NCBI GenBank assembly: GCA_014799385.1 | Contig: JAAVIC010000019.1 | Location: 1-58,303 of the forward strand | From: Oscillospiraceae bacterium | GTDB lineage: Bacteria; Bacillota; Clostridia; Oscillospirales; Ruminococcaceae | Direction: 5' to 3' | DNA: 58,303 bases | In this document: in pieces, positions 1 through 58,303 of the stretch | Layout: each line of letters begins with the position of its first letter | Numbering within the stretch: position 1 is the first letter of the stretch | Translations under genes and position numbers: made by a program | Notes under the pieces: generated by a model | Database searches by the model: none | What the model saw: only the letters and a program-made list of their open reading frames with translations | What the model was told of the DNA's origin: nothing

Positions 1-1
1 T

Positions 2-97
2 AAAGCCAAAACCGGCCGATTAGGCAAGCGCAAAATGATGTTCAAAGCCGCACTAAATCCGGACGTGCTTTTGAATATTTTGCTTTCTTATGCTTAA
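2..97 (+). CDS. C-terminal tail of an unrecognised protein, cut by the window edge
   Basis: An open frame runs from the window edge to a TAA at 95-97 and gives 31 residues, basic at first (GRLGKRK) and hydrophobic at the end (LLNILLSYA). It converges on the sulfate-binding-protein remnant, which ends three bases away on the other strand. There is too little sequence to name a family, and it may be a chance open frame. Confidence 0.3.
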   Translation, partial: KAKTGRLGKRKMMFKAALNPDVLLNILLSYA

Positions 98-99
98 TT

Positions 100-580
100 T
101 TAAATGCTGTTGGTCTGGCCATCGGTAAAGTGCGTTTCCTGTGCCTTATCCCAGCCACCGAAATCGTTTATAGTAACAAGATTAACATTAAGGTCGAACG
201 TATACTTAAATTCGTCCAGAATATCGGGGTTTGACGGACGATAAAAGTTTTGACCCTCTATTCTCTGCGTCTCGTCGGAATACAAATAATTCAGATATTC
301 GGTCGCTGCCTCGCGTGTTCCGCGCTTGTCCACAACCTTGTCAACGATAGCAACGGACGGCTGAGCGAGTATCGAAATGGACGGAGTTATAATCTCATAA
401 TCGTCCGGATAGTCCTGAATGGAGAGATACGCTTCGTTCTCCCATGCCAAGAGAACATCGCCTTGCTTGTTCTGAACAAAAGAATTAGTCGCTCCGCGCG
501 CCCGAATCCAGAACGAGAACATTCTTAAACAGAGCCTCTATAAATTCCTTTATCTGCGCCTCATCACCGCCGAACTTCCT
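100..580 (-). pseudogene. Sulfate ABC transporter substrate-binding protein, C-terminal remnant
   Basis: The last ~155 residues of a periplasmic sulfate/thiosulfate-binding protein (Sbp/CysP type, normally ~340 residues) are recognisable. KFGGDEAQIKEFIEALFKNV is followed by a segment matching the family's GARGAT..F..QGDVLLAWENEA. The two parts are in different frames: the first reads to LDSGAR and the second resumes at ARGATNSF near 500, so a one-base loss in a G-run has broken the gene. Everything N-terminal of about residue 190 is gone and is replaced by a hairpin and an unrelated ABC ATPase remnant. With metY and the E1/JAMM genes nearby, it suggests this was once a sulfur-assimilation locus. 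Confidence 0.75.
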
Positions 581-582
581 GA

Positions 583-607
583 GCGGGAGTGTTATCCGCA
601 CTCCCGC
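583..607 (-). terminator. Hairpin at the junction of two gene remnants
   Basis: GCGGGAGTG, a 7-nt loop and CACTCCCGC form a perfect 9-bp stem, six bases downstream of the ATPase-remnant stop codon on the minus strand. There is no T-run after it. It is probably the old terminator of the ABC operon, and it marks exactly where the sulfate-binding remnant was joined. Confidence 0.5.
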
Positions 608-612
608 CGCAT

Positions 613-885
613 TTAATTCATAGGCTTAAAAAACAATTTTCCTCCGCTCATTATTGGCTCTACCATAAAGGCGGATTCTATCGCACCCGAATCGACAAGC
701 CTGCTTGGAGGACCGCAGAAAGCAACCTCACCGTTATCTATAACAACGATCTTGTCCGAATTTTCGAATGCCGGTTCAATATCGTGCAGTACCGCGACAA
801 CAGTCTTACCTTCGCTGCTGAGACGCCCGGCGAGCCGCATAAGCTCCAATTTATATTTAATATCCAGAAACGTTGTCGGCTCGTC
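613..885 (-). pseudogene. Iron/cobalamin-type ABC transporter ATPase, C-terminal remnant
   Basis: The frame starts at the Walker B region (DEPTTFLDIKYKLELMRLA). It continues through the H-loop (VVAVLHDIEPAF) to a normal C-terminus resembling FepC/BtuD-type ATPases. Walker A, the Q-loop and the signature motif are missing, so the product cannot bind ATP. The DEPTT segment follows permease residues (GFVGLV) with no gap, though in another frame. One deletion therefore removed the end of the permease and the first half of the ATPase. Confidence 0.8.
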
Positions 886-1658
886 ACCAACCCCACAAAG
901 CCGATAATTCCCGCGAAACTCACTGCCGCACCTGCCAGCATGGCTGCCGCCCCAAGCAAAACGAGCCGCAGTACGGTCACGTTCAGCCCGAGACTTGTCG
1001 CGGTTTTATCGCCGAGCGATAAAATATCCATATCATACGAGAGCAAAATCACGACAGCTAAACCGATAAAAATATATATCCACGCGGGAAATAATTTCGC
1101 AAGCGTAAGCCCCGATACGCTGCCCGATCTGAATGCCGTAAATCCCGCCAAAACATCGGGAAAGAGAGTTGTCACGGTGTCCTGAGCTGCGCTCATCAGC
1201 GAGCTTACCGCTACTCCGGATAACACCAGAGTCATTTTGGACGCGCCGATTTTTCTTGCGATACCGCTTACCGTAAGCACAGCCGCAAGCGCACCGAGAA
1301 AAGCCGCAGCGGGTACAAGTTCGAGCTTGCCGGGAAAAAGTGCCAAGCACAGTACCGTGAAAAATCCGGCTCCGGCGTTCACTCCGATTATGTTCGGAGC
1401 GGCTATCGGGTTTCCCGGAACGGACTGTATCACAGCACCCGAAACAGCCAGAGAAGCACCGCAAAGCATAGTTCCAAGCACTCGCGGAAGCCGTACATAT
1501 AAAAATATTCGTTCGGCTTTCGATAGTCCGTCCTCGAAAAAATCACCAATCAGCGATACCGGAGAAATTCCCACAGCACCGAGAAAAATTCCCGCTGCTG
1601 CCGATATTATCATAAGCAGTGCGGCAGCAATAAACGTGTGTTTTATCAGCCTACTCAT
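886..1658 (-). pseudogene. FecCD-family ABC permease, C-terminally truncated
   Basis: About 258 residues of a FecCD/BtuC-type permease remain: a start at ATG 1658, several hydrophobic segments, and the family motif near VSFAGIIGFVGL. Full-length members have ~330 residues. After GFVGLV the sequence jumps to the ATPase Walker B region in another frame, so the open frame continues to 738 only as a frameshifted tail. The start overlaps the end of the upstream binding-protein remnant by 8 bases, as in an operon. The missing C-terminal helices make a working channel unlikely. Confidence 0.8.
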
Positions 1659-2405
1659 CGTTCAATATCTCCGCAAGCATTTCATAAGCCTTATCCCATT
1701 CGGCATTCGGTTTGTTGTGAAAGTATTTTGTTGGAAGGAATACACAGCGTCCGTTTTTCACGGCGGTAAGTTCGTTCCAGGCAGGATTGGACAAGAGCGT
1801 TTTTTGATAGGATTCCCGTGCTTTTTCCTCGTCGGAGCCCATTATCGTTATAAAAATAAAGTCGGGATCAAGCTCTATTATTTTCTCGATGCTCAGCTCC
1901 TCGAGCAGCGATGGAGTTATGTCCGCGATGTTTTCACAGTTCAGATCGGCTCTGCCGGTAATATCAGTGCAGATTTTCAAAAGATTCAAGTAATCCTCGA
2001 AATTTTCTATGTCGAATTTCGCGCAGGGTATTCCAATTTGATCGAGCATTTCTTCGAGTTCCTGTCCGCCGTGAGCCGAAGAAAGCAGAACAAAGTCCGC
2101 GTCGCCGTCTATCAATAATTCGGCAGAACGATTTTTTCATCATCAAACGCGTCCGAAGTCGCGAACGAGATTTCTCCGCCCGCAAGCTGCCATACTTCGG
2201 CAAGGCTTGCGGAAAAAGCGGCAGCTTTTTTCGGTGAGCAAACCGTGACGGGTTTCCCGGAATGGTCGGTGAATGTAACTTCGGAGTTTTCCTCCCGGCT
2301 GATTACCGAAGATTCGTCAAACGGTAATTACGATTCCGTTTCGTCCTTGCAGCCGCTTAGCAGCGTTGTAAACGCAAGTGCCGTGCAGATTAATTTGTTT
2401 TTCAT
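1651..2405 (-). pseudogene. FepB/BtuF-type substrate-binding lipoprotein, frameshifted
   Basis: The gene begins with a lipoprotein signal (MKNKLICTALAFTTLLSGC) at ATG 2405, but the frame stops at codon 26 (TAA near 2330). Reading resumes in another frame (EVTFTDHSGKPVTVCSPKKA), runs to a second stop at NY near 2118, then continues as IDGDADFVLLSSAHGGQELE to the end at 1651. At least one frameshift and a short deletion have therefore occurred. The fold (helical-backbone metal-receptor type) and the downstream permease and ATPase point to siderophore, heme or cobalamin uptake, now lost. Confidence 0.75.
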
Positions 2406-2443
2406 ATCAAATACCCTACTTTATATAAAGGCAACATTGCGCA

Positions 2444-3346
2444 TTAGTTTTTCTCGGAGATATAATTCTCCGCTGCTATTGCCGCGCGCGCTCCATCTGC
2501 GGCGGCTGTGATAACCTGCCGAAGCGGAGTAGTCCGAACATCTCCGGCGGCGAAAAGTCCGTCCGCTGAAGTGCGGCAGTCCTCGCCCGCAATCACGAAT
2601 CCCTTTTCATCAAGTTCGCATATTCCGTCCAGTATGCGCGAATTTGGGACACTGCCAATCGCCGCGAAAATCCCGTCCAATGCCATATGCTTTTCCTCGC
2701 CGCGCTGAATGTAGTCTACACCCTCAACACCATCGCCGCCCGTAACAGCGGACAGTACCGCCTCTGTGACCGTGACGATATTATCTGTCTCGAAAACCCG
2801 CTCTTGCAGTGATTTGTTCGCACGAAATTCATTTCTTCTGTGAATAAGGTAGACGGTCTTGGAGAGCTTGGACAGATACAGCGCGTCGCCGAGAGCGGTA
2901 TCTCCGCCGCCGATAACCGCAACGGTCTTATCCTTATATAAAGAGCCGTCACACACGGCGCAATAGGAGATCCTCCGCTTGTCGCTGCCGGGAATATCAA
3001 GCCGCCTATGTGACGCGCCCGCCGCAAAAATTACCGTTTTTGTTTCAATCCGCGAACCGTCCGCGATTTCAACCGTCCAGTTTTCACCGTTCCATGAAAG
3101 CGCGGTTACCTCACCTTCATGGAATTTCGCTCCCAATTGCTCGGCGTGCTCTCTGAATTTATCGCCGAGGTCAAGACCGCTTAAACCCAAAAGCCCGGGA
3201 TAATTTTCCACACACTCGGAAAAGGCTATCTGCCCCGTTCCCATATAATCCTTTTCCACAACAAGCGCGTTCAGCGCGGCTCTTTTTGCGTAAATGGCGG
3301 CGGTAAGCCCCGCTGCGCCGCTGCCTATTATAATTATATCGTACAT
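2444..3346 (-). CDS. trxB: Thioredoxin reductase (TrxB family)
   Basis: A flavoprotein of 300 residues, the usual length for low-molecular-weight thioredoxin reductases. The N-terminal FAD motif is GSGAAGLTAAIYAKRA, the redox-active pair is CAVC (~residues 131-134), the NADPH motif is VIGGGDTALGDAL, and the C-terminal FAD contact is LFAAGDVRTTPLRQVITAA. It moves electrons from NADPH to thioredoxin or a related disulfide protein in the cytoplasm. The start at 3346 has GGAAG upstream. It is the only intact gene among the decayed ones to its left and right, which suggests selection to keep it. A specialised partner other than thioredoxin is possible. Confidence 0.9.
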   Translation of the reverse strand: MYDIIIIGSGAAGLTAAIYAKRAALNALVVEKDYMGTGQIAFSECVENYPGLLGLSGLDLGDKFREHAEQLGAKFHEGEVTALSWNGENWTVEIADGSRIETKTVIFAAGASHRRLDIPGSDKRRISYCAVCDGSLYKDKTVAVIGGGDTALGDALYLSKLSKTVYLIHRRNEFRANKSLQERVFETDNIVTVTEAVLSAVTGGDGVEGVDYIQRGEEKHMALDGIFAAIGSVPNSRILDGICELDEKGFVIAGEDCRTSADGLFAAGDVRTTPLRQVITAAADGARAAIAAENYISEKN

Positions 3347-3464
3347 TTCGCACTTCCTTTACATAGCTTTTCTATCGGCTTTGTATATTTTAACATTTTT
3401 TTCGCTGTTTGTCAAGGGATTTTTGTATTGTTTGTAAATTTTTATAAAAAATACATAAAGCCTA

Positions 3465-3493
3465 TTAACTTTATATGCTTTTGGGTGTATAAT
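3465..3493 (+). promoter_or_regulatory. Promoter of the metY-E1-JAMM-rrf2 operon with a possible operator
   Basis: A weak -35 (TTAACT, 3465-3470), a 17-bp spacer and TATAAT (3488-3493) lie 28 bases before the metY start. The -35 is embedded in ATAAAG-N8-CTTTAT, an imperfect dyad that could bind the Rrf2 regulator encoded at the end of the same operon. The promoter is seen; the operator role is inferred. Confidence 0.6.
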
Positions 3494-3521
3494 ACAAATG
3501 TGATTAAAAGAGACCGGGTGA

Positions 3522-4121
3522 ATGAAATTTGGATTTCAATACGAGATTACTGCAGAAAATTTCGTGTCGGATAAAACTACGGGAGCTACACTGACGCCTA
3601 TATATCAAGTGAGTGCGTTTTCCCGCGAATCCGCCGAGGAATTGGAGCGTGTTTTTAATAACAAAGCACCCGGGTTCGCATATACGAGAATCAGCAACCC
3701 TACGGTATCGGCGTTTGAGAATAGAATCAACGCGCTTGAAAAGGGCTTGGGAGCAGTTGCTTGTTCATCGGGTATGGCTGCCGTTTCAATGTCGCTGATG
3801 AATATTCTGCGTTCGGGTGATGAGGTGATAGCAAGCAGCGGTTTATTCGGAGGAACGATAGACCTGTTTGGAGACCTTAAAGAGTTCGGGATAACAACAC
3901 GATTTGTCGAGCATACCACACCGAAGGAAATAGAGCCGCTTATCAATGAAAAAACGAGGGTGATATTCGCGGAGCTTATCGGGAATCCCGGGCTTGAGGT
4001 GGTCGATATTTCGGCGGTTGCGAGGCTTGCTCATTCGCGCGGTGTACCGCTTATTCTCGACAGCACGACCGCGACTCCGTATCTAGAGCGTGTTCACATT
4101 AACGCTCAACGCCCGTCTTAA
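3522..4121 (+). pseudogene. metY: O-acetylhomoserine sulfhydrylase MetY, truncated N-terminal half
   Basis: About 190 residues of a Cys/Met-metabolism PLP enzyme are present: TTGATLTPIYQVSAF, YTRISNPTV, SSGMAAVSM and the PLP-contacting LILDSTTATPYL. MetY normally has ~425 residues. The frame is lost just before the segment carrying the PLP lysine (S-T-K), ends in unrelated residues (HINAQRPS) and runs into a palindromic element. Without the lysine it cannot be active. The start at 3522 is well placed behind a sigma-A promoter. It was once the first gene of an operon with an E1-like enzyme, a JAMM protease and an Rrf2 regulator. Confidence 0.85.
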
Positions 4122-4122
4122 T

Positions 4123-4187
4123 GCAAACGCCTTTTACACGCGGCATCCGTGCCGCGCTTGGGCGTTTGCCTTAAGACATCGTGTCTT
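4123..4187. repeat. 65-nt nested palindromic element, copy 1
   Basis: The layout is an outer stem GCAAACGCC (4123-4131) / GGCGTTTGC (4161-4169) enclosing the hairpin CGCGGC-atccgt-GCCGCG (4139-4156), followed by a second hairpin AAGACA-tcg-TGTCTT (4173-4187). A second copy of the same length and layout lies at 36911-36975. The inner core and the ACATCGTGT centre are identical between copies. The outer stem and the ends of the second hairpin differ but remain self-complementary. This copy sits at the point where metY is broken. Confidence 0.75.
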
Positions 4188-4190
4188 TCG

Positions 4191-4299
4191 GCGGATTTTC
4201 CGCATAACTTCGTTGAAAATTCTTGAAGAGACGACGGAACGTCGTCTGATACATTAAAGTACGTCTGCGAATTTTCGCCTTGTTCTGCGAAAAATCCGC
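4191..4299. repeat. 109-nt imperfect palindrome next to element copy 1
   Basis: The left arm 4191-4222 (starting GCGGATTTTCCGCATAAC) and right arm 4267-4299 (ending GAAAAATCCGC) are imperfect inverted repeats of ~32 nt. They enclose a perfect 7-bp hairpin AGACGAC-ggaac-GTCGTCT at 4229-4247. With the 65-nt element it forms a 177-nt structured block filling the gap between the metY and E1 remnants. It may be a MITE-like element or part of a composite insertion. Confidence 0.6.
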
Positions 4300-4309
4300 T
4301 TCGAAAAAG

Positions 4310-4577
4310 GACGCTGTTCCGACTTGCAAACAGGCGGGCGTTATCGGCGCGATGGGCGGAGTTATCGGAAGCCTGCAAGCTATGGAAGCGGTAAAATATA
4401 TTCTCGGAGTCGGCGATTTGCTGACGGGATATTTGCTCACATATGACGCGCTTACAATGGAGTTCCGGAAAATAAAGCTTCCCAAGGCAGTGGAAAACTG
4501 CGCGGTATGCGGAAAAATCCGACTATCACCGAGCTTATAGACTACGAGCAAGCGGAATGTGACGGGGTACACTTATG
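4310..4577 (+). pseudogene. ThiF/MoeB/HesA E1-like adenylyltransferase, C-terminal remnant
   Basis: Only the last ~85 residues remain: DAVPTCKQAGVIGAMGGVIG, SLQAMEAVKYILG and the second CxxC zinc pair (CAVC). The N-terminal ATP-binding domain and the first zinc pair are gone. Near 4512 the A-run is one base short. Adding one A restores the standard ending (CGKNPTITELIDYEQ), whose stop would overlap the next gene's ATG, as in an operon. E1-like enzymes of this kind activate the C-terminal glycine of a ThiS/MoaD-type sulfur carrier. Here the ORF is both truncated and frameshifted, so it is not functional. Confidence 0.75.
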
Positions 4578-4985
4578 ATAAAGATGAATCAAAGCGACTA
4601 CGAAAAAATTCTCGCTCATGCGCTTTCGGAATTGCCGAACGAAGCTTGCGGACTTATCGGCGGCGTTATCGAGGGAGATAATAAAATCGTAAAAAAGGTT
4701 TACTTGCTGACGAATATCGACAAATCGAACGAGCATTTCTCGCTTGATCCGAAGGAACAGTTGGCGGCAGTCAAGGATATGCGCGCCGAGGGAATAATAC
4801 CGCTCGGAAACTGGCACTCGCACCCCGAGTCGCCGTCGCGTCCGTCCGAGGAAGATAAAAGGCTTGCGTATGACAGTTCGGCGAGTTATCTTATTTTGTC
4901 GCTGATGGATAAAAATTCACCGGTACTCAATTCCTTTAAGATTCACGGAAGTGATTCCGAAAAAGAAGAATTGATTATAGAATGA
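4575..4985 (+). CDS. M67-family (JAMM/Mov34) metallopeptidase
   Basis: A 136-residue single-domain JAMM zinc protease. The catalytic glutamate lies in LPNEACGLIGG, and the metal site is HSHPESPSRPSEED (HxHP-x(n)-S-x-x-D). The length fits bacterial Mec+/HcyD-type proteins, which trim residues after the terminal Gly-Gly of a sulfur-carrier protein so that an E1 enzyme can activate it. It follows the E1 remnant with an ATGA overlap and precedes the Rrf2 gene, so it belongs to the former metY operon. It looks intact, but no carrier-protein gene remains nearby, so its present substrate is unknown. Confidence 0.8.
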   Translation: MIKMNQSDYEKILAHALSELPNEACGLIGGVIEGDNKIVKKVYLLTNIDKSNEHFSLDPKEQLAAVKDMRAEGIIPLGNWHSHPESPSRPSEEDKRLAYDSSASYLILSLMDKNSPVLNSFKIHGSDSEKEELIIE

Positions 4986-4997
4986 GCGTTGAGGATC

Positions 4998-5420
4998 ATG
5001 AAAATTTCGGCAAAAGGAAGATACGCGCTGAGTATGCTTTTGGATCTTGCGGAACATAGAAACGAGGGCTTTATCGCCTTGAAGGACATTTCCGAACGCC
5101 GACAAATTTCCAAAAAGTATCTGGAGCAAATTATTCCGGTACTTAACAAGGCAAATATTTTAAGAACAACGCGCGGTTCTCACGGAGGCTATATGCTCGC
5201 CAAAAGACCGGAAAACTGCACAGCAGGCGAGATATTGAGGCTTACCGAAAATACGCTTTTTAATCGTATCAATAGCATTGCGGAAGGCGATGAGCATATT
5301 GATATGCGGTATGTTCCGCTCTGTGACAGGCTGGATCGCGTTATAAGCGAGTGTCTCGACAAAATTATCTTGCAGGATATTCTTGATTGGAATATTGACG
5401 CGTTCGATTATGTTATTTGA
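4998..5420 (+). CDS. Rrf2-family transcriptional regulator
   Basis: 140 residues with the typical Rrf2 start (KISAKGRYALSMLLDLA), winged helix (ISKKYLEQIIPVLNKANIL) and wing (RGSHGGYMLAKRP). The IscR cluster-binding cysteines (C-x5-C-x5-C pattern) are not present; only isolated cysteines occur. It is therefore closer to CymR-like regulators, which sense cysteine status, than to IscR. ATG 4998 is preferred over the upstream TTG because TGAGGATC precedes it. As last gene of the metY operon it probably regulates the promoter at 3465-3493. Confidence 0.8.
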   Translation: MKISAKGRYALSMLLDLAEHRNEGFIALKDISERRQISKKYLEQIIPVLNKANILRTTRGSHGGYMLAKRPENCTAGEILRLTENTLFNRINSIAEGDEHIDMRYVPLCDRLDRVISECLDKIILQDILDWNIDAFDYVI

Positions 5421-5502
5421 TTGCCCGACAAAACGTTTTAATCGCTGTTTACAAGTTCATCGGGATTATATTCGGGAGCGTATGGCGGCAGATATTGATA
5501 TA

Positions 5503-5580
5503 CCAACATATTAAAACAGTACGGGCATATAACCTAGATGCAGGATCTTGGTTATATGCCCGTGTTTGCACAGATGTTGG
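5503..5580. terminator. Long nested palindrome, probable bidirectional terminator
   Basis: A perfect 14-bp stem, ACGGGCATATAACC (5521-5534) / GGTTATATGCCCGT (5550-5563), is nested inside CCAACAT (5503-5509) / ATGTTGG (5574-5580), with weaker pairing further out. It lies between the convergent rrf2 and LRR genes, so termination on both strands is the simplest role. Its size would also fit a small palindromic insertion. Confidence 0.55.
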
Positions 5581-5607
5581 TAAATACTATATATTAAAAT
5601 TATTTAT

Positions 5608-6450
5608 CTAAAGCAGTTCTACGGTGATATTTTTTGCTTCCAGCTTTGCAAGTATCGATGAATCAATTTGCCCATCGCTTGCGACGACCTTTTTTAAACT
5701 TTCCATGGACAAAAGCGGAGTAAAATCGTTGATTGCCGTATTGCAAATAAGGATTTCCTCAAGATACTTCAACTCTGCCAGCGGGGAAATATCCGTAACT
5801 TGTTTACAGTCGATTAAAGATAAGCGTTTCAGACTTTTGCAATCGGCAAGCACAGAAATATCGCTTATGGAGCCGCACGACAGATCTAAGAACGTTAAGC
5901 TGCCCAGCGAGCCAATCGGTGATATGTCCGTAATCTCCGAGCTTAATATTGAAAGCAGTTCTAATTTCCCCAGCTTTCGCAAACCCGAAATATCCCGCAC
6001 GGGATTTCCCCATTTGATATCCAACGCCCTCAATTCAGTATTTCCCGTAAGAATATCCAGATTTGTTAGATTAGTATCAAACAAATACAGCGTTTCTAAT
6101 TTCTTGCAATTTTTAAGCAAGTCCAGATTAACTATATTTTGAGACCCGACCGAAAAAGATTTCAAATCCTTCATCTCACTAACGAAACTGATGTCCGTAA
6201 TTTGCGGTGTGTAGTGTAGCCATAAGTGTTCAAGCTTTGTCAGATATTTCAGGTTTTCAAGGTCCTTGTCCGTTGCGTCCAAGCGGTGGTTCTCGTAGGA
6301 ACGCGCGTTTGACAGCACAAATCCTTCATTAACCACAACAATCAAATGACCGGCAAAAAGAAATATACCGATTGCTATTATGGCAAGACCCACAATAAAG
6401 AAAGGTAATTTTTTTGTGAAATGCTTGGAATTTACGGAATGACTCTCCAT
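5608..6450 (-). CDS. Membrane-anchored leucine-rich repeat protein
   Basis: 280 residues. A short basic N-terminus is followed by one transmembrane segment (LPFFIVGLAIIAIGIFLFAG, ~15-34), then about nine internalin-type LRRs of ~22 residues (patterns such as L..L..L.L....ITDISP). The repeats would lie outside the cell as a binding surface. There is no LPXTG sorting signal, so the N-terminal helix is the anchor. GGAGG precedes the ATG at 6450. A ligand cannot be predicted. Confidence 0.8.
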   Translation of the reverse strand: MESHSVNSKHFTKKLPFFIVGLAIIAIGIFLFAGHLIVVVNEGFVLSNARSYENHRLDATDKDLENLKYLTKLEHLWLHYTPQITDISFVSEMKDLKSFSVGSQNIVNLDLLKNCKKLETLYLFDTNLTNLDILTGNTELRALDIKWGNPVRDISGLRKLGKLELLSILSSEITDISPIGSLGSLTFLDLSCGSISDISVLADCKSLKRLSLIDCKQVTDISPLAELKYLEEILICNTAINDFTPLLSMESLKKVVASDGQIDSSILAKLEAKNITVELL

Positions 6451-6500
6451 GTTCCATCCTCCGGCTCCTGTAATGTTGTGATTGTCAACCTGTCTGCTTT

Positions 6501-6529
6501 ATTATATCACATAAAATGCGGTTTGTAAA
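6501..6529 (-). promoter_or_regulatory. Promoter of the LRR gene
   Basis: On the minus strand TTTACA (6529-6524), 17 bp, then TATAAT (6506-6501), about 50 bases before the LRR start codon. Confidence 0.7.
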
Positions 6530-6584
6530 GCCCAATTTTACAAAAAAATAATTTATTTTGCGAATGAATATTTCAGCCGTCAGA

Positions 6585-6658
6585 CCAAGACTGAAGATAT
6601 TTACGTCCTGTCCGATCAGCGGGCAGTCGGGCTTGGGCTGTTTAACTTCATCGCTCAT
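6585..6658 (-). pseudogene. Remnant of the small first gene of the ICE
   Basis: From ATG 6658 on the minus strand, MSDEVKQPKPDCPLIGQDVN-IF matches the start of the 82-residue ICE protein at 33080 (MSNESKQSKPDCPLIGQDGN-IF). Similarity then stops abruptly. This is the innermost part of an ICE-end fragment stranded at the tRNA-Pro site. Confidence 0.75.
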
Positions 6659-7002
6659 TGTGATTCCTCCATAATTTTATTTCAAGATATGTTAAGGCTT
6701 GCTGACTGATTGGTTTTCTGAACATAGTCAGAAAATAAAAAAGAGCCTGTAAATTACCTCTCGCCTTATACGCGAAGCAGCTTACAAGTGTCTGTGCTTG
6801 TGATATTTATAATGTGTGCAATCTGCACAATTTTAACCGCAGAAATTGTGCAGGGGAGGGTTCACGAATCGAACCTCGTTCGCCTCTGACATTTTTGTGT
6901 CAAAAATATCTACGGAGCGTGAATCCTGTTTTTCACAAGATTTATGCCCGCAATTGGCTTAACAGAGCCGTTTGCGGGCATAATATCTTTTTGGTCATGT
7001 TT
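6585..7002 (-). repeat. Stranded ICE-end fragment, inverted relative to the one at 32.6 kb
   Basis: Read on the minus strand, this segment matches the ICE end at 32632-33150. It has the same order: a flank with AAAAAGATATTATGCCC, a nested hairpin (6949-6982), a CCGTAGATATTTT-GACAC stretch, GAACCCTCCCC, an AGCCTGTAAATT stem and the GGAGGAATCA-ATGAGC ribosome site of the small gene. It directly abuts the tRNA-Pro 3'-end copy at 7005. An ICE of this family therefore once used tRNA-Pro as its site. Confidence 0.7.
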
Positions 7003-7004
7003 AG

Positions 7005-7028
7005 TTGGTCTGAGTGACAGGATTTGAA
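7005..7028. other. attL: displaced copy of the tRNA-Pro 3' end
   Basis: 24 bases (TTGGTCTGAGTGACAG followed by GATTTGAA) are identical to 31197-31220, the 3' end of tRNA-Pro(GGG) from the T-loop to CCA. Similarity stops on the next base. With the integrase at the other end, this is the left attachment site of the IME. Confidence 0.9.
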
Positions 7029-7203
7029 TGTATTGAAGTGCTTATTCCAACTTCTGCTAACTTCTCACAAACCGCATAGATAAGCCGAATTTCGCTTGTT
7101 CACAATTAAGTGCTTTTCGTAACGTTTAATAGTTTTCCGTACTAATAGCGGACAAGAATTTGATATATCCCTGTACAAATTTTATACTTTGGAGGACATA
7201 TCA

Positions 7204-7467
7204 ATGAGCATTTTAGATGGTTTATTTTTCGGAAGTAAAGTACCTTTTGACGAGGTAGATATGAACTGCCCCGAATATTACAGAGCAGGTGACAAGGTGA
7301 GTGAGTGTAGGGCAAGGCTAATTGAACATCATCCCGACTTGACCCAACTTATGGAAGAATACGAAACCGCTCAAATGGAGCAGAACGAACTCGGAAGATT
7401 TCACGAATTTTCGGTAGGAGTTCGAGTTGGTACACAGCCTATGCTTGAAATGATGAAAGAGCTTTAA
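7204..7467 (+). CDS. Small DUF6809-like protein
   Basis: 87 residues, acidic, with no membrane segment or cysteine motif. The layout (ILDGLFFG near the start, a central Y-x-x-A-x-x-E-x-x-E helix, a terminal F-x-x-G-x-R-x-G) resembles the small DUF6809 family common in clostridial mobile elements; this is from memory. ATG 7204 follows GGAGGACATATCA, so the upstream TTG is not needed. The 3' end and terminator of a second copy survive at 9838-9906, beyond the GHKL gene. Function unknown. Confidence 0.65.
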   Translation: MSILDGLFFGSKVPFDEVDMNCPEYYRAGDKVSECRARLIEHHPDLTQLMEEYETAQMEQNELGRFHEFSVGVRVGTQPMLEMMKEL

Positions 7468-7475
7468 TAAATAAG

Positions 7476-7511
7476 AGCCGATCTCGTATTTCCAAAGCGA
7501 GGTCGGCTTTG
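7476..7511 (+). terminator. Terminator of the DUF6809-like gene
   Basis: AGCCGATCTCG (7476-7486) pairs with CGAGGTCGGCT (7498-7508) with one wobble, and a short T-stretch follows, nine bases after the stop codon. The rest of 7512-7711 is AT-rich and holds nothing recognisable. Confidence 0.7.
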
Positions 7512-7711
7512 ATATAATTTGTGATAGTTCACAAAATGCTTAAACAAAAAACAATAATCGCATATACTTCAATAACATGATATTCTACTGTAGCTTTCTC
7601 AAAAACATCTTGCTATTTAAAATGGCTCTATCCTAAGTGCCATATACTGCTTGTTATAATTCTTTTATCTTGGCAGCAATCTGCTAGAGATGACTTTACT
7701 TTTAAAAGGTA

Positions 7712-7740
7712 TTGCATTTCAGATTAAAATGGTGTATAAT
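7712..7740 (+). promoter_or_regulatory. Promoter of the GHKL-Shedu gene
   Basis: TTGCAT (7712-7717), 17 bp, TATAAT (7735-7740), then GAAAGGAG before the ATG at 7779. Confidence 0.75.
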
Positions 7741-7778
7741 ATTAATAAGAACCTGGATTGTGAAAGGAGTATACAAAT

Positions 7779-9782
7779 ATGGAGAATGTACAGATAACAT
7801 CTAATGGAATACGCAAGAATCTTAAAAATATGAAACCTTATGATGCAGTTTGCGAATATATCTGGAACGGATTTGATGCGGGCGCAACAGAGATTTCAAT
7901 TAACACTAATAAAAATAAGTTTGATATGATTGATAACATAACCATTGCAGACAATGGGAGTGGAATCAATTATTCAGAAGTCAATACTAAATTTAAGCCT
8001 TTCAATGACTCGGACAAGTATAAGGGGACTAGAAATAATTCGTATCAGACACTTCCTCATGGAAAAAACGGTGTTGGAAGATTTACTTTCTTCAGTTTTT
8101 CCACTAATGCCAAATGGGACACGGTGTATGAAGACACAGATGGAACAAACAAATCATACTATATATCTATGTCCAATGAGTCACTTGATACCTATGATTT
8201 AAACAATGGTTCAAAGCCGAAGTCTGTTTCAAAAGAAAAAGGTACCACTGTATCTTTTATCAACGTGTTTGGCATTGACTATAAAGAGCTGTGCCAAAAT
8301 ATAATTGATGAGTTTTTCTGGTTTGTAAGTTTATATTCGCATCAAAATCTTAGTATAATTATAGATGGTGAGAAACTTGATTTTAGCTCAAGGATAAAAG
8401 AAACTTTTTCTATTCCATTTCATAATAATTCTAAATTTTATTTTAAAATAGAAGCCTATCTTTGGAACATAGGATTAGGAAACGAATACTCAAAATTTTA
8501 TTTCGTGAATTCTGCAGGTGAAGAAGTTTACAAAGACAATACCACCCTTAATAAAAAATCCGATAAATTTTGGCACAGCGTTATTGTAACCAGCAACTAC
8601 TTCGATAGTTTTGATTTTGACGACGACTCCGATTCTCAATTCAATCTCTTTTCAAAGAAAGGTGATTCAATATATAAGCAGCTTATCAATACAATTACCG
8701 ATACACTTATTATTAAACGACGCTCATACTTACAAGACGCCTCGAAAGAATATATAAACAATTTAGTTGATGAAAAGATATATCCGGAATTTAATCAAAA
8801 CAACTCGCTTGATGTCTACAAGAAACAGCAACTTGACTCCATCGTTGAAACATTGTATCAAGCCGAACCTCAAATTTTTAGTGGGTTGAATAATTCACAA
8901 AAGAAAGTTTTCATAAGATTGCTCGATAATATTATGGAAAGTGATGACAAAGAAAGTTTGTTTAAAATCGTTGAGGAAATAATTGATCTTGACGAATACG
9001 AGAGAAAGGAATTTGCTGCTATTCTCGAAGATACAACCATGTCAAACATTATTTCCACTATAAAATTGATTGAAGACAGATTATCTACTGTGCAAGCATT
9101 AAAGGAAATAGTTTTTAATAAAGATTTCCATGCAGAAGAGGTTAAACATGTACAGGCGATAGTTGAAAAACATTTCTGGCTTTTTGGCGAACAATATCAT
9201 CTTCTCACATCAACTGAGCCGGATTTTGAAGAAGCTTTACGCCGATTGATTTTTTCAAAGAGCGGCAACAATGAAAAGGTAAGCATTGATCATGAGGATG
9301 CTCAAAAAGAAATGGACATTTTTATGTTCAGGCAAAACAGGTCATTTGGCTATTTTGAAAATATTGTTGTTGAGCTAAAGCGTCCGAGTGTCCCGATTGG
9401 TGAAGAACAACTTTCACAATTAAAAAAGTATATGAGGGTTATACAATCGGATGATCGTTTCAATTCGCCTGATTCAAAGTGGACTTATTATCTTGTAGGC
9501 AATAGATTTAACCAAAACAAATATATAGAAGGAGAACTCAACAGCAATTCAATTCACGGAGAGAAGGGCCTTGTATTCAAAGATGGAAATCACAAAATCT
9601 TCGTCAAGACATGGAGTCAGATATTTGAAGATTTTTCGACGGATAGTAATTATTTGCTTGAAAAACTGAATTTTAGCAAGGAATTATGGTTAAAAAAACA
9701 CCAATCTGCCGATGAAGCGGTTAATGAAGTAATAAACAACACTGCACATTTTGAAGAATCGTTTGTGCCCCCGGTGAAATAA
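7779..9782 (+). CDS. GHKL ATPase fused to a Shedu-like (DUF4263) nuclease domain
   Basis: 667 residues. The N-terminal ~200 residues form a GHKL ATPase: N-box YIWNGFDAGATEI (~28-40), G1 box ADNGSGI (~59-65), G2 box GKNGVGRFTF (~95-104). The middle is helical. The C-terminus (~450-620) resembles the Shedu nuclease: VEKHFWLFGEQY, EMDIFMF, and ENIVVELKRPSVPIGEEQL, giving the D...ExK pattern of a PD-(D/E)XK enzyme. The Shedu family is an antiphage nuclease. GHKL domains often act as ATP-driven clamps, so ATP-gated DNA cleavage is a reasonable inference. The gene has its own promoter and a terminator-bearing duplicate on its far side, as a self-contained cassette. Confidence 0.75.
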   Translation: MENVQITSNGIRKNLKNMKPYDAVCEYIWNGFDAGATEISINTNKNKFDMIDNITIADNGSGINYSEVNTKFKPFNDSDKYKGTRNNSYQTLPHGKNGVGRFTFFSFSTNAKWDTVYEDTDGTNKSYYISMSNESLDTYDLNNGSKPKSVSKEKGTTVSFINVFGIDYKELCQNIIDEFFWFVSLYSHQNLSIIIDGEKLDFSSRIKETFSIPFHNNSKFYFKIEAYLWNIGLGNEYSKFYFVNSAGEEVYKDNTTLNKKSDKFWHSVIVTSNYFDSFDFDDDSDSQFNLFSKKGDSIYKQLINTITDTLIIKRRSYLQDASKEYINNLVDEKIYPEFNQNNSLDVYKKQQLDSIVETLYQAEPQIFSGLNNSQKKVFIRLLDNIMESDDKESLFKIVEEIIDLDEYERKEFAAILEDTTMSNIISTIKLIEDRLSTVQALKEIVFNKDFHAEEVKHVQAIVEKHFWLFGEQYHLLTSTEPDFEEALRRLIFSKSGNNEKVSIDHEDAQKEMDIFMFRQNRSFGYFENIVVELKRPSVPIGEEQLSQLKKYMRVIQSDDRFNSPDSKWTYYLVGNRFNQNKYIEGELNSNSIHGEKGLVFKDGNHKIFVKTWSQIFEDFSTDSNYLLEKLNFSKELWLKKHQSADEAVNEVINNTAHFEESFVPPVK

Positions 9783-9837
9783 GTATTGTACTCGTATATT
9801 ATTATAACTCTAGCATAAAGATGGATCCATAAACTGT

Positions 9838-9906
9838 GTGCAGCTTGCAAATGAAATGCTTAAAGAACCTTAATAACTAGAGCCGGTTTCATAATGAAGT
9901 CGGCTC
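9838..9906 (+). pseudogene. 3' remnant of a second DUF6809-like gene
   Basis: The reading QLANEMLKEP-stop, then TTAATAA and an AGCCGG hairpin, parallel the end of the 7204 gene (QPMLEMMKEL-stop, TTAATAA, AGCCGA hairpin). The upstream part is absent. The GHKL gene is thus flanked by related 3' ends. Confidence 0.55.
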
Positions 9907-9912
9907 TTAAAT
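9880..9912. terminator. Terminator between the convergent GHKL and AAA genes
   Basis: GAGCCGGTTTC (9880-9890) pairs with GAAGTCGGCTC (9896-9906), followed by TTAAATTT. It probably serves the plus strand; the minus-strand AAA gene ends immediately next to it. Confidence 0.7.
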
Positions 9913-11103
9913 TTATTTAACGTCCAAGTTGTTCATCAAAAGGAAATCTTTCAGCTTGATATGCCGCACTATACTGGTCGAATAGTCAATATCATCATTA
10001 GTTATCAAAATTTTTTGTGAGAGATTATCTATACCTTTGAATGCTTCAAATTCGCGTTCGTATGCTTTATCTTCGGCAACGCTATACGCAACTTGAATAA
10101 AATATTTCTTGTTTCCGGATTGAGCGAGAAAATCAATCTCCTTGCCGGAATTATTATATACCCAAATGTTATAGCCCATATAAACAAGCTCATTGTAGAC
10201 AATATTTTCAAGATTGTGGGTCAAATCAAATCGATTATCAAGACATCTCAAAGAATTAAACGCAACATCTGCGTTATAGATCTTCGCGTAATAGCTAAGC
10301 TCTCTTTTGGTTCGTGTAGAGTACTGCTTAACAGACTCAATAATATATGCCTCTTCAAGGTAATCAAGATATTTCATGATCGTGTTTATTGAGCAGGATT
10401 CGTGCTCTTTTTTGATGTAATCACGAATCGATTTTGCAGAGAAAATTCTGCTGTTTGAGCGCAGAATATAGTTTACAAGGCTCTTAAAAAGGCTTTCCTT
10501 GCGGATTTTGTAACGATGAACGAGATCGTTAATAATTATAGTATCATCCAAATCGTCAAGATATCTGCGCTGCGCTTCAAGACTATCAAACTCAAAACGC
10601 TTTGGGAATCCTCCCCAAACCAAATAGTCGGTGATAGAAACATCCTTACCAAGTTCCTTGGTGTATTCCAGAATCTCCTTATAAACAAATGGACGAACAC
10701 GAAAAGCGATGTATCTTCCACTTAGATCTTTTGTGAACTCGCCCGACAACAGCTTTGAATTTGACCCGGTAATAAAAAGTGAATAATCATAAAGCCGCAG
10801 CGTTTTGCAAGCGTCTTGCCAGCCGTCCAGCACTTGAATTTCATCAAAGAACAGATAGCATTTACCGTCTTTGCGATGATTTTCGACATAATCAATCAAT
10901 GCGCTGCCGTCCGTAATATTAGCGGAAACGCGCTTATCCTCGAAGTTCAGACTGATGATGTTGTCGGTTTTCTGTCCAATCTCAGCCATTATCTGCTGCA
11001 AAATCACGGATTTTCCCGAACGGCGGATTCCCGTGATTATCTTTATCAGATCGGAATCGTAAAACTCCCTAACCGGTTGAATATAGTGCTCTCTGTATAT
11101 CAT
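9913..11103 (-). CDS. AAA_14/DUF4143 ATPase
   Basis: 396 residues, the usual length. Walker A is GIRRSGKSVILQQ (~27-39), Walker B is CYLFFDEIQVLDGW (~83-96), sensor ITGSNSKLLSGE, and the C-terminal DUF4143 part includes the GKEIDFLAQ nuclease-like strand. This is a very common group in gut bacteria whose role is unsettled. It is often found in defence islands and mobile elements, as here. It has its own promoter and is transcribed away from jetA. Nothing in the sequence indicates a partner protein. Confidence 0.85.
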   Translation of the reverse strand: MIYREHYIQPVREFYDSDLIKIITGIRRSGKSVILQQIMAEIGQKTDNIISLNFEDKRVSANITDGSALIDYVENHRKDGKCYLFFDEIQVLDGWQDACKTLRLYDYSLFITGSNSKLLSGEFTKDLSGRYIAFRVRPFVYKEILEYTKELGKDVSITDYLVWGGFPKRFEFDSLEAQRRYLDDLDDTIIINDLVHRYKIRKESLFKSLVNYILRSNSRIFSAKSIRDYIKKEHESCSINTIMKYLDYLEEAYIIESVKQYSTRTKRELSYYAKIYNADVAFNSLRCLDNRFDLTHNLENIVYNELVYMGYNIWVYNNSGKEIDFLAQSGNKKYFIQVAYSVAEDKAYEREFEAFKGIDNLSQKILITNDDIDYSTSIVRHIKLKDFLLMNNLDVK

Positions 11104-11122
11104 ATTATCACCCCCTATCTAT

Positions 11123-11151
11123 ATTATACTGAAAAGTTTGCAGTTTGTCAA
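11123..11151 (-). promoter_or_regulatory. Promoter of the AAA ATPase gene
   Basis: On the minus strand a consensus TTGACA (11151-11146), 17 bp, TATAAT (11128-11123), 20 bases before the start codon, with GGGGGTGAT as the ribosome site. Confidence 0.85.
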
Positions 11152-11211
11152 GCAAAACTTTCAGTATCAATGAAATATTTTTGAAAATAGTTAATTTTTT
11201 TCAATTTGATG

Positions 11212-11240
11212 TTGAATTCTATCGGAAAATATGTTATAAT
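11212..11240 (+). promoter_or_regulatory. Promoter of the Wadjet operon
   Basis: TTGAAT (11212-11217), 17 bp, TATAAT (11235-11240) with a TATGn extension. It leaves a ~110-nt leader before jetA (GGGAGG, ATG 11352). Confidence 0.75.
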
Positions 11241-11351
11241 AAAATTGACACTTTATTTTGGCAAAACAATTCACTTAGCAATGACTTTATTATACATTTT
11301 TCCCTATAATCAAACGAAGATTTAACCATTTGACCGATACGGGAGGCGTTT

Positions 11352-12740
11352 ATGTCACTTTATGACGAGATACCGGAAGGACTTTTTTCTATCCTGGCAT
11401 CAAAAAACAAAGGCTTGTATACCAAGGCACTGTTTGTTGTTTTTGAAGCATTTAACAGCAAGCTAAAAATCAGAAAAGATGAGCTTGTCTCTATGCTGGA
11501 ATCCCAATTAGAAGATGATATTTATTCTGCGGATATTGATGATGAACTTGATGAAAGTGAGTTAGGCTTATCCGGGAAGGCACATTTTCTTGTTCGCAAA
11601 CTTAAGTGTACTGGATGGATATATGTAGGATATGAAGAAGACTTTATTGAGTATGTCGATGTTCCATCATATAGCTGTAAAATTATTAAGACTTTATTGG
11701 AAATAGCAAATCCGGCAGAAAGGGAGAATTTTTCGTATGTTTACTCAACTTTTTCTTCTTTAAAAACTGCCAACGAAACCAAAGAGCCGCGTGAAATGGT
11801 TGCCGCACTTAACAACAGTGAAGAGCGCACAAAGCAGCTTGTTGACAGCTTGAAAATGGTTTATAACGATATAAAACGCTATAATCAAATGCTTGTTGAA
11901 AAAATCAAGGTAAACGATGTACTTCGTGAGCATTATGAAAAATATCAAGAGGAGATAATTGAAAAGATTCTTGCTCCGTTGAAGATCAAAGATTCGGTTC
12001 CTAAATATAAGGGTAACATCAGAAACATTCTTAACGAATGGCTTTACCTTGATAATAATTTTGAACAAATGACAGAGTATCTTTTAAAACAACAAGGAAG
12101 TGACAGGGAGCAAATTCAAAATGATCTTCGCGAAAAAATACACTATATTATTTCGACTTATGAGGACCTTGAACAAACATATATTACTCCCGTAGATATC
12201 AGAAACAGACGATATACACGTTCGACATCGCTCAAAATAGATTATTTAATAAATGCCGATCAAACTGTAAAAGGCAACTTAATATATATTTTGAGGTCGT
12301 TTTCCGATAAGAAAGCGTTAGAAAGCAAACTTGATATTGCCAATGAGCTTTGTGAGTTATATGAGCTTAATTTTCTTGATGAGGACGCTTTGTATCAGCG
12401 CAAAAAGGGGAAACCGAGAGAGAAACGCTCAGAGCTTGTGATGACGGATGATCATAATAAATTGGCGGAAAAAGCAAAGGCATCCGCGGCAAAACTGCTT
12501 GAAAAACGTTTCGGAATAAAACGTATAAATGAATTTGTATTGAATTTACTTGAAGAAAACGAAAGTGTTTCCATAGGTCCCGAACAGATCACAGATGACG
12601 AAACTTATGTTATAGCGTTGCTCTCGGTGGCTCATTCCAAAAGCAAACTAAGCGAATATAATGTGGAGATAGCAGACGGAGCACAAGCTGATAACGGATA
12701 TGAGATACCGCGTATTACATACACACGGAGGAATAAGTGA
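11352..12740 (+). CDS. jetA: Wadjet anti-plasmid system, JetA (kleisin)
   Basis: 462 residues. The start (LYDEIPEGLFSILASKNKGLY), winged-helix-like N-terminus, acidic stretch (~55-70) and long helical middle (~150-270) match the JetA family of the DUF5716-type branch. JetA is the kleisin subunit that bridges the JetC SMC heads in the MukBEF-like complex. It is first in a four-gene operon in the standard order jetA-B-C-D. Its TGA overlaps the jetB ATG, which suggests coupled translation. Confidence is high because of the complete operon. Confidence 0.88.
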   Translation: MSLYDEIPEGLFSILASKNKGLYTKALFVVFEAFNSKLKIRKDELVSMLESQLEDDIYSADIDDELDESELGLSGKAHFLVRKLKCTGWIYVGYEEDFIEYVDVPSYSCKIIKTLLEIANPAERENFSYVYSTFSSLKTANETKEPREMVAALNNSEERTKQLVDSLKMVYNDIKRYNQMLVEKIKVNDVLREHYEKYQEEIIEKILAPLKIKDSVPKYKGNIRNILNEWLYLDNNFEQMTEYLLKQQGSDREQIQNDLREKIHYIISTYEDLEQTYITPVDIRNRRYTRSTSLKIDYLINADQTVKGNLIYILRSFSDKKALESKLDIANELCELYELNFLDEDALYQRKKGKPREKRSELVMTDDHNKLAEKAKASAAKLLEKRFGIKRINEFVLNLLEENESVSIGPEQITDDETYVIALLSVAHSKSKLSEYNVEIADGAQADNGYEIPRITYTRRNK

Positions 12741-13366
12741 TGAGCTTGACGGAAATTGAATCGATGAATCAAAAAGAAAGCGACGAATTTACACGCTGTT
12801 GTGCATATATTATGGCTAAAACTTACGTCCCGCGTGATACACCGGAAATGACAGTCTCAAAGGAATATGCTTTTATACAAAGAAAGTTCTCTCTGTTTGA
12901 AGAATACCTGGCATTGAGCGGATGGAGAATATATTATGATAAGACGCTGGCTGTTATATATGTTCGCAATATCGAGGGCTTCAACAAGGTGCGGCTTGAC
13001 AAATTGACCACGCTTATAATTATAACAATGCGCTTGATATTTGAGGAAAAACGCATGGACGGCGGAACGTTAAATGCGGGACTTATCACGGTCGGCGAGC
13101 TTTTAGCAAAAATGATAAATGAATTTTCACTTTTGCCGAGGAAACCTAATAATAAGGAATTAAAGGATTCGCTCAGAATACTCGAACAGCATAATATCAT
13201 TTATAAAATGAGCGAAAACTATGAAGATATGGAATGTAAAATAAAAATTCTGCCATCAATTGCCGCGGCTATCCCGAATGACAGATGCAGAATGGTTTAT
13301 GAGAAGCTTCGCGCCGAGGAAGAGGAGAACAGCGATGAAAACAATGACAAGAGTACAGCTGATTAA
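12740..13366 (+). CDS. jetB: Wadjet anti-plasmid system, JetB (KITE-like subunit)
   Basis: 208 residues with a winged-helix layout (KYAFIQRKF..-EYLALSGWRI, the strand AVIYVRNI, then RLDKLTTLIIITMRLIFEE). It fits the JetB/MukE-like subunits (DUF4194 or the related DUF6063 family). It dimerises and decorates the JetA kleisin. ATG 12740 sits 8 bases after GGAGGA and overlaps the jetA stop; the GTG at 12737 is a weaker choice. The acidic, asparagine-rich tail overlaps the start of jetC by 32 bases. Confidence 0.82.
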   Translation: MSLTEIESMNQKESDEFTRCCAYIMAKTYVPRDTPEMTVSKEYAFIQRKFSLFEEYLALSGWRIYYDKTLAVIYVRNIEGFNKVRLDKLTTLIIITMRLIFEEKRMDGGTLNAGLITVGELLAKMINEFSLLPRKPNNKELKDSLRILEQHNIIYKMSENYEDMECKIKILPSIAAAIPNDRCRMVYEKLRAEEEENSDENNDKSTAD

Positions 13367-16300
13367 CTGGCATTATTTTTCAAATGAGATTATTTCATTT
13401 AAAGATATAAATTTTCTTACGGGAACAAACACCGCGGGAAAATCAACGATCATTGACGCGCTCCAGGTCGTGCTTTGCGGTGAAACACGTAGCACATATT
13501 TCAACAGAGCGGCAGGCAAAAAATCCGAGCGCACCTTTAAAAGCTATCTTATCGGAACCATGGGCGACGATATCGTTAAGGGCGTTCAAAGTCTGCGCGG
13601 CGATAAGGATTTCAGCAGCTATATTGTCGCCGAGTTTTATGACGACATAAAGAATGCATCGTTTTGTCTCGGCATGGTTGCTGATGTTTATACAGATGGC
13701 GGAGATATTGCAAAGAGATTTTTTATTTTAGATGACAGTCTTCCAAGTGAGAAATTTATTGAAAACGGAATAACCGTCGGAAGCAAAGATTTTATCGGCC
13801 GTGCAAAATCCGAATATTCGGAACGGCATTTTCGCTCTTTTGATACAGCGGAACAGTACCGCAGCGCTGTTCTTGTAAAAACCAATGTTCATGACAACAA
13901 ATTGTTCCCGCTGCTGAGAAAGGCTATTTCGTTTGAGCCAATCAATAACATTGAGCAATTTATTACCGAGAATATTTGTGATGCGGATAATAATATCAAT
14001 ATAGATGAAATGCTTGATGAGGTCAGGAGCTACCAAAGCACCGAAAACGAAGCCGAGAACACAAAATTGCGTTTAGAAAAGCTTGAGATAATTCACAATA
14101 AATACAGTGAGATCGAAAACCTTCGCAAGCGCGAAAAACTTCAGAACTTTTTTGTGGATTACGCTAAACATTGTGATACCAAGGAGCAGCTTGAAGCAAA
14201 ACAATTGCAGCAGACAGAGCTCAAAACCAAGCTCGATAATCTTTTGTCGGAAATAAATTCTCTTGAGCAGGAAAATGACAATCTGGAACATGAGCTTCCC
14301 GGTCTCAAAAAAGACTATGAACGGTTGGTTAAGGAGAGCAATCGCGATATTCTTGAACTTCAGGAAAAAACAAAAACCAATGAGATTGAAACTGCGAACG
14401 CAAAAATTTCCGAGCTTGTTGCCAAAACCTCTGCTGGTTCAAAAGATTGGGTAAATCGGTGCGGATATGCGTTGAATGTTCTATCGGAAGAAGCTCATAT
14501 CTCGCCTGTTGAGCAGCTGCAAAAAATGCTTAAAAGAATATCGAGCTTCAAGTCTGAAAGCTTAGGCGAAACCTCCGTAAAATACTTTACAGATATTAAG
14601 GCGGCCTATACCAATGCGTATGAGCTTTGTTTACCTGTGTACAGTGCCGTTGCCGCTGAGCTTGAAGTCAAAAAACGTGAAAAATCCGAATTAGAGGATC
14701 AGATTGCAGTCCTTCGTAAGGGGAGAAAAAATTATGATAGAAAGGCGCTGCTGCTCAGAGATAAAATTAAAAACGGATTGAGCGAACAGCATAAAAAAGA
14801 TGTTGGAGTATACTTTCTTGCGGATATGCTGGATATCACCGATGACGAGTGGAAGAATGCCGTTGAGGGATGGCTTGGCAGTCAAAGGATGAACATCATT
14901 ACCGCACCCGAATATTTTATTGACGCTTACAAAATTTATAAAAAGATAAAAAACGATGTTTACGAATATGCGGTCGTTGATCTTGAGCGTGTGTATAATG
15001 ACAGACCAATTGCCAAAACCGGTTCTCTTGCCGAGGTGGTTTCGTGCGAGAGTAAATATGTCAGAGCTTATATCGATTATCTGCTCGGAAATGTTATGCG
15101 CTGTGATGACGATGATAAGATCCGCGATTATCGTACATCCGTAACTCGGGATTGTATGCAATACAGAAGTTATGCCGTTAAGCCGATCAATCCACGCAAT
15201 TATCAGATCCCATTTATCGGCTCTAAATCCATTGAAATTCAACTTAAACAAAAGGAAGATGAGCTTCTCGCTGTTGAAAAGCGTATTGGCGAGCTGGCGA
15301 ACATTACCCGCAGTCTGAAGCCTTTCTGCACAGCCGAGTGGTTTATAAACGAGGCTTTTATCGACAATACGGTAACATCGGCTTTTGAAGCGTACAATTT
15401 ACTTCCGGATCTGCGTGCTCAATTAGCGGAGATCGAGGATAAATTGAATAAGATCGATGATACCAAAATCAATGAGGCAGCAGAAATAATTGCCGAAAAC
15501 GAGAAAAAGCAAAAGGCTAATGCGGATAAAATCGGCAATTTAAACCGTGATGTTGGAAAGCTTGAGAATTCCATAAAAAATGCTCTGAAAGAAATTGAAG
15601 TTCTGGAAAATACACTCACCTCATTGAACGAAGTGCTTTCTACCTATGGCGAAACGTATATTGAGGAATCAAAGCCCGAGTACAAAGAACGGCTTATACA
15701 GCGCAAGACTCACACATCGGTTCATGAAACATATTCAACAGCGGTAAACGGTACCAGAACACTGCTCAGCGATGCCAATAAAAATCTCATTGATCTTCGC
15801 GATGATTATAATACCAAATTTCATTTTTCCTACAATATCTCCAATGTTGAAAATAATGATGAATTTGAAAACGAATATATTCGTATCAAAGATATTGCGC
15901 TTCCCGGATTCATTGACAAGATAGCTAAGGCAAAGGAAAACGCGATGAACCGATTCAAAAGCGATTTCCTCTACAGATTAAAAAACAATATCGGGGAGGT
16001 TTACGAGCAGATAGGCGATCTGAATAAGGCGCTAAGAAATGCCCGGTTCGGAAACGACAAGTATGAATTTTCGATTAAACCAAATCTCGATTATATCGAC
16101 TATTACAATATGATCACCTCGGAAAAGCTTGACAGCGCTGAGTATACTTTATTCAGCTATGAATTCGAGGAGCAGTACAAAGATACAATTGAGAATCTTT
16201 TCGGTCAGATCGTCGGATACGATAAAGCGGATACCGAGGCTGTGGAGGCCGTGCAGAAATTCAGCCGTTACAGCACATACCTCTCATTCGATATTTTAAA

Positions 16301-16688
16301 ACTGGATGAGAATGGAATAAAAGAACCGCTTTCCAAAACTATCACCACAAAATCCGGCGGCGAGATCCAGACTCCGTTTTATGTGGCTATGCTGGCGTCG
16401 TTCGCGCAGATCTATAAGGTTAACAGCACGCGCAATCAGACGGATAATACGATGCGGCTTGTGATTTTCGATGAGGCGTTTAATAAAATGGATCCCGAGA
16501 GAATCTCGGAAAGTATCGAAATGTTGCGTCGCTTTGAGCTTCAAGCTATAATATGTTCTCCTACAGAAAAGGCGGGAGATATAATGCCGATCTGCGATAG
16601 AACACTGTTAGTCGACAAGCAGCGTGACGGGAGCGTCTACCGGTCAACGGTAATTGAGTGGACAAAAGAAATGGGGGAACTTAATTGA
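13335..16688 (+). CDS. jetC: Wadjet anti-plasmid system, JetC (SMC ATPase)
   Basis: 1117 residues. Walker A is GTNTAGKSTIIDAL near residue 35. There are long coiled coils (~230-370 and ~620-760) around a hinge-like globular part (~500-610), a C-terminal signature-like TTKSGGEIQTPFYVAM, and Walker B LVIFDEAFNKMD. This is the MukB-like motor that extrudes DNA loops and presents the plasmid to JetD. ATG 13335 after GAGGAGAAC is the start; the longer upstream frame lies within jetB. All ATPase motifs look intact. Confidence 0.9.
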   Translation: MKTMTRVQLINWHYFSNEIISFKDINFLTGTNTAGKSTIIDALQVVLCGETRSTYFNRAAGKKSERTFKSYLIGTMGDDIVKGVQSLRGDKDFSSYIVAEFYDDIKNASFCLGMVADVYTDGGDIAKRFFILDDSLPSEKFIENGITVGSKDFIGRAKSEYSERHFRSFDTAEQYRSAVLVKTNVHDNKLFPLLRKAISFEPINNIEQFITENICDADNNINIDEMLDEVRSYQSTENEAENTKLRLEKLEIIHNKYSEIENLRKREKLQNFFVDYAKHCDTKEQLEAKQLQQTELKTKLDNLLSEINSLEQENDNLEHELPGLKKDYERLVKESNRDILELQEKTKTNEIETANAKISELVAKTSAGSKDWVNRCGYALNVLSEEAHISPVEQLQKMLKRISSFKSESLGETSVKYFTDIKAAYTNAYELCLPVYSAVAAELEVKKREKSELEDQIAVLRKGRKNYDRKALLLRDKIKNGLSEQHKKDVGVYFLADMLDITDDEWKNAVEGWLGSQRMNIITAPEYFIDAYKIYKKIKNDVYEYAVVDLERVYNDRPIAKTGSLAEVVSCESKYVRAYIDYLLGNVMRCDDDDKIRDYRTSVTRDCMQYRSYAVKPINPRNYQIPFIGSKSIEIQLKQKEDELLAVEKRIGELANITRSLKPFCTAEWFINEAFIDNTVTSAFEAYNLLPDLRAQLAEIEDKLNKIDDTKINEAAEIIAENEKKQKANADKIGNLNRDVGKLENSIKNALKEIEVLENTLTSLNEVLSTYGETYIEESKPEYKERLIQRKTHTSVHETYSTAVNGTRTLLSDANKNLIDLRDDYNTKFHFSYNISNVENNDEFENEYIRIKDIALPGFIDKIAKAKENAMNRFKSDFLYRLKNNIGEVYEQIGDLNKALRNARFGNDKYEFSIKPNLDYIDYYNMITSEKLDSAEYTLFSYEFEEQYKDTIENLFGQIVGYDKADTEAVEAVQKFSRYSTYLSFDILKLDENGIKEPLSKTITTKSGGEIQTPFYVAMLASFAQIYKVNSTRNQTDNTMRLVIFDEAFNKMDPERISESIEMLRRFELQAIICSPTEKAGDIMPICDRTLLVDKQRDGSVYRSTVIEWTKEMGELN

Positions 16689-17905
16689 ACTACTCGGAGA
16701 ATGTGATTGTTGCTTTATTGAAAAAATACGAAAAGAGCGGGCACTTTAGTGGCTCGTCAAACCGTCGTGTTTTTCTTGGGAAGGGGGTAAATTTACCTGA
16801 TACAGATTCTTTTGATTATCCCGACTTTGTTGCGGAAATGCGAGAGCTTGAAAGAATGGGGTTCATCAGTATAGAATGGTCAAGAAAAGAACGTATGATA
16901 GACAGAATTTCGCTTAATATTTCCAATATTGATGAAGCATACAAATACGCGAAAATCCCGAATAAAAGGACTGTAATAAACAACGTATGCAGTTTGATCT
17001 CGAAAAGTATTGAACGTATCCCAAACGGGTGGATCAGAAAGTATCTTGACGAAGAACTTGACGAAATATCCGCTAAAAGCAAGCTATTCGGACTATGGAG
17101 TGAGGACTATGCGCTGATTTCGGATGTACTAAAGGCGCTGGAATTGATATATGTACTTAACGGAAAACCAATCTCTGTCAGAGCCGCAAGCATTAGTCTG
17201 TATTCAAATTCCAAGCGTTTTGAGCGTTATGTAAAGAAGCATGTTGTGTTAATAATTTTGAAAAATCATCCCCTATTCGCCGAAAATGATATTTCGGAGA
17301 TAGATGACCGTGACGCTTTGGCTCAAGTTGGAATAATTCTTATGCCGGAGGTGTTTGAGTTTTGCGGAAACTTAAAAATACGATATAAAAATGGCATAGT
17401 GGATTATTCGCCGATAAGATCGGGAAGCTGCATATCCGGCAATTGTCTTGAAGAGATCGTCAGCGTGGATCTGAGCAATGTAGACCAAATCTTATTTATT
17501 GAAAATAAGACTAACTACTCGGAATTTTGCTTAAAAAATAAGAATCCGCGGCTGCTTGTAATTTACCACGGAGGGCTGTACAGCCCAGCTCGAGGCGCAT
17601 TTTTCAAATTTATAAGCAGCGCTGTAAGTTCTCAGAAGATCTTTTTCTGGGCGGATATTGATCTTGGCGGATTCAATATGTTTGTACGATTAAAGAACAA
17701 TATTTTTCCTGCTCTTGAACCTTTAAATATGGATGTTGAAGGACTTGAAAAATATAAATCGATGGGGCTTGAACGCAGCAGCGACTATCTGAAGAAATTA
17801 TCAAAACTCAAAGATAATCAGGAATATTATATGTTCTTTGAAGTTATTGATGCCATTATTGAATCTGGGGTAACGGTCGAACAGGAGAGCTTCTTAATAA
17901 TGTAA
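16685..17905 (+). CDS. jetD: Wadjet anti-plasmid system, JetD (Toprim nuclease)
   Basis: 406 residues. The N-terminal half carries winged helices; the C-terminal half is a Toprim-type nuclease with QILFIENKTNY (catalytic Glu), a middle strand VIYHGGLYSP and FFWADIDLGGF (acidic DxD). JetD cuts circular DNA once the JetABC motor has stalled on it. Translation starts at TTG 16685, overlapping the jetC TGA as TTGA. The stop at 17905 is 3 bases before the inverted repeat that begins the silent hsdS cassette, so inversion would not alter JetD. Confidence 0.87.
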   Translation: MNYSENVIVALLKKYEKSGHFSGSSNRRVFLGKGVNLPDTDSFDYPDFVAEMRELERMGFISIEWSRKERMIDRISLNISNIDEAYKYAKIPNKRTVINNVCSLISKSIERIPNGWIRKYLDEELDEISAKSKLFGLWSEDYALISDVLKALELIYVLNGKPISVRAASISLYSNSKRFERYVKKHVVLIILKNHPLFAENDISEIDDRDALAQVGIILMPEVFEFCGNLKIRYKNGIVDYSPIRSGSCISGNCLEEIVSVDLSNVDQILFIENKTNYSEFCLKNKNPRLLVIYHGGLYSPARGAFFKFISSAVSSQKIFFWADIDLGGFNMFVRLKNNIFPALEPLNMDVEGLEKYKSMGLERSSDYLKKLSKLKDNQEYYMFFEVIDAIIESGVTVEQESFLIM

Positions 17906-17907
17906 TC

Positions 17908-18008
17908 ATAATTTGCATTATGAGAAGTTTGCCGATGGTTCAGTAAAATGTATCGAAGAGGAAATACCGTTTGAACTGCCGGAGGGGTGGGAGTGGACGA
18001 GGCTAGGT
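17908..18008 (+). repeat. hsdS inverted repeat 1, left arm
   Basis: ~100 bp starting ATAATTTGCATTATGAGAAG; nearly identical to the reverse complement of 20543-20642. It encodes the conserved HYEKFADGSVKCIE...PEGWEWTRL segment before target-recognition domain 1, the expected crossover site. Confidence 0.8.
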
Positions 18009-19292
18009 GTATTATTTTCTCATAATACAGGAAAAGCACTTAATTCCAAAAAACAAATGGGGACTTTTTATACATATATCACAACTTCAAATGTATATTG
18101 GAATAAATTTGAATTAGATGGAATTAAACAAATGCCCTATACTGAGGCAGAATTGGAAAAATGCACGGTAAGAACGGGCGATTTATTAGTATGTGAAGGT
18201 GGTGATATAGGACGCGCTGCAATTTGGACTAGAGATGAAGAAATACGTATTCAAAATCACATTCATAGATTACGTCCTTATGTTAATCTATGCGTTAAAT
18301 TTTACTATTATGTCTTCCTTCTCTATAAGCAAACAGAACGTATTAGTGGAAAAGGAATTGGAATTCAAGGACTATCCTCTAATCAACTCCATGCTTTATA
18401 TTTTCCGTTACCGCCATTATTGGAGCAAGAAGAGATTGCAGATAAAGTTGATAATTACTTTTATTATATCGATTTTATTGAATCGGAAAAGACTGATCTG
18501 CAATCCACAATTCAACTCGCCAAATCTAAAATCCTAGACCTCGCCATCCGAGGCAAACTCGTCCCGCAAGATCCGAACGACGAGCCCGCTTCCGTGCTGC
18601 TTGAACGCATAAGAGAAGAGAAAGAAAAGCTGATAAAACAGGGCAAGATCAAGCGCGATAAGAACGAATCCGTTATCTTTAGAGGTGAGGATAACTCTTA
18701 TTATGAGAAGATCGGCGATAAAGTGCGCTGTATTGACGATGAGGTGCCGTTTGAATTGCCGGAGGGGTGGGAGTTCGCTCGGCTTTCAAATATATGCAAT
18801 ATCAATCCCAGAAATGATATTGACGATGAACTATTAACCTCGTTTGTTCCAATGTCATTTATAGGAAACGGCTTTTCAAATACTTTTTCGTTTGATAATC
18901 GGAAATGGAAAGATATAAAAAATGGATTCACACATTTTGCAGAGAACGACGTTGGTTTTGCTAAAATAACACCATGTTTTGAAAATCGAAAATCTGTTAT
19001 TTTTAGAAATTTATGTAATGGCTATGGTGCTGGAACAACAGAACTGTATATATTACACCCATACTGTAATACAATATCACCAAATTATTTATTATATTTA
19101 ATTAAATCAGAAAGATTCATCAATAGTGGAAAAGAAACATTTTCAGGTGCAGTTGGACAACAAAGAGTTGGAAAAGAGTTTGTGTTAAAACATATTTGTC
19201 CAATTCCTCCTATATCAGAGCAGATAAGAATAGAAAACAAAGTTTCATTGTTGTTAAAAACGCTTGATAATATAGAAGAGAGCCTCAACTGA
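17913..19292 (+). pseudogene. hsdS: Silent, promoterless hsdS cassette
   Basis: 459 residues of an HsdS with two different target-recognition domains (~1-190 and ~265-450) around the central conserved region (KSKILDLAIRGKLVPQDPND). It lacks the N-terminal conserved segment, a ribosome site and a promoter, and begins at the first crossover point. It lies tail to tail with the expressed hsdS and shares two long inverted repeats with it. Inversion would place either or both of its recognition domains in the expressed gene, so this is a storage cassette rather than a decayed gene. Both domains read open throughout. Confidence 0.8.
18520..18764 (+). repeat. hsdS inverted repeat 2, left arm
   Basis: ~245 bp beginning CCAAATCTAAAATCCTAGAC; nearly identical to the reverse complement of 19784-20027. 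It covers the central conserved helices between the two recognition domains, so crossover here swaps domain 2 alone. Confidence 0.8.
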
Positions 19293-19302
19293 GGCTCTTT
19301 TC
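19276..19302. terminator. Bidirectional terminator shared by the two hsdS genes
   Basis: GAGCCTC (19280-19286), loop AACT, GAGGCTC (19291-19297) with A-rich and T-rich flanks on either side. The stop codons of both convergent hsdS frames lie inside this hairpin, so inversion leaves either orientation with a stop and a terminator. Confidence 0.75.
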
Positions 19303-20835
19303 TATTTGATCGATGGATTTTACAGCATTTTGTATCTGATCTATAATACGCTTTTGGTTTGATAATGGCGGTAAAGGAATTAGTATTTCTCTTACAACAT
19401 CTGATGTAACTGCTTTAAACGTTGTTCCTGTGGCTTTTTCGTTAATAACTGTTTTGAACGCACACAACCAATATAAAATAAAATATTCCGAAATAGAATC
19501 CAACGGTTTGATAGCCGCCAATCCTCTTCCAATGCATATTAAACGATCAGTTATATTAACTTCACCAACAGGTGCCCTCACACACAATAAAACGGAGTTA
19601 GGCAGTGCCGTTTTGATAACTTCTTTTGTGTATTGTCCGCTTTTATTGATAAATAAATCAGAAAAGAAAATTTTGCCTTGATGAAACTCTATGTATTGAG
19701 AATCATTATTAATGTTGTTTCCGCTTGGAGATGCCCCCATAACAATATCGGAAATGTTTTTTAATCTACACCAAATCCAATTTTCCGGCAACTCAAACGG
19801 CACTTCATCGTCAATACAGCGCACTGTATCGCCAATCTTCTCATAATAAGAGTTATCCTCACCTTTAAAGATAACGGATTCGTTCTTATCACGCTTGATC
19901 TTGCCCTGTTTTATCAGCTCTTTTTTCTCTGCTCTTATGCGTTCAAGAAGTACGGAAGCCGGCTCATCGTTCGGGTCTTGCGGGACGAGTTTGCCTCTGA
20001 TGGCGAGGTCTAGGATTTTAGATTTGGTTTGAACAAGGATTTCTTTTAATGATGACTTTTCTAATTCAATGGAGGAAGCATGCATTAACAAAGAATCAGC
20101 AGCAGGTAATATGCGCAATTGTTCACAGGTTGGGGGAAGTGGTATAAAAAGCTCCTTCAATGCTGTACCGTTACAATTTGGCTGCCCAACACCTACGGAT
20201 TTGTCTGTAATTTGCCGCCAATAACAATAACTATTGAAAAAGTGATACAAATACTCAGCAGATATATTTTCAAATAGTCTTATCCGTATTAAGTATGAGG
20301 CATAAACAGATTCATACGGTAATTTATCAATAAGAAATGATTTTCCTACAGTAGCTCCTGTTCTAGCAAATACAATGTCACCTTTTTGAAGAAGGTATGC
20401 AGTTGGATCATCTACTGAAGTAAACGGAACATTCTCCCACATGACTTTTCCGTCTTGAATATCTGTTATACGCAGTATTCTATGTGTTCCGCTTGCTTCT
20501 GCTGAATTGCTTAAACCATATTGTATAGAAGAACTAATTATACCTAATCTCGTCCACTCCCACCCCTCCGGCAGTTCAAACGGGATCTTATCCTCTATAC
20601 ATTTAACGGAACCATCGGCAAACTTCTCATAATGCAAATTATCCTCACCCTTGAAGATAACGGTATCGTTTTTTATATCTTTAGCTTTCAGCTTTCCGTC
20701 CTTAACCATCTGCTGTTTTTCAGCCCTGATTCGGTCAAGCAGTACTGAGGCAGGTTCATCGTTTGGATCCTGTGGAACGAGTTTTCCTCTAATGGCAAGA
20801 TCAAGGATTTTCTGTCTTAATGCTTTCGTGTCCAT
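19285..20835 (-). CDS. hsdS: Type I restriction-modification specificity subunit, expressed copy
   Basis: 516 residues: N-terminal conserved helices (ALRQKILDLAIRGKLVPQDP), recognition domain 1 (~90-235), central conserved region repeating the N-terminal sequence (KSKILDLAIRGKLVPQDP), recognition domain 2 (~325-490) and a terminal helix. The internal repeat gives the pseudo-symmetry expected of HsdS. It is the third gene of hsdR-hsdM-hsdS and starts on the last base of the hsdM stop. Long inverted repeats shared with the silent cassette make its two domains exchangeable, giving up to four specificities. Confidence 0.9.
   Translation of the reverse strand: MDTKALRQKILDLAIRGKLVPQDPNDEPASVLLDRIRAEKQQMVKDGKLKAKDIKNDTVIFKGEDNLHYEKFADGSVKCIEDKIPFELPEGWEWTRLGIISSSIQYGLSNSAEASGTHRILRITDIQDGKVMWENVPFTSVDDPTAYLLQKGDIVFARTGATVGKSFLIDKLPYESVYASYLIRIRLFENISAEYLYHFFNSYCYWRQITDKSVGVGQPNCNGTALKELFIPLPPTCEQLRILPAADSLLMHASSIELEKSSLKEILVQTKSKILDLAIRGKLVPQDPNDEPASVLLERIRAEKKELIKQGKIKRDKNESVIFKGEDNSYYEKIGDTVRCIDDEVPFELPENWIWCRLKNISDIVMGASPSGNNINNDSQYIEFHQGKIFFSDLFINKSGQYTKEVIKTALPNSVLLCVRAPVGEVNITDRLICIGRGLAAIKPLDSISEYFILYWLCAFKTVINEKATGTTFKAVTSDVVREILIPLPPLSNQKRIIDQIQNAVKSIDQIEKSLS
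19784..20027 (-). repeat. hsdS inverted repeat 2, right arm
   Basis: Partner of 18520-18764, inside the expressed hsdS between recognition domains 1 and 2. Confidence 0.8.
20543..20642 (-). repeat. hsdS inverted repeat 1, right arm
   Basis: Partner of 17908-18008, inside the expressed hsdS just before recognition domain 1. The segment between the two outer arms is 2.5 kb. Confidence 0.8.
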
Positions 20836-22262
20836 TATTCGTCTACCTCTCCAATCAGTTTTTCAAGCTCCGCCACTGCCGATGTGATGTTGTCCGATTT
20901 TTCTTTGATTATTCCAAGTAGTTCCGCCAATGTGTAATCATCGCTTGTGTTTTGCGAATTGATCCAGCTAATATCAAGGCTGGTTTTGTCTCTGGCGAGA
21001 ATTTCCTCATAAGTAAATTTACGCCACCTTCCGTTAGGATTGTCCACACTGTAGGTTTCCTTGCGCGCAGCTAAATCACCATCACAATAACATTTCAAAA
21101 ATTCATCGAAATGACTTTCTTTAAGGGGATTTGTCTTGCCAAATGATGGCATATCAGAGCGCAAATCGTAAATCCAAACTTCTTTTGTATTGCCCTTGTC
21201 GGTTTTTCCCCTATTGAAAAACAGCACATTTGTCTTAACACCTTGAGCATAAAAAATACCCGTAGGGAGCCGCAAAATGGTATGTAAATTGCACTTTTCC
21301 ATTAAATCTTTGCGGATTTTTTCGCCGTCACCGTCCGCGAATAAAACATTATCCGGAAGAACCACAGCAGCTCTGGCGTTTCCGTCTGTATTCAAGCTTC
21401 TGTAAATATGCTGCAAAAAATTAAGCTGCTTATTGCTTGTTGGGAATGTAAAATCGTCACGAGTAGCGCGCTCGCCGCCCTTCTTTGTTCCAAAAGGCGG
21501 ATTTGTAAGTACAACATCATACCCTTTCATCTGTTTCCCATAGTTAGAAAGAGTATCACCAAGATATATAGGACCGCTGATATCATGAAGCATTGCATTC
21601 ATCAGCGCAAGCCTGTGAGTGTCGTGAACCAGCTCACAACCTGAAAAAGCCTTTGTTCTCTGGAATTCTTGTTCATCAACCGAAAGATCAAATAGATCAT
21701 CGGTATGCTGCTTAACATATTGATCGGCAGCAATCATGAATCCAAATGTGCCGCACGCAGGGTCGTTACAGCGTTCTCCGGCTTGCGGGGCGATAAGCTG
21801 TGTCATTACATTGATAAGCACTCGAGGAGTAAAATATTGACCTGCTCCCGATTTCTTTTCAGTGGCGTTCTTCTCCAACAATCCTTCATACAGATTGCCA
21901 AGACCTTCCTCTTTTGCGCTATACCAATCGAACTGATCGATAGTTGTGATTATTTTTTCAAGATTAGCAGGCTCATCAATGTTTGTCTGAGCACCTTGAT
22001 AAATCTCACGCACCCTACCGTTGCTTTCTCCAAGTTTTTCAAGCAACTGCTTGTAAAATTTTTTTAGTTCGATGCCTTGTTTACTGATAAGCATATCCCA
22101 GCGGTATTCAACGGGAATTGCATCTTCTGTTCCCGTTTCTTTGCACATCTTTAAAAACAAGATATATGTAAGCTCTGTAACATACTGCTGATAGGTTATA
22201 CCGTCATCACGCAGAACATTACACAAATTCCACAGCTTTGCAACGATTTCCTGATTATTCAT
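20835..22262 (-). CDS. hsdM: Type I restriction-modification DNA methyltransferase subunit
   Basis: 475 residues: helical HsdM N-domain (IVAKLWNLCNVLRDDGITYQQYVTELTYILFLKM, shortened here in description to ~5-37), AdoMet motif I DPACGTFGFM and catalytic motif IV NPPFGTKKGG, typical of N6-adenine methylases. It transfers methyl groups to adenine at sites chosen by HsdS. ATG 22262 overlaps the hsdR stop as ATGA, so translation is coupled. The gene looks intact. Because hsdR carries a stop codon, methylation may be the only remaining activity of this locus. Confidence 0.92.
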   Translation of the reverse strand: MNNQEIVAKLWNLCNVLRDDGITYQQYVTELTYILFLKMCKETGTEDAIPVEYRWDMLISKQGIELKKFYKQLLEKLGESNGRVREIYQGAQTNIDEPANLEKIITTIDQFDWYSAKEEGLGNLYEGLLEKNATEKKSGAGQYFTPRVLINVMTQLIAPQAGERCNDPACGTFGFMIAADQYVKQHTDDLFDLSVDEQEFQRTKAFSGCELVHDTHRLALMNAMLHDISGPIYLGDTLSNYGKQMKGYDVVLTNPPFGTKKGGERATRDDFTFPTSNKQLNFLQHIYRSLNTDGNARAAVVLPDNVLFADGDGEKIRKDLMEKCNLHTILRLPTGIFYAQGVKTNVLFFNRGKTDKGNTKEVWIYDLRSDMPSFGKTNPLKESHFDEFLKCYCDGDLAARKETYSVDNPNGRWRKFTYEEILARDKTSLDISWINSQNTSDDYTLAELLGIIKEKSDNITSAVAELEKLIGEVDE

Positions 22263-25200
22263 GCTATGTTTCCTCCATCATCATACAGATACTGGTTGAT
22301 CTCGGTTACAATTTCGGATAGTTTCCCGCCGAATCGCTTGTCAATATTTACAAATCCGCCCGCGTTTTTGAAAGCGCCCATTTCAAAAATCTGTTTGTCA
22401 AGAACGCTTTCTTCAAGCATAGTTTTTTCAATGCGGTTCAGCCAATTTATCTGAGCCGAATTAAAGGCATGGTTTAATTTAACTTTGGCAAAAGCATTTT
22501 TTACGCGGGTTTCGTGACTTACAAGCGCTGAACCAATAGCTTGTTGACGAATAAATGCTATAATATCCGCCGCGATATCTTGGTTAGTCATTTCTTTCCA
22601 CGCGGAATTGAGTTGCTTCTCCGTAAACTCGTGCCTATCCAATTCCATAAGCAAACTTCTAAGATCCTCGCGCGTAAGCTCGGACGGTTTTGTGCAAACG
22701 ATCTTAAGCGCGGCAATGTCATTCAAATGTTCGGTAACAAATTGTTTAAATGCCTCGATATAATCCTCCGGCTTCTTGCCATCGCCGTAACCTCTGGTGT
22801 GTTCAATCAGTTCGTCATCATGATCATCAATAACAACCGACCGTTTTCCGTGATGTTTATCATTATCGAGCACCAGAAAGGCTTCCCTATTTGAAAGTAT
22901 TTTTTCTATCAGCTTGTTGATTTTTTCGGTTTTTACGGAAGCACTGCCGGACAGTTCGGATTTCGTTAAATTATCGCTCTTGATATTTCGAGCAAATGTT
23001 GTTATATCTTGCCCGCCAGTCAAATACATAAATTGTTCGGTTGCGCTCTTACTTGTATGGGCGCGTTTCCGTTGCAGCTTCGCAACGATAGTGTCAATTA
23101 GGTGTGCTTTCTCTTCATCTGTTTTCGCAGCCGTCAAACCGTTAAGAAGATCGTCAAAAGACGCAGATGGGTTCATTACGACTGGCTTCATATTACTTAC
23201 ATCTTCCAAGGATTCATATACCCCCACCGGATCATAAATCTCAAAATGCGTTTTATGAATAGACGGGCATAGTCTGGTAGCTCGTCCGAGCATTTGTTCA
23301 AACAAAATACGAGATTTTATTCGCCTCATAAATACAAGGTTGGTTATTTCGGGAACATCAATTCCGGTTGTCAACAAATCAACAGTTACAACGACCATCG
23401 GATATTTTTCGTTTTTAAAACGTTTGATTGCTTCCAGAATTTTCTTCTTGTTGCTCCCCTCAATGCTTCCGGTTATTTTCTTGACCGCTTCCGAATCTAC
23501 ACCGCCTTTTTCGTAAATCCCTTTCAAAATATTTACGATAAGATCGGCATGGCTATCATTAACCGCATAGATTAACGTTTTCCCTTGCCCGTCGGGATCA
23601 AAATCCCATGCGATCTCCTCGAAAACAGTCTGATTAAATTTTTCGGTAATAACTTTACGGTTAAAGGTATCGATCTCAAACTTCATTTCATCTTCCAATA
23701 CATCTCCGTTGATCATTTCACCTGTAACCGGATCATATAACGCAAGCTGTTCACCCTTGTTGTAGTTTATCCCCTCTACGCGCAGTTTTGTTTTGATATT
23801 ATGAGGTGCGTCATGGTCAACAAGATATCCGTCAATAACCGCGGCGCGATACGAATAGTCAAAAATCGGTTTACCGAATATTTCCGTTGTATGCAGTGCG
23901 GGAGTTGCGGTAAGTGCAATCTTTACAGCGTCAAAATATTCAATAACAGATCTGTATTTGCTGATAAAGTCCTCTTGATCCCGATAAATCATTTCGGTTT
24001 CGCCCATCTCTTTGTCAAGCGTGTATCCCCTATGCGCCTCATCTACAATTATTAAATCATAATCGGTAACGGACGGCATTGTATCACACGGTGAAAACAA
24101 TCGATTAACAAGGCTTTGAACTGTTGAAATCTGAATTTTTGTTTCCTTATCGATGTCCTTATTATCCAAGCCTTTTATATTATATATTTCATCAAGTGTC
24201 ATAAGCTCTTCGATTTTAACTTCTTTGAAGACATCCTCTGCCTGTTCACCAAGAGCAGTGCGGTCAACCAAAAATAAAATGCGCTTAAATCGATTGCTTT
24301 TTATAAAACGGTATATCATTCCGAGAATGGTTCGCGTTTTACCTGTTCCGGTAGCCATAGAGAGCAAAACAGTTTTTTGCCCATTGACCACAGCATTTTC
24401 TGCTGCTTCAATCGCCCTGATTTGATATTCACGCAGGTTTAAACCGTCTGGATCGCGCAGAAGATCCATAGGCGTATTTTGAAGAATATTATTTGCCGCA
24501 GCAATGTCCTTTTCAAGCAATTCCACTATACCCATCGGGCTAATCCAACCTTGAAGCGCCTTTGGTGCAGAGTTATCCCGTAAATCCTGAAACCATATTC
24601 CGGATTTTGTTTCAATTTGTTTCAGATATTTTCTTCCGTTAGCAGCAAAAATAAACGGAACTTTATACTTACCCCATTGATTTATGACATATTCGCTGTG
24701 TTCCTCTTTAATTGAACTTGCATAGTCTTTGCATTGATAGTCCAATACCGAAGGAATATCAAGCTGAGCCTTTTTAGCCTCAATTATGCCGACAAGTTTT
24801 AAGCCTACAAAAAGGGCATAATCCGCATATCCTTTGCTTATAACCTGTGAATCAACAGGCCACTCTGATATGGCAAAATTTTTACCTTTTTGAGGGCGAG
24901 CCCCTTTTGAATATCTGATATTATTGGTATCAGCATCCCAACCATATTTACGGAGCTGCTCATCAATAATCAGTCTGGTTTCAGCTTCCGAAAGCTCCAT
25001 GTTTTCCGAAGCTGTTTCGGATTTCTCAATGCGTTCTTTTATGGTTTTATCCGATACCGAGGTCGTTACCTTGTCAATTTGCTGTGTTAGTGTTGTTATT
25101 TTTGCTTCTTGTTCTTTTATAAGCTTTTCGTAATCGGGAATAATATTTTTTTGTGGCATAACAAAATCCGGAGCTTTGAAGTTCCAATCACCGTAAACTT

Positions 25201-25558
25201 CCATAAACCACGCCGATAAATTATATGTCATTTTAAGAAGGGATTTTGCCGTATCAACCGAATCCAATCCGGAATGCACAGCATCATTTCTCTTTTTTCG
25301 TAATGTATAAAGAATATCATCGATTTTTTGCGGTATTAAACCCTCTCTTTTCAATATGTAAATTCGGTTTGAGTGCGTGTTGTCTACATCCGGTTGAGGA
25401 ATGTTCTCAAATGCAAATATCTCTAATACAAGTCTTTCCGCAAGCATTCCCAATTTAATCAAGCAAGAGTTGGGGTCTGTATATAAATAATTTTATGCCG
25501 TTTGACCCATTTGAGCAAGTGCTTTCCAATATTTTTTCAGAAAATCAAAGTTTGACAT
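22259..25558 (-). pseudogene. hsdR: Type I restriction endonuclease subunit with an early nonsense codon
   Basis: The family start MSNFDFLKKYWKALAQMG lies at ATG 25558 behind GGAGGAG and a promoter. Codon 22 is TAA (25495-25493), after which the same frame continues with the family sequence NYLYTDPNSCLIKLGMLAE. The stop therefore looks like GAA changed to TAA. The remaining 1067 residues are intact: a HEPN/DUF4145-like N-domain, an EAKKAQL nuclease motif, Walker A SMATGTGKTRT, DEAH box VDEAHRG and helicase motif QMLGRATRLCP. TTG 25462 could restart translation but has no clear ribosome site. Restriction is probably off, unless the stop is a sequencing error or is reverted in part of the population. 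Confidence 0.85.
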
Positions 25559-25599
25559 TGTACTCCTCCAACTTCTCATAATTATATATTATCAGAATT

Positions 25600-25628
25600 A
25601 TTACACCATATTTTTCCCGAAAAAGCAA
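25600..25628 (-). promoter_or_regulatory. Promoter of the hsdRMS operon
   Basis: On the minus strand TTGCTT (25628-25623), 17 bp ending in TATGG (extended -10), TGTAAT (25605-25600), 41 bases before ATG 25558. Confidence 0.6.
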
Positions 25629-25779
25629 GTTTGCGGCAGTTTTTCTTAGCATTTTTAATATAAAAATTCCCGATAGTTAAAATTAGCAAAATTTTTGATT
25701 TAGTTGTACAATTTTCAATATCTTACCAATGTTGTTTTAAACAATGGCAGGCATACAAGCTTGCAGAAATTTGTATAAA

Positions 25780-26133
25780 ATCACGAAATTTCCAAAATTT
25801 TTGCATTTTTGTGCAAAATGACACCTTATTTTTTGACATTTTTTATCCTATAAGTGAGAGGTGTTTTTCTCACGCCGTCATTTCGCACTAAAAAACCAGA
25901 TGAAATTGTGCAAGGTGAACAAAGTGTTCTGAAAACCTACGAAATCTCGCAAAAAAGGGTTTACAAAACCTGCAAAATTGTAGGTACTTATGAGAGGACA
26001 CAAATTCCGCTGACAAATTGCACTAAAATCGCCGCTCAAATTGTGCAAAGTCACGAAATAGTATGAAAACTCAAAATATTTTGCAAAACGGACTTAAAAA
26101 ATCTCTCAAAAATGTAGGTACTTATGAAAGGGC
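25780..26133. repeat. AT-rich region with short direct repeats upstream of the HTH gene
   Basis: No convincing gene lies between hsdR and 26204. The interval holds repeats: TTGTGCAA near 25807, 25907 and 26041 (two extend as AAATTGTGCAA); ATCACGAAAT/GTCACGAAAT near 25782 and 26049; and TGTAGGTACTTATGA-AGG at about 25980 and 26112. The last pair lies in two short open frames that both read VGTYER. Such spaced repeats suggest binding sites for an excision, replication or transfer protein of the IME. Confidence 0.5.
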
Positions 26134-26203
26134 TTTCTGCTGTTCGCCGCCGGAATGTCCTAACTCCCTCTCGAAAAAATTCAACAAACAGGAGGTCTAT
26201 ACT

Positions 26204-26491
26204 ATGACAATGAGAAACAAACAGGAACTTATACAGCAGGTGGTCAACCTGTTGAACGCACTGATTGAGGTCGAGGAAGTCCCGACCACAGCACCGCCGC
26301 CGAATAATGAGCAAGTGGAAATGCTCACGATCAAAGAATGTGCACAGCAGGTCAGCGGACTGTCCGAGCACACCGTTAGGCAATTGGTTCTTCAAAACAA
26401 ACTGCCGCATATCAGAACCGGTCAAGGACAGCGTGGGAAAATTCTTATCTCGAAGTCGGTGCTGTTGGAATATTTGAGAACGGCAGCGTAA
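26204..26491 (+). CDS. Excisionase-like helix-turn-helix DNA-binding protein
   Basis: 95 residues. The N-terminal ~40 form a helix plus linker (ELIQQVVNLLNALIEVEEVP). The C-terminal ~50 form a MerR/Xis-type winged HTH: MLTIKECAQQVSGLSEHTVR, QLVLQNKLPHIRTGQGQRGK, ILISKSVLLEYL. Such proteins commonly act as recombination directionality factors or regulators of integrase and mobilization genes. ATG 26204 follows AGGAGGTCTATACT. Four or five degraded copies of the same gene follow in tandem, and this is the only intact one. Confidence 0.75.
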   Translation: MTMRNKQELIQQVVNLLNALIEVEEVPTTAPPPNNEQVEMLTIKECAQQVSGLSEHTVRQLVLQNKLPHIRTGQGQRGKILISKSVLLEYLRTAA

Positions 26492-26797
26492 TGGTTTTAT
26501 AGCGAGCACACTCAACTTTTTCTGTAAAGCGGGCAATGTGGTATGGTCAGCTGTTGGCTTTGCTAAAAAATCTGTCGAGGAACAACAGCCCTCTCTATAT
26601 CACCGCTGAACAACAGTCAAGCTGAAATGCTCACCGTTAGAAAATGTGCGTAGCAGAGCAGCAAATTAGTATGCACACCGTCCGGTAGCTTGTATTCCAA
26701 AATAAACTGCCGCATATCAGAACTGGTCAGGGCAGGCGTGGAAAATTCTTATCCCCAAGTCGGCGCTGTTGGAATATCTGAGAATGGCAGTGTAATG
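26492..26797 (+). pseudogene. Degraded tandem copy 2 of the HTH gene
   Basis: It retains the order of the intact gene (CAACAGTCAAGCTGAAATGC, then CATATCAGAACTGGTCAGGG, then TGTTGGAATATCTGAGAA) but has frame breaks and internal stops (e.g. GTGCGTAGCAG). The offset from copy 1 is ~305 bp. Confidence 0.7.
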
Positions 26798-27105
26798 ATT
26801 TTATCGAGCGCACTCAACTTTTTCTAAAGAGCATATGGTGAAGAATGGGAAGCTGTTGGCTTCACCAAGAAATATTTTTGTCGATGAACGACAGTTTTAC
26901 CCTTCCTTTGTCGAACAACAAACAGGCAGAAACGCTCATCGTCAAGGAATGAGCTCGACAGGTTAACGGAATATCCAAACGCACTGTCTGGCAATTGGTT
27001 CTTTAGAATAAGCTGCCCCAGATCAGAACCGGTCAGGGTCAGCGTGGAAAATTCTTGCGACAAAGTCGGCGCTGTTGAAATATTTGAGAACAGCAGCATA
27101 AGGGG
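26798..27105 (+). pseudogene. Degraded tandem copy 3 of the HTH gene
   Basis: It keeps AAACAGGCAGAAACGCTCAT, CAGATCAGAACCGGTCAGGG and GTTGAAATATTTGAGAACAG. In-frame TGA and TAG occur (AAGGAATGAGCTC, TTCTTTAGAATAAG). Offset ~306 bp. Confidence 0.7.
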
Positions 27106-27400
27106 GGGTTATAGCGAGCACACTCAACTTTTTTTCTAAGACGCATGCAGCGATGAACGGGGTGTTGGCTTCACTAAAAATATTTTTGTCGATGAACAAC
27201 AACTTATCACTTCTCTACACCGAACCATAAATATGTAGAGGCTCTCACCATCAAGGTGTGCAGTCAACAGATCAACAGGCTGTCCGAATACACCGCTCGT
27301 CAGTTGGCTTTTGGGAATACACTGCTGTATATTAGGTCGGTAAGGGGAGATGCGGAAAACTCCTGTCCTTAAATTGGAAAGTAACGGTCATCTTTCTGAA
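27106..27400 (+). pseudogene. Degraded tandem copy 4 of the HTH gene
   Basis: It has AGCGAGCACACTCAACTTTT as spacer, then GGCTCTCACCATCAAGGTGT, CAGGCTGTCCGAATACACCG and TATATTAGGTCGGTAAGGGG. It is more diverged than copies 2 and 3 and loses similarity before the end of the gene. Confidence 0.6.
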
Positions 27401-27499
27401 TAGCAAGGCTCAAAACCGGAATCGGTTGGCGGTTTGCGTCAAAAAATTCTAAGCTCCTCCAGACCGCCTATTACTTTCTCTACAACGAGCCGAGAATTT

Positions 27500-27640
27500 T
27501 TCTAAGGGGGTATCACTATGTAATGGTAAAATCCATTAAAAAAATCTGCGCACTACTTTATCCGTCAGTTGTTTCTCCAGAACAAACTCTGCGTATCAGA
27601 ACCGGTCAGGGTAAGCCGGAAAACTTGTATTCCCAGGCAG
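27500..27640 (+). pseudogene. Partial tandem copy 5 of the HTH gene
   Basis: AAGGGGGTATCACTATGTAA mimics the ribosome site and start of the gene but with an immediate stop. The middle is deleted, and CGTATCAGAACCGGTCAGGG returns at 27590. Confidence 0.55.
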
Positions 27641-27759
27641 GCTGTAATAGTCAGCTATCATTCAGTTGAAACAAAATATAATTGGTAGCCAATCCGATTC
27701 GGAAAAAATCCAAAGTCTCTAACCGACTGACCGCTACTTCTATACCCCAAGTCGAGAAA

Positions 27760-27835
27760 ACTTTTGAAAGGTGGTATCACTATGTAAGAGCAAAACCATT
27801 TTCTGAAAAATTCTGCGCACTTGCCTTGTTGCTCA
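27760..27835 (+). pseudogene. Partial tandem copy 6 of the HTH gene (5' end only)
   Basis: AAGGTGGTATCACTATGTAA and TTCTGCGCACTTG repeat the start of copy 5 (GGTATCACTATGTAATGG, TCTGCGCACTAC). Nothing of the HTH part is left. Confidence 0.4.
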
Positions 27836-28017
27836 AAAATTTTTCGAGAAAAATCGGAGGGGGCATACCGTTTTCAAAGTAGCTATTGAAAATTTTTTCG
27901 AGGGGTGCGCATACGCGCCAAGGAGTTGAAAAAATCGGAATACGCACTCTAATGGTTTTTGTAATCATAGCAAGCAGAGAAAAAAGTGCATACTTTGACA
28001 CTTTTTCCCATTTGTCG

Positions 28018-28075
28018 GAATACCCCCTCCAAATGTTTCTTAGGGAACCCAACCCTAAGACTAATTACCCCCAAA
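28018..28075 (+). other. Candidate origin of transfer (oriT) of the IME
   Basis: A perfect hairpin CTTAGGG-aacccaa-CCCTAAG (28039-28059) is flanked by two TACCCCC direct repeats (near 28021 and 28066), ~65 bases upstream of mobC. A small inverted repeat next to a short asymmetric sequence just ahead of the relaxosome genes is the usual oriT layout for MOBP-type relaxases. The nick site cannot be assigned. Confidence 0.45.
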
Positions 28076-28124
28076 GCAGTAGGCTTTGAAAAAATTTCTA
28101 ATCATTACAAGGAGGTCAAGAATT

Positions 28125-28463
28125 ATGCGAAAGTACAAACAGGTCAAAGAGAAGAAGGTCGTCTATTCGCTCGAAGAGTGGGCGGTCATTGAATACCGTG
28201 CCGCCAAACTCGCAATGAAAACCGGAACATATATCAAGCGCATATCGGTTGACGGAGAAATCAAATATTATAGCGTTGGAGATATAACGCCGGTGATGAA
28301 CGCGCTCAGAATTATCGGAAAAAATATCAACCAGATTGCTGCCAAAGCGAATGAAACTCACAGCGTAAATTCCAACGTTGTGGAAGAATTACGAAAGGAA
28401 GTTGATGCCTTATCCCGTACCTTAAGTCAATTAGCGTTCACGGTAATGTCGAACGTAGCCTAG
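28125..28463 (+). CDS. mobC: Mobilization accessory protein MobC
   Basis: 112 residues: a ribbon-helix-helix-like N-terminus (KVVYSLEEWAVIEYRAAKLA), then the MobC helix pair around ALRIIGKNINQIAAKANETH and a C-terminal coiled coil (VEELRKEVDALSRTLSQL). MobC binds oriT and helps the relaxase open the strands. ATG 28125 follows AAGGAGG. It overlaps the relaxase gene by ~50 bases in another frame. An open frame extends upstream but has no ribosome site. Confidence 0.82.
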   Translation: MRKYKQVKEKKVVYSLEEWAVIEYRAAKLAMKTGTYIKRISVDGEIKYYSVGDITPVMNALRIIGKNINQIAAKANETHSVNSNVVEELRKEVDALSRTLSQLAFTVMSNVA

Positions 28464-29767
28464 CCTACATACTCAACCCAGAAAAGACAGACGGTCTGAT
28501 TCTTACTAACTCAATGAATTGTATACCCGATCCGAAGTGCGCATACCTCGCGATGAAAATGGTGTACGAACAATTTTCGGGAAACAAATTTGATGAGCCG
28601 CCACCAAAGTCTGGCAAGGGCAGAGTGAAAGCTATTCATTACATTCAAAGTTTCGACCCCAAAGATAAAGTTTCACCGGAGCTTGCTCATCAGATTGGCA
28701 GAACCTTTGCAAGGAAAGCGTTCGGTGATAACTGCCAGATTGTCATTGCAACGCACGTTGACAAAGAGCATATTCATAACCATTTCATAATAAATGCTTA
28801 CGGCATGGATGGAAAGAAATTCAACGACAACCTTACCACCCGAAAAAATCTCCGCGAGATTTCCGATAGGGTATGCCTTGCGTTTGGAATAAAACCTATT
28901 GAGCCGAAACACGGCGCGTCCGGTATCGACCACAGTGAATGGGAACACAAGCAGCGCGGCACATCTTGGAAAGAAAAAATTCGTAGCGAAATCAACAGGC
29001 TTATACTCAAAGTGAAAAATGTTGACGAGCTTCTCGCAGAGTTGGAAATGCTCGGCTACACAGTCAAGCGCGGGAAATATATTTCGATCAAAGCACCAGA
29101 CCAACAGCGAGCGGTACGCTTGAAAACTCTAGGTGAGGACTACACGGTAGAGCAACTTGCTTCAAGAATTTTGTGGCGAGATGTCGGAGCAGGGATAAAT
29201 AATCCGTGCGAGAAGTCAGCTATCCGAGACAAGTACTCGGAAACTATTATCAGTGTTCGCGAGGTCAGTGATTTGCACCCGACGTTTGAACAACTCGGAG
29301 CTTTGCTCTCGGTTATAAACCGTGACCACTTACAAAGTATTGGAGAGGTTGACGGTAAAATTGAGCAGATAAAATTTGAATTGGAGAAATCCAGACAGGA
29401 GGTAAACACTATGGAAACCAAATGCAATTTATTAAAGAGCCTTGCGGCACAAGCAGAAGAATATTTTGCTCTTATGGACAAGCCCTCGCTCACGGCGGAG
29501 GAACAACTTCGGGTGGAAATGTACATGGGAACCCTTGCGCAGAAAAATATTGAGAGCCGTTCGGACTTGGACTACCTCATAGGGGTTATCGCTGAAACGG
29601 AGCAGAAAGCTGCACCCATCAAGGCACACTATAATAAATGTGCTGCGCTTTTGAAAGAGTACTCCGATATCGTTGATACATTTAACGAAATTTCGCAGGG
29701 TGATTACATCAGCAAGTTAATTGAACATCAGCGGAAACAAGACGCTCTGCCGCACCATAAAAGATAA
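28412..29767 (+). CDS. Relaxase of the IME (MOBP-type MobA/VirD2 family), start codon unusual
   Basis: ~451 residues. The frame opens inside mobC with IPYLKSISVHGNVERSLAYI (ATC codon at 28412, where relatives have Met). Motif I tyrosine is in SLAYILNPEKT, motif II around QSFDPKDKVSPELAH, and the metal-binding motif III is DKEHIHNHFIIN. The C-terminal ~200 residues are coiled coil. The first ATG in frame (28514) would remove motif I, so initiation must lie upstream: ATC 28412 has AAGGAAG 11 bases before it. The protein nicks oriT and pilots the strand to a helper secretion system. Confidence 0.82.
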   Translation: MPYLKSISVHGNVERSLAYILNPEKTDGLILTNSMNCIPDPKCAYLAMKMVYEQFSGNKFDEPPPKSGKGRVKAIHYIQSFDPKDKVSPELAHQIGRTFARKAFGDNCQIVIATHVDKEHIHNHFIINAYGMDGKKFNDNLTTRKNLREISDRVCLAFGIKPIEPKHGASGIDHSEWEHKQRGTSWKEKIRSEINRLILKVKNVDELLAELEMLGYTVKRGKYISIKAPDQQRAVRLKTLGEDYTVEQLASRILWRDVGAGINNPCEKSAIRDKYSETIISVREVSDLHPTFEQLGALLSVINRDHLQSIGEVDGKIEQIKFELEKSRQEVNTMETKCNLLKSLAAQAEEYFALMDKPSLTAEEQLRVEMYMGTLAQKNIESRSDLDYLIGVIAETEQKAAPIKAHYNKCAALLKEYSDIVDTFNEISQGDYISKLIEHQRKQDALPHHKR

Positions 29768-29781
29768 ACAATTGTAAATTT

Positions 29782-29863
29782 GGCATACCTCTGTAAAAAA
29801 TATCCGCAAATGCTTGACTTTAAAGCAGAAAAGTGATATAATAAATATGTACAGGGGTATGTC
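29782..29863. promoter_or_regulatory. Inverted repeats flanking the integrase promoter
   Basis: GGCATACCTCTGTA (29782-29795) and TACAGGGGTATGTC (29850-29863) are inverted repeats with two mismatches, one on each side of the promoter. They are candidate operators, perhaps for the HTH protein at 26204. Confidence 0.5.
29814..29842 (+). promoter_or_regulatory. Promoter of the integrase gene
   Basis: TTGACT (29814-29819), 17 bp, TATAAT (29837-29842), 60 bases before ATG 29903. Its strength suggests the integrase needs active repression. Confidence 0.8.
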
Positions 29864-29902
29864 ATAAATCCGCAACATCAAAATCGAAAGGAGAGATGTT
29901 TT

Positions 29903-31084
29903 ATGGCAACCATCAGAAAACGGGGCGACTCGTACCAGATTCGAGTTTCCGTAGGCTATGATATTAAAGGCAACCACAAAGAGCAAACAAAAACGTGGAA
30001 ACCACCCGAGGGAATGACCGAGCGGCAAATTCAGAAAGAGTTGAACCGCCAAGCCGTGATGTTTGAAGAAGCGTGTATGCACGGTTTCAAGGCAACGGCA
30101 GTAAAATTTGAAGAACTCGCTGAAGAGTGGTTCACGGAATATGCCGCATTGAACTTGCGCTCGTCAACATTAGAGGAAATGCGAAAGCTCACCAAGCGAG
30201 TTTATCCGGCAATCGGGCACTTACGGATTGACAAGATCACGCCGCGACAAATACAAGCGTTCCTCAACTCAATGGCAAGGGATGGAGCAAATGTGAGAAC
30301 GGGCAAACCGCTCTCGCCAAAAACGATTCAGCACCACTTGGAACTGATCTCGGACGTGTTCGGCTACGCGATCAAAATGGATATTGTTTCGGACAACCCT
30401 TGCTCAAAGGTTACGATCCCAAAGGGCGAGGTCAAGGAAAAGCAAATCTATTCGCAAGAAGAAATGACACTGCTGCTCACGAAAATGGACGGCGAACCGC
30501 TAAAATACAAGGCATTTTTCTACTTAATGGCATATAGCGGATTTCGTAGAGGCGAAATGTTAGGTTTGGAATGGAAAGACATTGACTTCGAGCATAACGT
30601 GATAAGTGTTCGCCGAACCTCTAATCAAACGGTAGAGCGTGGCATCTACACCGACACAACCAAGACGAAACGCTCTCAAAGAACGTTGAAAATTTCGCCA
30701 TACATAATGGAGATGTTGAAACAACTAAAAGCCGAGCAAGACGCGGAATCCTTAAAACCTGGCGATTATTGGGTCGAAACGGACAGACTCTTTACACAGG
30801 ACAACGGCGAGCCGCAGCACCCGAACTCGACTTACACATGGCTGAAAAGATTTTGTGAGCGCGAAAATCTTCCGTTCCACGGGATTCACAGTTTCCGACA
30901 CTTCGCGGCATCTTCGATGATCTCGGCAGGACTTGATGTTACAACCGTTTCGGGAGCGTTAGGACACACAAATTCGGGAACGACTTTAAATTGCTATTCC
31001 CATATGTTCCAAACCGCTCAAGCGAGAGTAGCCGAGGCAATGGACGGAGCATTCGGTTTCTTACAAAACAAACAGGGCGCATAA
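29903..31084 (+). CDS. int: Tyrosine recombinase (integrase) of the IME
   Basis: 393 residues, Tn916/phage-type layout: an N-terminal AP2-like arm-binding domain (IRKRGDSYQIRVSVGYD), SAM-like core-binding domain (~65-175) and catalytic domain with Arg in YSGFRRGEMLGLEW, H-x-x-R in HSFRHFAASS, and H...Y in LGHTNSGTTLNCYSHMF. It lies 113 bases from the tRNA-Pro 3' end, which is its attachment site by the 24-bp repeat. GGAGAG precedes ATG 29903. It would integrate and excise the element and is a candidate, unproven, for the hsdS inversion. Confidence 0.93.
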   Translation: MATIRKRGDSYQIRVSVGYDIKGNHKEQTKTWKPPEGMTERQIQKELNRQAVMFEEACMHGFKATAVKFEELAEEWFTEYAALNLRSSTLEEMRKLTKRVYPAIGHLRIDKITPRQIQAFLNSMARDGANVRTGKPLSPKTIQHHLELISDVFGYAIKMDIVSDNPCSKVTIPKGEVKEKQIYSQEEMTLLLTKMDGEPLKYKAFFYLMAYSGFRRGEMLGLEWKDIDFEHNVISVRRTSNQTVERGIYTDTTKTKRSQRTLKISPYIMEMLKQLKAEQDAESLKPGDYWVETDRLFTQDNGEPQHPNSTYTWLKRFCERENLPFHGIHSFRHFAASSMISAGLDVTTVSGALGHTNSGTTLNCYSHMFQTAQARVAEAMDGAFGFLQNKQGA

Positions 31085-31155
31085 CGCCCTTGAAACGGAA
31101 AATTTTAAAATAGCGGTCAAATAGCGGACAAGAACGAAAATCGGGCAAAACAAAA

Positions 31156-31189
31156 GCCGACAAACGGCTTAGCTAAGCCATTTGTCGGC
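31156..31189 (-). terminator. Terminator of tRNA-Pro (nested hairpin)
   Basis: GCCGACAAA (31156-31164) pairs with TTTGTCGGC (31181-31189) and encloses GGCTTAGCTAAGCC. On the minus strand it is followed by TTTTGTTTT, 9 bases after the tRNA. Hairpins of the same design lie next to tRNA-Leu (32658-32691) and in the stranded fragment (6949-6982). Confidence 0.75.
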
Positions 31190-31196
31190 AACCCAA

Positions 31197-31220
31197 TTGG
31201 TCTGAGTGACAGGATTTGAA
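31197..31220. other. attR of the IME within tRNA-Pro
   Basis: Identical to 7005-7028. It is the tRNA 3' end itself, so the tRNA remains whole after integration. Confidence 0.9.
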
Positions 31221-31274
31221 CCTGCGGCCTCTACCACCCCAAGGTAGCGCGCTACCAATCTGCGCCACACCCAG
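31198..31274 (-). tRNA. tRNA-Pro (GGG)
   Basis: 77 nt on the minus strand. The acceptor stem CTGGGTG/CACTCAG, anticodon stem CTACC/GGTAG with loop TTGGGGT (anticodon GGG), T-arm GCAGG-TTCAAAT-CCTGT, and encoded CCA are all present. It decodes CCC and CCU. Confidence 0.95.
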
Positions 31275-31289
31275 ATTTTCAACAATATT

Positions 31290-31318
31290 ATTATACCACA
31301 AAATTCACGATTTGTCAA
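31290..31318 (-). promoter_or_regulatory. Promoter of tRNA-Pro
   Basis: On the minus strand a consensus TTGACA (31318-31313), 17 bp ending TGTGG, TATAAT (31295-31290), 16 bases before the tRNA. Confidence 0.9.
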
Positions 31319-31382
31319 GGGGTTTTTCATTAAAATTTAATTTTTTTATTCTCGTTTTTGCGTACTTTGAGAATTATTCGAG

Positions 31383-31411
31383 TTGACAGATCCTGAATTT
31401 TGTGGTACAAT
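31383..31411 (+). promoter_or_regulatory. Promoter of the RlmN/Cfr-family gene
   Basis: TTGACA (31383-31388), 17 bp ending TGTGG, TACAAT (31406-31411). The spacer is very similar to that of the tRNA-Pro promoter on the opposite strand. Confidence 0.85.
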
Positions 31412-31440
31412 ATTATAAATTGGTCGATTGGGGAGAAATT

Positions 31441-32451
31441 ATGAACATTTTTGGCTATACTCTACAAAATCTTCGCGAGTATTTTGTGAAAATCAACGAA
31501 AATCCAGCTAAGGCAGCAATTCTTTATGATGGAATTTACCGCCGCGGACTGCGCGATTTTCGCGCTTATGGATTCGCAGAGCGTGTTGTGGAGCACCTTG
31601 AGTCGGATTTCACATTTGAGATTCCAAAGGTGATTGAGCGGCGCGAGAATGAATCCGCTGCGAAGCTCTTGCTTAAGTTGTCCGATGGCGAGTTGGTCGA
31701 AACGGTTCTTATGCGTCAGCGGTTTGGAAATTGTATTTGCGTTTCTACACAAATTGGGTGTAATATGGGGTGTAAATTCTGTCAGAGCGGACTAATGAAA
31801 CGTGTTCGCAATCTCTCCCCAGAAGAGATTGTCGGTCAGGTTCTTGCAATTTCCGAAACCTTTTCTTGCAAAATTAACGGGATATCGGTTATGGGAATCG
31901 GTGAGCCATTTGATAATTTTGATGCTGTTTCGAACTTCTGCGAGATTGTATCCGAGGACTGCGGAATGGCTGTCGGGCGGCGGCACATAACGGTTTCCAC
32001 ATGCGGAATTGCTCCAAGGATTTATGACTATGCCGATTTGTCTCGTTCGTGCAGCCTTGCCATCAGCCTTCACGCCCCGAATGACGCCCTGAGAAGCCGA
32101 TTAATGCCGATTAACCGCCGCTATCCGATTGCCGAAGTTATGGAAGCCGCGCGATATTTTTCCCGGAAAACTCACCACCGCGTAGCCCTCGAATACCTTA
32201 TGCTTAAAGGAATTAATGACTCTTCCGAGCACGCGCGTGAACTCGCAGGTCTTATCGGAGATGATGATTTCTATGTCAATCTGATTCCGTATAACTCAAC
32301 CGATAATGAATTTTGCAAGTCCGAACCCGATGAAATTTCAAATTTCTGTGGAATCCTCAAAAATAATGGCGTTATCGCGACCAAACGTCACGAGTTTGGA
32401 GCTAATCTGAACGCCGCTTGTGGGCAGCTTCGCGCCGATTATCTGAAATAA
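31441..32451 (+). CDS. rlmN: Radical SAM rRNA methylase, RlmN/Cfr family
   Basis: 336 residues. The N-terminal accessory helices are followed by the radical-SAM cluster motif CNMGCKFC (~residues 107-114), GIGEPFDNFD, SLHAPNDALRSRLMPINRRY, the substrate region LEYLMLKGINDS, and a terminal AACGQL with the methyl-transferring cysteine. RlmN methylates C2 of A2503 in 23S rRNA and of some tRNAs. The GANLNAACGQL ending with FG before it is slightly Cfr-like, but overall length and layout fit RlmN. ATG 31441 follows GGGGAG. It lies between two tRNA genes and outside both mobile elements. Confidence 0.88.
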   Translation: MNIFGYTLQNLREYFVKINENPAKAAILYDGIYRRGLRDFRAYGFAERVVEHLESDFTFEIPKVIERRENESAAKLLLKLSDGELVETVLMRQRFGNCICVSTQIGCNMGCKFCQSGLMKRVRNLSPEEIVGQVLAISETFSCKINGISVMGIGEPFDNFDAVSNFCEIVSEDCGMAVGRRHITVSTCGIAPRIYDYADLSRSCSLAISLHAPNDALRSRLMPINRRYPIAEVMEAARYFSRKTHHRVALEYLMLKGINDSSEHARELAGLIGDDDFYVNLIPYNSTDNEFCKSEPDEISNFCGILKNNGVIATKRHEFGANLNAACGQLRADYLK

Positions 32452-32465
32452 TTTTATAAAACCCC

Positions 32466-32499
32466 TTGACAAATCCAAATTAATGTGGTATACTATAAT
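32466..32499 (+). promoter_or_regulatory. Promoter of tRNA-Leu
   Basis: TTGACA (32466-32471), 17 bp ending TGTGG, TATACT (32489-32494); an overlapping TATAAT at 32494-32499 may be used instead. Confidence 0.85.
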
Positions 32500-32520
32500 A
32501 GTACATTATGGAAGTACACT

Positions 32521-32538
32521 CCAATTGACATCAATTGG
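32521..32538. repeat. Perfect palindrome just upstream of tRNA-Leu
   Basis: CCAATTGA-CA-TCAATTGG, 8-bp arms, starting ~22 bases after the promoter and ending 6 bases before the tRNA. It could be a 5'-leader processing hairpin or a protein site. Confidence 0.5.
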
Positions 32539-32544
32539 AAATCA

Positions 32545-32631
32545 GCCGGTGTGTTGGAATTGGCAGACGAGACGGACTCAAAATCCGTTGGGAGCAATCC
32601 CGTGTGGGTTCAAGTCCCACCACCGGCACCA
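32545..32631 (+). tRNA. tRNA-Leu (CAA)
   Basis: 87 nt: acceptor GCCGGTG/CACCGGC, anticodon stem ACGGA/TCCGT with loop CTCAAAA (anticodon CAA), a long class II variable arm (TGGGAGCAATCCCG), T-arm GTGGG-TTCAAGT-CCCAC, and encoded CCA. The ICE end begins immediately after it. Confidence 0.95.
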
Positions 32632-32804
32632 TGAAACATTGACAAAAAAGATATTATGCCCACGAAAGGCTGTACAAAGCCATTTGTGGGCATAAATCTT
32701 TTGAAAAACAGAAATCACCATCCGTAGATATTTTCGACACGAAAATGGACTTGAACCCTCCCCATGTAAAATTTTCCGGTTCGTTTTTGTATATGTCGCA
32801 CAGA

Positions 32805-32856
32805 ACGCCTGTGAATGCTCTCTCAATTATGAGAGGTCATCCACAGGCGTTTTTTT
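32805..32856 (+). terminator. Strong intrinsic terminator 1 in the ICE end
   Basis: ACGCCTGTG...CACAGGCGT with an inner CTCTC/GAGAG stem, followed by seven T. Confidence 0.8.
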
Positions 32857-32949
32857 GTTTTCAGAATCTTGACAAAAAAGATTTGGACGGGACTTGAACC
32901 CTTTTAGCAACAAAATTTTTTCGGTTGAATTTATGCAACTCGCACAAAG

Positions 32950-33000
32950 AGCCTGTAAATTGCTTCTCTATTTATGAGATGCAGTTTACAGGCTTTTTTT
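32950..33000 (+). terminator. Strong intrinsic terminator 2 in the ICE end
   Basis: AGCCTGTAAATTGC pairs with GCAGTTTACAGGCT, followed by seven T. Together with terminator 1 it insulates the ICE from tRNA-Leu transcription. Confidence 0.8.
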
Positions 33001-33079
33001 ATTTTCCGACAAAGTTCGGAAGAATCAATCAGTCAGCAAGCCTCAACAGAGCTTGAAATAAAATTACGGAGGAATCAGA

Positions 33080-33328
33080 ATGAGCAATGAAAGCAAACAG
33101 AGCAAGCCCGACTGCCCGCTGATCGGACAGGACGGAAACATCTTCAATCTTGTCGGGATCGCGTCAAGAACCTTGAAAAGAAACGGCTTATCGGATGAAG
33201 CGTCCGAAATGACATCAAAGGTCTTCAAAAGCGGAAGCTACGAGGAAGCACTGGGAATCATCGGCGAGTACGTCAATATAACCTCGGTCGATGAACCCGA
33301 TGAGGATATTGGATTGGATATGAGGTAA
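33080..33328 (+). CDS. Small acidic ICE protein, function unknown
   Basis: 82 residues: SKPDCPLIGQDGNIFNLVGI, SRTLKRNGLSDEASEMTSKV, YEEALGIIGEYVNI and an acidic end. It is soluble and helical with no known motif. A recurrent first gene in clostridial ICEs, from memory. ATG 33080 follows CGGAGGAATCAG. A 5' fragment of a paralogue lies at 6585-6658, next to the tRNA-Pro site. Confidence 0.7.
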   Translation: MSNESKQSKPDCPLIGQDGNIFNLVGIASRTLKRNGLSDEASEMTSKVFKSGSYEEALGIIGEYVNITSVDEPDEDIGLDMR

Positions 33329-33365
33329 CTCCTTTCCGTTTCAAAAAATATTTGTGGAGGTCAAA

Positions 33366-33707
33366 ATGATAAAAGCAACAATTCAGAACAGTCCGTACTG
33401 CACGGAAATCAGATTCCCGTGTTCGGAAACGGAGCTGTCGAAAAAGCTCGTCGAACTTGGCATGAACACAGAGCATCTCGCTCCAATCGGTACGATCATA
33501 GAGATTGAGCCTGTCGAATTGTCCGTGCTGGAGGACTGCGACGTCAGCCTTGACGCGCTGAACTATCTTGGAAAGCGTATGGACGGTATGTGCAAGGCGG
33601 AGCGCAATCAGTTCCTCGCTGTGCTGTCGTGCGATGAGTTGGAAATCGGGTACGGCTTGAAAAATATCATCAACCTTACCTATAACCTTGCGCGGTATAC
33701 ACTTTGA
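33366..33707 (+). CDS. Antirestriction protein ArdA, N-terminal part (split gene)
   Basis: 113 residues: IKATIQNSPYCTEIRFPCSE, LDALNYLGKRMDGM and LKNIINLTYNLARYTL. In related ICEs these run on without a break into IEDTDDLERIGRIHMLNVHG, which here begins the next frame. ArdA proteins mimic DNA and block type I enzymes. The TGA at 33705-33707 overlaps the next start as TTGA. Either the gene has split or a -1 frameshift joins the halves. ATG 33366 follows GGAGG. Confidence 0.7.
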   Translation: MIKATIQNSPYCTEIRFPCSETELSKKLVELGMNTEHLAPIGTIIEIEPVELSVLEDCDVSLDALNYLGKRMDGMCKAERNQFLAVLSCDELEIGYGLKNIINLTYNLARYTL

Positions 33708-34819
33708 TCGAGGACACGGACGATCTCGAACGCATTGGACGAATTCATATGCTCAACGTTCACGGAGGGCTTTCCGAAGCCGAATTCAGCAACAGCGAAT
33801 GGCTTGCCGAAGAAGGAATGAAGCTCCTGAATTCGGGCAGCGGAATCGACACCGAGTACGGGAAACTTTTTGTGAATGAGGAAATCCCGTTCGATGAAAT
33901 TTTCAACGGAACTACATTCCCCGCTTATTTGTGTGAGCCTAATTCGGTCTCGGCGGTCGAAATAGGTTATTCCGATTTGACAGAGCTTGTCGAATTGCCG
34001 TGTGAGGATATCGCAATCAAAAAGGTGCTTCGCAGACTCGGCGCGGACAGCGTAAAGGACTGCAAAATTTCAGTCGATTCAACTCGGGATATTTCCGATG
34101 AGTGGTCGAAAAAGATCTCCGAGGTCGAAAAAACAAAAGACCTGTTTGGGCTGAACCGTATGCTGAAAACAGATGGTATCCGCTTGAATAGGGAGAAGCC
34201 CGTGAGCATATTTAATAAGGAAGTGACAAGGCAGCTTCGGGAAAATGACTTCGCCGTTTCCCAAGATGGTGATTCACTTAATGTCATGACAACCGACAGT
34301 TATTTGGTTAAAGTACTTGAAAACGGATCAATGCGTGTTCCCGAGAACTGTCCTTCCGATTCGTATTCTCAAATCAAAAAGGTAATGAAAGAGACTTACG
34401 ATTTCTGTTCAATCTTTGCAAAAGCCGCACCGCTCAAAGCAAATGGATTGTCGGAAAAATACCGTTGTCTTGCTGAATTCAACAGCACAGTCCTGGCAGC
34501 AAAATATAATGAGGAATATGGCTTTGAATTCGTTACATGGGATAGGACGTTCGACGGAAAGGGCGTTACACAGGGAAATTATTATTCCGACTATTTGGCG
34601 GCAAAAGAGAATTTCGCAATCCGATCCGGACTTATCGATAAGGATAAGCTATTCAGCACGGAGGAACTTGAACAGCTCGGGAAGTGCGTGAATTTCACCG
34701 CAAGGCACAACGGTGATCTCAACTTTGACGATTGTGAAAATCTGAAAAGATTGGGCGAGAAAATTTCGGAGAGCCTTCCGGTGCAACAGCAGAGCGACGC
34801 TCCCGAGCTGTCAATGTGA
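33704..34819 (+). CDS. Antirestriction protein ArdA-like, C-terminal part with an extra domain
   Basis: 371 residues starting at TTG 33704. Residues 1-70 continue the ArdA family (DDLERIGRIHMLNVHGGLSE, DTEYGKLFVNEEIPFDEIFN). Residues 75-240 are a further ArdA-like repeat (ELPCEDIAIKKVLRRLGADS). The last ~120 residues (NGLSEKYRCLAEFNSTVLAA, WDRTFDGKGVTQGNYYSDY) match proteins seen in ICEs beside DUF3849. It ends in APELSM, the tail shared by several ICE proteins. It probably shields incoming ICE DNA from restriction such as the neighbouring type I system. Confidence 0.65.
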   Translation: MIEDTDDLERIGRIHMLNVHGGLSEAEFSNSEWLAEEGMKLLNSGSGIDTEYGKLFVNEEIPFDEIFNGTTFPAYLCEPNSVSAVEIGYSDLTELVELPCEDIAIKKVLRRLGADSVKDCKISVDSTRDISDEWSKKISEVEKTKDLFGLNRMLKTDGIRLNREKPVSIFNKEVTRQLRENDFAVSQDGDSLNVMTTDSYLVKVLENGSMRVPENCPSDSYSQIKKVMKETYDFCSIFAKAAPLKANGLSEKYRCLAEFNSTVLAAKYNEEYGFEFVTWDRTFDGKGVTQGNYYSDYLAAKENFAIRSGLIDKDKLFSTEELEQLGKCVNFTARHNGDLNFDDCENLKRLGEKISESLPVQQQSDAPELSM

Positions 34820-34831
34820 AAGGGGCAGAAA

Positions 34832-35212
34832 ATGAAGATAAGTTTTAAAAGCCCGTTTCACAGAAAAGCATTCGTGAAATTCATTTCGGAAAATATCGCA
34901 AACCCGTACTGCTGCCGCCGCGAATATGTTGCGGCGGTTTTTCTGTTATCTGCGGATAAGTTTCTGTGGAAACGTGCCTGCCGCTCTTTAGCGGTGCATT
35001 CGATGAAATTCGACGGACTTGACCTGGTGGGAATTTCCACCGAGGGATACGCATTATTTATGGCGGCAAAGTCAATATACTGCGGCGGCGCAGGTGTTTC
35101 GTTGAACGAATTATGCGACGTGAATCTGATCGATGACCCAACCGCAATGACGATTTTCGCTGGAGTTATGTTGGTCAGAAACGGCGTTGGATTGCTGAAT
35201 TGGAGGATATAA
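34832..35212 (+). CDS. ICE protein of unknown function, weakly DUF6075-like
   Basis: 126 residues. The start ISFKSPFHRKAFVKFISE and the middle CCRREYVAAVFLLSADKFLW resemble DUF6075 proteins, which begin with F-x-H-x-x-F and have an alternating hydrophobic helix. The C-terminal half (YALFMAAKSIYCGGAGVSLN, DPTAMTIFAGVMLVRNG) is helical. There is no signal peptide. It follows ardA by 12 bases with GGGGCAG and is probably in the same transcript. Confidence 0.5.
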   Translation: MKISFKSPFHRKAFVKFISENIANPYCCRREYVAAVFLLSADKFLWKRACRSLAVHSMKFDGLDLVGISTEGYALFMAAKSIYCGGAGVSLNELCDVNLIDDPTAMTIFAGVMLVRNGVGLLNWRI

Positions 35213-35213
35213 T

Positions 35214-35570
35214 ATGAAACTGAAACCGATAACCATCGCCCTTGCTGTGGGCGCGTCTTTGATGATGACAAGCTGCGTATACAAAGTCGCAAACGAGCGC
35301 AACACCACCAATATTTTTAATATCGAGAGTCAGGGCGATATGGCGGTGACGCTGTACTACGACGTTGAAGAACCAACGATCACGTTCATAACGCCGGGCG
35401 GCACAAAAATCTCTGCGGACAGCCTGCCGACCGACCGCGATAATGGCGCGGTTTGCTACCATATAATCAACGCCGCTCCCGGTCAATGGCGAATGAGCTA
35501 CGACAAGAAAAACAACGGTACGCTCGAGGTAAATTGGGCGCCGGAGCTTAAACAGGAGGATTTGATATGA
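35214..35570 (+). CDS. Small putative lipoprotein
   Basis: 118 residues with a lipoprotein signal: KLKPITIALAVGASLMMTSC (lipobox LMMTSC, Cys ~21). The mature part is a short beta-rich domain (MAVTLYYDVEEPTITFITPG, APGQWRMSYDKKNNGTLEVN). It would sit on the outer face of the membrane, perhaps with the transfer apparatus or as a surface-exclusion factor, but no family is recognised. It overlaps the next gene by 4 bases (ATGA). Confidence 0.65.
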   Translation: MKLKPITIALAVGASLMMTSCVYKVANERNTTNIFNIESQGDMAVTLYYDVEEPTITFITPGGTKISADSLPTDRDNGAVCYHIINAAPGQWRMSYDKKNNGTLEVNWAPELKQEDLI

Positions 35571-35944
35571 TAAGTTTTTTTATTAAGAACGGGAATAACT
35601 CGCTGAAATTTGATATGCCCACGGACGAGTTGGTCGACCATTTGGGCAGCATCGGGATCAACAGTGATATCCCGATTACTTGCAGCGAGAAGATATATCT
35701 CGACTTCTACCCTACCGATGAAACGGACAAGATCGCGAAGATCGTGTGCGACCGCTTGCTCCCCGGGGATAAGATTTCCGACGTGAATGGGCTTTGCGTA
35801 AAGCTTGACGGAATGTGGAGGTTCAGCGCGGAGGAATTTGAAAGCGCACTCGCGGAAAACGATGTTCGCGGCGCGCTGAACATTGACGCGGCTTACGAGA
35901 AAATGCTGCATGAACCGGAGCAGACGAACGGTATGAGTATGTGA
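35567..35944 (+). CDS. ICE protein of unknown function with the MSM tail
   Basis: 125 residues, acidic and soluble. ISFFIKNGNNSLKFDMPTDE, LVDHLGSIGINSDIPITCSE and LPGDKISDVNGLCVKLDGMW suggest an alpha/beta fold resembling the first ArdA segment (strand, then DELVDHLGSIGI helix), so an ArdA-like or accessory antirestriction role is possible. It ends in TNGMSM. It is translationally coupled to the lipoprotein upstream. Confidence 0.55.
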   Translation: MISFFIKNGNNSLKFDMPTDELVDHLGSIGINSDIPITCSEKIYLDFYPTDETDKIAKIVCDRLLPGDKISDVNGLCVKLDGMWRFSAEEFESALAENDVRGALNIDAAYEKMLHEPEQTNGMSM

Positions 35945-35990
35945 CGGCATTAGCCTTAACATAAAATTTCACGCGGAGGGAGGTGATAGC

Positions 35991-36248
35991 ATGGCAATGA
36001 GCAGAGGACGAGTTGAATTCTACAAGGAGCATTATCCGGCAGGAACGCGCATTTGTCTTGACAGAATGGGCGACGATTCGCGATCGATTCCCGCAGGAAC
36101 AAAAGGCACGGTAGTTGTGGTGGATGATATCGGAACGGTTTTCGTGAATTTCGACTGTGGAAGAATGCTTGGGGTCTGCCCCGAGGCGGACAAGTTCCAC
36201 AAGATTTTCGAGCAGACGGAATCGCAGGAGCCGAAAATGTCGATGTAA
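35991..36248 (+). CDS. DUF4314-like small protein with the MSM tail
   Basis: 85 residues. The core PAGTRICLDRMGDDSRSIPA, GTKGTVVVVDDIGTVFVNFD, CGRMLGVCPEADKF is the DUF4314 pattern (an SH3-like barrel), common in clostridial mobile elements. The family usually ends near this point; here a linker (EQTESQ) and EPKMSM follow. Ribosome site GGAGGGAGGTG, ATG 35991. Function unknown. Confidence 0.75.
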   Translation: MAMSRGRVEFYKEHYPAGTRICLDRMGDDSRSIPAGTKGTVVVVDDIGTVFVNFDCGRMLGVCPEADKFHKIFEQTESQEPKMSM

Positions 36249-36262
36249 AATCGACGAAAAAA

Positions 36263-37381
36263 TTGCAGAGGAGTGATTTTATAGCAATTAAATTTTTTGA
36301 TTGTTTCGCCGGAATCGGAGGATTTCGGTCGGGACTTGAACAGGCGGGTGGCTTTGAGTGTATCGGGTTTTGCGAGATAGATAAACACGCTGCGGCGGCT
36401 TACAGAGCCATGTACGACACGGAGGGAGAGATTTTTTACGATGACATTACGAGAATTGATACAGCCCGAATGCCCGACTTCGACTTGTTCGTCGGCGGGT
36501 TCCCTTGTCAAGCATTTTCGTGCTGCGGAAAAATGGGAGGGTTTGACGATCCCCGAGGAGCTTTGTTCTTTGAGCTTGCCCGAATTATCAAAAACAAGCG
36601 GCCTGCGGCTTTCCTGTTGGAAAATGTTCCCGCGCTGCTTGGGCATCAGTCGGGGAGAACCTTTGGAACGATCCTTTACACGCTTTCGGAATTGGGGTAT
36701 TGCGTGGAATGGATGGTTCATAACTCTGCCCGTTTCGGAGTCCCTCAATCGAGGCGGAGGACTTACATTGTCGGACATCGCCGTCCAGAACGCGCCGGCA
36801 AAATATTCCCTGTCGAGTGCGGCGATTGCGAAAGCCCTGTCGAGATTATAGGCGGTCCGCAAGGCTCAAGAGTCTACTCTGCCGAGGGAACGGCGGTAAC
36901 GCAATGCTATAGCGGTCGCTTTGATGCGCGGCATCCGTGCCGCGCTTTGGCGACCGCTTCGCAACATCGTGTTGCGGGCTCGGGCGGTGGCGGCGGAAAA
37001 ACGGGCTTGTATTTTTTCGATATGAATCCCGATTTTGATTTTACGGAAAACGCTCGCTGTCTGCTCGCCCGATATGATTCGGGAGTGAGCAATCACAAGG
37101 GCGTTAATTCCAGAATTTTTGTTGAAGGAAATTTCCCTGGGGCAGTAAGATTTATTGACAAAAACGGAGTGCTGCGGATTGGCATTCTACGCAAGCTCAT
37201 GCCACTTGAGAGTTGGCGGCTGCAAGGCTTTGAGGACGATCAATTTAACAAGGTTGCGGCACTCGGAATGCGTGATGGTCAGCTTTATAAAATGGCCGGT
37301 AACGCGGTTTCCGTTCCCGTTATCAAGGCGATAGGCGAGAAAATTCGTGATGTTATTTTTGACGGAGGTGAGGAAAAATGA
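36263..37381 (+). CDS. DNA cytosine-C5 methyltransferase, with an in-frame palindromic insert
   Basis: ~370 residues. Motif I IKFFDCFAGIGGFRSGLEQA, motif IV GGFPCQAFS (catalytic Cys), motif VI LLENVPALL, motif VIII FGVPQSRRRTYIVG and motif X MAGNAVSVPV are all present. Within the target-recognition region the 65-nt palindromic element (36911-36975) is translated as roughly SGRFDARHPCRALATASQH before GGGGGKTGLYF. The start is unclear: the ribosome site GAGGAG (36268) would favour the codon at 36281, which is ATA, whereas TTG 36263 lies upstream of it. It probably modifies ICE DNA against restriction. Confidence 0.85.
   Translation: MQRSDFIAIKFFDCFAGIGGFRSGLEQAGGFECIGFCEIDKHAAAAYRAMYDTEGEIFYDDITRIDTARMPDFDLFVGGFPCQAFSCCGKMGGFDDPRGALFFELARIIKNKRPAAFLLENVPALLGHQSGRTFGTILYTLSELGYCVEWMVHNSARFGVPQSRRRTYIVGHRRPERAGKIFPVECGDCESPVEIIGGPQGSRVYSAEGTAVTQCYSGRFDARHPCRALATASQHRVAGSGGGGGKTGLYFFDMNPDFDFTENARCLLARYDSGVSNHKGVNSRIFVEGNFPGAVRFIDKNGVLRIGILRKLMPLESWRLQGFEDDQFNKVAALGMRDGQLYKMAGNAVSVPVIKAIGEKIRDVIFDGGEEK
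36911..36975. repeat. 65-nt nested palindromic element, copy 2, inside a coding region
   Basis: Outer stem AGCGGTCGC (36911-36919) / GCGACCGCT (36950-36958) around CGCGGC-atccgt-GCCGCG (36927-36944), then GCAACA-tcg-TGTTGC (36961-36975). Same length and layout as 4123-4187. It keeps the methyltransferase frame open. Confidence 0.75.
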
Positions 37382-37710
37382 AGCCAATTAACGCAAACGA
37401 AGCGGATTACGAGCGCTTTGAAATTCTCGGTCACGACGCGCTTTTCACTTGCTTGCGAATTGACCACAAGACGCTCCCCGAGGGGCTTTACGCCTACGAT
37501 ATCCGCGACAGCGATGACTGCGACGGAACGCCATCCGAGGTGCGGAAATTCGTAATGATCAACCATTGGGGAACAGTAATAACTCGAGAGCCTATTGAGG
37601 GCGCGGACGAGGGAATTGTCCTTGAAGATGATGATTACAACTATCTCGGCGAGGATATGACGCTCGATGAATTCGCAAATCCCGCTCCTATAATGGAGCA
37701 AACAATGTAA
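37378..37710 (+). CDS. LPD28-like accessory protein
   Basis: 110 residues, strongly acidic. LPEGLYAYDIRDSDDCDGTP and MINHWGTVITREPI match the LPD28 domain (large polyvalent protein-associated domain), found on mobile elements either alone or fused to helicase or primase proteins. It overlaps the methyltransferase stop by 4 bases. The tail (APIMEQTM) is a looser version of the shared ICE tail. Confidence 0.7.
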   Translation: MKPINANEADYERFEILGHDALFTCLRIDHKTLPEGLYAYDIRDSDDCDGTPSEVRKFVMINHWGTVITREPIEGADEGIVLEDDDYNYLGEDMTLDEFANPAPIMEQTM

Positions 37711-37819
37711 CAAATAATTGTGTTCGCCTGTGAAACAGCAGGTGCAGCACGACTCCAAATTGAATAAAGGTTGCTTTGGTCACCTCGCTGTTTTACGGCT
37801 TTGCACATTGCAGGAGGTG

Positions 37820-38656
37820 ATGAAAATAAATAGTTTTATGAGCTGGATCGGCGGCAAGAAAAGCAGCCGCGATATAATCATTCCGAGATTCCCGATATAT
37901 TACGAAAAATATATCGAGGTTTTTGGCGGAGGTGGCTGGATACTCTTCGGAAAGCCGCCCGGCAACGATCATGAGGTGTTCAATGACGCAAATTCAAATA
38001 TTTCAAATTTGTTTTATTGCGTTCGTGAACACAGCGAGGAACTAATCGAAAAGCTGCGATATGTGCTTAATTGTCGTGAAGATTTCGACAGAATCAAACA
38101 CATCATCAGCGAAAAAGCGGAGATAGGTGATGTGCAAAGAGCCAGCGAATTTTATCAGCTTATCCGTTACAGCTACGCAAGCTCGTGTGACAGCTTCGGA
38201 GGCAAGCCGCACAGTATGTGGGGAAACTTTCCGCTTATCGAACAGGCTTCAAGGCGATTGCAGCGGGTCGTGATCGAGAATAAGGATTTTGAGAAACTCA
38301 TCTCAGCACAGGACAGCGAGGTGAGCTTTTTTTATTGCGATCCGCCATACTTCTCGACCGAGAGCTATTATGAAAATGTTGGCTTCACGACCGCCGATCA
38401 TGAGCGATTGCGGGATTCGCTGAAAAACATTTCGGGAAAATTCCTTGTTTCATACAATGATTGTCCCGAAATACGCGAACTTTACGGCGGCTATGAAATG
38501 TATTCATATGAGCGCTTGAACAATATCCGTCAGCGGTTTGACGGCGGCAGTATGTTTGGCGAGCTGCTCATAGCCAACTACGACTTGAACGAAAGGCTGA
38601 ATACCAATCAGCAAATTTCACTTTTCGAAATGGAGGACAATTATGGTGACATTTAA
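37820..38656 (+). CDS. DNA adenine methyltransferase (Dam family)
   Basis: 278 residues: FMSWIGGKKSSRDIII, the AdoMet loop EVFGGGGWILFGKP, and catalytic DPPY in FFYCDPPYFSTESYYE. The C-terminal QRFDGGSMFGELLIANYDL is typical of Dam/D12-class enzymes. No restriction partner is adjacent, so it is an orphan methylase, probably for anti-restriction or element regulation. ATG 37820 follows AGGAGGTG; the upstream open frame lacks a ribosome site. It overlaps the next gene by 14 bases. Confidence 0.88.
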   Translation: MKINSFMSWIGGKKSSRDIIIPRFPIYYEKYIEVFGGGGWILFGKPPGNDHEVFNDANSNISNLFYCVREHSEELIEKLRYVLNCREDFDRIKHIISEKAEIGDVQRASEFYQLIRYSYASSCDSFGGKPHSMWGNFPLIEQASRRLQRVVIENKDFEKLISAQDSEVSFFYCDPPYFSTESYYENVGFTTADHERLRDSLKNISGKFLVSYNDCPEIRELYGGYEMYSYERLNNIRQRFDGGSMFGELLIANYDLNERLNTNQQISLFEMEDNYGDI

Positions 38657-38882
38657 CAGCAGAATTACGAAGAGCGGAAACATTAAGATGTCGGCGCAGC
38701 TGAGGGATATCCTTGCGCTCGTGCCGAACGACAGGGTCACGGTAACGATTGATTGCGACGCTCCCGATACGCTGAGAATTCCGCCGGAATTTTTGGAAGA
38801 AGCGGGTATCCCCGAGGACAGCGTTCTCGAGGTTTACACCGAGGACGGGCGCGTGATCGTGCAGGAGGCTGACGATGACTGA
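38643..38882 (+). CDS. AbrB/SpoVT-like small regulator
   Basis: 79 residues. An N-terminal strand pair (FNSRITKSGNIKMSAQLRDI) resembles an AbrB/MazE hairpin, and a second half (DTLRIPPEFLEEAGIPEDSVLEVYTEDGRV in outline) repeats the swapped-hairpin pattern. It could be a DNA-binding transition-state or antitoxin-type regulator. No toxin gene is adjacent. It lies between dam and the antirepressor gene with overlaps on both sides. Confidence 0.6.
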   Translation: MVTFNSRITKSGNIKMSAQLRDILALVPNDRVTVTIDCDAPDTLRIPPEFLEEAGIPEDSVLEVYTEDGRVIVQEADDD

Positions 38883-39661
38883 AAACGAAATTATCCTTTT
38901 CAAGCATAAGGAATTCGGCGAGATAAGGACGCTGAATATCGACGGCGAGCCGTGGTTTGTGGGCAAAGATATTGCGGAAAAACTTGGGTATGTTGAAGCG
39001 GCAAAAGCGATAAGGACACACGTTGACACGGAAGATAAAGGGGTGTCCGTTTTGGACACCCCCGGAGGGCAACAGAAATTTACAACAATCAACGAAAGCG
39101 GACTGTACAGCCTTATCCTTTCAAGCAAGCTGCCGAGCGCAAAAAAAATTCAAGCATTGGGTAACCGCCGAGATTCTCCCCTCTTTGAGAAAGCACGGAG
39201 CGTACTTCACTTCGGAAACTTTGCATAAAACCATGAGCGATCCGCGTGAGCTGGCGAAGCTGCTCACTGCGCTTGCGGATGAGCAGGATAAGCGCAGAAA
39301 GCTCGAAGAAGAAAATGCTTTCCTTTCGGTAAAAGCAAGCTACTACGACCGAATCTTGTACAGCAAGAATTCCGTTCCCGTAACGCAGATCGCAAAGGAC
39401 TACGGCATGACGGCGATTGCATTCAACAGAATGCTGCACGAATACGGAATACAATATCCGATTCGCAATTCGTGGGTTTTGTATGCGGAATATGCAGATA
39501 AAAATTACACGCAAAGCAAGACTTATCAAATCGGCGAAGATCGCTCGGTTATGCATACTTGCTGGACGCAAAAGGGGCGCATTTTCCTTTACGACTTTTT
39601 GAAATCGCATGGCGTTTTGCCTATGTGCGAACAGGAGGGCTATGATGAAACCCTTGTATAG
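38875..39661 (+). pseudogene. BRO/KilA-C type antirepressor interrupted at an A8 run
   Basis: The first frame (from ATG 38875) gives a BRO-N domain (EFGEIRTLNIDGEPWFVGKD, VLDTPGGQQKFTTINESGLY). At AAAAAAAA (39141-39148) it shifts and ends at 39228. The continuation is in another frame: KKFKHWVTAEILPSLRKHGA, then a KilA-C/phage antirepressor C-terminal domain (SVPVTQIAKDYGMTAIAFNR) to 39661. With seven A the two parts form one ~260-residue protein. This may be a mutation, transcriptional slippage or a sequencing error. Such proteins relieve repressor control of mobile elements. Confidence 0.75.
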
Positions 39662-40364
39662 ATATTCGGTTGAAACTGCGAAGCGTGACGGCGAGCTTGA
39701 CGCTTGGCGCGAGAGTCTAAAAGAGGATATCCGCTGTCGGGATTTCCTTGACGAACAGGTTAGGGAGAAATTTGACGGTTTTCGCTTGCCCGATGAATGC
39801 ATCGAAAATGCTATCAAGGAATTCGGCTACGACAGAACTATGTGGGTAATCGCTAATACAATCTTGGAGCGTAAGGGCGACGGAAGATTTAGTGAGCAGA
39901 ACCGGAAATGGGCAAAAAGCCTTAATATCTCATCAGATCGGCACAATTACGAGTTTGCACTGAATTCGCATAGCTGCACTGTTGACGGGCTGGCGAGTGA
40001 TGTTCGGAAGATGTATGACGCGCTCGGCTTGTTTTCGGGCAAGCATATCGTCCAATCGGACGAGCCGCAGGACTATGAGGGAAAACTGCTCATTCTCCGA
40101 GATATCTCTCTGAAAGAGAAATATCGGACTCCCGAAAATCAGTTGTTTCTGGCTGACGGCGGATTCGGCTGTTCCCCTACGGCAAGCGGTCGCAAGGTGT
40201 ACGGACAGTTTTTATCGGACGGTGAAAAAACGCAGTTTTATCGTCAAGACTTTATCGGCGTGATTGCCGACGAGCATATTCCCGATTGGGCGCGGGAAAA
40301 GCTCGAGCAGCTTACTGCGGAGCAGGAGCAGACGCAGAATAATTCGCCCGAAATGAAGATGTAA
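39642..40364 (+). CDS. DUF3849-type ICE protein with the shared tail
   Basis: 240 residues. The N-terminal ~85 match DUF3849 (YSVETAKRDGELDAWRESLK, FDGFRLPDECIENAIKEFGY, VIANTILERKGDGRFSEQNR). The second half (NYEFALNSHSCTVDGLASDV, PENQLFLADGGFGCSPTASG, GQFLSDGEKTQFYRQDFIGV) is a domain that commonly follows DUF3849 in these elements. Soluble; function unknown. ATG 39642 follows AGGAGGG. The last residues, SPEMKM, belong to the tail family. A strong terminator follows, ending the accessory operon. Confidence 0.7.
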   Translation: MMKPLYRYSVETAKRDGELDAWRESLKEDIRCRDFLDEQVREKFDGFRLPDECIENAIKEFGYDRTMWVIANTILERKGDGRFSEQNRKWAKSLNISSDRHNYEFALNSHSCTVDGLASDVRKMYDALGLFSGKHIVQSDEPQDYEGKLLILRDISLKEKYRTPENQLFLADGGFGCSPTASGRKVYGQFLSDGEKTQFYRQDFIGVIADEHIPDWAREKLEQLTAEQEQTQNNSPEMKM

Positions 40365-40365
40365 T

Positions 40366-40389
40366 ACCGCAGAGAGATCTGCGGTTTTT
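40366..40389 (+). terminator. Terminator between accessory genes and the pilus cluster
   Basis: ACCGCAGA-gaga-TCTGCGGT followed by TTTTT. It separates the antirestriction/accessory block from the first pilin gene. Confidence 0.8.
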
Positions 40390-40424
40390 GCATAAATAAA
40401 ATTATTTTTATGGAGGACTTTTTT

Positions 40425-40655
40425 ATGAGAAACTTTTTCAAGAATGCAAAGGCAAAGGTTCAGGCTAAGGCAGTGCGCGCGGCGATGCTTATTCAGGCAA
40501 AGCGCGCGGAAAATTTCGTGGACAGCGGTATCAAGATTCTGATCGCGGTCGTTATCGGCGCACTGCTGCTCGCCGGACTGTACGCGCTGTTCGGAGAAAC
40601 CATTATGCCCACCGTGACCGAAAAGGTCAAGGATATGTTCAATTTCAAGGGATAA
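40425..40655 (+). CDS. DUF6133-type pilin candidate, copy 1
   Basis: 76 residues. A basic N-terminus (MRNFFKNAKAKVQAKA) is followed by AENFVDSGIKILIAVVIGAL and a further hydrophobic stretch (LLAGLYALF), then a short polar end. The glutamate just before the hydrophobic helix recalls the Flp/Tad pilins, which are cut before a G/A-x4-E motif. A prepilin peptidase and the Tad machinery follow. The copy at 41331 differs at only four residues, and the ribosome-site region (TGGAGGACTTTTTTATGAGA) is repeated too. Probably the major pilin. Confidence 0.7.
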   Translation: MRNFFKNAKAKVQAKAVRAAMLIQAKRAENFVDSGIKILIAVVIGALLLAGLYALFGETIMPTVTEKVKDMFNFKG

Positions 40656-40879
40656 TGGGGAAGCTCGGAATGTGGCTTCTGGTGCTGATCGCGGTCGTGT
40701 TTCTTGCACGACCGCAAGGCACGGCAGCCGTTGAAGAACCACAGCAATATATAGCAAGCGCGGAATGCGCCGATGAGGGATCGGATAGCGGGTCAATCAT
40801 ATTAACTGTCATTATAATCGTGATCATTATCGGTGCAGTCGCGGACGCTTGCGGATCGGAGGATATTTATGAAAGTTGA
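40655..40879 (+). CDS. Small membrane protein with two hydrophobic segments
   Basis: 74 residues. The first hydrophobic segment (MWLLVLIAVVFLARP) could be a signal anchor. A polar, acidic loop of ~30 residues follows, then SIILTVIIIVIIIGAVADAC. ATG 40655 shares a base with the pilin stop. No family is recognised. Its place between two pilin genes suggests a minor pilin or an assembly factor. Confidence 0.55.
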   Translation: MGKLGMWLLVLIAVVFLARPQGTAAVEEPQQYIASAECADEGSDSGSIILTVIIIVIIIGAVADACGSEDIYES

Positions 40880-41201
40880 TGTGAAGATCACAAGTCTGAA
40901 TCCCGGCGACGGAGCTACAAAAGCGTATGCTTCTGTCAATCTGGACGATGTTATCGCTATAAGAAATATCCGTGTCATGGAGGGAAAAAAGGGTCTGTTT
41001 GCCTCAATGCCCTCGTATCAGGGTGCGGATAAAAAGTATTACGATATCGTTTTCCCCAAGACCGCGGAGTTGAGAGAGGAAATCAATAATGCGGTCGTAG
41101 ACGCATATAGACAGACGCTTGCGCAGCTTCAGGAGCAGACTGCCGGAAATTTTAATCGGTCGGAGCAGTCATATGAGGCGGCTCCGACGATGTCGATGTA
41201 A
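40869..41201 (+). CDS. SpoVG-family protein with the MSM tail
   Basis: 110 residues. The first ~80 are SpoVG-like (VDVKITSLNPGDGATKAYAS, VNLDDVIAIRNIRVMEGKKG, LFASMPSYQGADKKYYDIVF). Chromosomal SpoVG is an RNA/DNA-binding regulator affecting sporulation and septation. ICE copies may act as regulators or single-strand nucleic acid binders; that is inference. After a Q-rich helix (YRQTLAQLQEQT) the protein ends in APTMSM, which SpoVG itself lacks. Overlaps the preceding gene by 11 bases. Confidence 0.8.
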   Translation: MKVDVKITSLNPGDGATKAYASVNLDDVIAIRNIRVMEGKKGLFASMPSYQGADKKYYDIVFPKTAELREEINNAVVDAYRQTLAQLQEQTAGNFNRSEQSYEAAPTMSM

Positions 41202-41330
41202 TTAAAATTTCGGAGATTATTTGCGCCGTTGAGGATCAGAGATCGAGCCGCATTTATTTGTCGAATTTATCGGATCAGACATCGGCGCTTTGCCCGGGAT
41301 TTTTATAAATATTTTATGGAGGACTTTTTT

Positions 41331-41561
41331 ATGAGAAACTTTTTTAAGAATGCAAAGGCAAAGGTTCAGGCTAAGGCAATCCGCGCGGCGGTGCTTATTC
41401 AGGCAAACCGTGCGGAGAATTTCGTTGACAGCGGTATCAAGATTCTGATCGCGGTTGTTATCGGCGCGCTGCTGCTCGGCGGTCTCTACGCGCTGTTCGG
41501 CGAAACCATCATGCCCACTGTAACCGAAAAGGTCAAGGATATGTTCAACTTTAAGGGCTGA
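41331..41561 (+). CDS. DUF6133-type pilin candidate, copy 2
   Basis: 76 residues, near-identical to the 40425 product: the four differences are Val/Ile, Met/Val, Lys/Asn and Ala/Gly, all conservative or in the basic segment. It shares the upstream GGAGGACTTTTTT. Its stop overlaps the ATG of the prepilin peptidase, which ties it to the Tad genes. Two such copies suggest high dosage or heteropolymeric pili. Confidence 0.7.
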   Translation: MRNFFKNAKAKVQAKAIRAAVLIQANRAENFVDSGIKILIAVVIGALLLGGLYALFGETIMPTVTEKVKDMFNFKG

Positions 41562-41995
41562 TGATCGGCTCTGTTGTGCAGTTTGCAGCGATTACAATTT
41601 TGCTTGGCATAGGTTCAATAATGGACATTAAAACCCGTGAAATTCCAAATTGGATAAGCGTTGCTGTTTTAATTACGGCAGCGCTTAATTTTAATTTGGA
41701 AAATTTATGGGGATTGATTGTCGCCGTTATCTTTTTCTCCGTGGCTCTTGCTACGGGGAAGATCGGCGGCGGTGATGTCAAGCTGATCGCGGCTTTGAGC
41801 ATGGTCTGCGGACTTTGGGGCAGCTTCGCGCTGCTCTTTTTCGCGCAGATATCCATGCTCCTTTTTTATGCGGGATATTGTATATTCTGCAAAATTAACG
41901 GTAAAACGGCAGACAAGGCTCCTGGGGGCAGCTTCTGCCTGCCGTTTGTGCCGTTTATTTTTATCGGTTATTTGGCTTCAAAACTCATATTTTGA
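41561..41995 (+). CDS. Prepilin peptidase (TadV/CpaA, A24 family)
   Basis: 144 residues with about four to five membrane segments. Both catalytic aspartates are visible: the first in GSIMDIKTREIPNWIS and the second in KIGGGDVKLIAALS (G-x-G-D). The small size without a methylase domain is typical of TadV/CpaA. It would cleave the leaders of the DUF6133, DUF4320 and related proteins here. It begins on the pilin stop codon. Confidence 0.88.
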   Translation: MIGSVVQFAAITILLGIGSIMDIKTREIPNWISVAVLITAALNFNLENLWGLIVAVIFFSVALATGKIGGGDVKLIAALSMVCGLWGSFALLFFAQISMLLFYAGYCIFCKINGKTADKAPGGSFCLPFVPFIFIGYLASKLIF

Positions 41996-42009
41996 AAGGA
42001 AGAACGGCA

Positions 42010-42888
42010 ATGAAATTTTTGAAAAACAGAACGGTTCTCGGCGTGGTATGCATTGCGCTGTCGCTTATTATCTGCTTTGCGATCACTCCGCTTTTTAACG
42101 CAAGCAAGAGCAGCACGATGAAGATCGTGAGGATCAAGAACGACTTGAAGATCGGACAGGAGATCACCTCTAAGGACATTGAGGTCGTAGAGGTCGGAGC
42201 GTACAATATGCCCTCTGAGGTCATGCAGAAATTCGAGGACGTTGTCGGAAAGTATGCGGCAGCGGAAATGCTGAAAAACGAGTATGTTCTTGCGACAAAA
42301 ATAAGCGATACCCCCGCTTCGGAAAACATCTATTTATACGGCTTGACGGGCGAAAAAAGAGCGATTTCCATAACGATTCCGTCATTCGCCGGAGGACTTT
42401 CCGGCAAGCTCATTTCCGGAGATATCGTGTCGGTGATCGCGGTCGACTATAAGGAAAAGGGCGAAACAGTCGTTCCCGAGGAATTACAGTATGTCGAGGT
42501 TATCGCCGTGACCGACAAGAAAGGCAACGATGACGAAACAGTTACCGTAAAGCCCGACGGCAAGGAAGAAACCGAGCTGCCCGAAACCGTTACCTTGCTA
42601 GTAACTCCCGAACAGGCGAATATCCTTGCCGAACTGGAAGCGGAGGGCGAGATCCATATTTCGCTTGTATACCGCGGAACGTCTGAGAACGCGCAGAAAT
42701 TCATTTCGGCGCAGGAGAAATATTTGGAGGAACTTGCGGAGAAAGAAAATGAAAAAGAAAATAACAGCAAGCCCGAAAAGCCGCAGAAGCCTACGGAGAG
42801 CGAGATTACCGAGAGTAACACCTCCGAGGAGAACTCCGGCGAAAACAATTCCGAAACGGAGGTGACTTCCGATGCCGAATCTGTTTAA
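42010..42888 (+). CDS. CpaB/RcpC-like pilus assembly protein (SAF domain)
   Basis: 292 residues. One N-terminal transmembrane helix (GVVCIALSLIICFAITPLF), a SAF domain (IVRIKNDLKIGQEITSKDIE, EYVLATKISDT) and a second beta domain (RAISITIPSFAGGLSGKLIS, GDIVSVIAV) match CpaB/RcpC. The C-terminal ~60 residues are low-complexity, rich in E, N, S and P. In Gram-negatives CpaB helps the outer-membrane secretin; here it more likely spans the cell wall. RBS GAAAGGAAG. Confidence 0.8.
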   Translation: MKFLKNRTVLGVVCIALSLIICFAITPLFNASKSSTMKIVRIKNDLKIGQEITSKDIEVVEVGAYNMPSEVMQKFEDVVGKYAAAEMLKNEYVLATKISDTPASENIYLYGLTGEKRAISITIPSFAGGLSGKLISGDIVSVIAVDYKEKGETVVPEELQYVEVIAVTDKKGNDDETVTVKPDGKEETELPETVTLLVTPEQANILAELEAEGEIHISLVYRGTSENAQKFISAQEKYLEELAEKENEKENNSKPEKPQKPTESEITESNTSEENSGENNSETEVTSDAESV

Positions 42889-43726
42889 GTCGCTTATTTC
42901 GCGAGATGACGATGAGGAAATCGACCTCGAATTCGACCTTGCGAGTCCCGAAAATGATTGCTTTGAATTTCCGCCCGACAGACGGGATAATCAGGTGTTG
43001 GCGGTGTGGGGATCGCCCTCGTCGGGCAAGACGATTATGAGCGTGAAATTGGCGAGATATATTGCAAGCCAAAAGAAAAATGTGATTTTGGTGCTTGCGG
43101 ATATGTCCGCGCCGCCTTTGCCCTACGTTTGTCCGCCTTCGGATTTGGAAGCGGAAACCTCGCTTGGAAATATTCTCGGTGCAGCTCATGTCGACGAGAA
43201 CCTTATCAAGCAGAACGCGATTTTGCACAAGAAAAACGAATTTTTAACAATGCTCGCGATGCTGAAAGGCGAGAATGCGTTTTCTTACGCGCCGTATACC
43301 GAAATTCAGGCGCGCGAATTAATTTCGGAATTGCGAAAAATGTGCGATTATATCATCATCGACTGCACGAGCAACATCACTAATGACGCGCTCTCGGCGG
43401 TTTCTCTTATAGAATCCGATGCGGTTCTGCGACTTGTTTCGTGCGATTTGAAATCCATTTCGTATTTGAATTCGCAGCTCCCGCTTTTGTTGGACAATAA
43501 ATTCAACGCGAACAAGCAGTACAAGGCGGTGAGCAACGTTTCGTCATTTCAAGCGGACGACGAAATCGAGCAGATTGTCGGCGGAGTCAGCTTCAAAATT
43601 CCGCATAGCGACGAGGTTTACAGGCAGTTTCTTTCGGGGAATTTATTCGCGGGATTAAGCGAGAAAGACAGCAAGGATTTCCGAAAATCCGTGTCAAAAA
43701 TAGCAAATGAGGTATTCGAGTTATGA
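42872..43726 (+). CDS. CpaE/TadZ-like ATPase of the ParA/MinD family
   Basis: 284 residues. After an acidic N-terminus comes a P-loop (VWGSPSSGKTIMSVKLARYI). It lacks the classic deviant Walker lysine (KGGxGKT) and shows GSPSSGKT, which is more like a conventional Walker A. Walker B-type CDYIIIDCTSNITNDAL follows. TadZ/CpaE proteins localise the Tad machine to a cell position. It overlaps cpaB by 17 bases and cpaF by 4. Confidence 0.75.
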   Translation: MPNLFKSLISRDDDEEIDLEFDLASPENDCFEFPPDRRDNQVLAVWGSPSSGKTIMSVKLARYIASQKKNVILVLADMSAPPLPYVCPPSDLEAETSLGNILGAAHVDENLIKQNAILHKKNEFLTMLAMLKGENAFSYAPYTEIQARELISELRKMCDYIIIDCTSNITNDALSAVSLIESDAVLRLVSCDLKSISYLNSQLPLLLDNKFNANKQYKAVSNVSSFQADDEIEQIVGGVSFKIPHSDEVYRQFLSGNLFAGLSEKDSKDFRKSVSKIANEVFEL

Positions 43727-45111
43727 GTCTGACTACAAATTCCAATACGCAAAATCTCTTTTTTAAGAGCAACAAAAAACGCGATTTTCCCGATGTTCTG
43801 AACGAGGTTCAAGCGTTTATTTCGAGCAAATATTCCGCGCTTGTGGTTGACGGAATTAATGAAATTAATTCGGGAAATCACGAGGTAAAACAGCAAATTC
43901 AGCGGTATATCGGCAAGTATTTGCTGGACAATCGGATTGCCGTTGAGGGGCTTTCCCAAGCGGATTTGGTGGATAAATTGTATTCCGAAATGGCGGAGTT
44001 TTCGTTCCTCACAAAATATATTTTCGGCAGCGGAATCGAGGAGATAAATATCAATTCGTGGGACGATATCGAGGTGCAATTTTCGGACGGGAATAATGTG
44101 AAATTGGAGGAAAAATTTGACTCGCCCGAACACGCGATTAACATCGTCCGCCGAATGCTCCATGTGTCGGGAATGGTTCTGGATAACACTTCGCCGGCTA
44201 TCCTCGGACATTTGTCGAAGAACATCAGAATTGCGGTTTTGAAAACTCCGCTGGTCGATGAGGACGTTGGTGTGGCGGCTTCGATCCGTATCGTCAATGC
44301 ACAAAAATTGCGGAAAGAGGATTTTATTAAATCCGGAACGGCAACCGATGAAATGATGGAGCTGCTTTCCGTGCTCGTCCGTTACGGCGTTTCAACAACC
44401 GTCGCGGGAGCTACGTCAAGCGGAAAGACAACACTGACAGGCTGGCTGCTGACCACTATTCCGCATGATAAACGTATTTTCACGATTGAAAACGGATCTC
44501 GTGAATTGGATTTGGTGGAGCGCGACGAGAACGGAAACATCGTGAACAAGGTTGTCCATACCATAACGCGCGAATCCGAGGACGACCGCAAATCCATTTC
44601 CCAAGACGATTTGTTGGATATGGCGCTCCGCTTCCACCCCGACTATATCGTTGTCGGTGAAATGCGTTCTTCGGAGGCGGATTCCGCGCAGGAGGCGGCG
44701 CGAACGGGTCACACGGTAATTACCACAATTCACTCCAATTCTTGCGAGTCCACCTGGCGCAGAATGGTGACGCTCTGCAAAAGAAAATATCCGAATGTGG
44801 ACGATAAAGTAATTTTGAATTTGGTCATGGAAGCGTTTCCAATCGTGGTTTACGCGAAGCAATTGGAAAATAAACAGCGGCGAATTATGGAAATTATGGA
44901 GTGTGAAATTTGCGCGGACGGCACTCGAAAATACCACTCGTTGTATCGGTATAAAATTTCCGAAAACCGCATGGAAAATGGGAAATTTATCGTCAAGGGC
45001 GAACACGAAAAAGTGGAGGAAATTTCGCAGTCCTTGCAGCGCAGATTGTTGGAAAACGGTATGCCGCAAGCGGAATTAAATCGGCTGCTCGGAAAGGAGA
45101 ACGGCGAATGA
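43723..45111 (+). CDS. CpaF/TadA-type secretion ATPase
   Basis: 462 residues, VirB11/CpaF family: N-terminal helical domain, GSGIEEININSWDDIEVQFS, Walker A GATSSGKTTLTGWLL, Asp box (DRKSISQDDLLDMALRFHPD), Walker B YIVVGEMRSSEADSAQEAAR and His box TGHTVITTIHSNSC. The hexamer powers pilus assembly or, in VirB11-like use, DNA transfer. This is the only VirB11-class ATPase in the window, so it may serve both the pilus and the T4SS genes. Starts within the upstream stop (ATGA). Confidence 0.92.
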   Translation: MSLTTNSNTQNLFFKSNKKRDFPDVLNEVQAFISSKYSALVVDGINEINSGNHEVKQQIQRYIGKYLLDNRIAVEGLSQADLVDKLYSEMAEFSFLTKYIFGSGIEEININSWDDIEVQFSDGNNVKLEEKFDSPEHAINIVRRMLHVSGMVLDNTSPAILGHLSKNIRIAVLKTPLVDEDVGVAASIRIVNAQKLRKEDFIKSGTATDEMMELLSVLVRYGVSTTVAGATSSGKTTLTGWLLTTIPHDKRIFTIENGSRELDLVERDENGNIVNKVVHTITRESEDDRKSISQDDLLDMALRFHPDYIVVGEMRSSEADSAQEAARTGHTVITTIHSNSCESTWRRMVTLCKRKYPNVDDKVILNLVMEAFPIVVYAKQLENKQRRIMEIMECEICADGTRKYHSLYRYKISENRMENGKFIVKGEHEKVEEISQSLQRRLLENGMPQAELNRLLGKENGE

Positions 45112-46037
45112 ATTTAATTTTATTGGTCGCGTTTATCGGCTTGGTTGTCGGGTTTTTCTTGTTTTTCGGAATATCTCCGATGGAGTTTACGGAGGGAATT
45201 TTTACGAAAATTCTTGCAAAACCGAACAGCATAAAATCACAAATTAACGAGGCTACGAAAAGGAAGAAGCCGAATGTTTTCAGGCGCGAAATATCCGAAG
45301 CGCAGGAAATATTACGGCTCACCAATCGCACAAATATGTTCGGAATTTTGTGCGCTTGCTCACTTGGTCTGGCGGCAATAGGAATATGTGTTTCGATTGC
45401 AATCGGGAACGCTTTCCTCGCGCCCGTTATGGCGGTGGGATTAATGTTTGTGCCGTTCTGGTACGTCAAAACCACCGCCGTGAATTTCAAAAAAGCGATT
45501 TCGTCCGAATTGGAAACCGCGCTGTCGATCATCACGACCGCATACCTCAGAAACGAGGATATCATAACCTCCATTGAGGAAAACATCCACTATCTGAACG
45601 CGCCTGTCAAGGCAGTTTTCGAGAATTTCATCAGCAGGATCAAGCTGTCGAACCCGGATATTACAGCAGCAATCCTCGACATGAAAACCAAAATCGACAA
45701 CGAGGTGTTTCACGAATGGTGCGACAGCCTTATTCTCTGCCAAAGCGACCGTAGCTTGAAGTCCACATTAACACCGATAGTGAATAAGCTGTCGGATATG
45801 CGCGTGGTAAATGCGGATTTGGAGTATCTTATAACAGGTCCGCGAAAGGAATTTATTTCAATGGCATTTCTTGTAATCGGAAATATTCCGCTGTTATATA
45901 TGCTTAATAAGGCTTGGTATAATTCGCTGATGAATACCGTTGTCGGGCAGATAATTCTCGCGATTTCCGCAGTCGGAATTTTCGTTTCTACAGCGGTTGT
46001 AATTCGGCTCACCAAGCCGATTGAGTACAAAAGATAG
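45108..46037 (+). CDS. TadB-like inner-membrane platform protein
   Basis: 309 residues. N-terminal helix (LILLVAFIGLVVGFFLFFG), then a paired segment (MFGILCACSLGLAAIGICVS, FLAPVMAVGLMFVPFWYVKT), a T2SSF-type cytoplasmic domain (SELETALSIITTAYLRNEDI) and C-terminal helices (SMAFLVIGNIPLLYMLN, QIILAISAVGIFVSTAVVI). It forms the platform that CpaF drives. ATGA overlap with cpaF. Confidence 0.82.
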   Translation: MNLILLVAFIGLVVGFFLFFGISPMEFTEGIFTKILAKPNSIKSQINEATKRKKPNVFRREISEAQEILRLTNRTNMFGILCACSLGLAAIGICVSIAIGNAFLAPVMAVGLMFVPFWYVKTTAVNFKKAISSELETALSIITTAYLRNEDIITSIEENIHYLNAPVKAVFENFISRIKLSNPDITAAILDMKTKIDNEVFHEWCDSLILCQSDRSLKSTLTPIVNKLSDMRVVNADLEYLITGPRKEFISMAFLVIGNIPLLYMLNKAWYNSLMNTVVGQIILAISAVGIFVSTAVVIRLTKPIEYKR

Positions 46038-46048
46038 GGGGCGAAAAA

Positions 46049-46921
46049 ATGCAATTTTTGATGTTTTTATTCGGAATTTTTCTTGCTTTCGGGCTGTTTA
46101 TGCTGCTCGCTAACGCGTTGAAAATCCCCTATCTCAAGACCTCGAAAGCAGTCATGAACACGGGACGTGAGGACAAAAAGCTCTCGAAAAACATTGAGGC
46201 TATAATGCTCGGAATTGCGGCAAAAATCGGAAAAATTATCCCTATGGATAAGTACAAGAAATCCCGTCTTGAAAGCACTTTGAAGTCCGCCGGAATAAAA
46301 ATGACGCCCGAAACCTTTACGGCGTTAGCATTCATCAAAGCCTTTTGTATTGCGGCTTTGGCGATTCCGTGCGCTTTCTTTATGCCGCTATTGATCCCGT
46401 TTTTCATAATTCTCGCCGTTGCGATCTATTTCCGTGAAAACGGAAAAGCCAACGAGAAAATGCGGGAAAAGCGTGATGCAATAGAGCAGGAATTACCGCG
46501 TTTTGTCGCGACTGTGGAGCAAGAGCTGAAAACGAGCCGTGATGTGCTGTCTATTATGGAGAATTTCAAAAAGCACGCGGGTGTGCATTTCGCATACGAA
46601 CTCGATGTAACGTGCGCGGATATGCGTTCGTCAAGCTATGAGGCGGCTTTAACGAGATTTGAGGCGCGTATCGGTTCGGCGCAGCTTTCCGATGTCGTCA
46701 GAGGTTTGGTCTCTGTCATCAGAGGCGATGACAGCGCGGTTTATTTCAAAATGCTGGCGCACGATTTCAAGCTGATCGAATTACAGCGATTGAAAGCAAA
46801 GGCAACAAAGATACCGCCGAAGATCCGCGTTTTCAGTTTCGGAATGTTAATGCTTTTCTTGCTGACATACCTTGTGGTCATGGGAATGCAGCTGCTCGAC
46901 TCGCTGAGTTCGATGGCGTGA
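46049..46921 (+). CDS. TadC-like inner-membrane platform protein
   Basis: 290 residues with a T2SSF layout: N-terminal helix, a helix pair (FCIAALAIPCAFFMPLLIPF), cytoplasmic domain EQELPRFVATVEQELKTSRD and QLSDVVRGLVSVIRGDDSAV, and a C-terminal helix (FSFGMLMLFLLTYLVVMGM). It is the usual partner of TadB. Spacing to tadB is 11 bases with GGGGGCG as ribosome site. Confidence 0.8.
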   Translation: MQFLMFLFGIFLAFGLFMLLANALKIPYLKTSKAVMNTGREDKKLSKNIEAIMLGIAAKIGKIIPMDKYKKSRLESTLKSAGIKMTPETFTALAFIKAFCIAALAIPCAFFMPLLIPFFIILAVAIYFRENGKANEKMREKRDAIEQELPRFVATVEQELKTSRDVLSIMENFKKHAGVHFAYELDVTCADMRSSSYEAALTRFEARIGSAQLSDVVRGLVSVIRGDDSAVYFKMLAHDFKLIELQRLKAKATKIPPKIRVFSFGMLMLFLLTYLVVMGMQLLDSLSSMA

Positions 46922-46932
46922 TGGAGGTGTGC

Positions 46933-47325
46933 ATGAGAAAATTATTGAAAAGCAAGCGCGGCGAGGGCTACTTCGATATTGTCATCGTTGTGCTTGTGGT
47001 CGTCATGGTGTTGGCGCTTATTATGGCGGTCGCGCCCGTTGTTTCCGCGAAAATTCAGCTTGACAATTACGCCGATGAGCTTGTTCGCGAGGCGGAAATT
47101 TCGGGCAGGATCGGCTCGGAAACCACAGCGAGAGCGCAGGTGCTTACGGAACGCACCGGGCTTACGCCTACAATACAGTGGTCACGGTCGGGAAAGGTGC
47201 AGCTCAATCAGGAATTCACCGTTACTTGCACCTACAAAATGGACATCGGCTTTGGCGAGTTCGGGAGTTTCCCCGTGACTCTTACGGCGAAAGCAAGCGG
47301 AAAAAGTGAGGTCTATTGGAAATGA
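46933..47325 (+). CDS. DUF4320-like pseudopilin
   Basis: 130 residues. The start KLLKSKRGEGYFDIVIVVLV has a basic leader, Gly, then Glu and a hydrophobic helix, which is a prepilin-type signal. The rest (YADELVREAEISGRIGSETT, TCTYKMDIGFGEFGSFPVTL) matches DUF4320, found in ICEs with Tad genes. It is probably processed by the 41561 peptidase into a minor pilin (TadE-like). ATG 46933 follows ATGGAGGTGTGC. Confidence 0.75.
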   Translation: MRKLLKSKRGEGYFDIVIVVLVVVMVLALIMAVAPVVSAKIQLDNYADELVREAEISGRIGSETTARAQVLTERTGLTPTIQWSRSGKVQLNQEFTVTCTYKMDIGFGEFGSFPVTLTAKASGKSEVYWK

Positions 47326-47858
47326 TCAGTAAAATAACCAAATTGCTGCGCTCGAGAAAAGCCTATTCCTCCGCGCCATTGGCGGTCGTGATAGCCCTTG
47401 CCGGAATGATGTCCTTTGTGGTGCTGTGGCAGATCGTTCGGCTCGTTACCATCTCGGCAGGAGTAAAGGACGCTGTGCAGTCGGCGGTGATTTCGGCGGC
47501 GGTCGGAAATTACGCGAACGTTTACGACGGTATTCGCGAGGGATATTCGGGCGGTTACAGGTATTCGGGAAATTCGTGGAAGTCCGCGATTTCGACCGGC
47601 GATATTTACGGCAGAATCGACGCTCTTCTCGGATTGAAATCCGTTGGAGGTAAGCACGCGAAAGGTGATGAATACAGGGTTTACGGGTTGTCCGTAAATG
47701 TGGATAACGCGGAGTTTGCCCCCGATTTCGAGGACATAAAACAGTTCTCCGCGACCTCGTATATAACATTGGAAGTGCCGATTTCGTTTTGCGGGGAAAT
47801 TCTCCCGCCGATGAGGGTGAATTTGTGCGTTAAGTCAAAATTTACGCCGAAATTTTAG
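47322..47858 (+). CDS. TadE/TadG-like membrane protein
   Basis: 178 residues. A basic leader (KLLRSRKAYSSAP) precedes one hydrophobic helix (LAVVIALAGMMSFVVLWQIV) and a ~125-residue outer domain with many Tyr and Gly (YDGIREGYSGGYRYSGNSWK). The position after DUF4320 and the single N-terminal helix fit a TadE/G-type minor pilin. It starts at ATG 47322, overlapping the preceding TGA. Confidence 0.65.
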   Translation: MISKITKLLRSRKAYSSAPLAVVIALAGMMSFVVLWQIVRLVTISAGVKDAVQSAVISAAVGNYANVYDGIREGYSGGYRYSGNSWKSAISTGDIYGRIDALLGLKSVGGKHAKGDEYRVYGLSVNVDNAEFAPDFEDIKQFSATSYITLEVPISFCGEILPPMRVNLCVKSKFTPKF

Positions 47859-47870
47859 TGGTTTTTCTAC

Positions 47871-47899
47871 TGGATTTCCACGAAAAAATGTGGTATTGT
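47871..47899 (+). promoter_or_regulatory. Internal promoter before the DUF6550-like gene
   Basis: TGGATT (47871-47876), 17 bp ending TGTGG, TATTGT (47894-47899), 35 bases before ATG 47934. Confidence 0.6.
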
Positions 47900-47933
47900 T
47901 GAAGTAACAAAACTGAAAGGACAGGTGATTTTT

Positions 47934-48500
47934 ATGACACTGAAAACCAAAAGACGACTCGCTGTATGCGGCGGAACGGTATTGTGCGCGATGCTCGCAA
48001 TGCTGATAACAACGCGGTTTGCGGCGGATAAGGAGAACGCTCCGCCGAGCGTTTCGGCGGCGAATTCCGACTCTGAAATTCGCGTGGAAATTCCCGAAAT
48101 CAATTCGGAAATTATTCTCAAAATTAATCCCGAAGTTTCAAAGCCGGAAATTAAAAATCCCGAAACTCAATCGGAAAATCAGCCGGAAAATAATTCGGAA
48201 TTAATCGAAATAAAGCAGAATTTTCCCGAAACCGAAAAAGAAAATAATCCGCCACAACCGCCGAAAATCGAGGACGGGGAAACGCTCACAAACCCCGATG
48301 CAGAACCAATCTACGAACCCGAACAAACCGAGATAAAACCGCCGGAAACCTCCTCGAATACTCCCAATCACGGCGACAAAAAGGACGGTCGGATTTATAT
48401 CAATGGGTTCGGCTGGGTAGTCGATGAGGGCGGCGGTGGAGTCGCTGAATCCGCGCCCGAAATGTACGAAAACGGAAATAAAATCGGTTACTTCGGATAA
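47934..48500 (+). CDS. DUF6550-like secreted or wall-spanning protein
   Basis: 188 residues. An N-terminal signal anchor (LAVCGGTVLCAMLAMLITT) is followed by ~110 residues of low complexity rich in E, P, N and K (repeated x-P-E-I/x-N motifs), likely an extended wall-spanning stalk. It ends in a small conserved module (GRIYINGFGWVVDEGGGGVA). That design, and the location within ICE transfer genes, match DUF6550. No enzymatic motif. Confidence 0.7.
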   Translation: MTLKTKRRLAVCGGTVLCAMLAMLITTRFAADKENAPPSVSAANSDSEIRVEIPEINSEIILKINPEVSKPEIKNPETQSENQPENNSELIEIKQNFPETEKENNPPQPPKIEDGETLTNPDAEPIYEPEQTEIKPPETSSNTPNHGDKKDGRIYINGFGWVVDEGGGGVAESAPEMYENGNKIGYFG

Positions 48501-48546
48501 CCGCAAACGCGCTGAACTAAAGGGTTCGGCGCATTTCCTTTTGGAG

Positions 48547-50247
48547 ATGATTTTTATTAAATTCAAGCGTTTTTTCGCCGCGTTTCTCGCGGCGATTTTT
48601 TGTGTTAATTCCATCGCGTTCGCAGAGGGCAACCCGAATATCGACAACGGCGGCGGAAATCTGGGCAGCGGAACTTCCCAAAATTTCTGGAATCCCGGAA
48701 ACGATGGTGTGAGAGTTACCGTTGTGGATTCCGAAACGGGAGCGGTGAAATCCGCGTCGGTCGACTACACGAACAGCAACGCGAGCGATATTAAATTCCA
48801 TTTCGGAAAGGTGAGCAAATCCGCTTATAATGCGGGTTCGGAGCTTTCCGTAAGCACGGGGAAATACGTTTATAAAACTCCCGCTCAGCCTCTGCCGACA
48901 ATTATTTCGGACGGAAATTCGGCGGCGAATATCCAAAAAATTCGCGATTATTTTACGGACGAGCAGGTGGTTCGCGGGATTTCAAATCACGTTGAAATTT
49001 CGTTTGAAAATCTCACAAACGGCGATTACAAATTGATGATCGAGCCGATTATGTATGTCACATACAACGGCTCCAGGACTGCGATGACAGCGACAGAAGC
49101 CGCGTTGTACAACATCAAAACCAACGGCGATTTGAATTACAAGCTCGGTCCGCTGTCGCATAAAAATCTGCCGCTTTCGATGTTCCTTGAACGCGATGAT
49201 TTGGGCTACAGCGCGTGGACGGGTTCGACCGATTCAAAGGCAACGGACAGCGATATTATCCAATATCTCGGTGTTGGAATTGTGTCGTTTAGAGAACCGG
49301 ATGAAGATGTGAAAATTTCGGGCGGCGATGTGGAATACCGCGTCGACACCGATGTGTACACAAGCGTTACTGTGAGCGGCGGCAGGCATACTCCGGACAA
49401 CCCGGTGACCGTGAAATTTTACATCAAAAACAAGGTGTACACGGTTGGAAATATTGTGTATCCCGAAGGCGGTTCGCAGCTCGTCTGGTGCAAGTGGCGC
49501 ACGCCAAATACCGAGCAGATCGTCAACATCAAGGTTACCGTAACGGGCGGAGCGTCCGCGAGCAAAACCAACATTTCGGCGAGTATCGTGGACTTGAATA
49601 AAAATCCGCCGCCCGACCCAACGGCGGACGACAGAAACGATAATTTCTCTGCTGCGAATGTTCCCAAAAATCCGCAGAAAACTGCGGTTGCGTGGAGCGT
49701 CTGGGAAGCGTATTGGCAGCCGAAATGGGTGTGGCATTCGAGTTGGCGGTGGACGGGAAATCACTGGGTGGATTACGGATATTGGGTTGACGAGGGCGAG
49801 TGGAAATTCCGCAGCAATTCTTTTTCTGTTTCGATGAACGCGAAAATGGAAATTTCCTGCGATGAGAAAAACCCGACCGCCTCCGGAAAAACAATGAAAT
49901 CCGGCTATGGAATTAACGAAATTGTAACCGCGTCAATTTCCGGAAACGGCGAGCATACGCCGCTTCAGAACGCGGTTTCGTACTTCCCCGAATTTTATTA
50001 TTCGACATATTGGAGGTTGCTCGAACGCACTTCAAATGATATTTTGGAGTTCCGAAAAAATAAATTCAGCACATATAATAATCGGACGCATTTCACGCCC
50101 GTGTGGTATCCCGACGGGAATTACAAAGTCTACACTTGGGCGATAGATTGCTGGACGCCCGCGAGAATGTTGTCCGCAAATCTGACCGACAGCGTTTCAA
50201 TTTCGGGAAATGTTTTCGACGATTGGCACGTTGCGCCGACAAATTAA
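48547..50247 (+). CDS. Large secreted protein with a tryptophan-rich segment
   Basis: ~566 residues. Signal peptide FKRFFAAFLAAIFCVNSIAFA, then mostly beta-strand sequence: two or three Ig-like stretches (e.g. VTVSGGRHTPDNPVTVKFYI) and a segment at 49690-49806 with ten Trp in ~40 residues (AWSVWEAYWQPKWVWHSSWR and on). No LPXTG or second membrane helix. It is a candidate pilus-tip, adhesin or mating-contact protein. The start is uncertain: ATG 48547 touches its GGAG, whereas ATT 48556 has better spacing. Confidence 0.65.
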   Translation: MIFIKFKRFFAAFLAAIFCVNSIAFAEGNPNIDNGGGNLGSGTSQNFWNPGNDGVRVTVVDSETGAVKSASVDYTNSNASDIKFHFGKVSKSAYNAGSELSVSTGKYVYKTPAQPLPTIISDGNSAANIQKIRDYFTDEQVVRGISNHVEISFENLTNGDYKLMIEPIMYVTYNGSRTAMTATEAALYNIKTNGDLNYKLGPLSHKNLPLSMFLERDDLGYSAWTGSTDSKATDSDIIQYLGVGIVSFREPDEDVKISGGDVEYRVDTDVYTSVTVSGGRHTPDNPVTVKFYIKNKVYTVGNIVYPEGGSQLVWCKWRTPNTEQIVNIKVTVTGGASASKTNISASIVDLNKNPPPDPTADDRNDNFSAANVPKNPQKTAVAWSVWEAYWQPKWVWHSSWRWTGNHWVDYGYWVDEGEWKFRSNSFSVSMNAKMEISCDEKNPTASGKTMKSGYGINEIVTASISGNGEHTPLQNAVSYFPEFYYSTYWRLLERTSNDILEFRKNKFSTYNNRTHFTPVWYPDGNYKVYTWAIDCWTPARMLSANLTDSVSISGNVFDDWHVAPTN

Positions 50248-50259
50248 GGAGGATTTTTT

Positions 50260-50598
50260 ATGAAAAAGAAAACGGTAAAAATTATTTTTTCGGCGGTTTT
50301 AATTATCGCCGTAATGTCTGCGATGTCGCTCTGCGCCTTTGCCGACGGCAATGTCGCGGGAGCGATTGAGGGTACTTGGAAAACGGCTTCGGGGCAAATT
50401 AAAACAGTTGTAAACAACGTTGTTTTTCCGATTATAGACCTGATTCTGGCGGTGTTTTTCTTTGCCAAATTGGGTCTCGCGTATTTCGATTATCGTCGCT
50501 CGGGGCATTTCGAGTGGACTGCTCCCGCGATTTTATTCGCGTGTCTGGTGTTCACGCTGACCGCGCCGACCTATGTCTGGACGATAATTAACGTCTGA
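50260..50598 (+). CDS. VirB2-like membrane protein (DUF3852-like)
   Basis: 112 residues. A signal peptide (KIIFSAVLIIAVMSAMSLCA-FA) is followed by a short amphipathic stretch (AIEGTWKTASGQIKTVVNNV) and two membrane helices (VFPIIDLILAVFFFAKLGLA; APAILFACLVFTLTA). This is the layout of VirB2/TrbC pilins, and DUF3852 in clostridial ICEs. It lies directly upstream of a VirB6-like gene. RBS AAGGAGG. Confidence 0.72.
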   Translation: MKKKTVKIIFSAVLIIAVMSAMSLCAFADGNVAGAIEGTWKTASGQIKTVVNNVVFPIIDLILAVFFFAKLGLAYFDYRRSGHFEWTAPAILFACLVFTLTAPTYVWTIINV

Positions 50599-50610
50599 TT
50601 AATTTCAGCA

Positions 50611-50642
50611 ATTTCGGTGTCCGAGCAATCGGACGCCGAAAT
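50611..50642 (+). promoter_or_regulatory. Stem-loop between the VirB2-like and VirB6-like genes
   Basis: ATTTCGGTGTCCGA-gcaa-TCGGACGCCGAAAT: a 14-bp stem with one wobble and a tetraloop, no T-run after it. It may protect the upstream pilin mRNA or attenuate read-through. It also rules out GTG 50617, which would lie inside the stem, as a start. Confidence 0.65.
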
Positions 50643-50649
50643 ATTGGGG

Positions 50650-51522
50650 GTGACAAAAATCTTTATTTTTGACATAGGCGCAGACTTGGTAAATAAGATT
50701 TTCGACTACGTCACGGATTGGCTCTATCAGCAGATTATCAAGGTTCTGGGCGAGTTTTTTGCGGTAATGAATACGATGGGAATCAGTCTGTTTGAGCTGC
50801 CTTGGGTAAAACAAATCGTGAAATTATTTTCAAATCTCGGGTGGGCGTTATTTGTGGTCGGAATTGTGGTCGCGCTGTTCGAATTCGCGATAGAATCGCA
50901 GAACGGACGCGGCGATCCAAAAACACTCGCGTTGAATATAATCAAGGGATTTTTCGCGGTAAATCTGTTCTGCAATGTCCCAATTCAGTTGTACGCGTTT
51001 TCCGTAAAATTGCAGTTCGGAATGAGCGACAATATGACGGGTCTGGTGAGTCCGGACGGCGGTTCGCTCGCGGAAAGCTGTTTGAAAATAATCAACGGAA
51101 TGCTGTTCGGTCCGTTGTTGGCGATTTTAATCGCGGTAATGATGGGTTATAGCGTCATCAAGGTGTTCTTTGCAAGTATAAAACGCGGCGGCATTCTGCT
51201 GATACAAATCGCGGTTGGTTCGCTTTATATGTTCAGCGTTCCGCGCGGCTTTACGGACGGTTTTGTGATGTGGATAAAGCAAGTGATCGCGACCTGTCTG
51301 ACCTCGTTTTTGCAGTCAACCATACTGGTTTGCGGGCTTATTTTGTTCAAGGATTATTGGCTGCTCGGACTCGGAATTATGTTGGCAGCGGGAGAAATTC
51401 CGCGAATAGCGGGAATGTTCGGACTTGAAACGTCCGTTCGCCCCAACATTAACGGGGTCGTAAATACGGCGCAGTCGGCGGTTCATTTGACGCAGATGAT
51501 AAAAACGGTCGCAACGAAATAG
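50650..51522 (+). CDS. VirB6/TrbL-like polytopic conjugation protein
   Basis: ~290 residues with about six membrane helices (e.g. NLGWALFVVGIVVALFEFAI, GPLLAILIAVMMGYSVIKVF, SFLQSTILVCGLILF). A central loop contains SIKRGGILLIQIAVGSLYMF and PRGFTDGFVMWIKQVIATCL, typical of ICE VirB6/DUF6045 proteins, which form the membrane channel. Start taken as GTG 50650 (ATTGGGG-GTG) because the upstream GTG is in a hairpin. Confidence 0.75.
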   Translation: MTKIFIFDIGADLVNKIFDYVTDWLYQQIIKVLGEFFAVMNTMGISLFELPWVKQIVKLFSNLGWALFVVGIVVALFEFAIESQNGRGDPKTLALNIIKGFFAVNLFCNVPIQLYAFSVKLQFGMSDNMTGLVSPDGGSLAESCLKIINGMLFGPLLAILIAVMMGYSVIKVFFASIKRGGILLIQIAVGSLYMFSVPRGFTDGFVMWIKQVIATCLTSFLQSTILVCGLILFKDYWLLGLGIMLAAGEIPRIAGMFGLETSVRPNINGVVNTAQSAVHLTQMIKTVATK

Positions 51523-51536
51523 GGGGAATTAAAAAA

Positions 51537-51794
51537 ATGTACATTTATCCCGATAACCTCAAAACCGCGCCAATGCTGTTCCTGTGGCGGCTGAAAGACC
51601 TCGCTGTAATAGGTATCGGCGCGTTGATTTCCGTGTTCGCCATGTCGCAAACGGGGTTCACGATACCGCTGATTGTGACGCTTGTTTACGCGTTCTTGGC
51701 GATACGATTTGACGGAACGAGCATTCTCGATTTCATCAAATATGCCGTAAGATATTTTTTTACCGAACAGCAGGAATATAGGTGGAGAATTTAA
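51537..51794 (+). CDS. PrgI/VirB3-like small membrane protein
   Basis: 85 residues: YIYPDNLKTAPMLFLWRLKD, then two close membrane helices (LAVIGIGALISVFAMSQ; FTIPLIVTLVYAFLAIRFD) and FIKYAVRYFFTEQQEYRWR. This hairpin topology with the Y-x-Y-P start is that of PrgI/VirB3-type subunits that sit next to VirB4 in the export apparatus. RBS AGGGGGAA. Confidence 0.75.
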   Translation: MYIYPDNLKTAPMLFLWRLKDLAVIGIGALISVFAMSQTGFTIPLIVTLVYAFLAIRFDGTSILDFIKYAVRYFFTEQQEYRWRI

Positions 51795-51795
51795 C

Positions 51796-51824
51796 TGGAC
51801 TTTCGGAAAGCGTTGTGGTATAAT
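51796..51824 (+). promoter_or_regulatory. Internal promoter before the zinc-ribbon-like gene
   Basis: TGGACT (51796-51801), 17 bp ending TGTGG, TATAAT (51819-51824), 17 bases before ATG 51842. It starts at the stop of the PrgI-like gene. Confidence 0.7.
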
Positions 51825-51841
51825 CATCGTGAGGTGATAGT

Positions 51842-52054
51842 ATGCGCAGGATAATTAAAAACAGCGTAAAATGCAATTTGTGCGGTGAGATAATTGTTTC
51901 GGAGGACGTTCACGATCTCAAATTCTGCAAATGCGGCGCGGTGTCCGTGGACGGTGGGAACGATTATTTGAGGCGCACTTATAGGAACAGTCCCAACGAT
52001 TATACCGAGCTTTCCGAATACGAAGAAGTCGAATCTACCGGAAATCGGAGGTAA
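51842..52054 (+). CDS. Small zinc-ribbon-like protein
   Basis: 70 residues. VKCNLCGEIIVSEDVHDLKF-CKCGAVSVDGGNDYLRR shows two cysteine pairs (CxxC and CxC), a zinc-ribbon pattern seen in the small DUF7695-type proteins (name from memory). It has its own promoter and GAGGTG ribosome site, unlike its neighbours. Possibly a regulator of the VirB4 segment; unproven. Confidence 0.6.
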   Translation: MRRIIKNSVKCNLCGEIIVSEDVHDLKFCKCGAVSVDGGNDYLRRTYRNSPNDYTELSEYEEVESTGNRR

Positions 52055-52056
52055 TT

Positions 52057-52629
52057 TTGAAGAACAAAAAACAACAACAGCAGTCAACCAAACAGCTGCT
52101 TGGAATCGAGGGCATAACCGAATATTCGCTCAAGACCGCTTTCTCTGAGGCGGTCTTTTTCAGTATCAAGCCAAGCAACATTTCGGTGATGTCCGAGGCG
52201 AGTTTGTCGGCAAAGATATACTCGCTGATGAGCGTTCTGAAAGGCTTGACGGAAATCGAGATACTCTGCGTAAACAGCCGCGAGAGCTTCGAGGGAAACA
52301 AGAACCACTTGAAAAATCTCGCGCAGAAAGAGGATAATCCCGCGGTGCGCAAGCTGCTTGAGCAGGATATGCAGCACCTCGAACACATTCAGGCGATGAC
52401 GGCAACGGCGAGAGAGTTTCTGCTTATCGTGAGAATACGTGGTTTGAAAGACAAGGAGATATTCTCGTATCTCAACAGGATCGAAAAGACCTTGAACGAG
52501 AACGGTTTCTCCGTAAGACGATACGACGGCGAGGATATCAAGACGCTCCTCGCCGTTTATTATGAGCAAAATGTCACGACGGAGAAATTCGAGGACGCTG
52601 ACGGAGAAAGGTGGGTATTAAATGGCTGA
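52057..52629 (+). CDS. Conjugation ATPase N-domain-like protein
   Basis: 190 residues. SVMSEASLSAKIYSLMSVLK, GLTEIEILCVNSRESFEGNK, FLLIVRIRGLKDKEIFSYLN and IEKTLNENGFSVRRYDGEDI resemble the N-terminal domain of VirB4/ConE-class ATPases, but no P-loop is present. It may be a stand-alone partner of the VirB4 at 53659. Starts at TTG 52057 with GGAGGTAATT upstream, 3 bases after the previous gene. Overlaps the next gene by 8 bases. Confidence 0.6.
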   Translation: MKNKKQQQQSTKQLLGIEGITEYSLKTAFSEAVFFSIKPSNISVMSEASLSAKIYSLMSVLKGLTEIEILCVNSRESFEGNKNHLKNLAQKEDNPAVRKLLEQDMQHLEHIQAMTATAREFLLIVRIRGLKDKEIFSYLNRIEKTLNENGFSVRRYDGEDIKTLLAVYYEQNVTTEKFEDADGERWVLNG

Positions 52630-53662
52630 TAAGCTGGTTTTAAACGCCGATCTGAACTACAAGACTGCGGAATTCACCCCCGAAAAATGCACGGTGGAAA
52701 AGGTAATTGAGGTATCCGGAGCGGAATTCAAAAGGTTTTACGAAAAGCCTATGAAGCCTAATTACTATCTTTCGACGTACAAGAATTTAATGGGATTTTT
52801 CGATGAAAGCTATCACTGTGTTCTGTTTATCAACGAGCAAAACGGTGACGGACTGCTTATCAATTCCGAGGGCGCTGACTACGCGCGTTATTCGCAATAT
52901 ATTCCTAACGCGCGCGGAATTATTCGGGAGCATGAGCAAACTGGCGCGCTCGAAGATTTGAAAATCCACATGGACTGCTGCATTGACAGATGGCTTAAAC
53001 AGTGCGCAAACGAGAGCAAATTCGGAATACCGCTGACAGACCTTATTGACAACAGCAATCTCGCCGAAATTTTTGTGGATTACGCTTCGGAAATGTTGAG
53101 CAATGATCCAAGGATTGAAACCTGTGAGTTGACGTCCAACACTCTCGAAGTATCCAAGCGAGAGTTAGTCGAAACAAGACTGTATTGTCCGCTGAAATTT
53201 GAGATGGATTCCGATGACGGCAGCGGTTATCCGCTTGAAATCGATTCGGCGAATTATATCGATTACGATGACGAAATAAACGAAAGTATCCGCAGGGATT
53301 TATGCAGCGACAAAGACGCGGTGGAGCGCGGTTTGGCGGCTTATCTTCATGACAAAAATCTTAATCAAAAGGTGTATTCCGCGATGCCAGAAGTCGAAAC
53401 CCGCAACGGTGAAATTTACGGAGTTGTGCTTGTGAAATCCTACGGCGATTTGGAAAAATCCGAATTAATTGATTTGACGGAGGAACTGACCGGACAGCTT
53501 TCGGACGGCTGGGGCGAGGGCTTCGAGCAGCATCCCGTCACGCTTGACGGTGATGAGGTATACATTTCATTCTGGAGCAGCGATGACGGTTATTTCCTCA
53601 AGCCCGAATCCGAGGTGTTCCCCACGCAAAATTTTGAACAGACAATGGGAGGTATATCGTGA
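52622..53662 (+). CDS. ICE protein of unknown function with a DUF6329-like N-terminus
   Basis: 346 residues, acidic, soluble. The N-terminal ~130 residues (LVLNADLNYKTAEFTPEKCT, VEKVIEVSGAEFKRFYEKPM, YHCVLFINEQNGDGLLINSE) fit the DUF6329 pattern from memory. The C-terminal ~90 (YGVVLVKSYGDLEKSELIDL, TEELTGQLSDGWGEGFEQHP) are a separate module found in other ICE proteins. It lies between the VirB4 N-domain-like gene and virB4, overlapping both, so tight co-translation is likely. Confidence 0.6.
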   Translation: MADKLVLNADLNYKTAEFTPEKCTVEKVIEVSGAEFKRFYEKPMKPNYYLSTYKNLMGFFDESYHCVLFINEQNGDGLLINSEGADYARYSQYIPNARGIIREHEQTGALEDLKIHMDCCIDRWLKQCANESKFGIPLTDLIDNSNLAEIFVDYASEMLSNDPRIETCELTSNTLEVSKRELVETRLYCPLKFEMDSDDGSGYPLEIDSANYIDYDDEINESIRRDLCSDKDAVERGLAAYLHDKNLNQKVYSAMPEVETRNGEIYGVVLVKSYGDLEKSELIDLTEELTGQLSDGWGEGFEQHPVTLDGDEVYISFWSSDDGYFLKPESEVFPTQNFEQTMGGIS

Positions 53663-55482
53663 AGAAGAAAATAACAACCGTGGAAAGGGATTTCGCGACC
53701 AAACCGCAGAAGAATTTCCTTGACATGATAGCGCCGTCCGTGATCAAGTTTTTCACGGACTATTTTATTTGCGGGAACACATTTCGCTGCGTGTGGGCGT
53801 TGCGGGAATATCCGACCTCGACAAGCGAACAGGCAATATTGCGTTATCTCGGAGAGAAAGACGGCGTTACGCTCCGTATCTATACGTACCATGTGACAGC
53901 CGCCGAGGAAAAGCGGATCATCGCCAATGCCGCCAACAAGAACCGAATGCAGCGCAATTCCACCAACGACTTGCAGCAGACGGTCGCCGCAGAAAGCAAT
54001 TTGCAGGACGTTGCGCAGATCGCCGCGGATATGCACCGGAACCGCGAACCGCTGCTGCATACGGCGGTTTTTCTTGAAATGATTTCGGACTCATTGGACA
54101 ATTTGAGAATACTCCAAACCGAGGTGCAGACCGAATTGGTACGTTCCAAGCTGAATGTTGACCGCCTTATGCTCCGCCAGCAGCACGGCTTTATGAGCGT
54201 AATGCCGAGCGGTCGGAATATGTTTCGGGAGCAGTTCGAACGCGTTCTGCCCGCGTCCTCGGTCGCGAATCTTTATCCGTTTTCGTTTTCGGGAAAAACG
54301 GACGAGAACGGATTTTACCTCGGACGAGATAAGTTCGGCAGCAATATTATCGTGGATTTCGACAAACGCAGTGACGACAAAACCAACGCGAACACGCTTA
54401 TTCTGGGCAATTCCGGGCAAGGAAAATCCTATCTGCTCAAACTGATACTGACCAATCTGCGCGAGAGCGGAAAGAACATAATCTGCCTTGACCCCGAAAT
54501 GGAATATGTCGACCTTACCAAAAATCTCGGCGGTTGTTTCATTGACCTTATGTCGGGTGAGTATATTATAAACGTTCTTGAACCCAAATCGTGGGGCGAT
54601 GAAACCGCCGATGATGACGCTCCGCAGGCTTTCAAATCCAAAACGAAATTGTCGCAGCACATCAGCTTTCTGCGCGACTTCTTCCGCAGCTACAAGGATT
54701 TTTCGGACAGAGAAATTGACACGATTGAATTGCTGCTCATAAAGCTGTATGAGAAGTTCGGGATATCCGATGATACCGATTGGAGCAAAATGCAGCCCAC
54801 GGATTATCCGATACTCTCGGATTTTTACGAGCTTATCGAAGCCGAGTACAAAGCGTTCAATCCGAAAGAGAAAAGTCTTTACACCGCCGAAAACCTGCAG
54901 AGTATTTGCCTCGGACTGCACTCGATCTGCAAGGGCGCAGAGAGTCAATTTTTCAACGGTCACACTAATATAACGGATAATAATTTCGTGACATTTGGTG
55001 TAAAAGGATTACTCCAGGCAAGCAAGAATATCCGCAATGCTTTGCTGTTCAATGTCCTCGCGTATATGTCCGAGCAGCTTTTGAGCAGAGGAAATACGGT
55101 CGCGAGTATCGACGAGTTCTACCTCTTCCTCACCAATCTCACGGCGGTCGAGTATATCCGAAACTTTATGAAGCGCGTCCGCAAAAAGGAATCCGCCGTG
55201 ATCCTCGCAAGCCAAAATATTGAGGACTTTCTCGTGGAAAATGTCCGTGAGCTGACAAAGCCGCTGTTCTCGATCCCGACACATATTTTTCTGTTTTATC
55301 CCGGAACCATTGAAAAAGGAACGTATATGGATACGCTTCAGGTGGAGGCTTCGGAATACGGGCTAATACAGTTTTCACAGCGCGGGGTTTGTCTTTATAA
55401 ATGCGGAAACGAACGCTACTGTCTGTGCGTGAAAGCGCCCGACCACAAGGCTGGGCTGTTCGGCTCGGCGGGAGGTAGATGA
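53659..55482 (+). CDS. VirB4-like conjugative transfer ATPase
   Basis: 607 residues. The N-terminal domain (NFLDMIAPSVIKFFTDYFIC) precedes a C-terminal RecA-like domain with Walker A LILGNSGQGKSYLLKLIL (~255) and Walker B NTVASIDEFYLFLTN (~480), plus VILASQNIEDFL and the arginine-containing FMKRVRKKESAV. It powers substrate and subunit export through the T4SS. Length is within range for Gram-positive ICE VirB4. It overlaps the gene before it by 4 bases, and the next gene starts 2 bases after it. Confidence 0.92.
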   Translation: MKKKITTVERDFATKPQKNFLDMIAPSVIKFFTDYFICGNTFRCVWALREYPTSTSEQAILRYLGEKDGVTLRIYTYHVTAAEEKRIIANAANKNRMQRNSTNDLQQTVAAESNLQDVAQIAADMHRNREPLLHTAVFLEMISDSLDNLRILQTEVQTELVRSKLNVDRLMLRQQHGFMSVMPSGRNMFREQFERVLPASSVANLYPFSFSGKTDENGFYLGRDKFGSNIIVDFDKRSDDKTNANTLILGNSGQGKSYLLKLILTNLRESGKNIICLDPEMEYVDLTKNLGGCFIDLMSGEYIINVLEPKSWGDETADDDAPQAFKSKTKLSQHISFLRDFFRSYKDFSDREIDTIELLLIKLYEKFGISDDTDWSKMQPTDYPILSDFYELIEAEYKAFNPKEKSLYTAENLQSICLGLHSICKGAESQFFNGHTNITDNNFVTFGVKGLLQASKNIRNALLFNVLAYMSEQLLSRGNTVASIDEFYLFLTNLTAVEYIRNFMKRVRKKESAVILASQNIEDFLVENVRELTKPLFSIPTHIFLFYPGTIEKGTYMDTLQVEASEYGLIQFSQRGVCLYKCGNERYCLCVKAPDHKAGLFGSAGGR

Positions 55483-55483
55483 T

Positions 55484-56029
55484 ATGGCGGTATCTCCTGT
55501 AGTAATAAAAGCAATCGTCACGGCGGCGACCGACAAACGCACTTGGAAAGCCGTTGCGGTGCTTATTACGGCGATTTTAATGCCGATAATTATCGTCATT
55601 TTAATGGTCGCCGCAATGTTTTCGGGAGTGGAATCCGCGAATAAAAATCTGTTGGATTACAGTTTTCTCAACGCGAAAATTCCCGCCGATTTTAACGGCG
55701 AACAGCGCGCAGCAATCGAAAATATGCGTGAATGGCTCGGCGAATTGGGCGAGGAAATTTCCGAAAAGGAAAACGGCGGCTTTGATGAAAATCTCGTCAA
55801 AGCCGCTTTTTATTGTCTGAATTTCGGCGGAGAAATTGATGATGATTTTGATTACAAAACGTTTTGCGAATGCTTTGAAAACGTGAAATTCAAACAGCTT
55901 GAAACGGCTCTGCGAAAGGTTTCCGAGGAGTTCCCCGAATATAAAATTTCGGGGAATTTATCCGTTTCAATCAAAAAAGTTTACGATTATTTGGAGGTGG
56001 AAAATGATGACGGCGAAAGTTGGATTTGA
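55484..56029 (+). CDS. Membrane-anchored transfer protein, short form of the ICE lysozyme/NlpC family
   Basis: 181 residues. MAVSPVVIKAIVTAATDKRT, then a membrane helix (AVAVLITAILMPIIIVILMV) and a ~140-residue outer domain (NFGGEIDDDFDYKTFCECFE, LETALRKVSEEF). In related ICEs the same N-terminus continues into a wall hydrolase domain (lysozyme-like and/or NlpC/P60). Here it ends before any catalytic domain, so either it is truncated or the hydrolase is encoded elsewhere. Position after virB4 is as expected for VirB1-like proteins. Confidence 0.6.
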   Translation: MAVSPVVIKAIVTAATDKRTWKAVAVLITAILMPIIIVILMVAAMFSGVESANKNLLDYSFLNAKIPADFNGEQRAAIENMREWLGELGEEISEKENGGFDENLVKAAFYCLNFGGEIDDDFDYKTFCECFENVKFKQLETALRKVSEEFPEYKISGNLSVSIKKVYDYLEVENDDGESWI

Positions 56030-56201
56030 CAACAAAAAATATGTCGGCGCGACCGCGGAGGACTGCAAGATGATTCATCTTGCGATTTCAAAGGGCAGCA
56101 AGCTGACGATTGACAGCAGCGGACGCATTTATGACGACACGGGACGGTGGATCGCGGACGGAAAGGAGCGGGAAAATGAACGCAATTTATACCGTGATTG
56201 A
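56004..56201 (+). CDS. Small ICE protein, unknown
   Basis: 65 residues: AKVGFDNKKYVGATAEDCKM, IHLAISKGSKLTIDSSGRIY, then a charged end. No membrane segment. ATG 56004 has GGAGGTGG directly upstream and overlaps the preceding gene by 26 bases. The compact start, ribosome site and overlap support a real gene; function unknown. Confidence 0.55.
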   Translation: MMTAKVGFDNKKYVGATAEDCKMIHLAISKGSKLTIDSSGRIYDDTGRWIADGKERENERNLYRD

Positions 56202-56340
56202 AAATGGTCGGGAGAGTTATTTCAGAACCGGTATCGCGGGCGGTTACAGTTATCCGTTTCTTGCTTACGGCTACGCAAAAAGCATGGCGCGGACTCTGAA
56301 CGGGGTGATTCGATGGGAAAAGTCGGCGTTTCCGAAATGA
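56176..56340 (+). CDS. Very small ICE protein, unknown
   Basis: 54 residues: NAIYTVIENGRESYFRTGIA, GGYSYPFLAYGYAKSMARTL. ATG 56176 follows GGAGCGGG and overlaps both neighbours. It could be a small regulator or coupling peptide; unrecognised. Confidence 0.5.
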   Translation: MNAIYTVIENGRESYFRTGIAGGYSYPFLAYGYAKSMARTLNGVIRWEKSAFPK

Positions 56341-57050
56341 TTCCGCTGTTGAAAGCCAACGAAAATTTCCCCGATGATGTTCGCGGAGAACGGCTTTTCT
56401 ACCCGCTTTCCGAAGAAATATTTTTTAAGCGGGAGAGCGAAATGTCGCAGTCGGATTTCACTCCGTTCAGCATCACTCTGGACTTTGACGAGCGGAAAAT
56501 AGGCTTTGTTTTTAATCGAAACTGTCCCGAATTGCCGCTGCTGAAAATAGAGATTTTTATCGGCGAAACGGACGCGAGAAAATTCTGCGACGGCATTCCG
56601 TGCAACATTAAAAACTTGGAGAGCTACTATAAAAATGAGCTTTTGTGGAGCGTTCTGGAGCGTCCCGCTTTCGCAATAAAAATCGACAGCGATAAAATTC
56701 CCGAAATAGGATCGGCACTGCTGCCGCTGTCCGAACACAATCAAAAGGGGCTTATGGAAGAACTCGAAACGGACGACCTCGACAAGTGCGAGGTGCTTTC
56801 GGTTATCTCTTTTGACGCAACTCTGAACGCGCATTTGTGCTTGAACGGTGAGAAATTTTCAAAGCTGAATGAGCTTGCAAATTCGCTTAACAGACTGCGT
56901 TTGGACTGCGGAGATAACGCGTTCGCGGCATTTGTTACGGCGAGTAAAGCGGCGGAAATACACGGCGCGGACAACGCGATGACAGTTGTTGAAAACGTAA
57001 GAAACGGCTTCGCTATACGGGAAACGCAGGACTTGGATTTGAGAATGTGA
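56313..57050 (+). CDS. ICE protein of unknown function, possibly antirestriction-related
   Basis: 245 residues, soluble and acidic. The N-terminal half is beta-rich (FSITLDFDERKIGFVFNRNC). The C-terminal half (KLNELANSLNRLRLDCGDNA, FAAFVTASKAAEIHGADNAM, TVVENVRNGFAI) repeats a pattern seen in the ArdA-like protein at 33366 (LDALNYLGKRMDGM...AERNQFLAVL...LKNIINLTYNL), which suggests an ArdA-type DNA mimic. It ends LDLRM, a loose form of the shared tail. ATG 56313 precedes GKVGVSEMIP. Confidence 0.5.
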   Translation: MGKVGVSEMIPLLKANENFPDDVRGERLFYPLSEEIFFKRESEMSQSDFTPFSITLDFDERKIGFVFNRNCPELPLLKIEIFIGETDARKFCDGIPCNIKNLESYYKNELLWSVLERPAFAIKIDSDKIPEIGSALLPLSEHNQKGLMEELETDDLDKCEVLSVISFDATLNAHLCLNGEKFSKLNELANSLNRLRLDCGDNAFAAFVTASKAAEIHGADNAMTVVENVRNGFAIRETQDLDLRM

Positions 57051-57058
57051 GGAATTTT

Positions 57059-57508
57059 ATGAAATACCAAATAAAATGTGCCGATCCGGAACAGCATTCG
57101 ATGTTCTATTCGGACTGCGAACCCGCTCTTCGGAACGCTTGCGTAGGTCATCTGCGAATGGATTTCGGCAGCGGGAACGAGTTCTTTTCGACATGGTGGG
57201 GCAACCGCAACGACTTGAACGACAGCGTTTTCAAGTCCGAATTTGACGATGTTGTAAATAATTTGCGCGAGTCGGGATTGCTGAAAAACAGGAGCGAAAT
57301 GCGGCGGGTTTGTTCCGCGAAAGAGAGTCTGCCGCTAGGCGAGAGTTATGGATTTTCGGTTGAATCGGAAAGCCATATTTTTCTCCTTCGATGTCGCCCC
57401 GAGCGCGGCAATTACGACTGCTATATGTACTGTTACAACAAGCGCGAATTGCAGCTCGCGCAGTCGCAGAAGCAGGACGAATCGCAGTCGCCGGAGATGT
57501 CATTATGA
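57059..57508 (+). CDS. ICE protein of unknown function with the shared tail
   Basis: 149 residues: ACVGHLRMDFGSGNEFFSTW, WGNRNDLNDSVFKSEFDDVV, YGFSVESESHIFLLRCRPER, GNYDCYMYCYNKRELQ. This is a small alpha/beta protein that recurs in clostridial ICEs (from memory), no motif known. It ends SPEMSL, matching the tail family. ATG 57059 lies 8 bases after the previous stop with GAGGAATTTT upstream. Overlaps the next gene as ATGA. Confidence 0.6.
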   Translation: MKYQIKCADPEQHSMFYSDCEPALRNACVGHLRMDFGSGNEFFSTWWGNRNDLNDSVFKSEFDDVVNNLRESGLLKNRSEMRRVCSAKESLPLGESYGFSVESESHIFLLRCRPERGNYDCYMYCYNKRELQLAQSQKQDESQSPEMSL

Positions 57509-58182
57509 GCAGAAAAAATCGCGAAATTAACTACGCCGCAGAGCTTGAAAAAAGCTATGCCCGATGGGATGAGGTGTTCACCAAAGGCGGCTCTGACCCG
57601 TTCTGGAGCGACGGCGTGTCGCTCAACTTGATAAGAAATCATATTCTCTATTACAAGGAGCAGCTTGAAAATCAGGGCAATTCGCTGTTCGGTTTGCCCG
57701 ATGTGTATTATCGGGAAACGCCGCCCGAGGTCGATCCAAACTATATGGCGCGCCCCAATGAAATCCGTGAAAACGCACGGAAAGCGATGGAGATTATTGA
57801 CGCGGACGAGAATTTGAAATTCGTTCGGGAACAGGCGCCGAGCCTTTCAGAAGCGCAATTAAAGCAGTTTTGTATCGCCGCCATCATCAATTACGCGGAA
57901 AATCTGCGGCGCGCGATTGCCGAGGACGATCTTGTAATTATGCGGCGGTACGAACACCCCGACAGCTACCTCGAGAGCTTTGAGAGCGCGGCTATGAGGA
58001 TACGCGATCCCGAGCGTTTTGCCGAAGGCATAATGCGTGTACAGCGGCGGATCAACGATAATCTGACCGTCTGCGATCCCGAAGATGACGAGGAATTAGA
58101 GGACGATTTCGAGGAGGACTGTTCCGAAACGGAACAGTCCGAGAGCGAGCCGGAGGAAGATTTTCAGCTAAGATTATTTTAA
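57505..58182 (+). CDS. Acidic ICE protein of unknown function
   Basis: 225 residues, mainly helical (YAAELEKSYARWDEVFTKGG, SLNLIRNHILYYKEQLENQG, QLKQFCIAAIINYAENLRRA, RFAEGIMRVQRRINDNLTVC). The last ~35 residues are almost all D and E, then EDFQLRLF. It starts in the ATGA overlap. A DNA-mimic or chaperone-like role is conceivable from the acidic tail but unsupported. Last gene in the window. Confidence 0.55.
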   Translation: MSRKNREINYAAELEKSYARWDEVFTKGGSDPFWSDGVSLNLIRNHILYYKEQLENQGNSLFGLPDVYYRETPPEVDPNYMARPNEIRENARKAMEIIDADENLKFVREQAPSLSEAQLKQFCIAAIINYAENLRRAIAEDDLVIMRRYEHPDSYLESFESAAMRIRDPERFAEGIMRVQRRINDNLTVCDPEDDEELEDDFEEDCSETEQSESEPEEDFQLRLF

Positions 58183-58211
58183 TTTGAAAGACCTGCTAAC
58201 AAAAGTCAACC

Positions 58212-58252
58212 CCTAAAATGAAAAAAATTAAAAAATTTTTTTGAATTTTAGG
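58212..58252 (+). terminator. AT-rich palindrome after the last gene
   Basis: CCTAAAAT (58212-58219) pairs with ATTTTAGG (58245-58252), with A-rich and T-rich inner arms that can pair further. It lies 30 bases after the stop and probably ends this operon. The rest to 58303 shows no gene. Confidence 0.6.
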
Positions 58253-58303
58253 ATTGAAAAATGAGTATAGCAAAGCTGACCGCCGAATGAGAATTTTTTT
58301 CGA

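Follow-up and report, generated by a model that had tools for sequence, protein, structure and literature searches.

Short C-terminal tails in the window

The window, i.e., the entire stretch of 58,303 nucleotides analyzed, contains between 33 and 58 kb a series of genes whose products end in short, similar tails. The sequence-only reading had named eight such tails, all of which were found at the genes concerned, and two further genes (33080 and 52622) bear tail variants. These genes and three untailed negative controls are listed below.

33080..33328, forward strand: small KPDCPL protein; tail variant DIGLDMR at 33305-33325
33704..34819, forward strand: 371-aa protein without Pfam match; tail APELSM at 34799-34816
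35567..35944, forward strand: 125-aa protein without Pfam match; tail TNGMSM at 35924-35941
35991..36248, forward strand: DUF4314 protein; tail EPKMSM at 36228-36245
36263..37381, forward strand: C5-type DNA methylase; untailed negative control
37378..37710, forward strand: LPD28 protein; tail IMEQTM at 37690-37707
37718..38656, forward strand: D12-type adenine methylase; untailed negative control
39642..40364, forward strand: DUF3849 protein; tail SPEMKM at 40344-40361
40869..41201, forward strand: SpoVG homolog; tail APTMSM at 41181-41198
52622..53662, forward strand: DUF6329 protein; tail variant FEQTMGGIS at 53633-53659
53659..55482, forward strand: VirB4-type ATPase belonging to the element's export machinery (matches to TraG P-loop and AAA_10); ends FGSAGGR; untailed negative control
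56313..57050, forward strand: 245-aa protein without Pfam match; tail DLDLRM at 57030-57047
57059..57508, forward strand: 149-aa protein without significant Pfam match; tail SPEMSL at 57488-57505

The tailed proteins are unrelated, as had been proposed: the eight named ones belong to four Pfam families (DUF4314, LPD28, DUF3849, and SpoVG) or have no significant match (33704, 35567, 56313, and 57059), and the tail sits past the Pfam domain wherever there is one. The tail was absent from the window's transfer-machine and methylase proteins, as had also been stated. Orthologs of the LPD28 protein end in VMEQTM, KMEQSM, or TINQTM and those of the DUF3849 protein in SPEMKM, TPEIKM, NITLNM, or EPQLNM, relatives of the KPDCPL protein have the C termini DEEMEVTMN, EDLGMEMM, and EDMRMG, and DUF6329 proteins of R. 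flavefaciens end in QDMEMSM and EDVGLKM. Clustering tied the 33704 gene to ArdA and LPD28 proteins. Together with the open reading frame (ORF) at 33354-33707, it corresponds to a single 483-aa ORF in relatives, for which we obtained no Pfam match and a predicted structure too poor for a structure search (mean pLDDT 53.5). A plasmid search for DNA close to window positions 33-45 kb gave no match, and the window's genome yielded no MobL relaxase.

The tails were compared with a host background of 391 ORFs of at least 70 aa from 18 stretches of the window's own genome. The pattern [MLIVF]-x-[ML] at the extreme C terminus, with Met at one or more of the final three positions, was present in 7 of the 38 window genes (33-58 kb) versus 3 of the 391 host ORFs (Fisher p = 2.5e-6), and two or more Met among the final eight residues in 5/38 versus 8/391 (p = 0.003); both rules were picked once the tails were known, and the tiling of 38 genes was chosen by hand. 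With an automatic gene caller, which missed 35567, [MLIVF]-x-M ends were obtained for 5/37 versus 3/382 genes. By the first of these counts, random host proteins seldom bear the tail.

Distribution and conservation of the Met tails

Rather than being absent from related elements, the tail was found on them. In elements of the window's class, referred to as class A, strict Met tails occurred in 13 of 52 protein clusters, six of which reached at least 35%. The main Met-tailed families were ArdA/LPD28, DUF4314/DUF6329, DUF3849/YodL, SpoVG, pentapeptide-type, and RepB-reg-like proteins. Strict tails were carried by 32/54, 25/41, 15/34, 16/20, 11/14, and 5/8 members of the six main clusters, which thus hold untailed members too (the DUF3849 cluster, for example, is the one with 15/34). 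None was found in the class A clusters of VirB4 (0/30), D12 methylase (0/30), C5 methylase (0/25), VirB6 (0/17), and the type IV coupling protein, T4CP (0/15). In several members up to about three residues trail the motif (GMEVTMN, GMTMICF, and SMGMSEV). On a plasmid of Oscillospiraceae MB08-C2-2 with a similar Tad and type IV secretion system (T4SS) layout, the gene ends in 41.7 of 72.6 kb revealed no clear tail set.

The SpoVG homologs permitted a comparison by genomic context. With the truncated L118 dropped, 8 of 10 element-borne SpoVG proteins were tailed, and both untailed ones adjoin T4CPs outside class A. None of the 19 homologs without element neighbors, assigned by neighbor comparison, was tailed, so that the tail is not as common on SpoVG homologs of this kind as on element-borne ones. 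A context test for chromosomal SpoVG based on a GlmU motif yielded no case among 30 loci.

The match had been attributed to the protein rather than to a copied DNA end, and this attribution holds. Because orthologs vary in their serine codons (TCG, TCA, TCT, and TCC) and stops (TAA, TGA, and TAG) and exchange Met for Leu or Ile, selection acts on the protein. A constraint on DNA or RNA, such as a ribosome site serving the gene that follows or an exchange of gene ends by recombination, would be in keeping with the tight gene packing and with the GGAG within some ends; it is largely refuted by these substitutions, by the differing linkers, and by the swap to a basic ER end in the second element class described below, and we give it next to no credence. 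In an alignment of 10 SpoVG homologs, Pro106, Met108, and Met110 were invariant, and the preceding linker drifted. In the predicted SpoVG model, which is of low confidence (mean pLDDT 65), the last helix ends at residue 95 and pLDDT is below 50 at residues 93-103; the tail is thus predicted to lie beyond the last helix and to be without structure.

Two tail codes and the T4CP clade

A second element class, class B, carries a different, basic tail on the same kinds of proteins, which is new here. The class A code consists of an acidic, Q/P-rich linker followed by alternating Met (positions -1, -3, and -5) or other hydrophobic residues, and the class B code of a Lys/Arg-rich linker followed by ER, DR, or AR. 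The prediction that tail type follows T4CP class was written down before new genomes were examined. It held in these genomes: Met tails were found on 28/296 class A versus 5/182 class B proteins and ER tails on 5/296 versus 30/182. The new elements may be kin to those used for exploration, and the class B set includes several near-copy regions. Removal of duplicate ends left Met tails at 28/296 in class A, 3/163 in class B, and 8/391 in the host background, and ER tails at 5/296, 25/163, and 6/391, respectively. Two class B elements, G884 and G720, had no ER tail.

Tail type co-segregated with the T4CP. In a T4CP tree of 40 rows, all 16 Met-labelled elements fell within one clade of 18, and all 14 ER-labelled elements fell outside it. 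Homologous proteins swap tails between the classes: C termini in [EDAS]R with at most two trailing E/V were present in 0/19 class A versus 9/11 class B Toprim primases, 0/14 versus 3/4 DUF4314 proteins, and 0/6 versus 5/6 DUF3849 proteins, and a phi-x-phi pattern near the end occurred in 17/19 class A versus 1/11 class B primases. The median net charge of the last 15 residues was -4 (DUF4314), -2 (DUF3849), and -2 (primase) in class A and +2, +2, and +1, respectively, in class B. The DUF4314 loci L022, L024, L026, and L027, which end in YEAR, GDAR, GDAR, and DMER, are class B-like by tail alone and were left out of the counts. In class A, the polyvalent-type domains are mostly spread over separate, singly tailed proteins; in class B, they are also fused into large proteins that bear a single terminal tail. 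VirB6 C termini likewise differ between the classes. The last 20 residues of the T4CPs had a median charge of 0 in class A and -5 in class B, a difference that is suggestive only; within class A, T4CP tail charge and primase tail charge did not correlate (rho 0.17, n = 17).

The clustering of tail class on the T4CP tree is also what plain descent would yield if a tail had been fused early in each element lineage and then inherited with little function. However, the SpoVG tail residues stayed invariant against a drifting linker, and several unrelated families are tailed while the machine parts of the same elements are not. Such a lineage effect therefore appears very improbable.

Two genomes harbor both classes. 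In G408, element C5 had Met tails on 10/58 proteins and no ER tail, and C2 had Met tails on 1/18 and ER tails on 7/18; a weaker case is R. bicirculans, with Met tails on 3/39 (C1a) and 2/43 (C2) proteins and ER tails on 2/19 (C1b). Because single genomes hold both classes, the tail reader is more likely encoded by the element than by the host. This bears on the possibility of a C-terminal degron, by which a protease such as ClpXP would keep the proteins short-lived and produce a pulse of activity after transfer. Short exposed hydrophobic C termini can serve as protease signals, and ssrA-type/ClpXP degrons are short exposed C-terminal peptides; the tails resemble both, and a merely brief need for the tailed proteins is plausible. 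Unlike such degrons, the tails are encoded gene by gene and change with element class within one host, where opposite tails sit on homologous proteins, so that a host protease would not meet a single code. In addition, SpoVG without element neighbors is untailed. We thus regard a degron as highly unlikely, if marginally less so than the lineage effect.

Interpretation and comparison with known systems

The reading we favor, with a probability of about 0.6, is that the tails are element-class-specific C-terminal addresses read by the type IV export machinery of the element. In this view, each element class equips proteins with a putative role in establishing the incoming DNA (SpoVG, the Toprim primase, polyvalent-type domains, and proteins of the antirestriction and DNA-mimic types) with a short tail of its own that is apparently unstructured. 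The reader would be the element's own machinery, most likely the T4CP, and the tailed proteins would pass along with the DNA to the recipient, where most of them may act. The broader proposition, that at least two C-terminal codes exist in monoderm conjugative elements and that each, recognized by its cognate T4CP, delivers the whole establishment kit, has about even odds; were it true, the tails would become a general predictor of conjugatively delivered anti-defense proteins in gut Bacillota. Among the papers found in a literature search, none reported translocation for these elements. Nor was a shared tail on such proteins reported among the literature matches listed, covering titles and abstract openings, with subscription journals and preprints outside the scope.

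The original proposal of a type IV secretion signal, set against a degron or an assembly tag, stood in part. In its favor, the tails proved neither common on host proteins, nor present on SpoVG homologs lacking element neighbors, nor absent from related elements, they lie at the extreme C terminus past the folded domain (SpoVG model and Pfam domain ends), and their type matches the cognate T4CP (new genomes, tree, and tail swaps, with both classes in one genome). This match is confounded by genetic linkage: another linked reader fits equally well, because the T4CP is linked to all other element parts. Against it stands the relaxase, the one certain substrate, in which the canonical tail (two or more Met among the final eight residues) was found in only 2 of 19 class A rows. 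Met in the last five residues was present in 10/19 class A relaxases versus 36/391 background ORFs (p = 5e-6) and in 0/6 relaxases of the newly sampled genomes. Relaxases may use other signals.

The scarcity of canonical Met tails on relaxases would also suit an assembly or scaffold tag, by which the tails dock establishment proteins on a common, element-encoded hub (e.g., a relaxosome or establishment complex) in the donor or new host, with no export. The class specificity of the tail, which demands an element-linked reader, fits as well. The single-stranded DNA-binding protein (SSB) of bacteria has a C-terminal tip of this general kind, an acidic disordered linker with a hydrophobic-x-hydrophobic end that binds partner proteins, and the tails share this layout on DNA-handling proteins. 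Unlike the SSB tip, they are Met-based, occur on many non-SSB proteins, and allow up to about three residues past the motif; an SSB-type tip, which is strictly terminal, was accordingly set low. Two unrelated tail chemistries would, moreover, require one hub each. Overall, an assembly tag seems unlikely, though it deserves to be taken seriously.

C-terminal T4SS signals are hard to define because the substrates of one machine have little common sequence. The tails described here are short and specific to a machine class, are found repeatedly across several families, and are readable from sequence alone. If the address reading is true, it provides a list of proteins predicted for conjugative delivery in monoderm gut bacteria, and the tail flags uncharacterized anti-defense proteins. 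The two natural codes on homologous proteins would then permit a direct test of the signal-reading component, and the 2017 idea of polyvalent proteins that accompany DNA would become testable.

Among known signals, those of Dot/Icm effectors combine a glutamate-rich stretch with a C-terminal hydrophobic residue. The class A tails are similar in having an acidic stretch and then hydrophobic residues near the end, but machine, hosts, and substrates differ, and Met alternates at the end. The polyvalent proteins paper (Iyer et al. 2017, PMC5512222) names LPD28 and YodL, both of which occur on tailed proteins here, and its introduction describes such proteins as effectors accompanying transferred DNA. 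In agreement with this category, LPD, ArdA, YodL, or similar domains were present in T4SS elements (Pfam matches PF18843, PF07275, PF14191, PF12960, PF12957, and PF14192, within elements that have VirB4, T4CP, and relaxase). By word counts, the names DUF3849 and DUF4314 are absent from that paper, and a shared C-terminal tail is mentioned in none of the 12 passages covered, out of 36 places in it. According to passages of PMC8406263 and PMC11288057, maintenance proteins as well as a primase are translocated by other conjugation systems, for which C-terminal signals are known; in the F/pED208 and Agrobacterium VirB/VirD4 systems, such signals on proteins sent to recipients are often hydrophobic or positively charged, vary among substrates, and are grouped by charge and hydrophobicity only. 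The class B tails resemble these positively charged signals, whereas those of class A, the class of the window, are not net positive. In contrast to the F/pED208 and VirB/VirD4 signals so described, one compact motif, a putative signal, is shared here by several families and varies with the element class.

C-terminal tails in the window and in related elements

All eight C-terminal tails that the sequence-only reading had named on proteins of the conjugative element were found in the window sequence. The terminal pattern [MLIVF]-x-[ML], with a Met among the final three positions, occurs in seven of the 38 genes in our tiling (33,080-57,508), as compared to 3 of 391 host ORFs (at least 70 aa, 18 stretches of the same genome; p = 2.5e-6), a rule that was fixed after the tails were known, and the independent tests weigh more than this p-value. 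The tail is thus not equally common on random host proteins. Among the tailed proteins, Pfam recognized DUF4314, LPD28, DUF3849 and SpoVG in four and DUF6329 in that of gene 52622 (named, like the following, by start coordinate; + strand), and there was no significant Pfam match for 33704, 35567, 56313 and 57059. As stated earlier from sequence, the window methylases and the VirB4-type ATPase, identities that Pfam confirmed, lack the tail.

Both a relative (L038) and L083, a second copy in the same genome (contig C7), have a single 483-aa ORF that matches the window ORFs 33354-33707 and 33704-34819 together, and the window gene therefore looks split. No MobL relaxase was found in the window's genome. 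Another contig of that genome (C30, locus L220) carries a primase ending in QMSMSV and a class A coupling-protein ORF with one gene, presumably methionine-synthase-like, between them, and its contig C21 contains a coupling-protein match with an in-frame stop; the window element may thus lack parts or have decayed. Inside the element (40410-48500), between the tailed genes and the type IV secretion (T4SS) genes, lies a pilus gene set of Tad/Flp type. Judged partly by the look of the sequence, it encodes a CpaB-like protein, a TadA-type ATPase, two TadB/C-like membrane proteins, Flp-like pilins and a prepilin peptidase; similar layouts occur in G408 (C5), G051 (C1) and plasmid CP141730.1.

The tail is also present in related elements, where it might have been missing. 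The same tails occur on orthologues in many genes of 21 loci obtained by scanning genome contigs with the DUF3849 protein, and related tails occur on further families in Ruminococcus flavefaciens and R. bicirculans elements (VELKM, QDMEMSM, GMSMEM, GMSIDL, GMEVTMN, GMTMISF, EPEMSM and EEMNMSM). Tailed proteins of the SAb67 element (R. flavefaciens) include ArdA, LPD28, DUF3849-YodL-DUF3846, a protein with pentapeptide repeats, two DUF6329 proteins and one that is RepB-reg-like; among those without a tail are the T4CP (the coupling protein of the type IV export machinery), VirB4, Bro-N and the methylases of C5 and D12 type. The proposal that the match exists at the protein level and is not copied DNA holds: among orthologues, the codons for Ser, Pro and Thr and the stop codons vary, and Leu or Ile can stand in place of Met, as expected of selection on the protein. 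In 10 SpoVG homologues, Pro and both Met are invariant while the linker drifts. Among 171 sequences of six tailed clusters, Met occupies positions -1, -3 and -5 in 50, 30 and 23 percent (background 3, 1 and 3), with an excess of Glu from -8 to -12. Because the clusters were picked for carrying the tail, part of the Met excess is circular, which does not apply to its spacing or to the acidic linker. A SpoVG-like ORF of an R. bicirculans element (L049, 11370-12961) is untailed; immediately after it come two transposase-like genes, also present at another place of that genome (L069), an arrangement suggesting that its end was lost through an insertion.

Protein families carrying the tail

Genes from 34 sequence sets, mostly class A elements (the class of the window), were clustered without their last 20 residues, and a strict Met tail was defined as two or more Met among the final eight residues. 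Of the 52 clusters represented in four or more sets, 13 contained any such tail and 39 none, the single-linkage clusters including some merged or falsely called ORFs.

Clusters with strict Met tails (tailed/total)
ArdA, LPD28 and window 33704 protein, joined: 32/54
DUF4314/DUF6329: 25/41
DUF3849/YodL: 15/34
SpoVG: 16/20
Small KPDCPL and pentapeptide proteins: 11/14
RepB-reg-like: 5/8
Two small unnamed clusters: 3/4 each
Toprim primase: 3/15
Small cysteine-rich family: 3/9
96-218-aa family: 2/6
MobL relaxase: 2/13
One further cluster: 1/6

The strict tail was absent from the clusters of VirB4 (0/30), D12 methylase (0/30), C5 methylase (0/25), Bro-N (0/18), VirB6 (0/17), T4CP (0/15) and a protein that we assume to be MobC-like (0/13).

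Homologues outside elements do not carry the tail as frequently. Among the 30 best-scoring SpoVG loci, none of the 19 without element neighbours was tailed, as compared to 9 of the 11 beside element genes (8/10 after dropping L118, a truncated ORF); the two untailed element-borne cases (L109 and L113) adjoin T4CPs other than class A. DUF4314 proteins from six genome loci and two viral contigs, which appear from context to lie outside such elements, stop at or shortly past the domain. Two GenBank records named 'Bacteriophage sp.' (MT835596.1 and MT839391.1) have DUF4314 genes beside apparent conjugative-element genes and may be fragments of conjugative elements rather than phages.

A second tail type and the class of the coupling protein

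The DUF3849 relatives sampled elsewhere in the phylum mostly end in KEPER, KEQAR, KERER or KEPEL. In elements with another T4CP class (class B), many proteins end in ER, DR or AR behind a Lys/Arg-rich linker, including polyvalent-type proteins, a primase-like protein, the product of a T4CP-adjacent gene (possibly PcfB), some relaxases and small proteins. The exploratory set contained 72/540 Met and 2/540 ER tails in 15 class A elements, and 5/154 and 30/154, respectively, in 7 class B elements.

The prediction that tail type follows T4CP class was fixed before new genomes were examined. A class A T4CP was searched against 391 genomes of the class, and the surroundings of 6 T4CPs of class A and 11 of class B were taken from genomes with tails not seen before; the 11 had been selected as remote T4CP relatives and were assigned to class B only afterwards. 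Met tails amounted to 28/296 in class A versus 5/182 in class B, and ER tails to 5/296 versus 30/182; with duplicate ends removed, the values were 28/296 versus 3/163 and 5/296 versus 25/163. Of the five Met cases in class B, four were VirB6-like proteins ending in REMMGL. All six new class A elements had at least two Met tails, and 9 of the 11 class B elements at least one ER tail. A T4CP tree was built from 40 rows of the exploratory and the new elements, and only its main split was used given its long branches. The 16 Met-labelled elements fell within one clade of 18, whose two remaining rows, unlabelled and of class A, span 7 and 11 genes; the 14 ER-labelled elements all lay outside it, and eight rows outside class A bear neither label. 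Elements with a third, 521-aa coupling protein (L199 and L213; G131 C16 and G137 C8) show no clear tail class, with ends such as EPDLEL and EEPEQGMEV and an untailed SpoVG, and possibly carry a third code.

Homologous proteins bear the tail of their own element class. An [EDAS]R end, followed by at most two E/V, was found in 0/19 class A versus 9/11 class B Toprim primase rows (two of the 11 being pieces of one split ORF, and two class A primases ending in MR with a Met tail being left out), in 0/14 versus 3/4 DUF4314 and in 0/6 versus 5/6 DUF3849 proteins, and phi-x-phi near the end in 17/19 versus 1/11 primases; several class B regions are near-copies, and p-values for these comparisons overstate independence. 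Both classes occur in one genome, clearly in G408 and more weakly in R. bicirculans, so that a reader encoded by the host, for example one of its proteases, does not explain the pattern.

Tails as probable export addresses and relation to known systems

We consider it probable (about 0.6) that the tails are class-specific C-terminal export addresses. The C-termini of class B T4CPs tend to be more acidic than those of class A (median charge of the last 20 residues -5 versus 0), contrasting in charge with the basic tails of their presumed substrates, which they would suit. Within class A, T4CP end charge and tails were not correlated. VirB6 ends likewise differ between classes. All parts of an element are linked, so co-segregation with the T4CP is no proof of its being the reader. 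The low tail count of relaxases, which must be translocated, speaks against an export signal: only 2 of 19 class A relaxase rows (one fragment dropped; partial proteins may be included) have the canonical tail. Met in the last five residues occurs in 10/19 versus 36/391 in the background, but in 0/6 in new genomes. The best alternative, a tag for docking to an element-encoded hub, appears rather unlikely to us.

Full-text searches of the literature yielded, in the titles and abstract openings of the matches listed, no account of a common tail on these proteins, and the parts seen of a recent T4SS review (PMC12857230) describe no such tail for monoderm systems. The export-address reading has a precedent in the F-type pED208 system, for which two studies (PMC8406263, PMC11288057) report translocation of maintenance proteins such as SSB, PsiB and ParA, with a role for C-terminal or internal signals, and cite Sog primase transfer; polyvalent proteins have been discussed as effectors accompanying DNA (PMC5512222). 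C-terminal T4SS signals are already known, but a compact motif that spans several families and switches with the element class is apparently undescribed.
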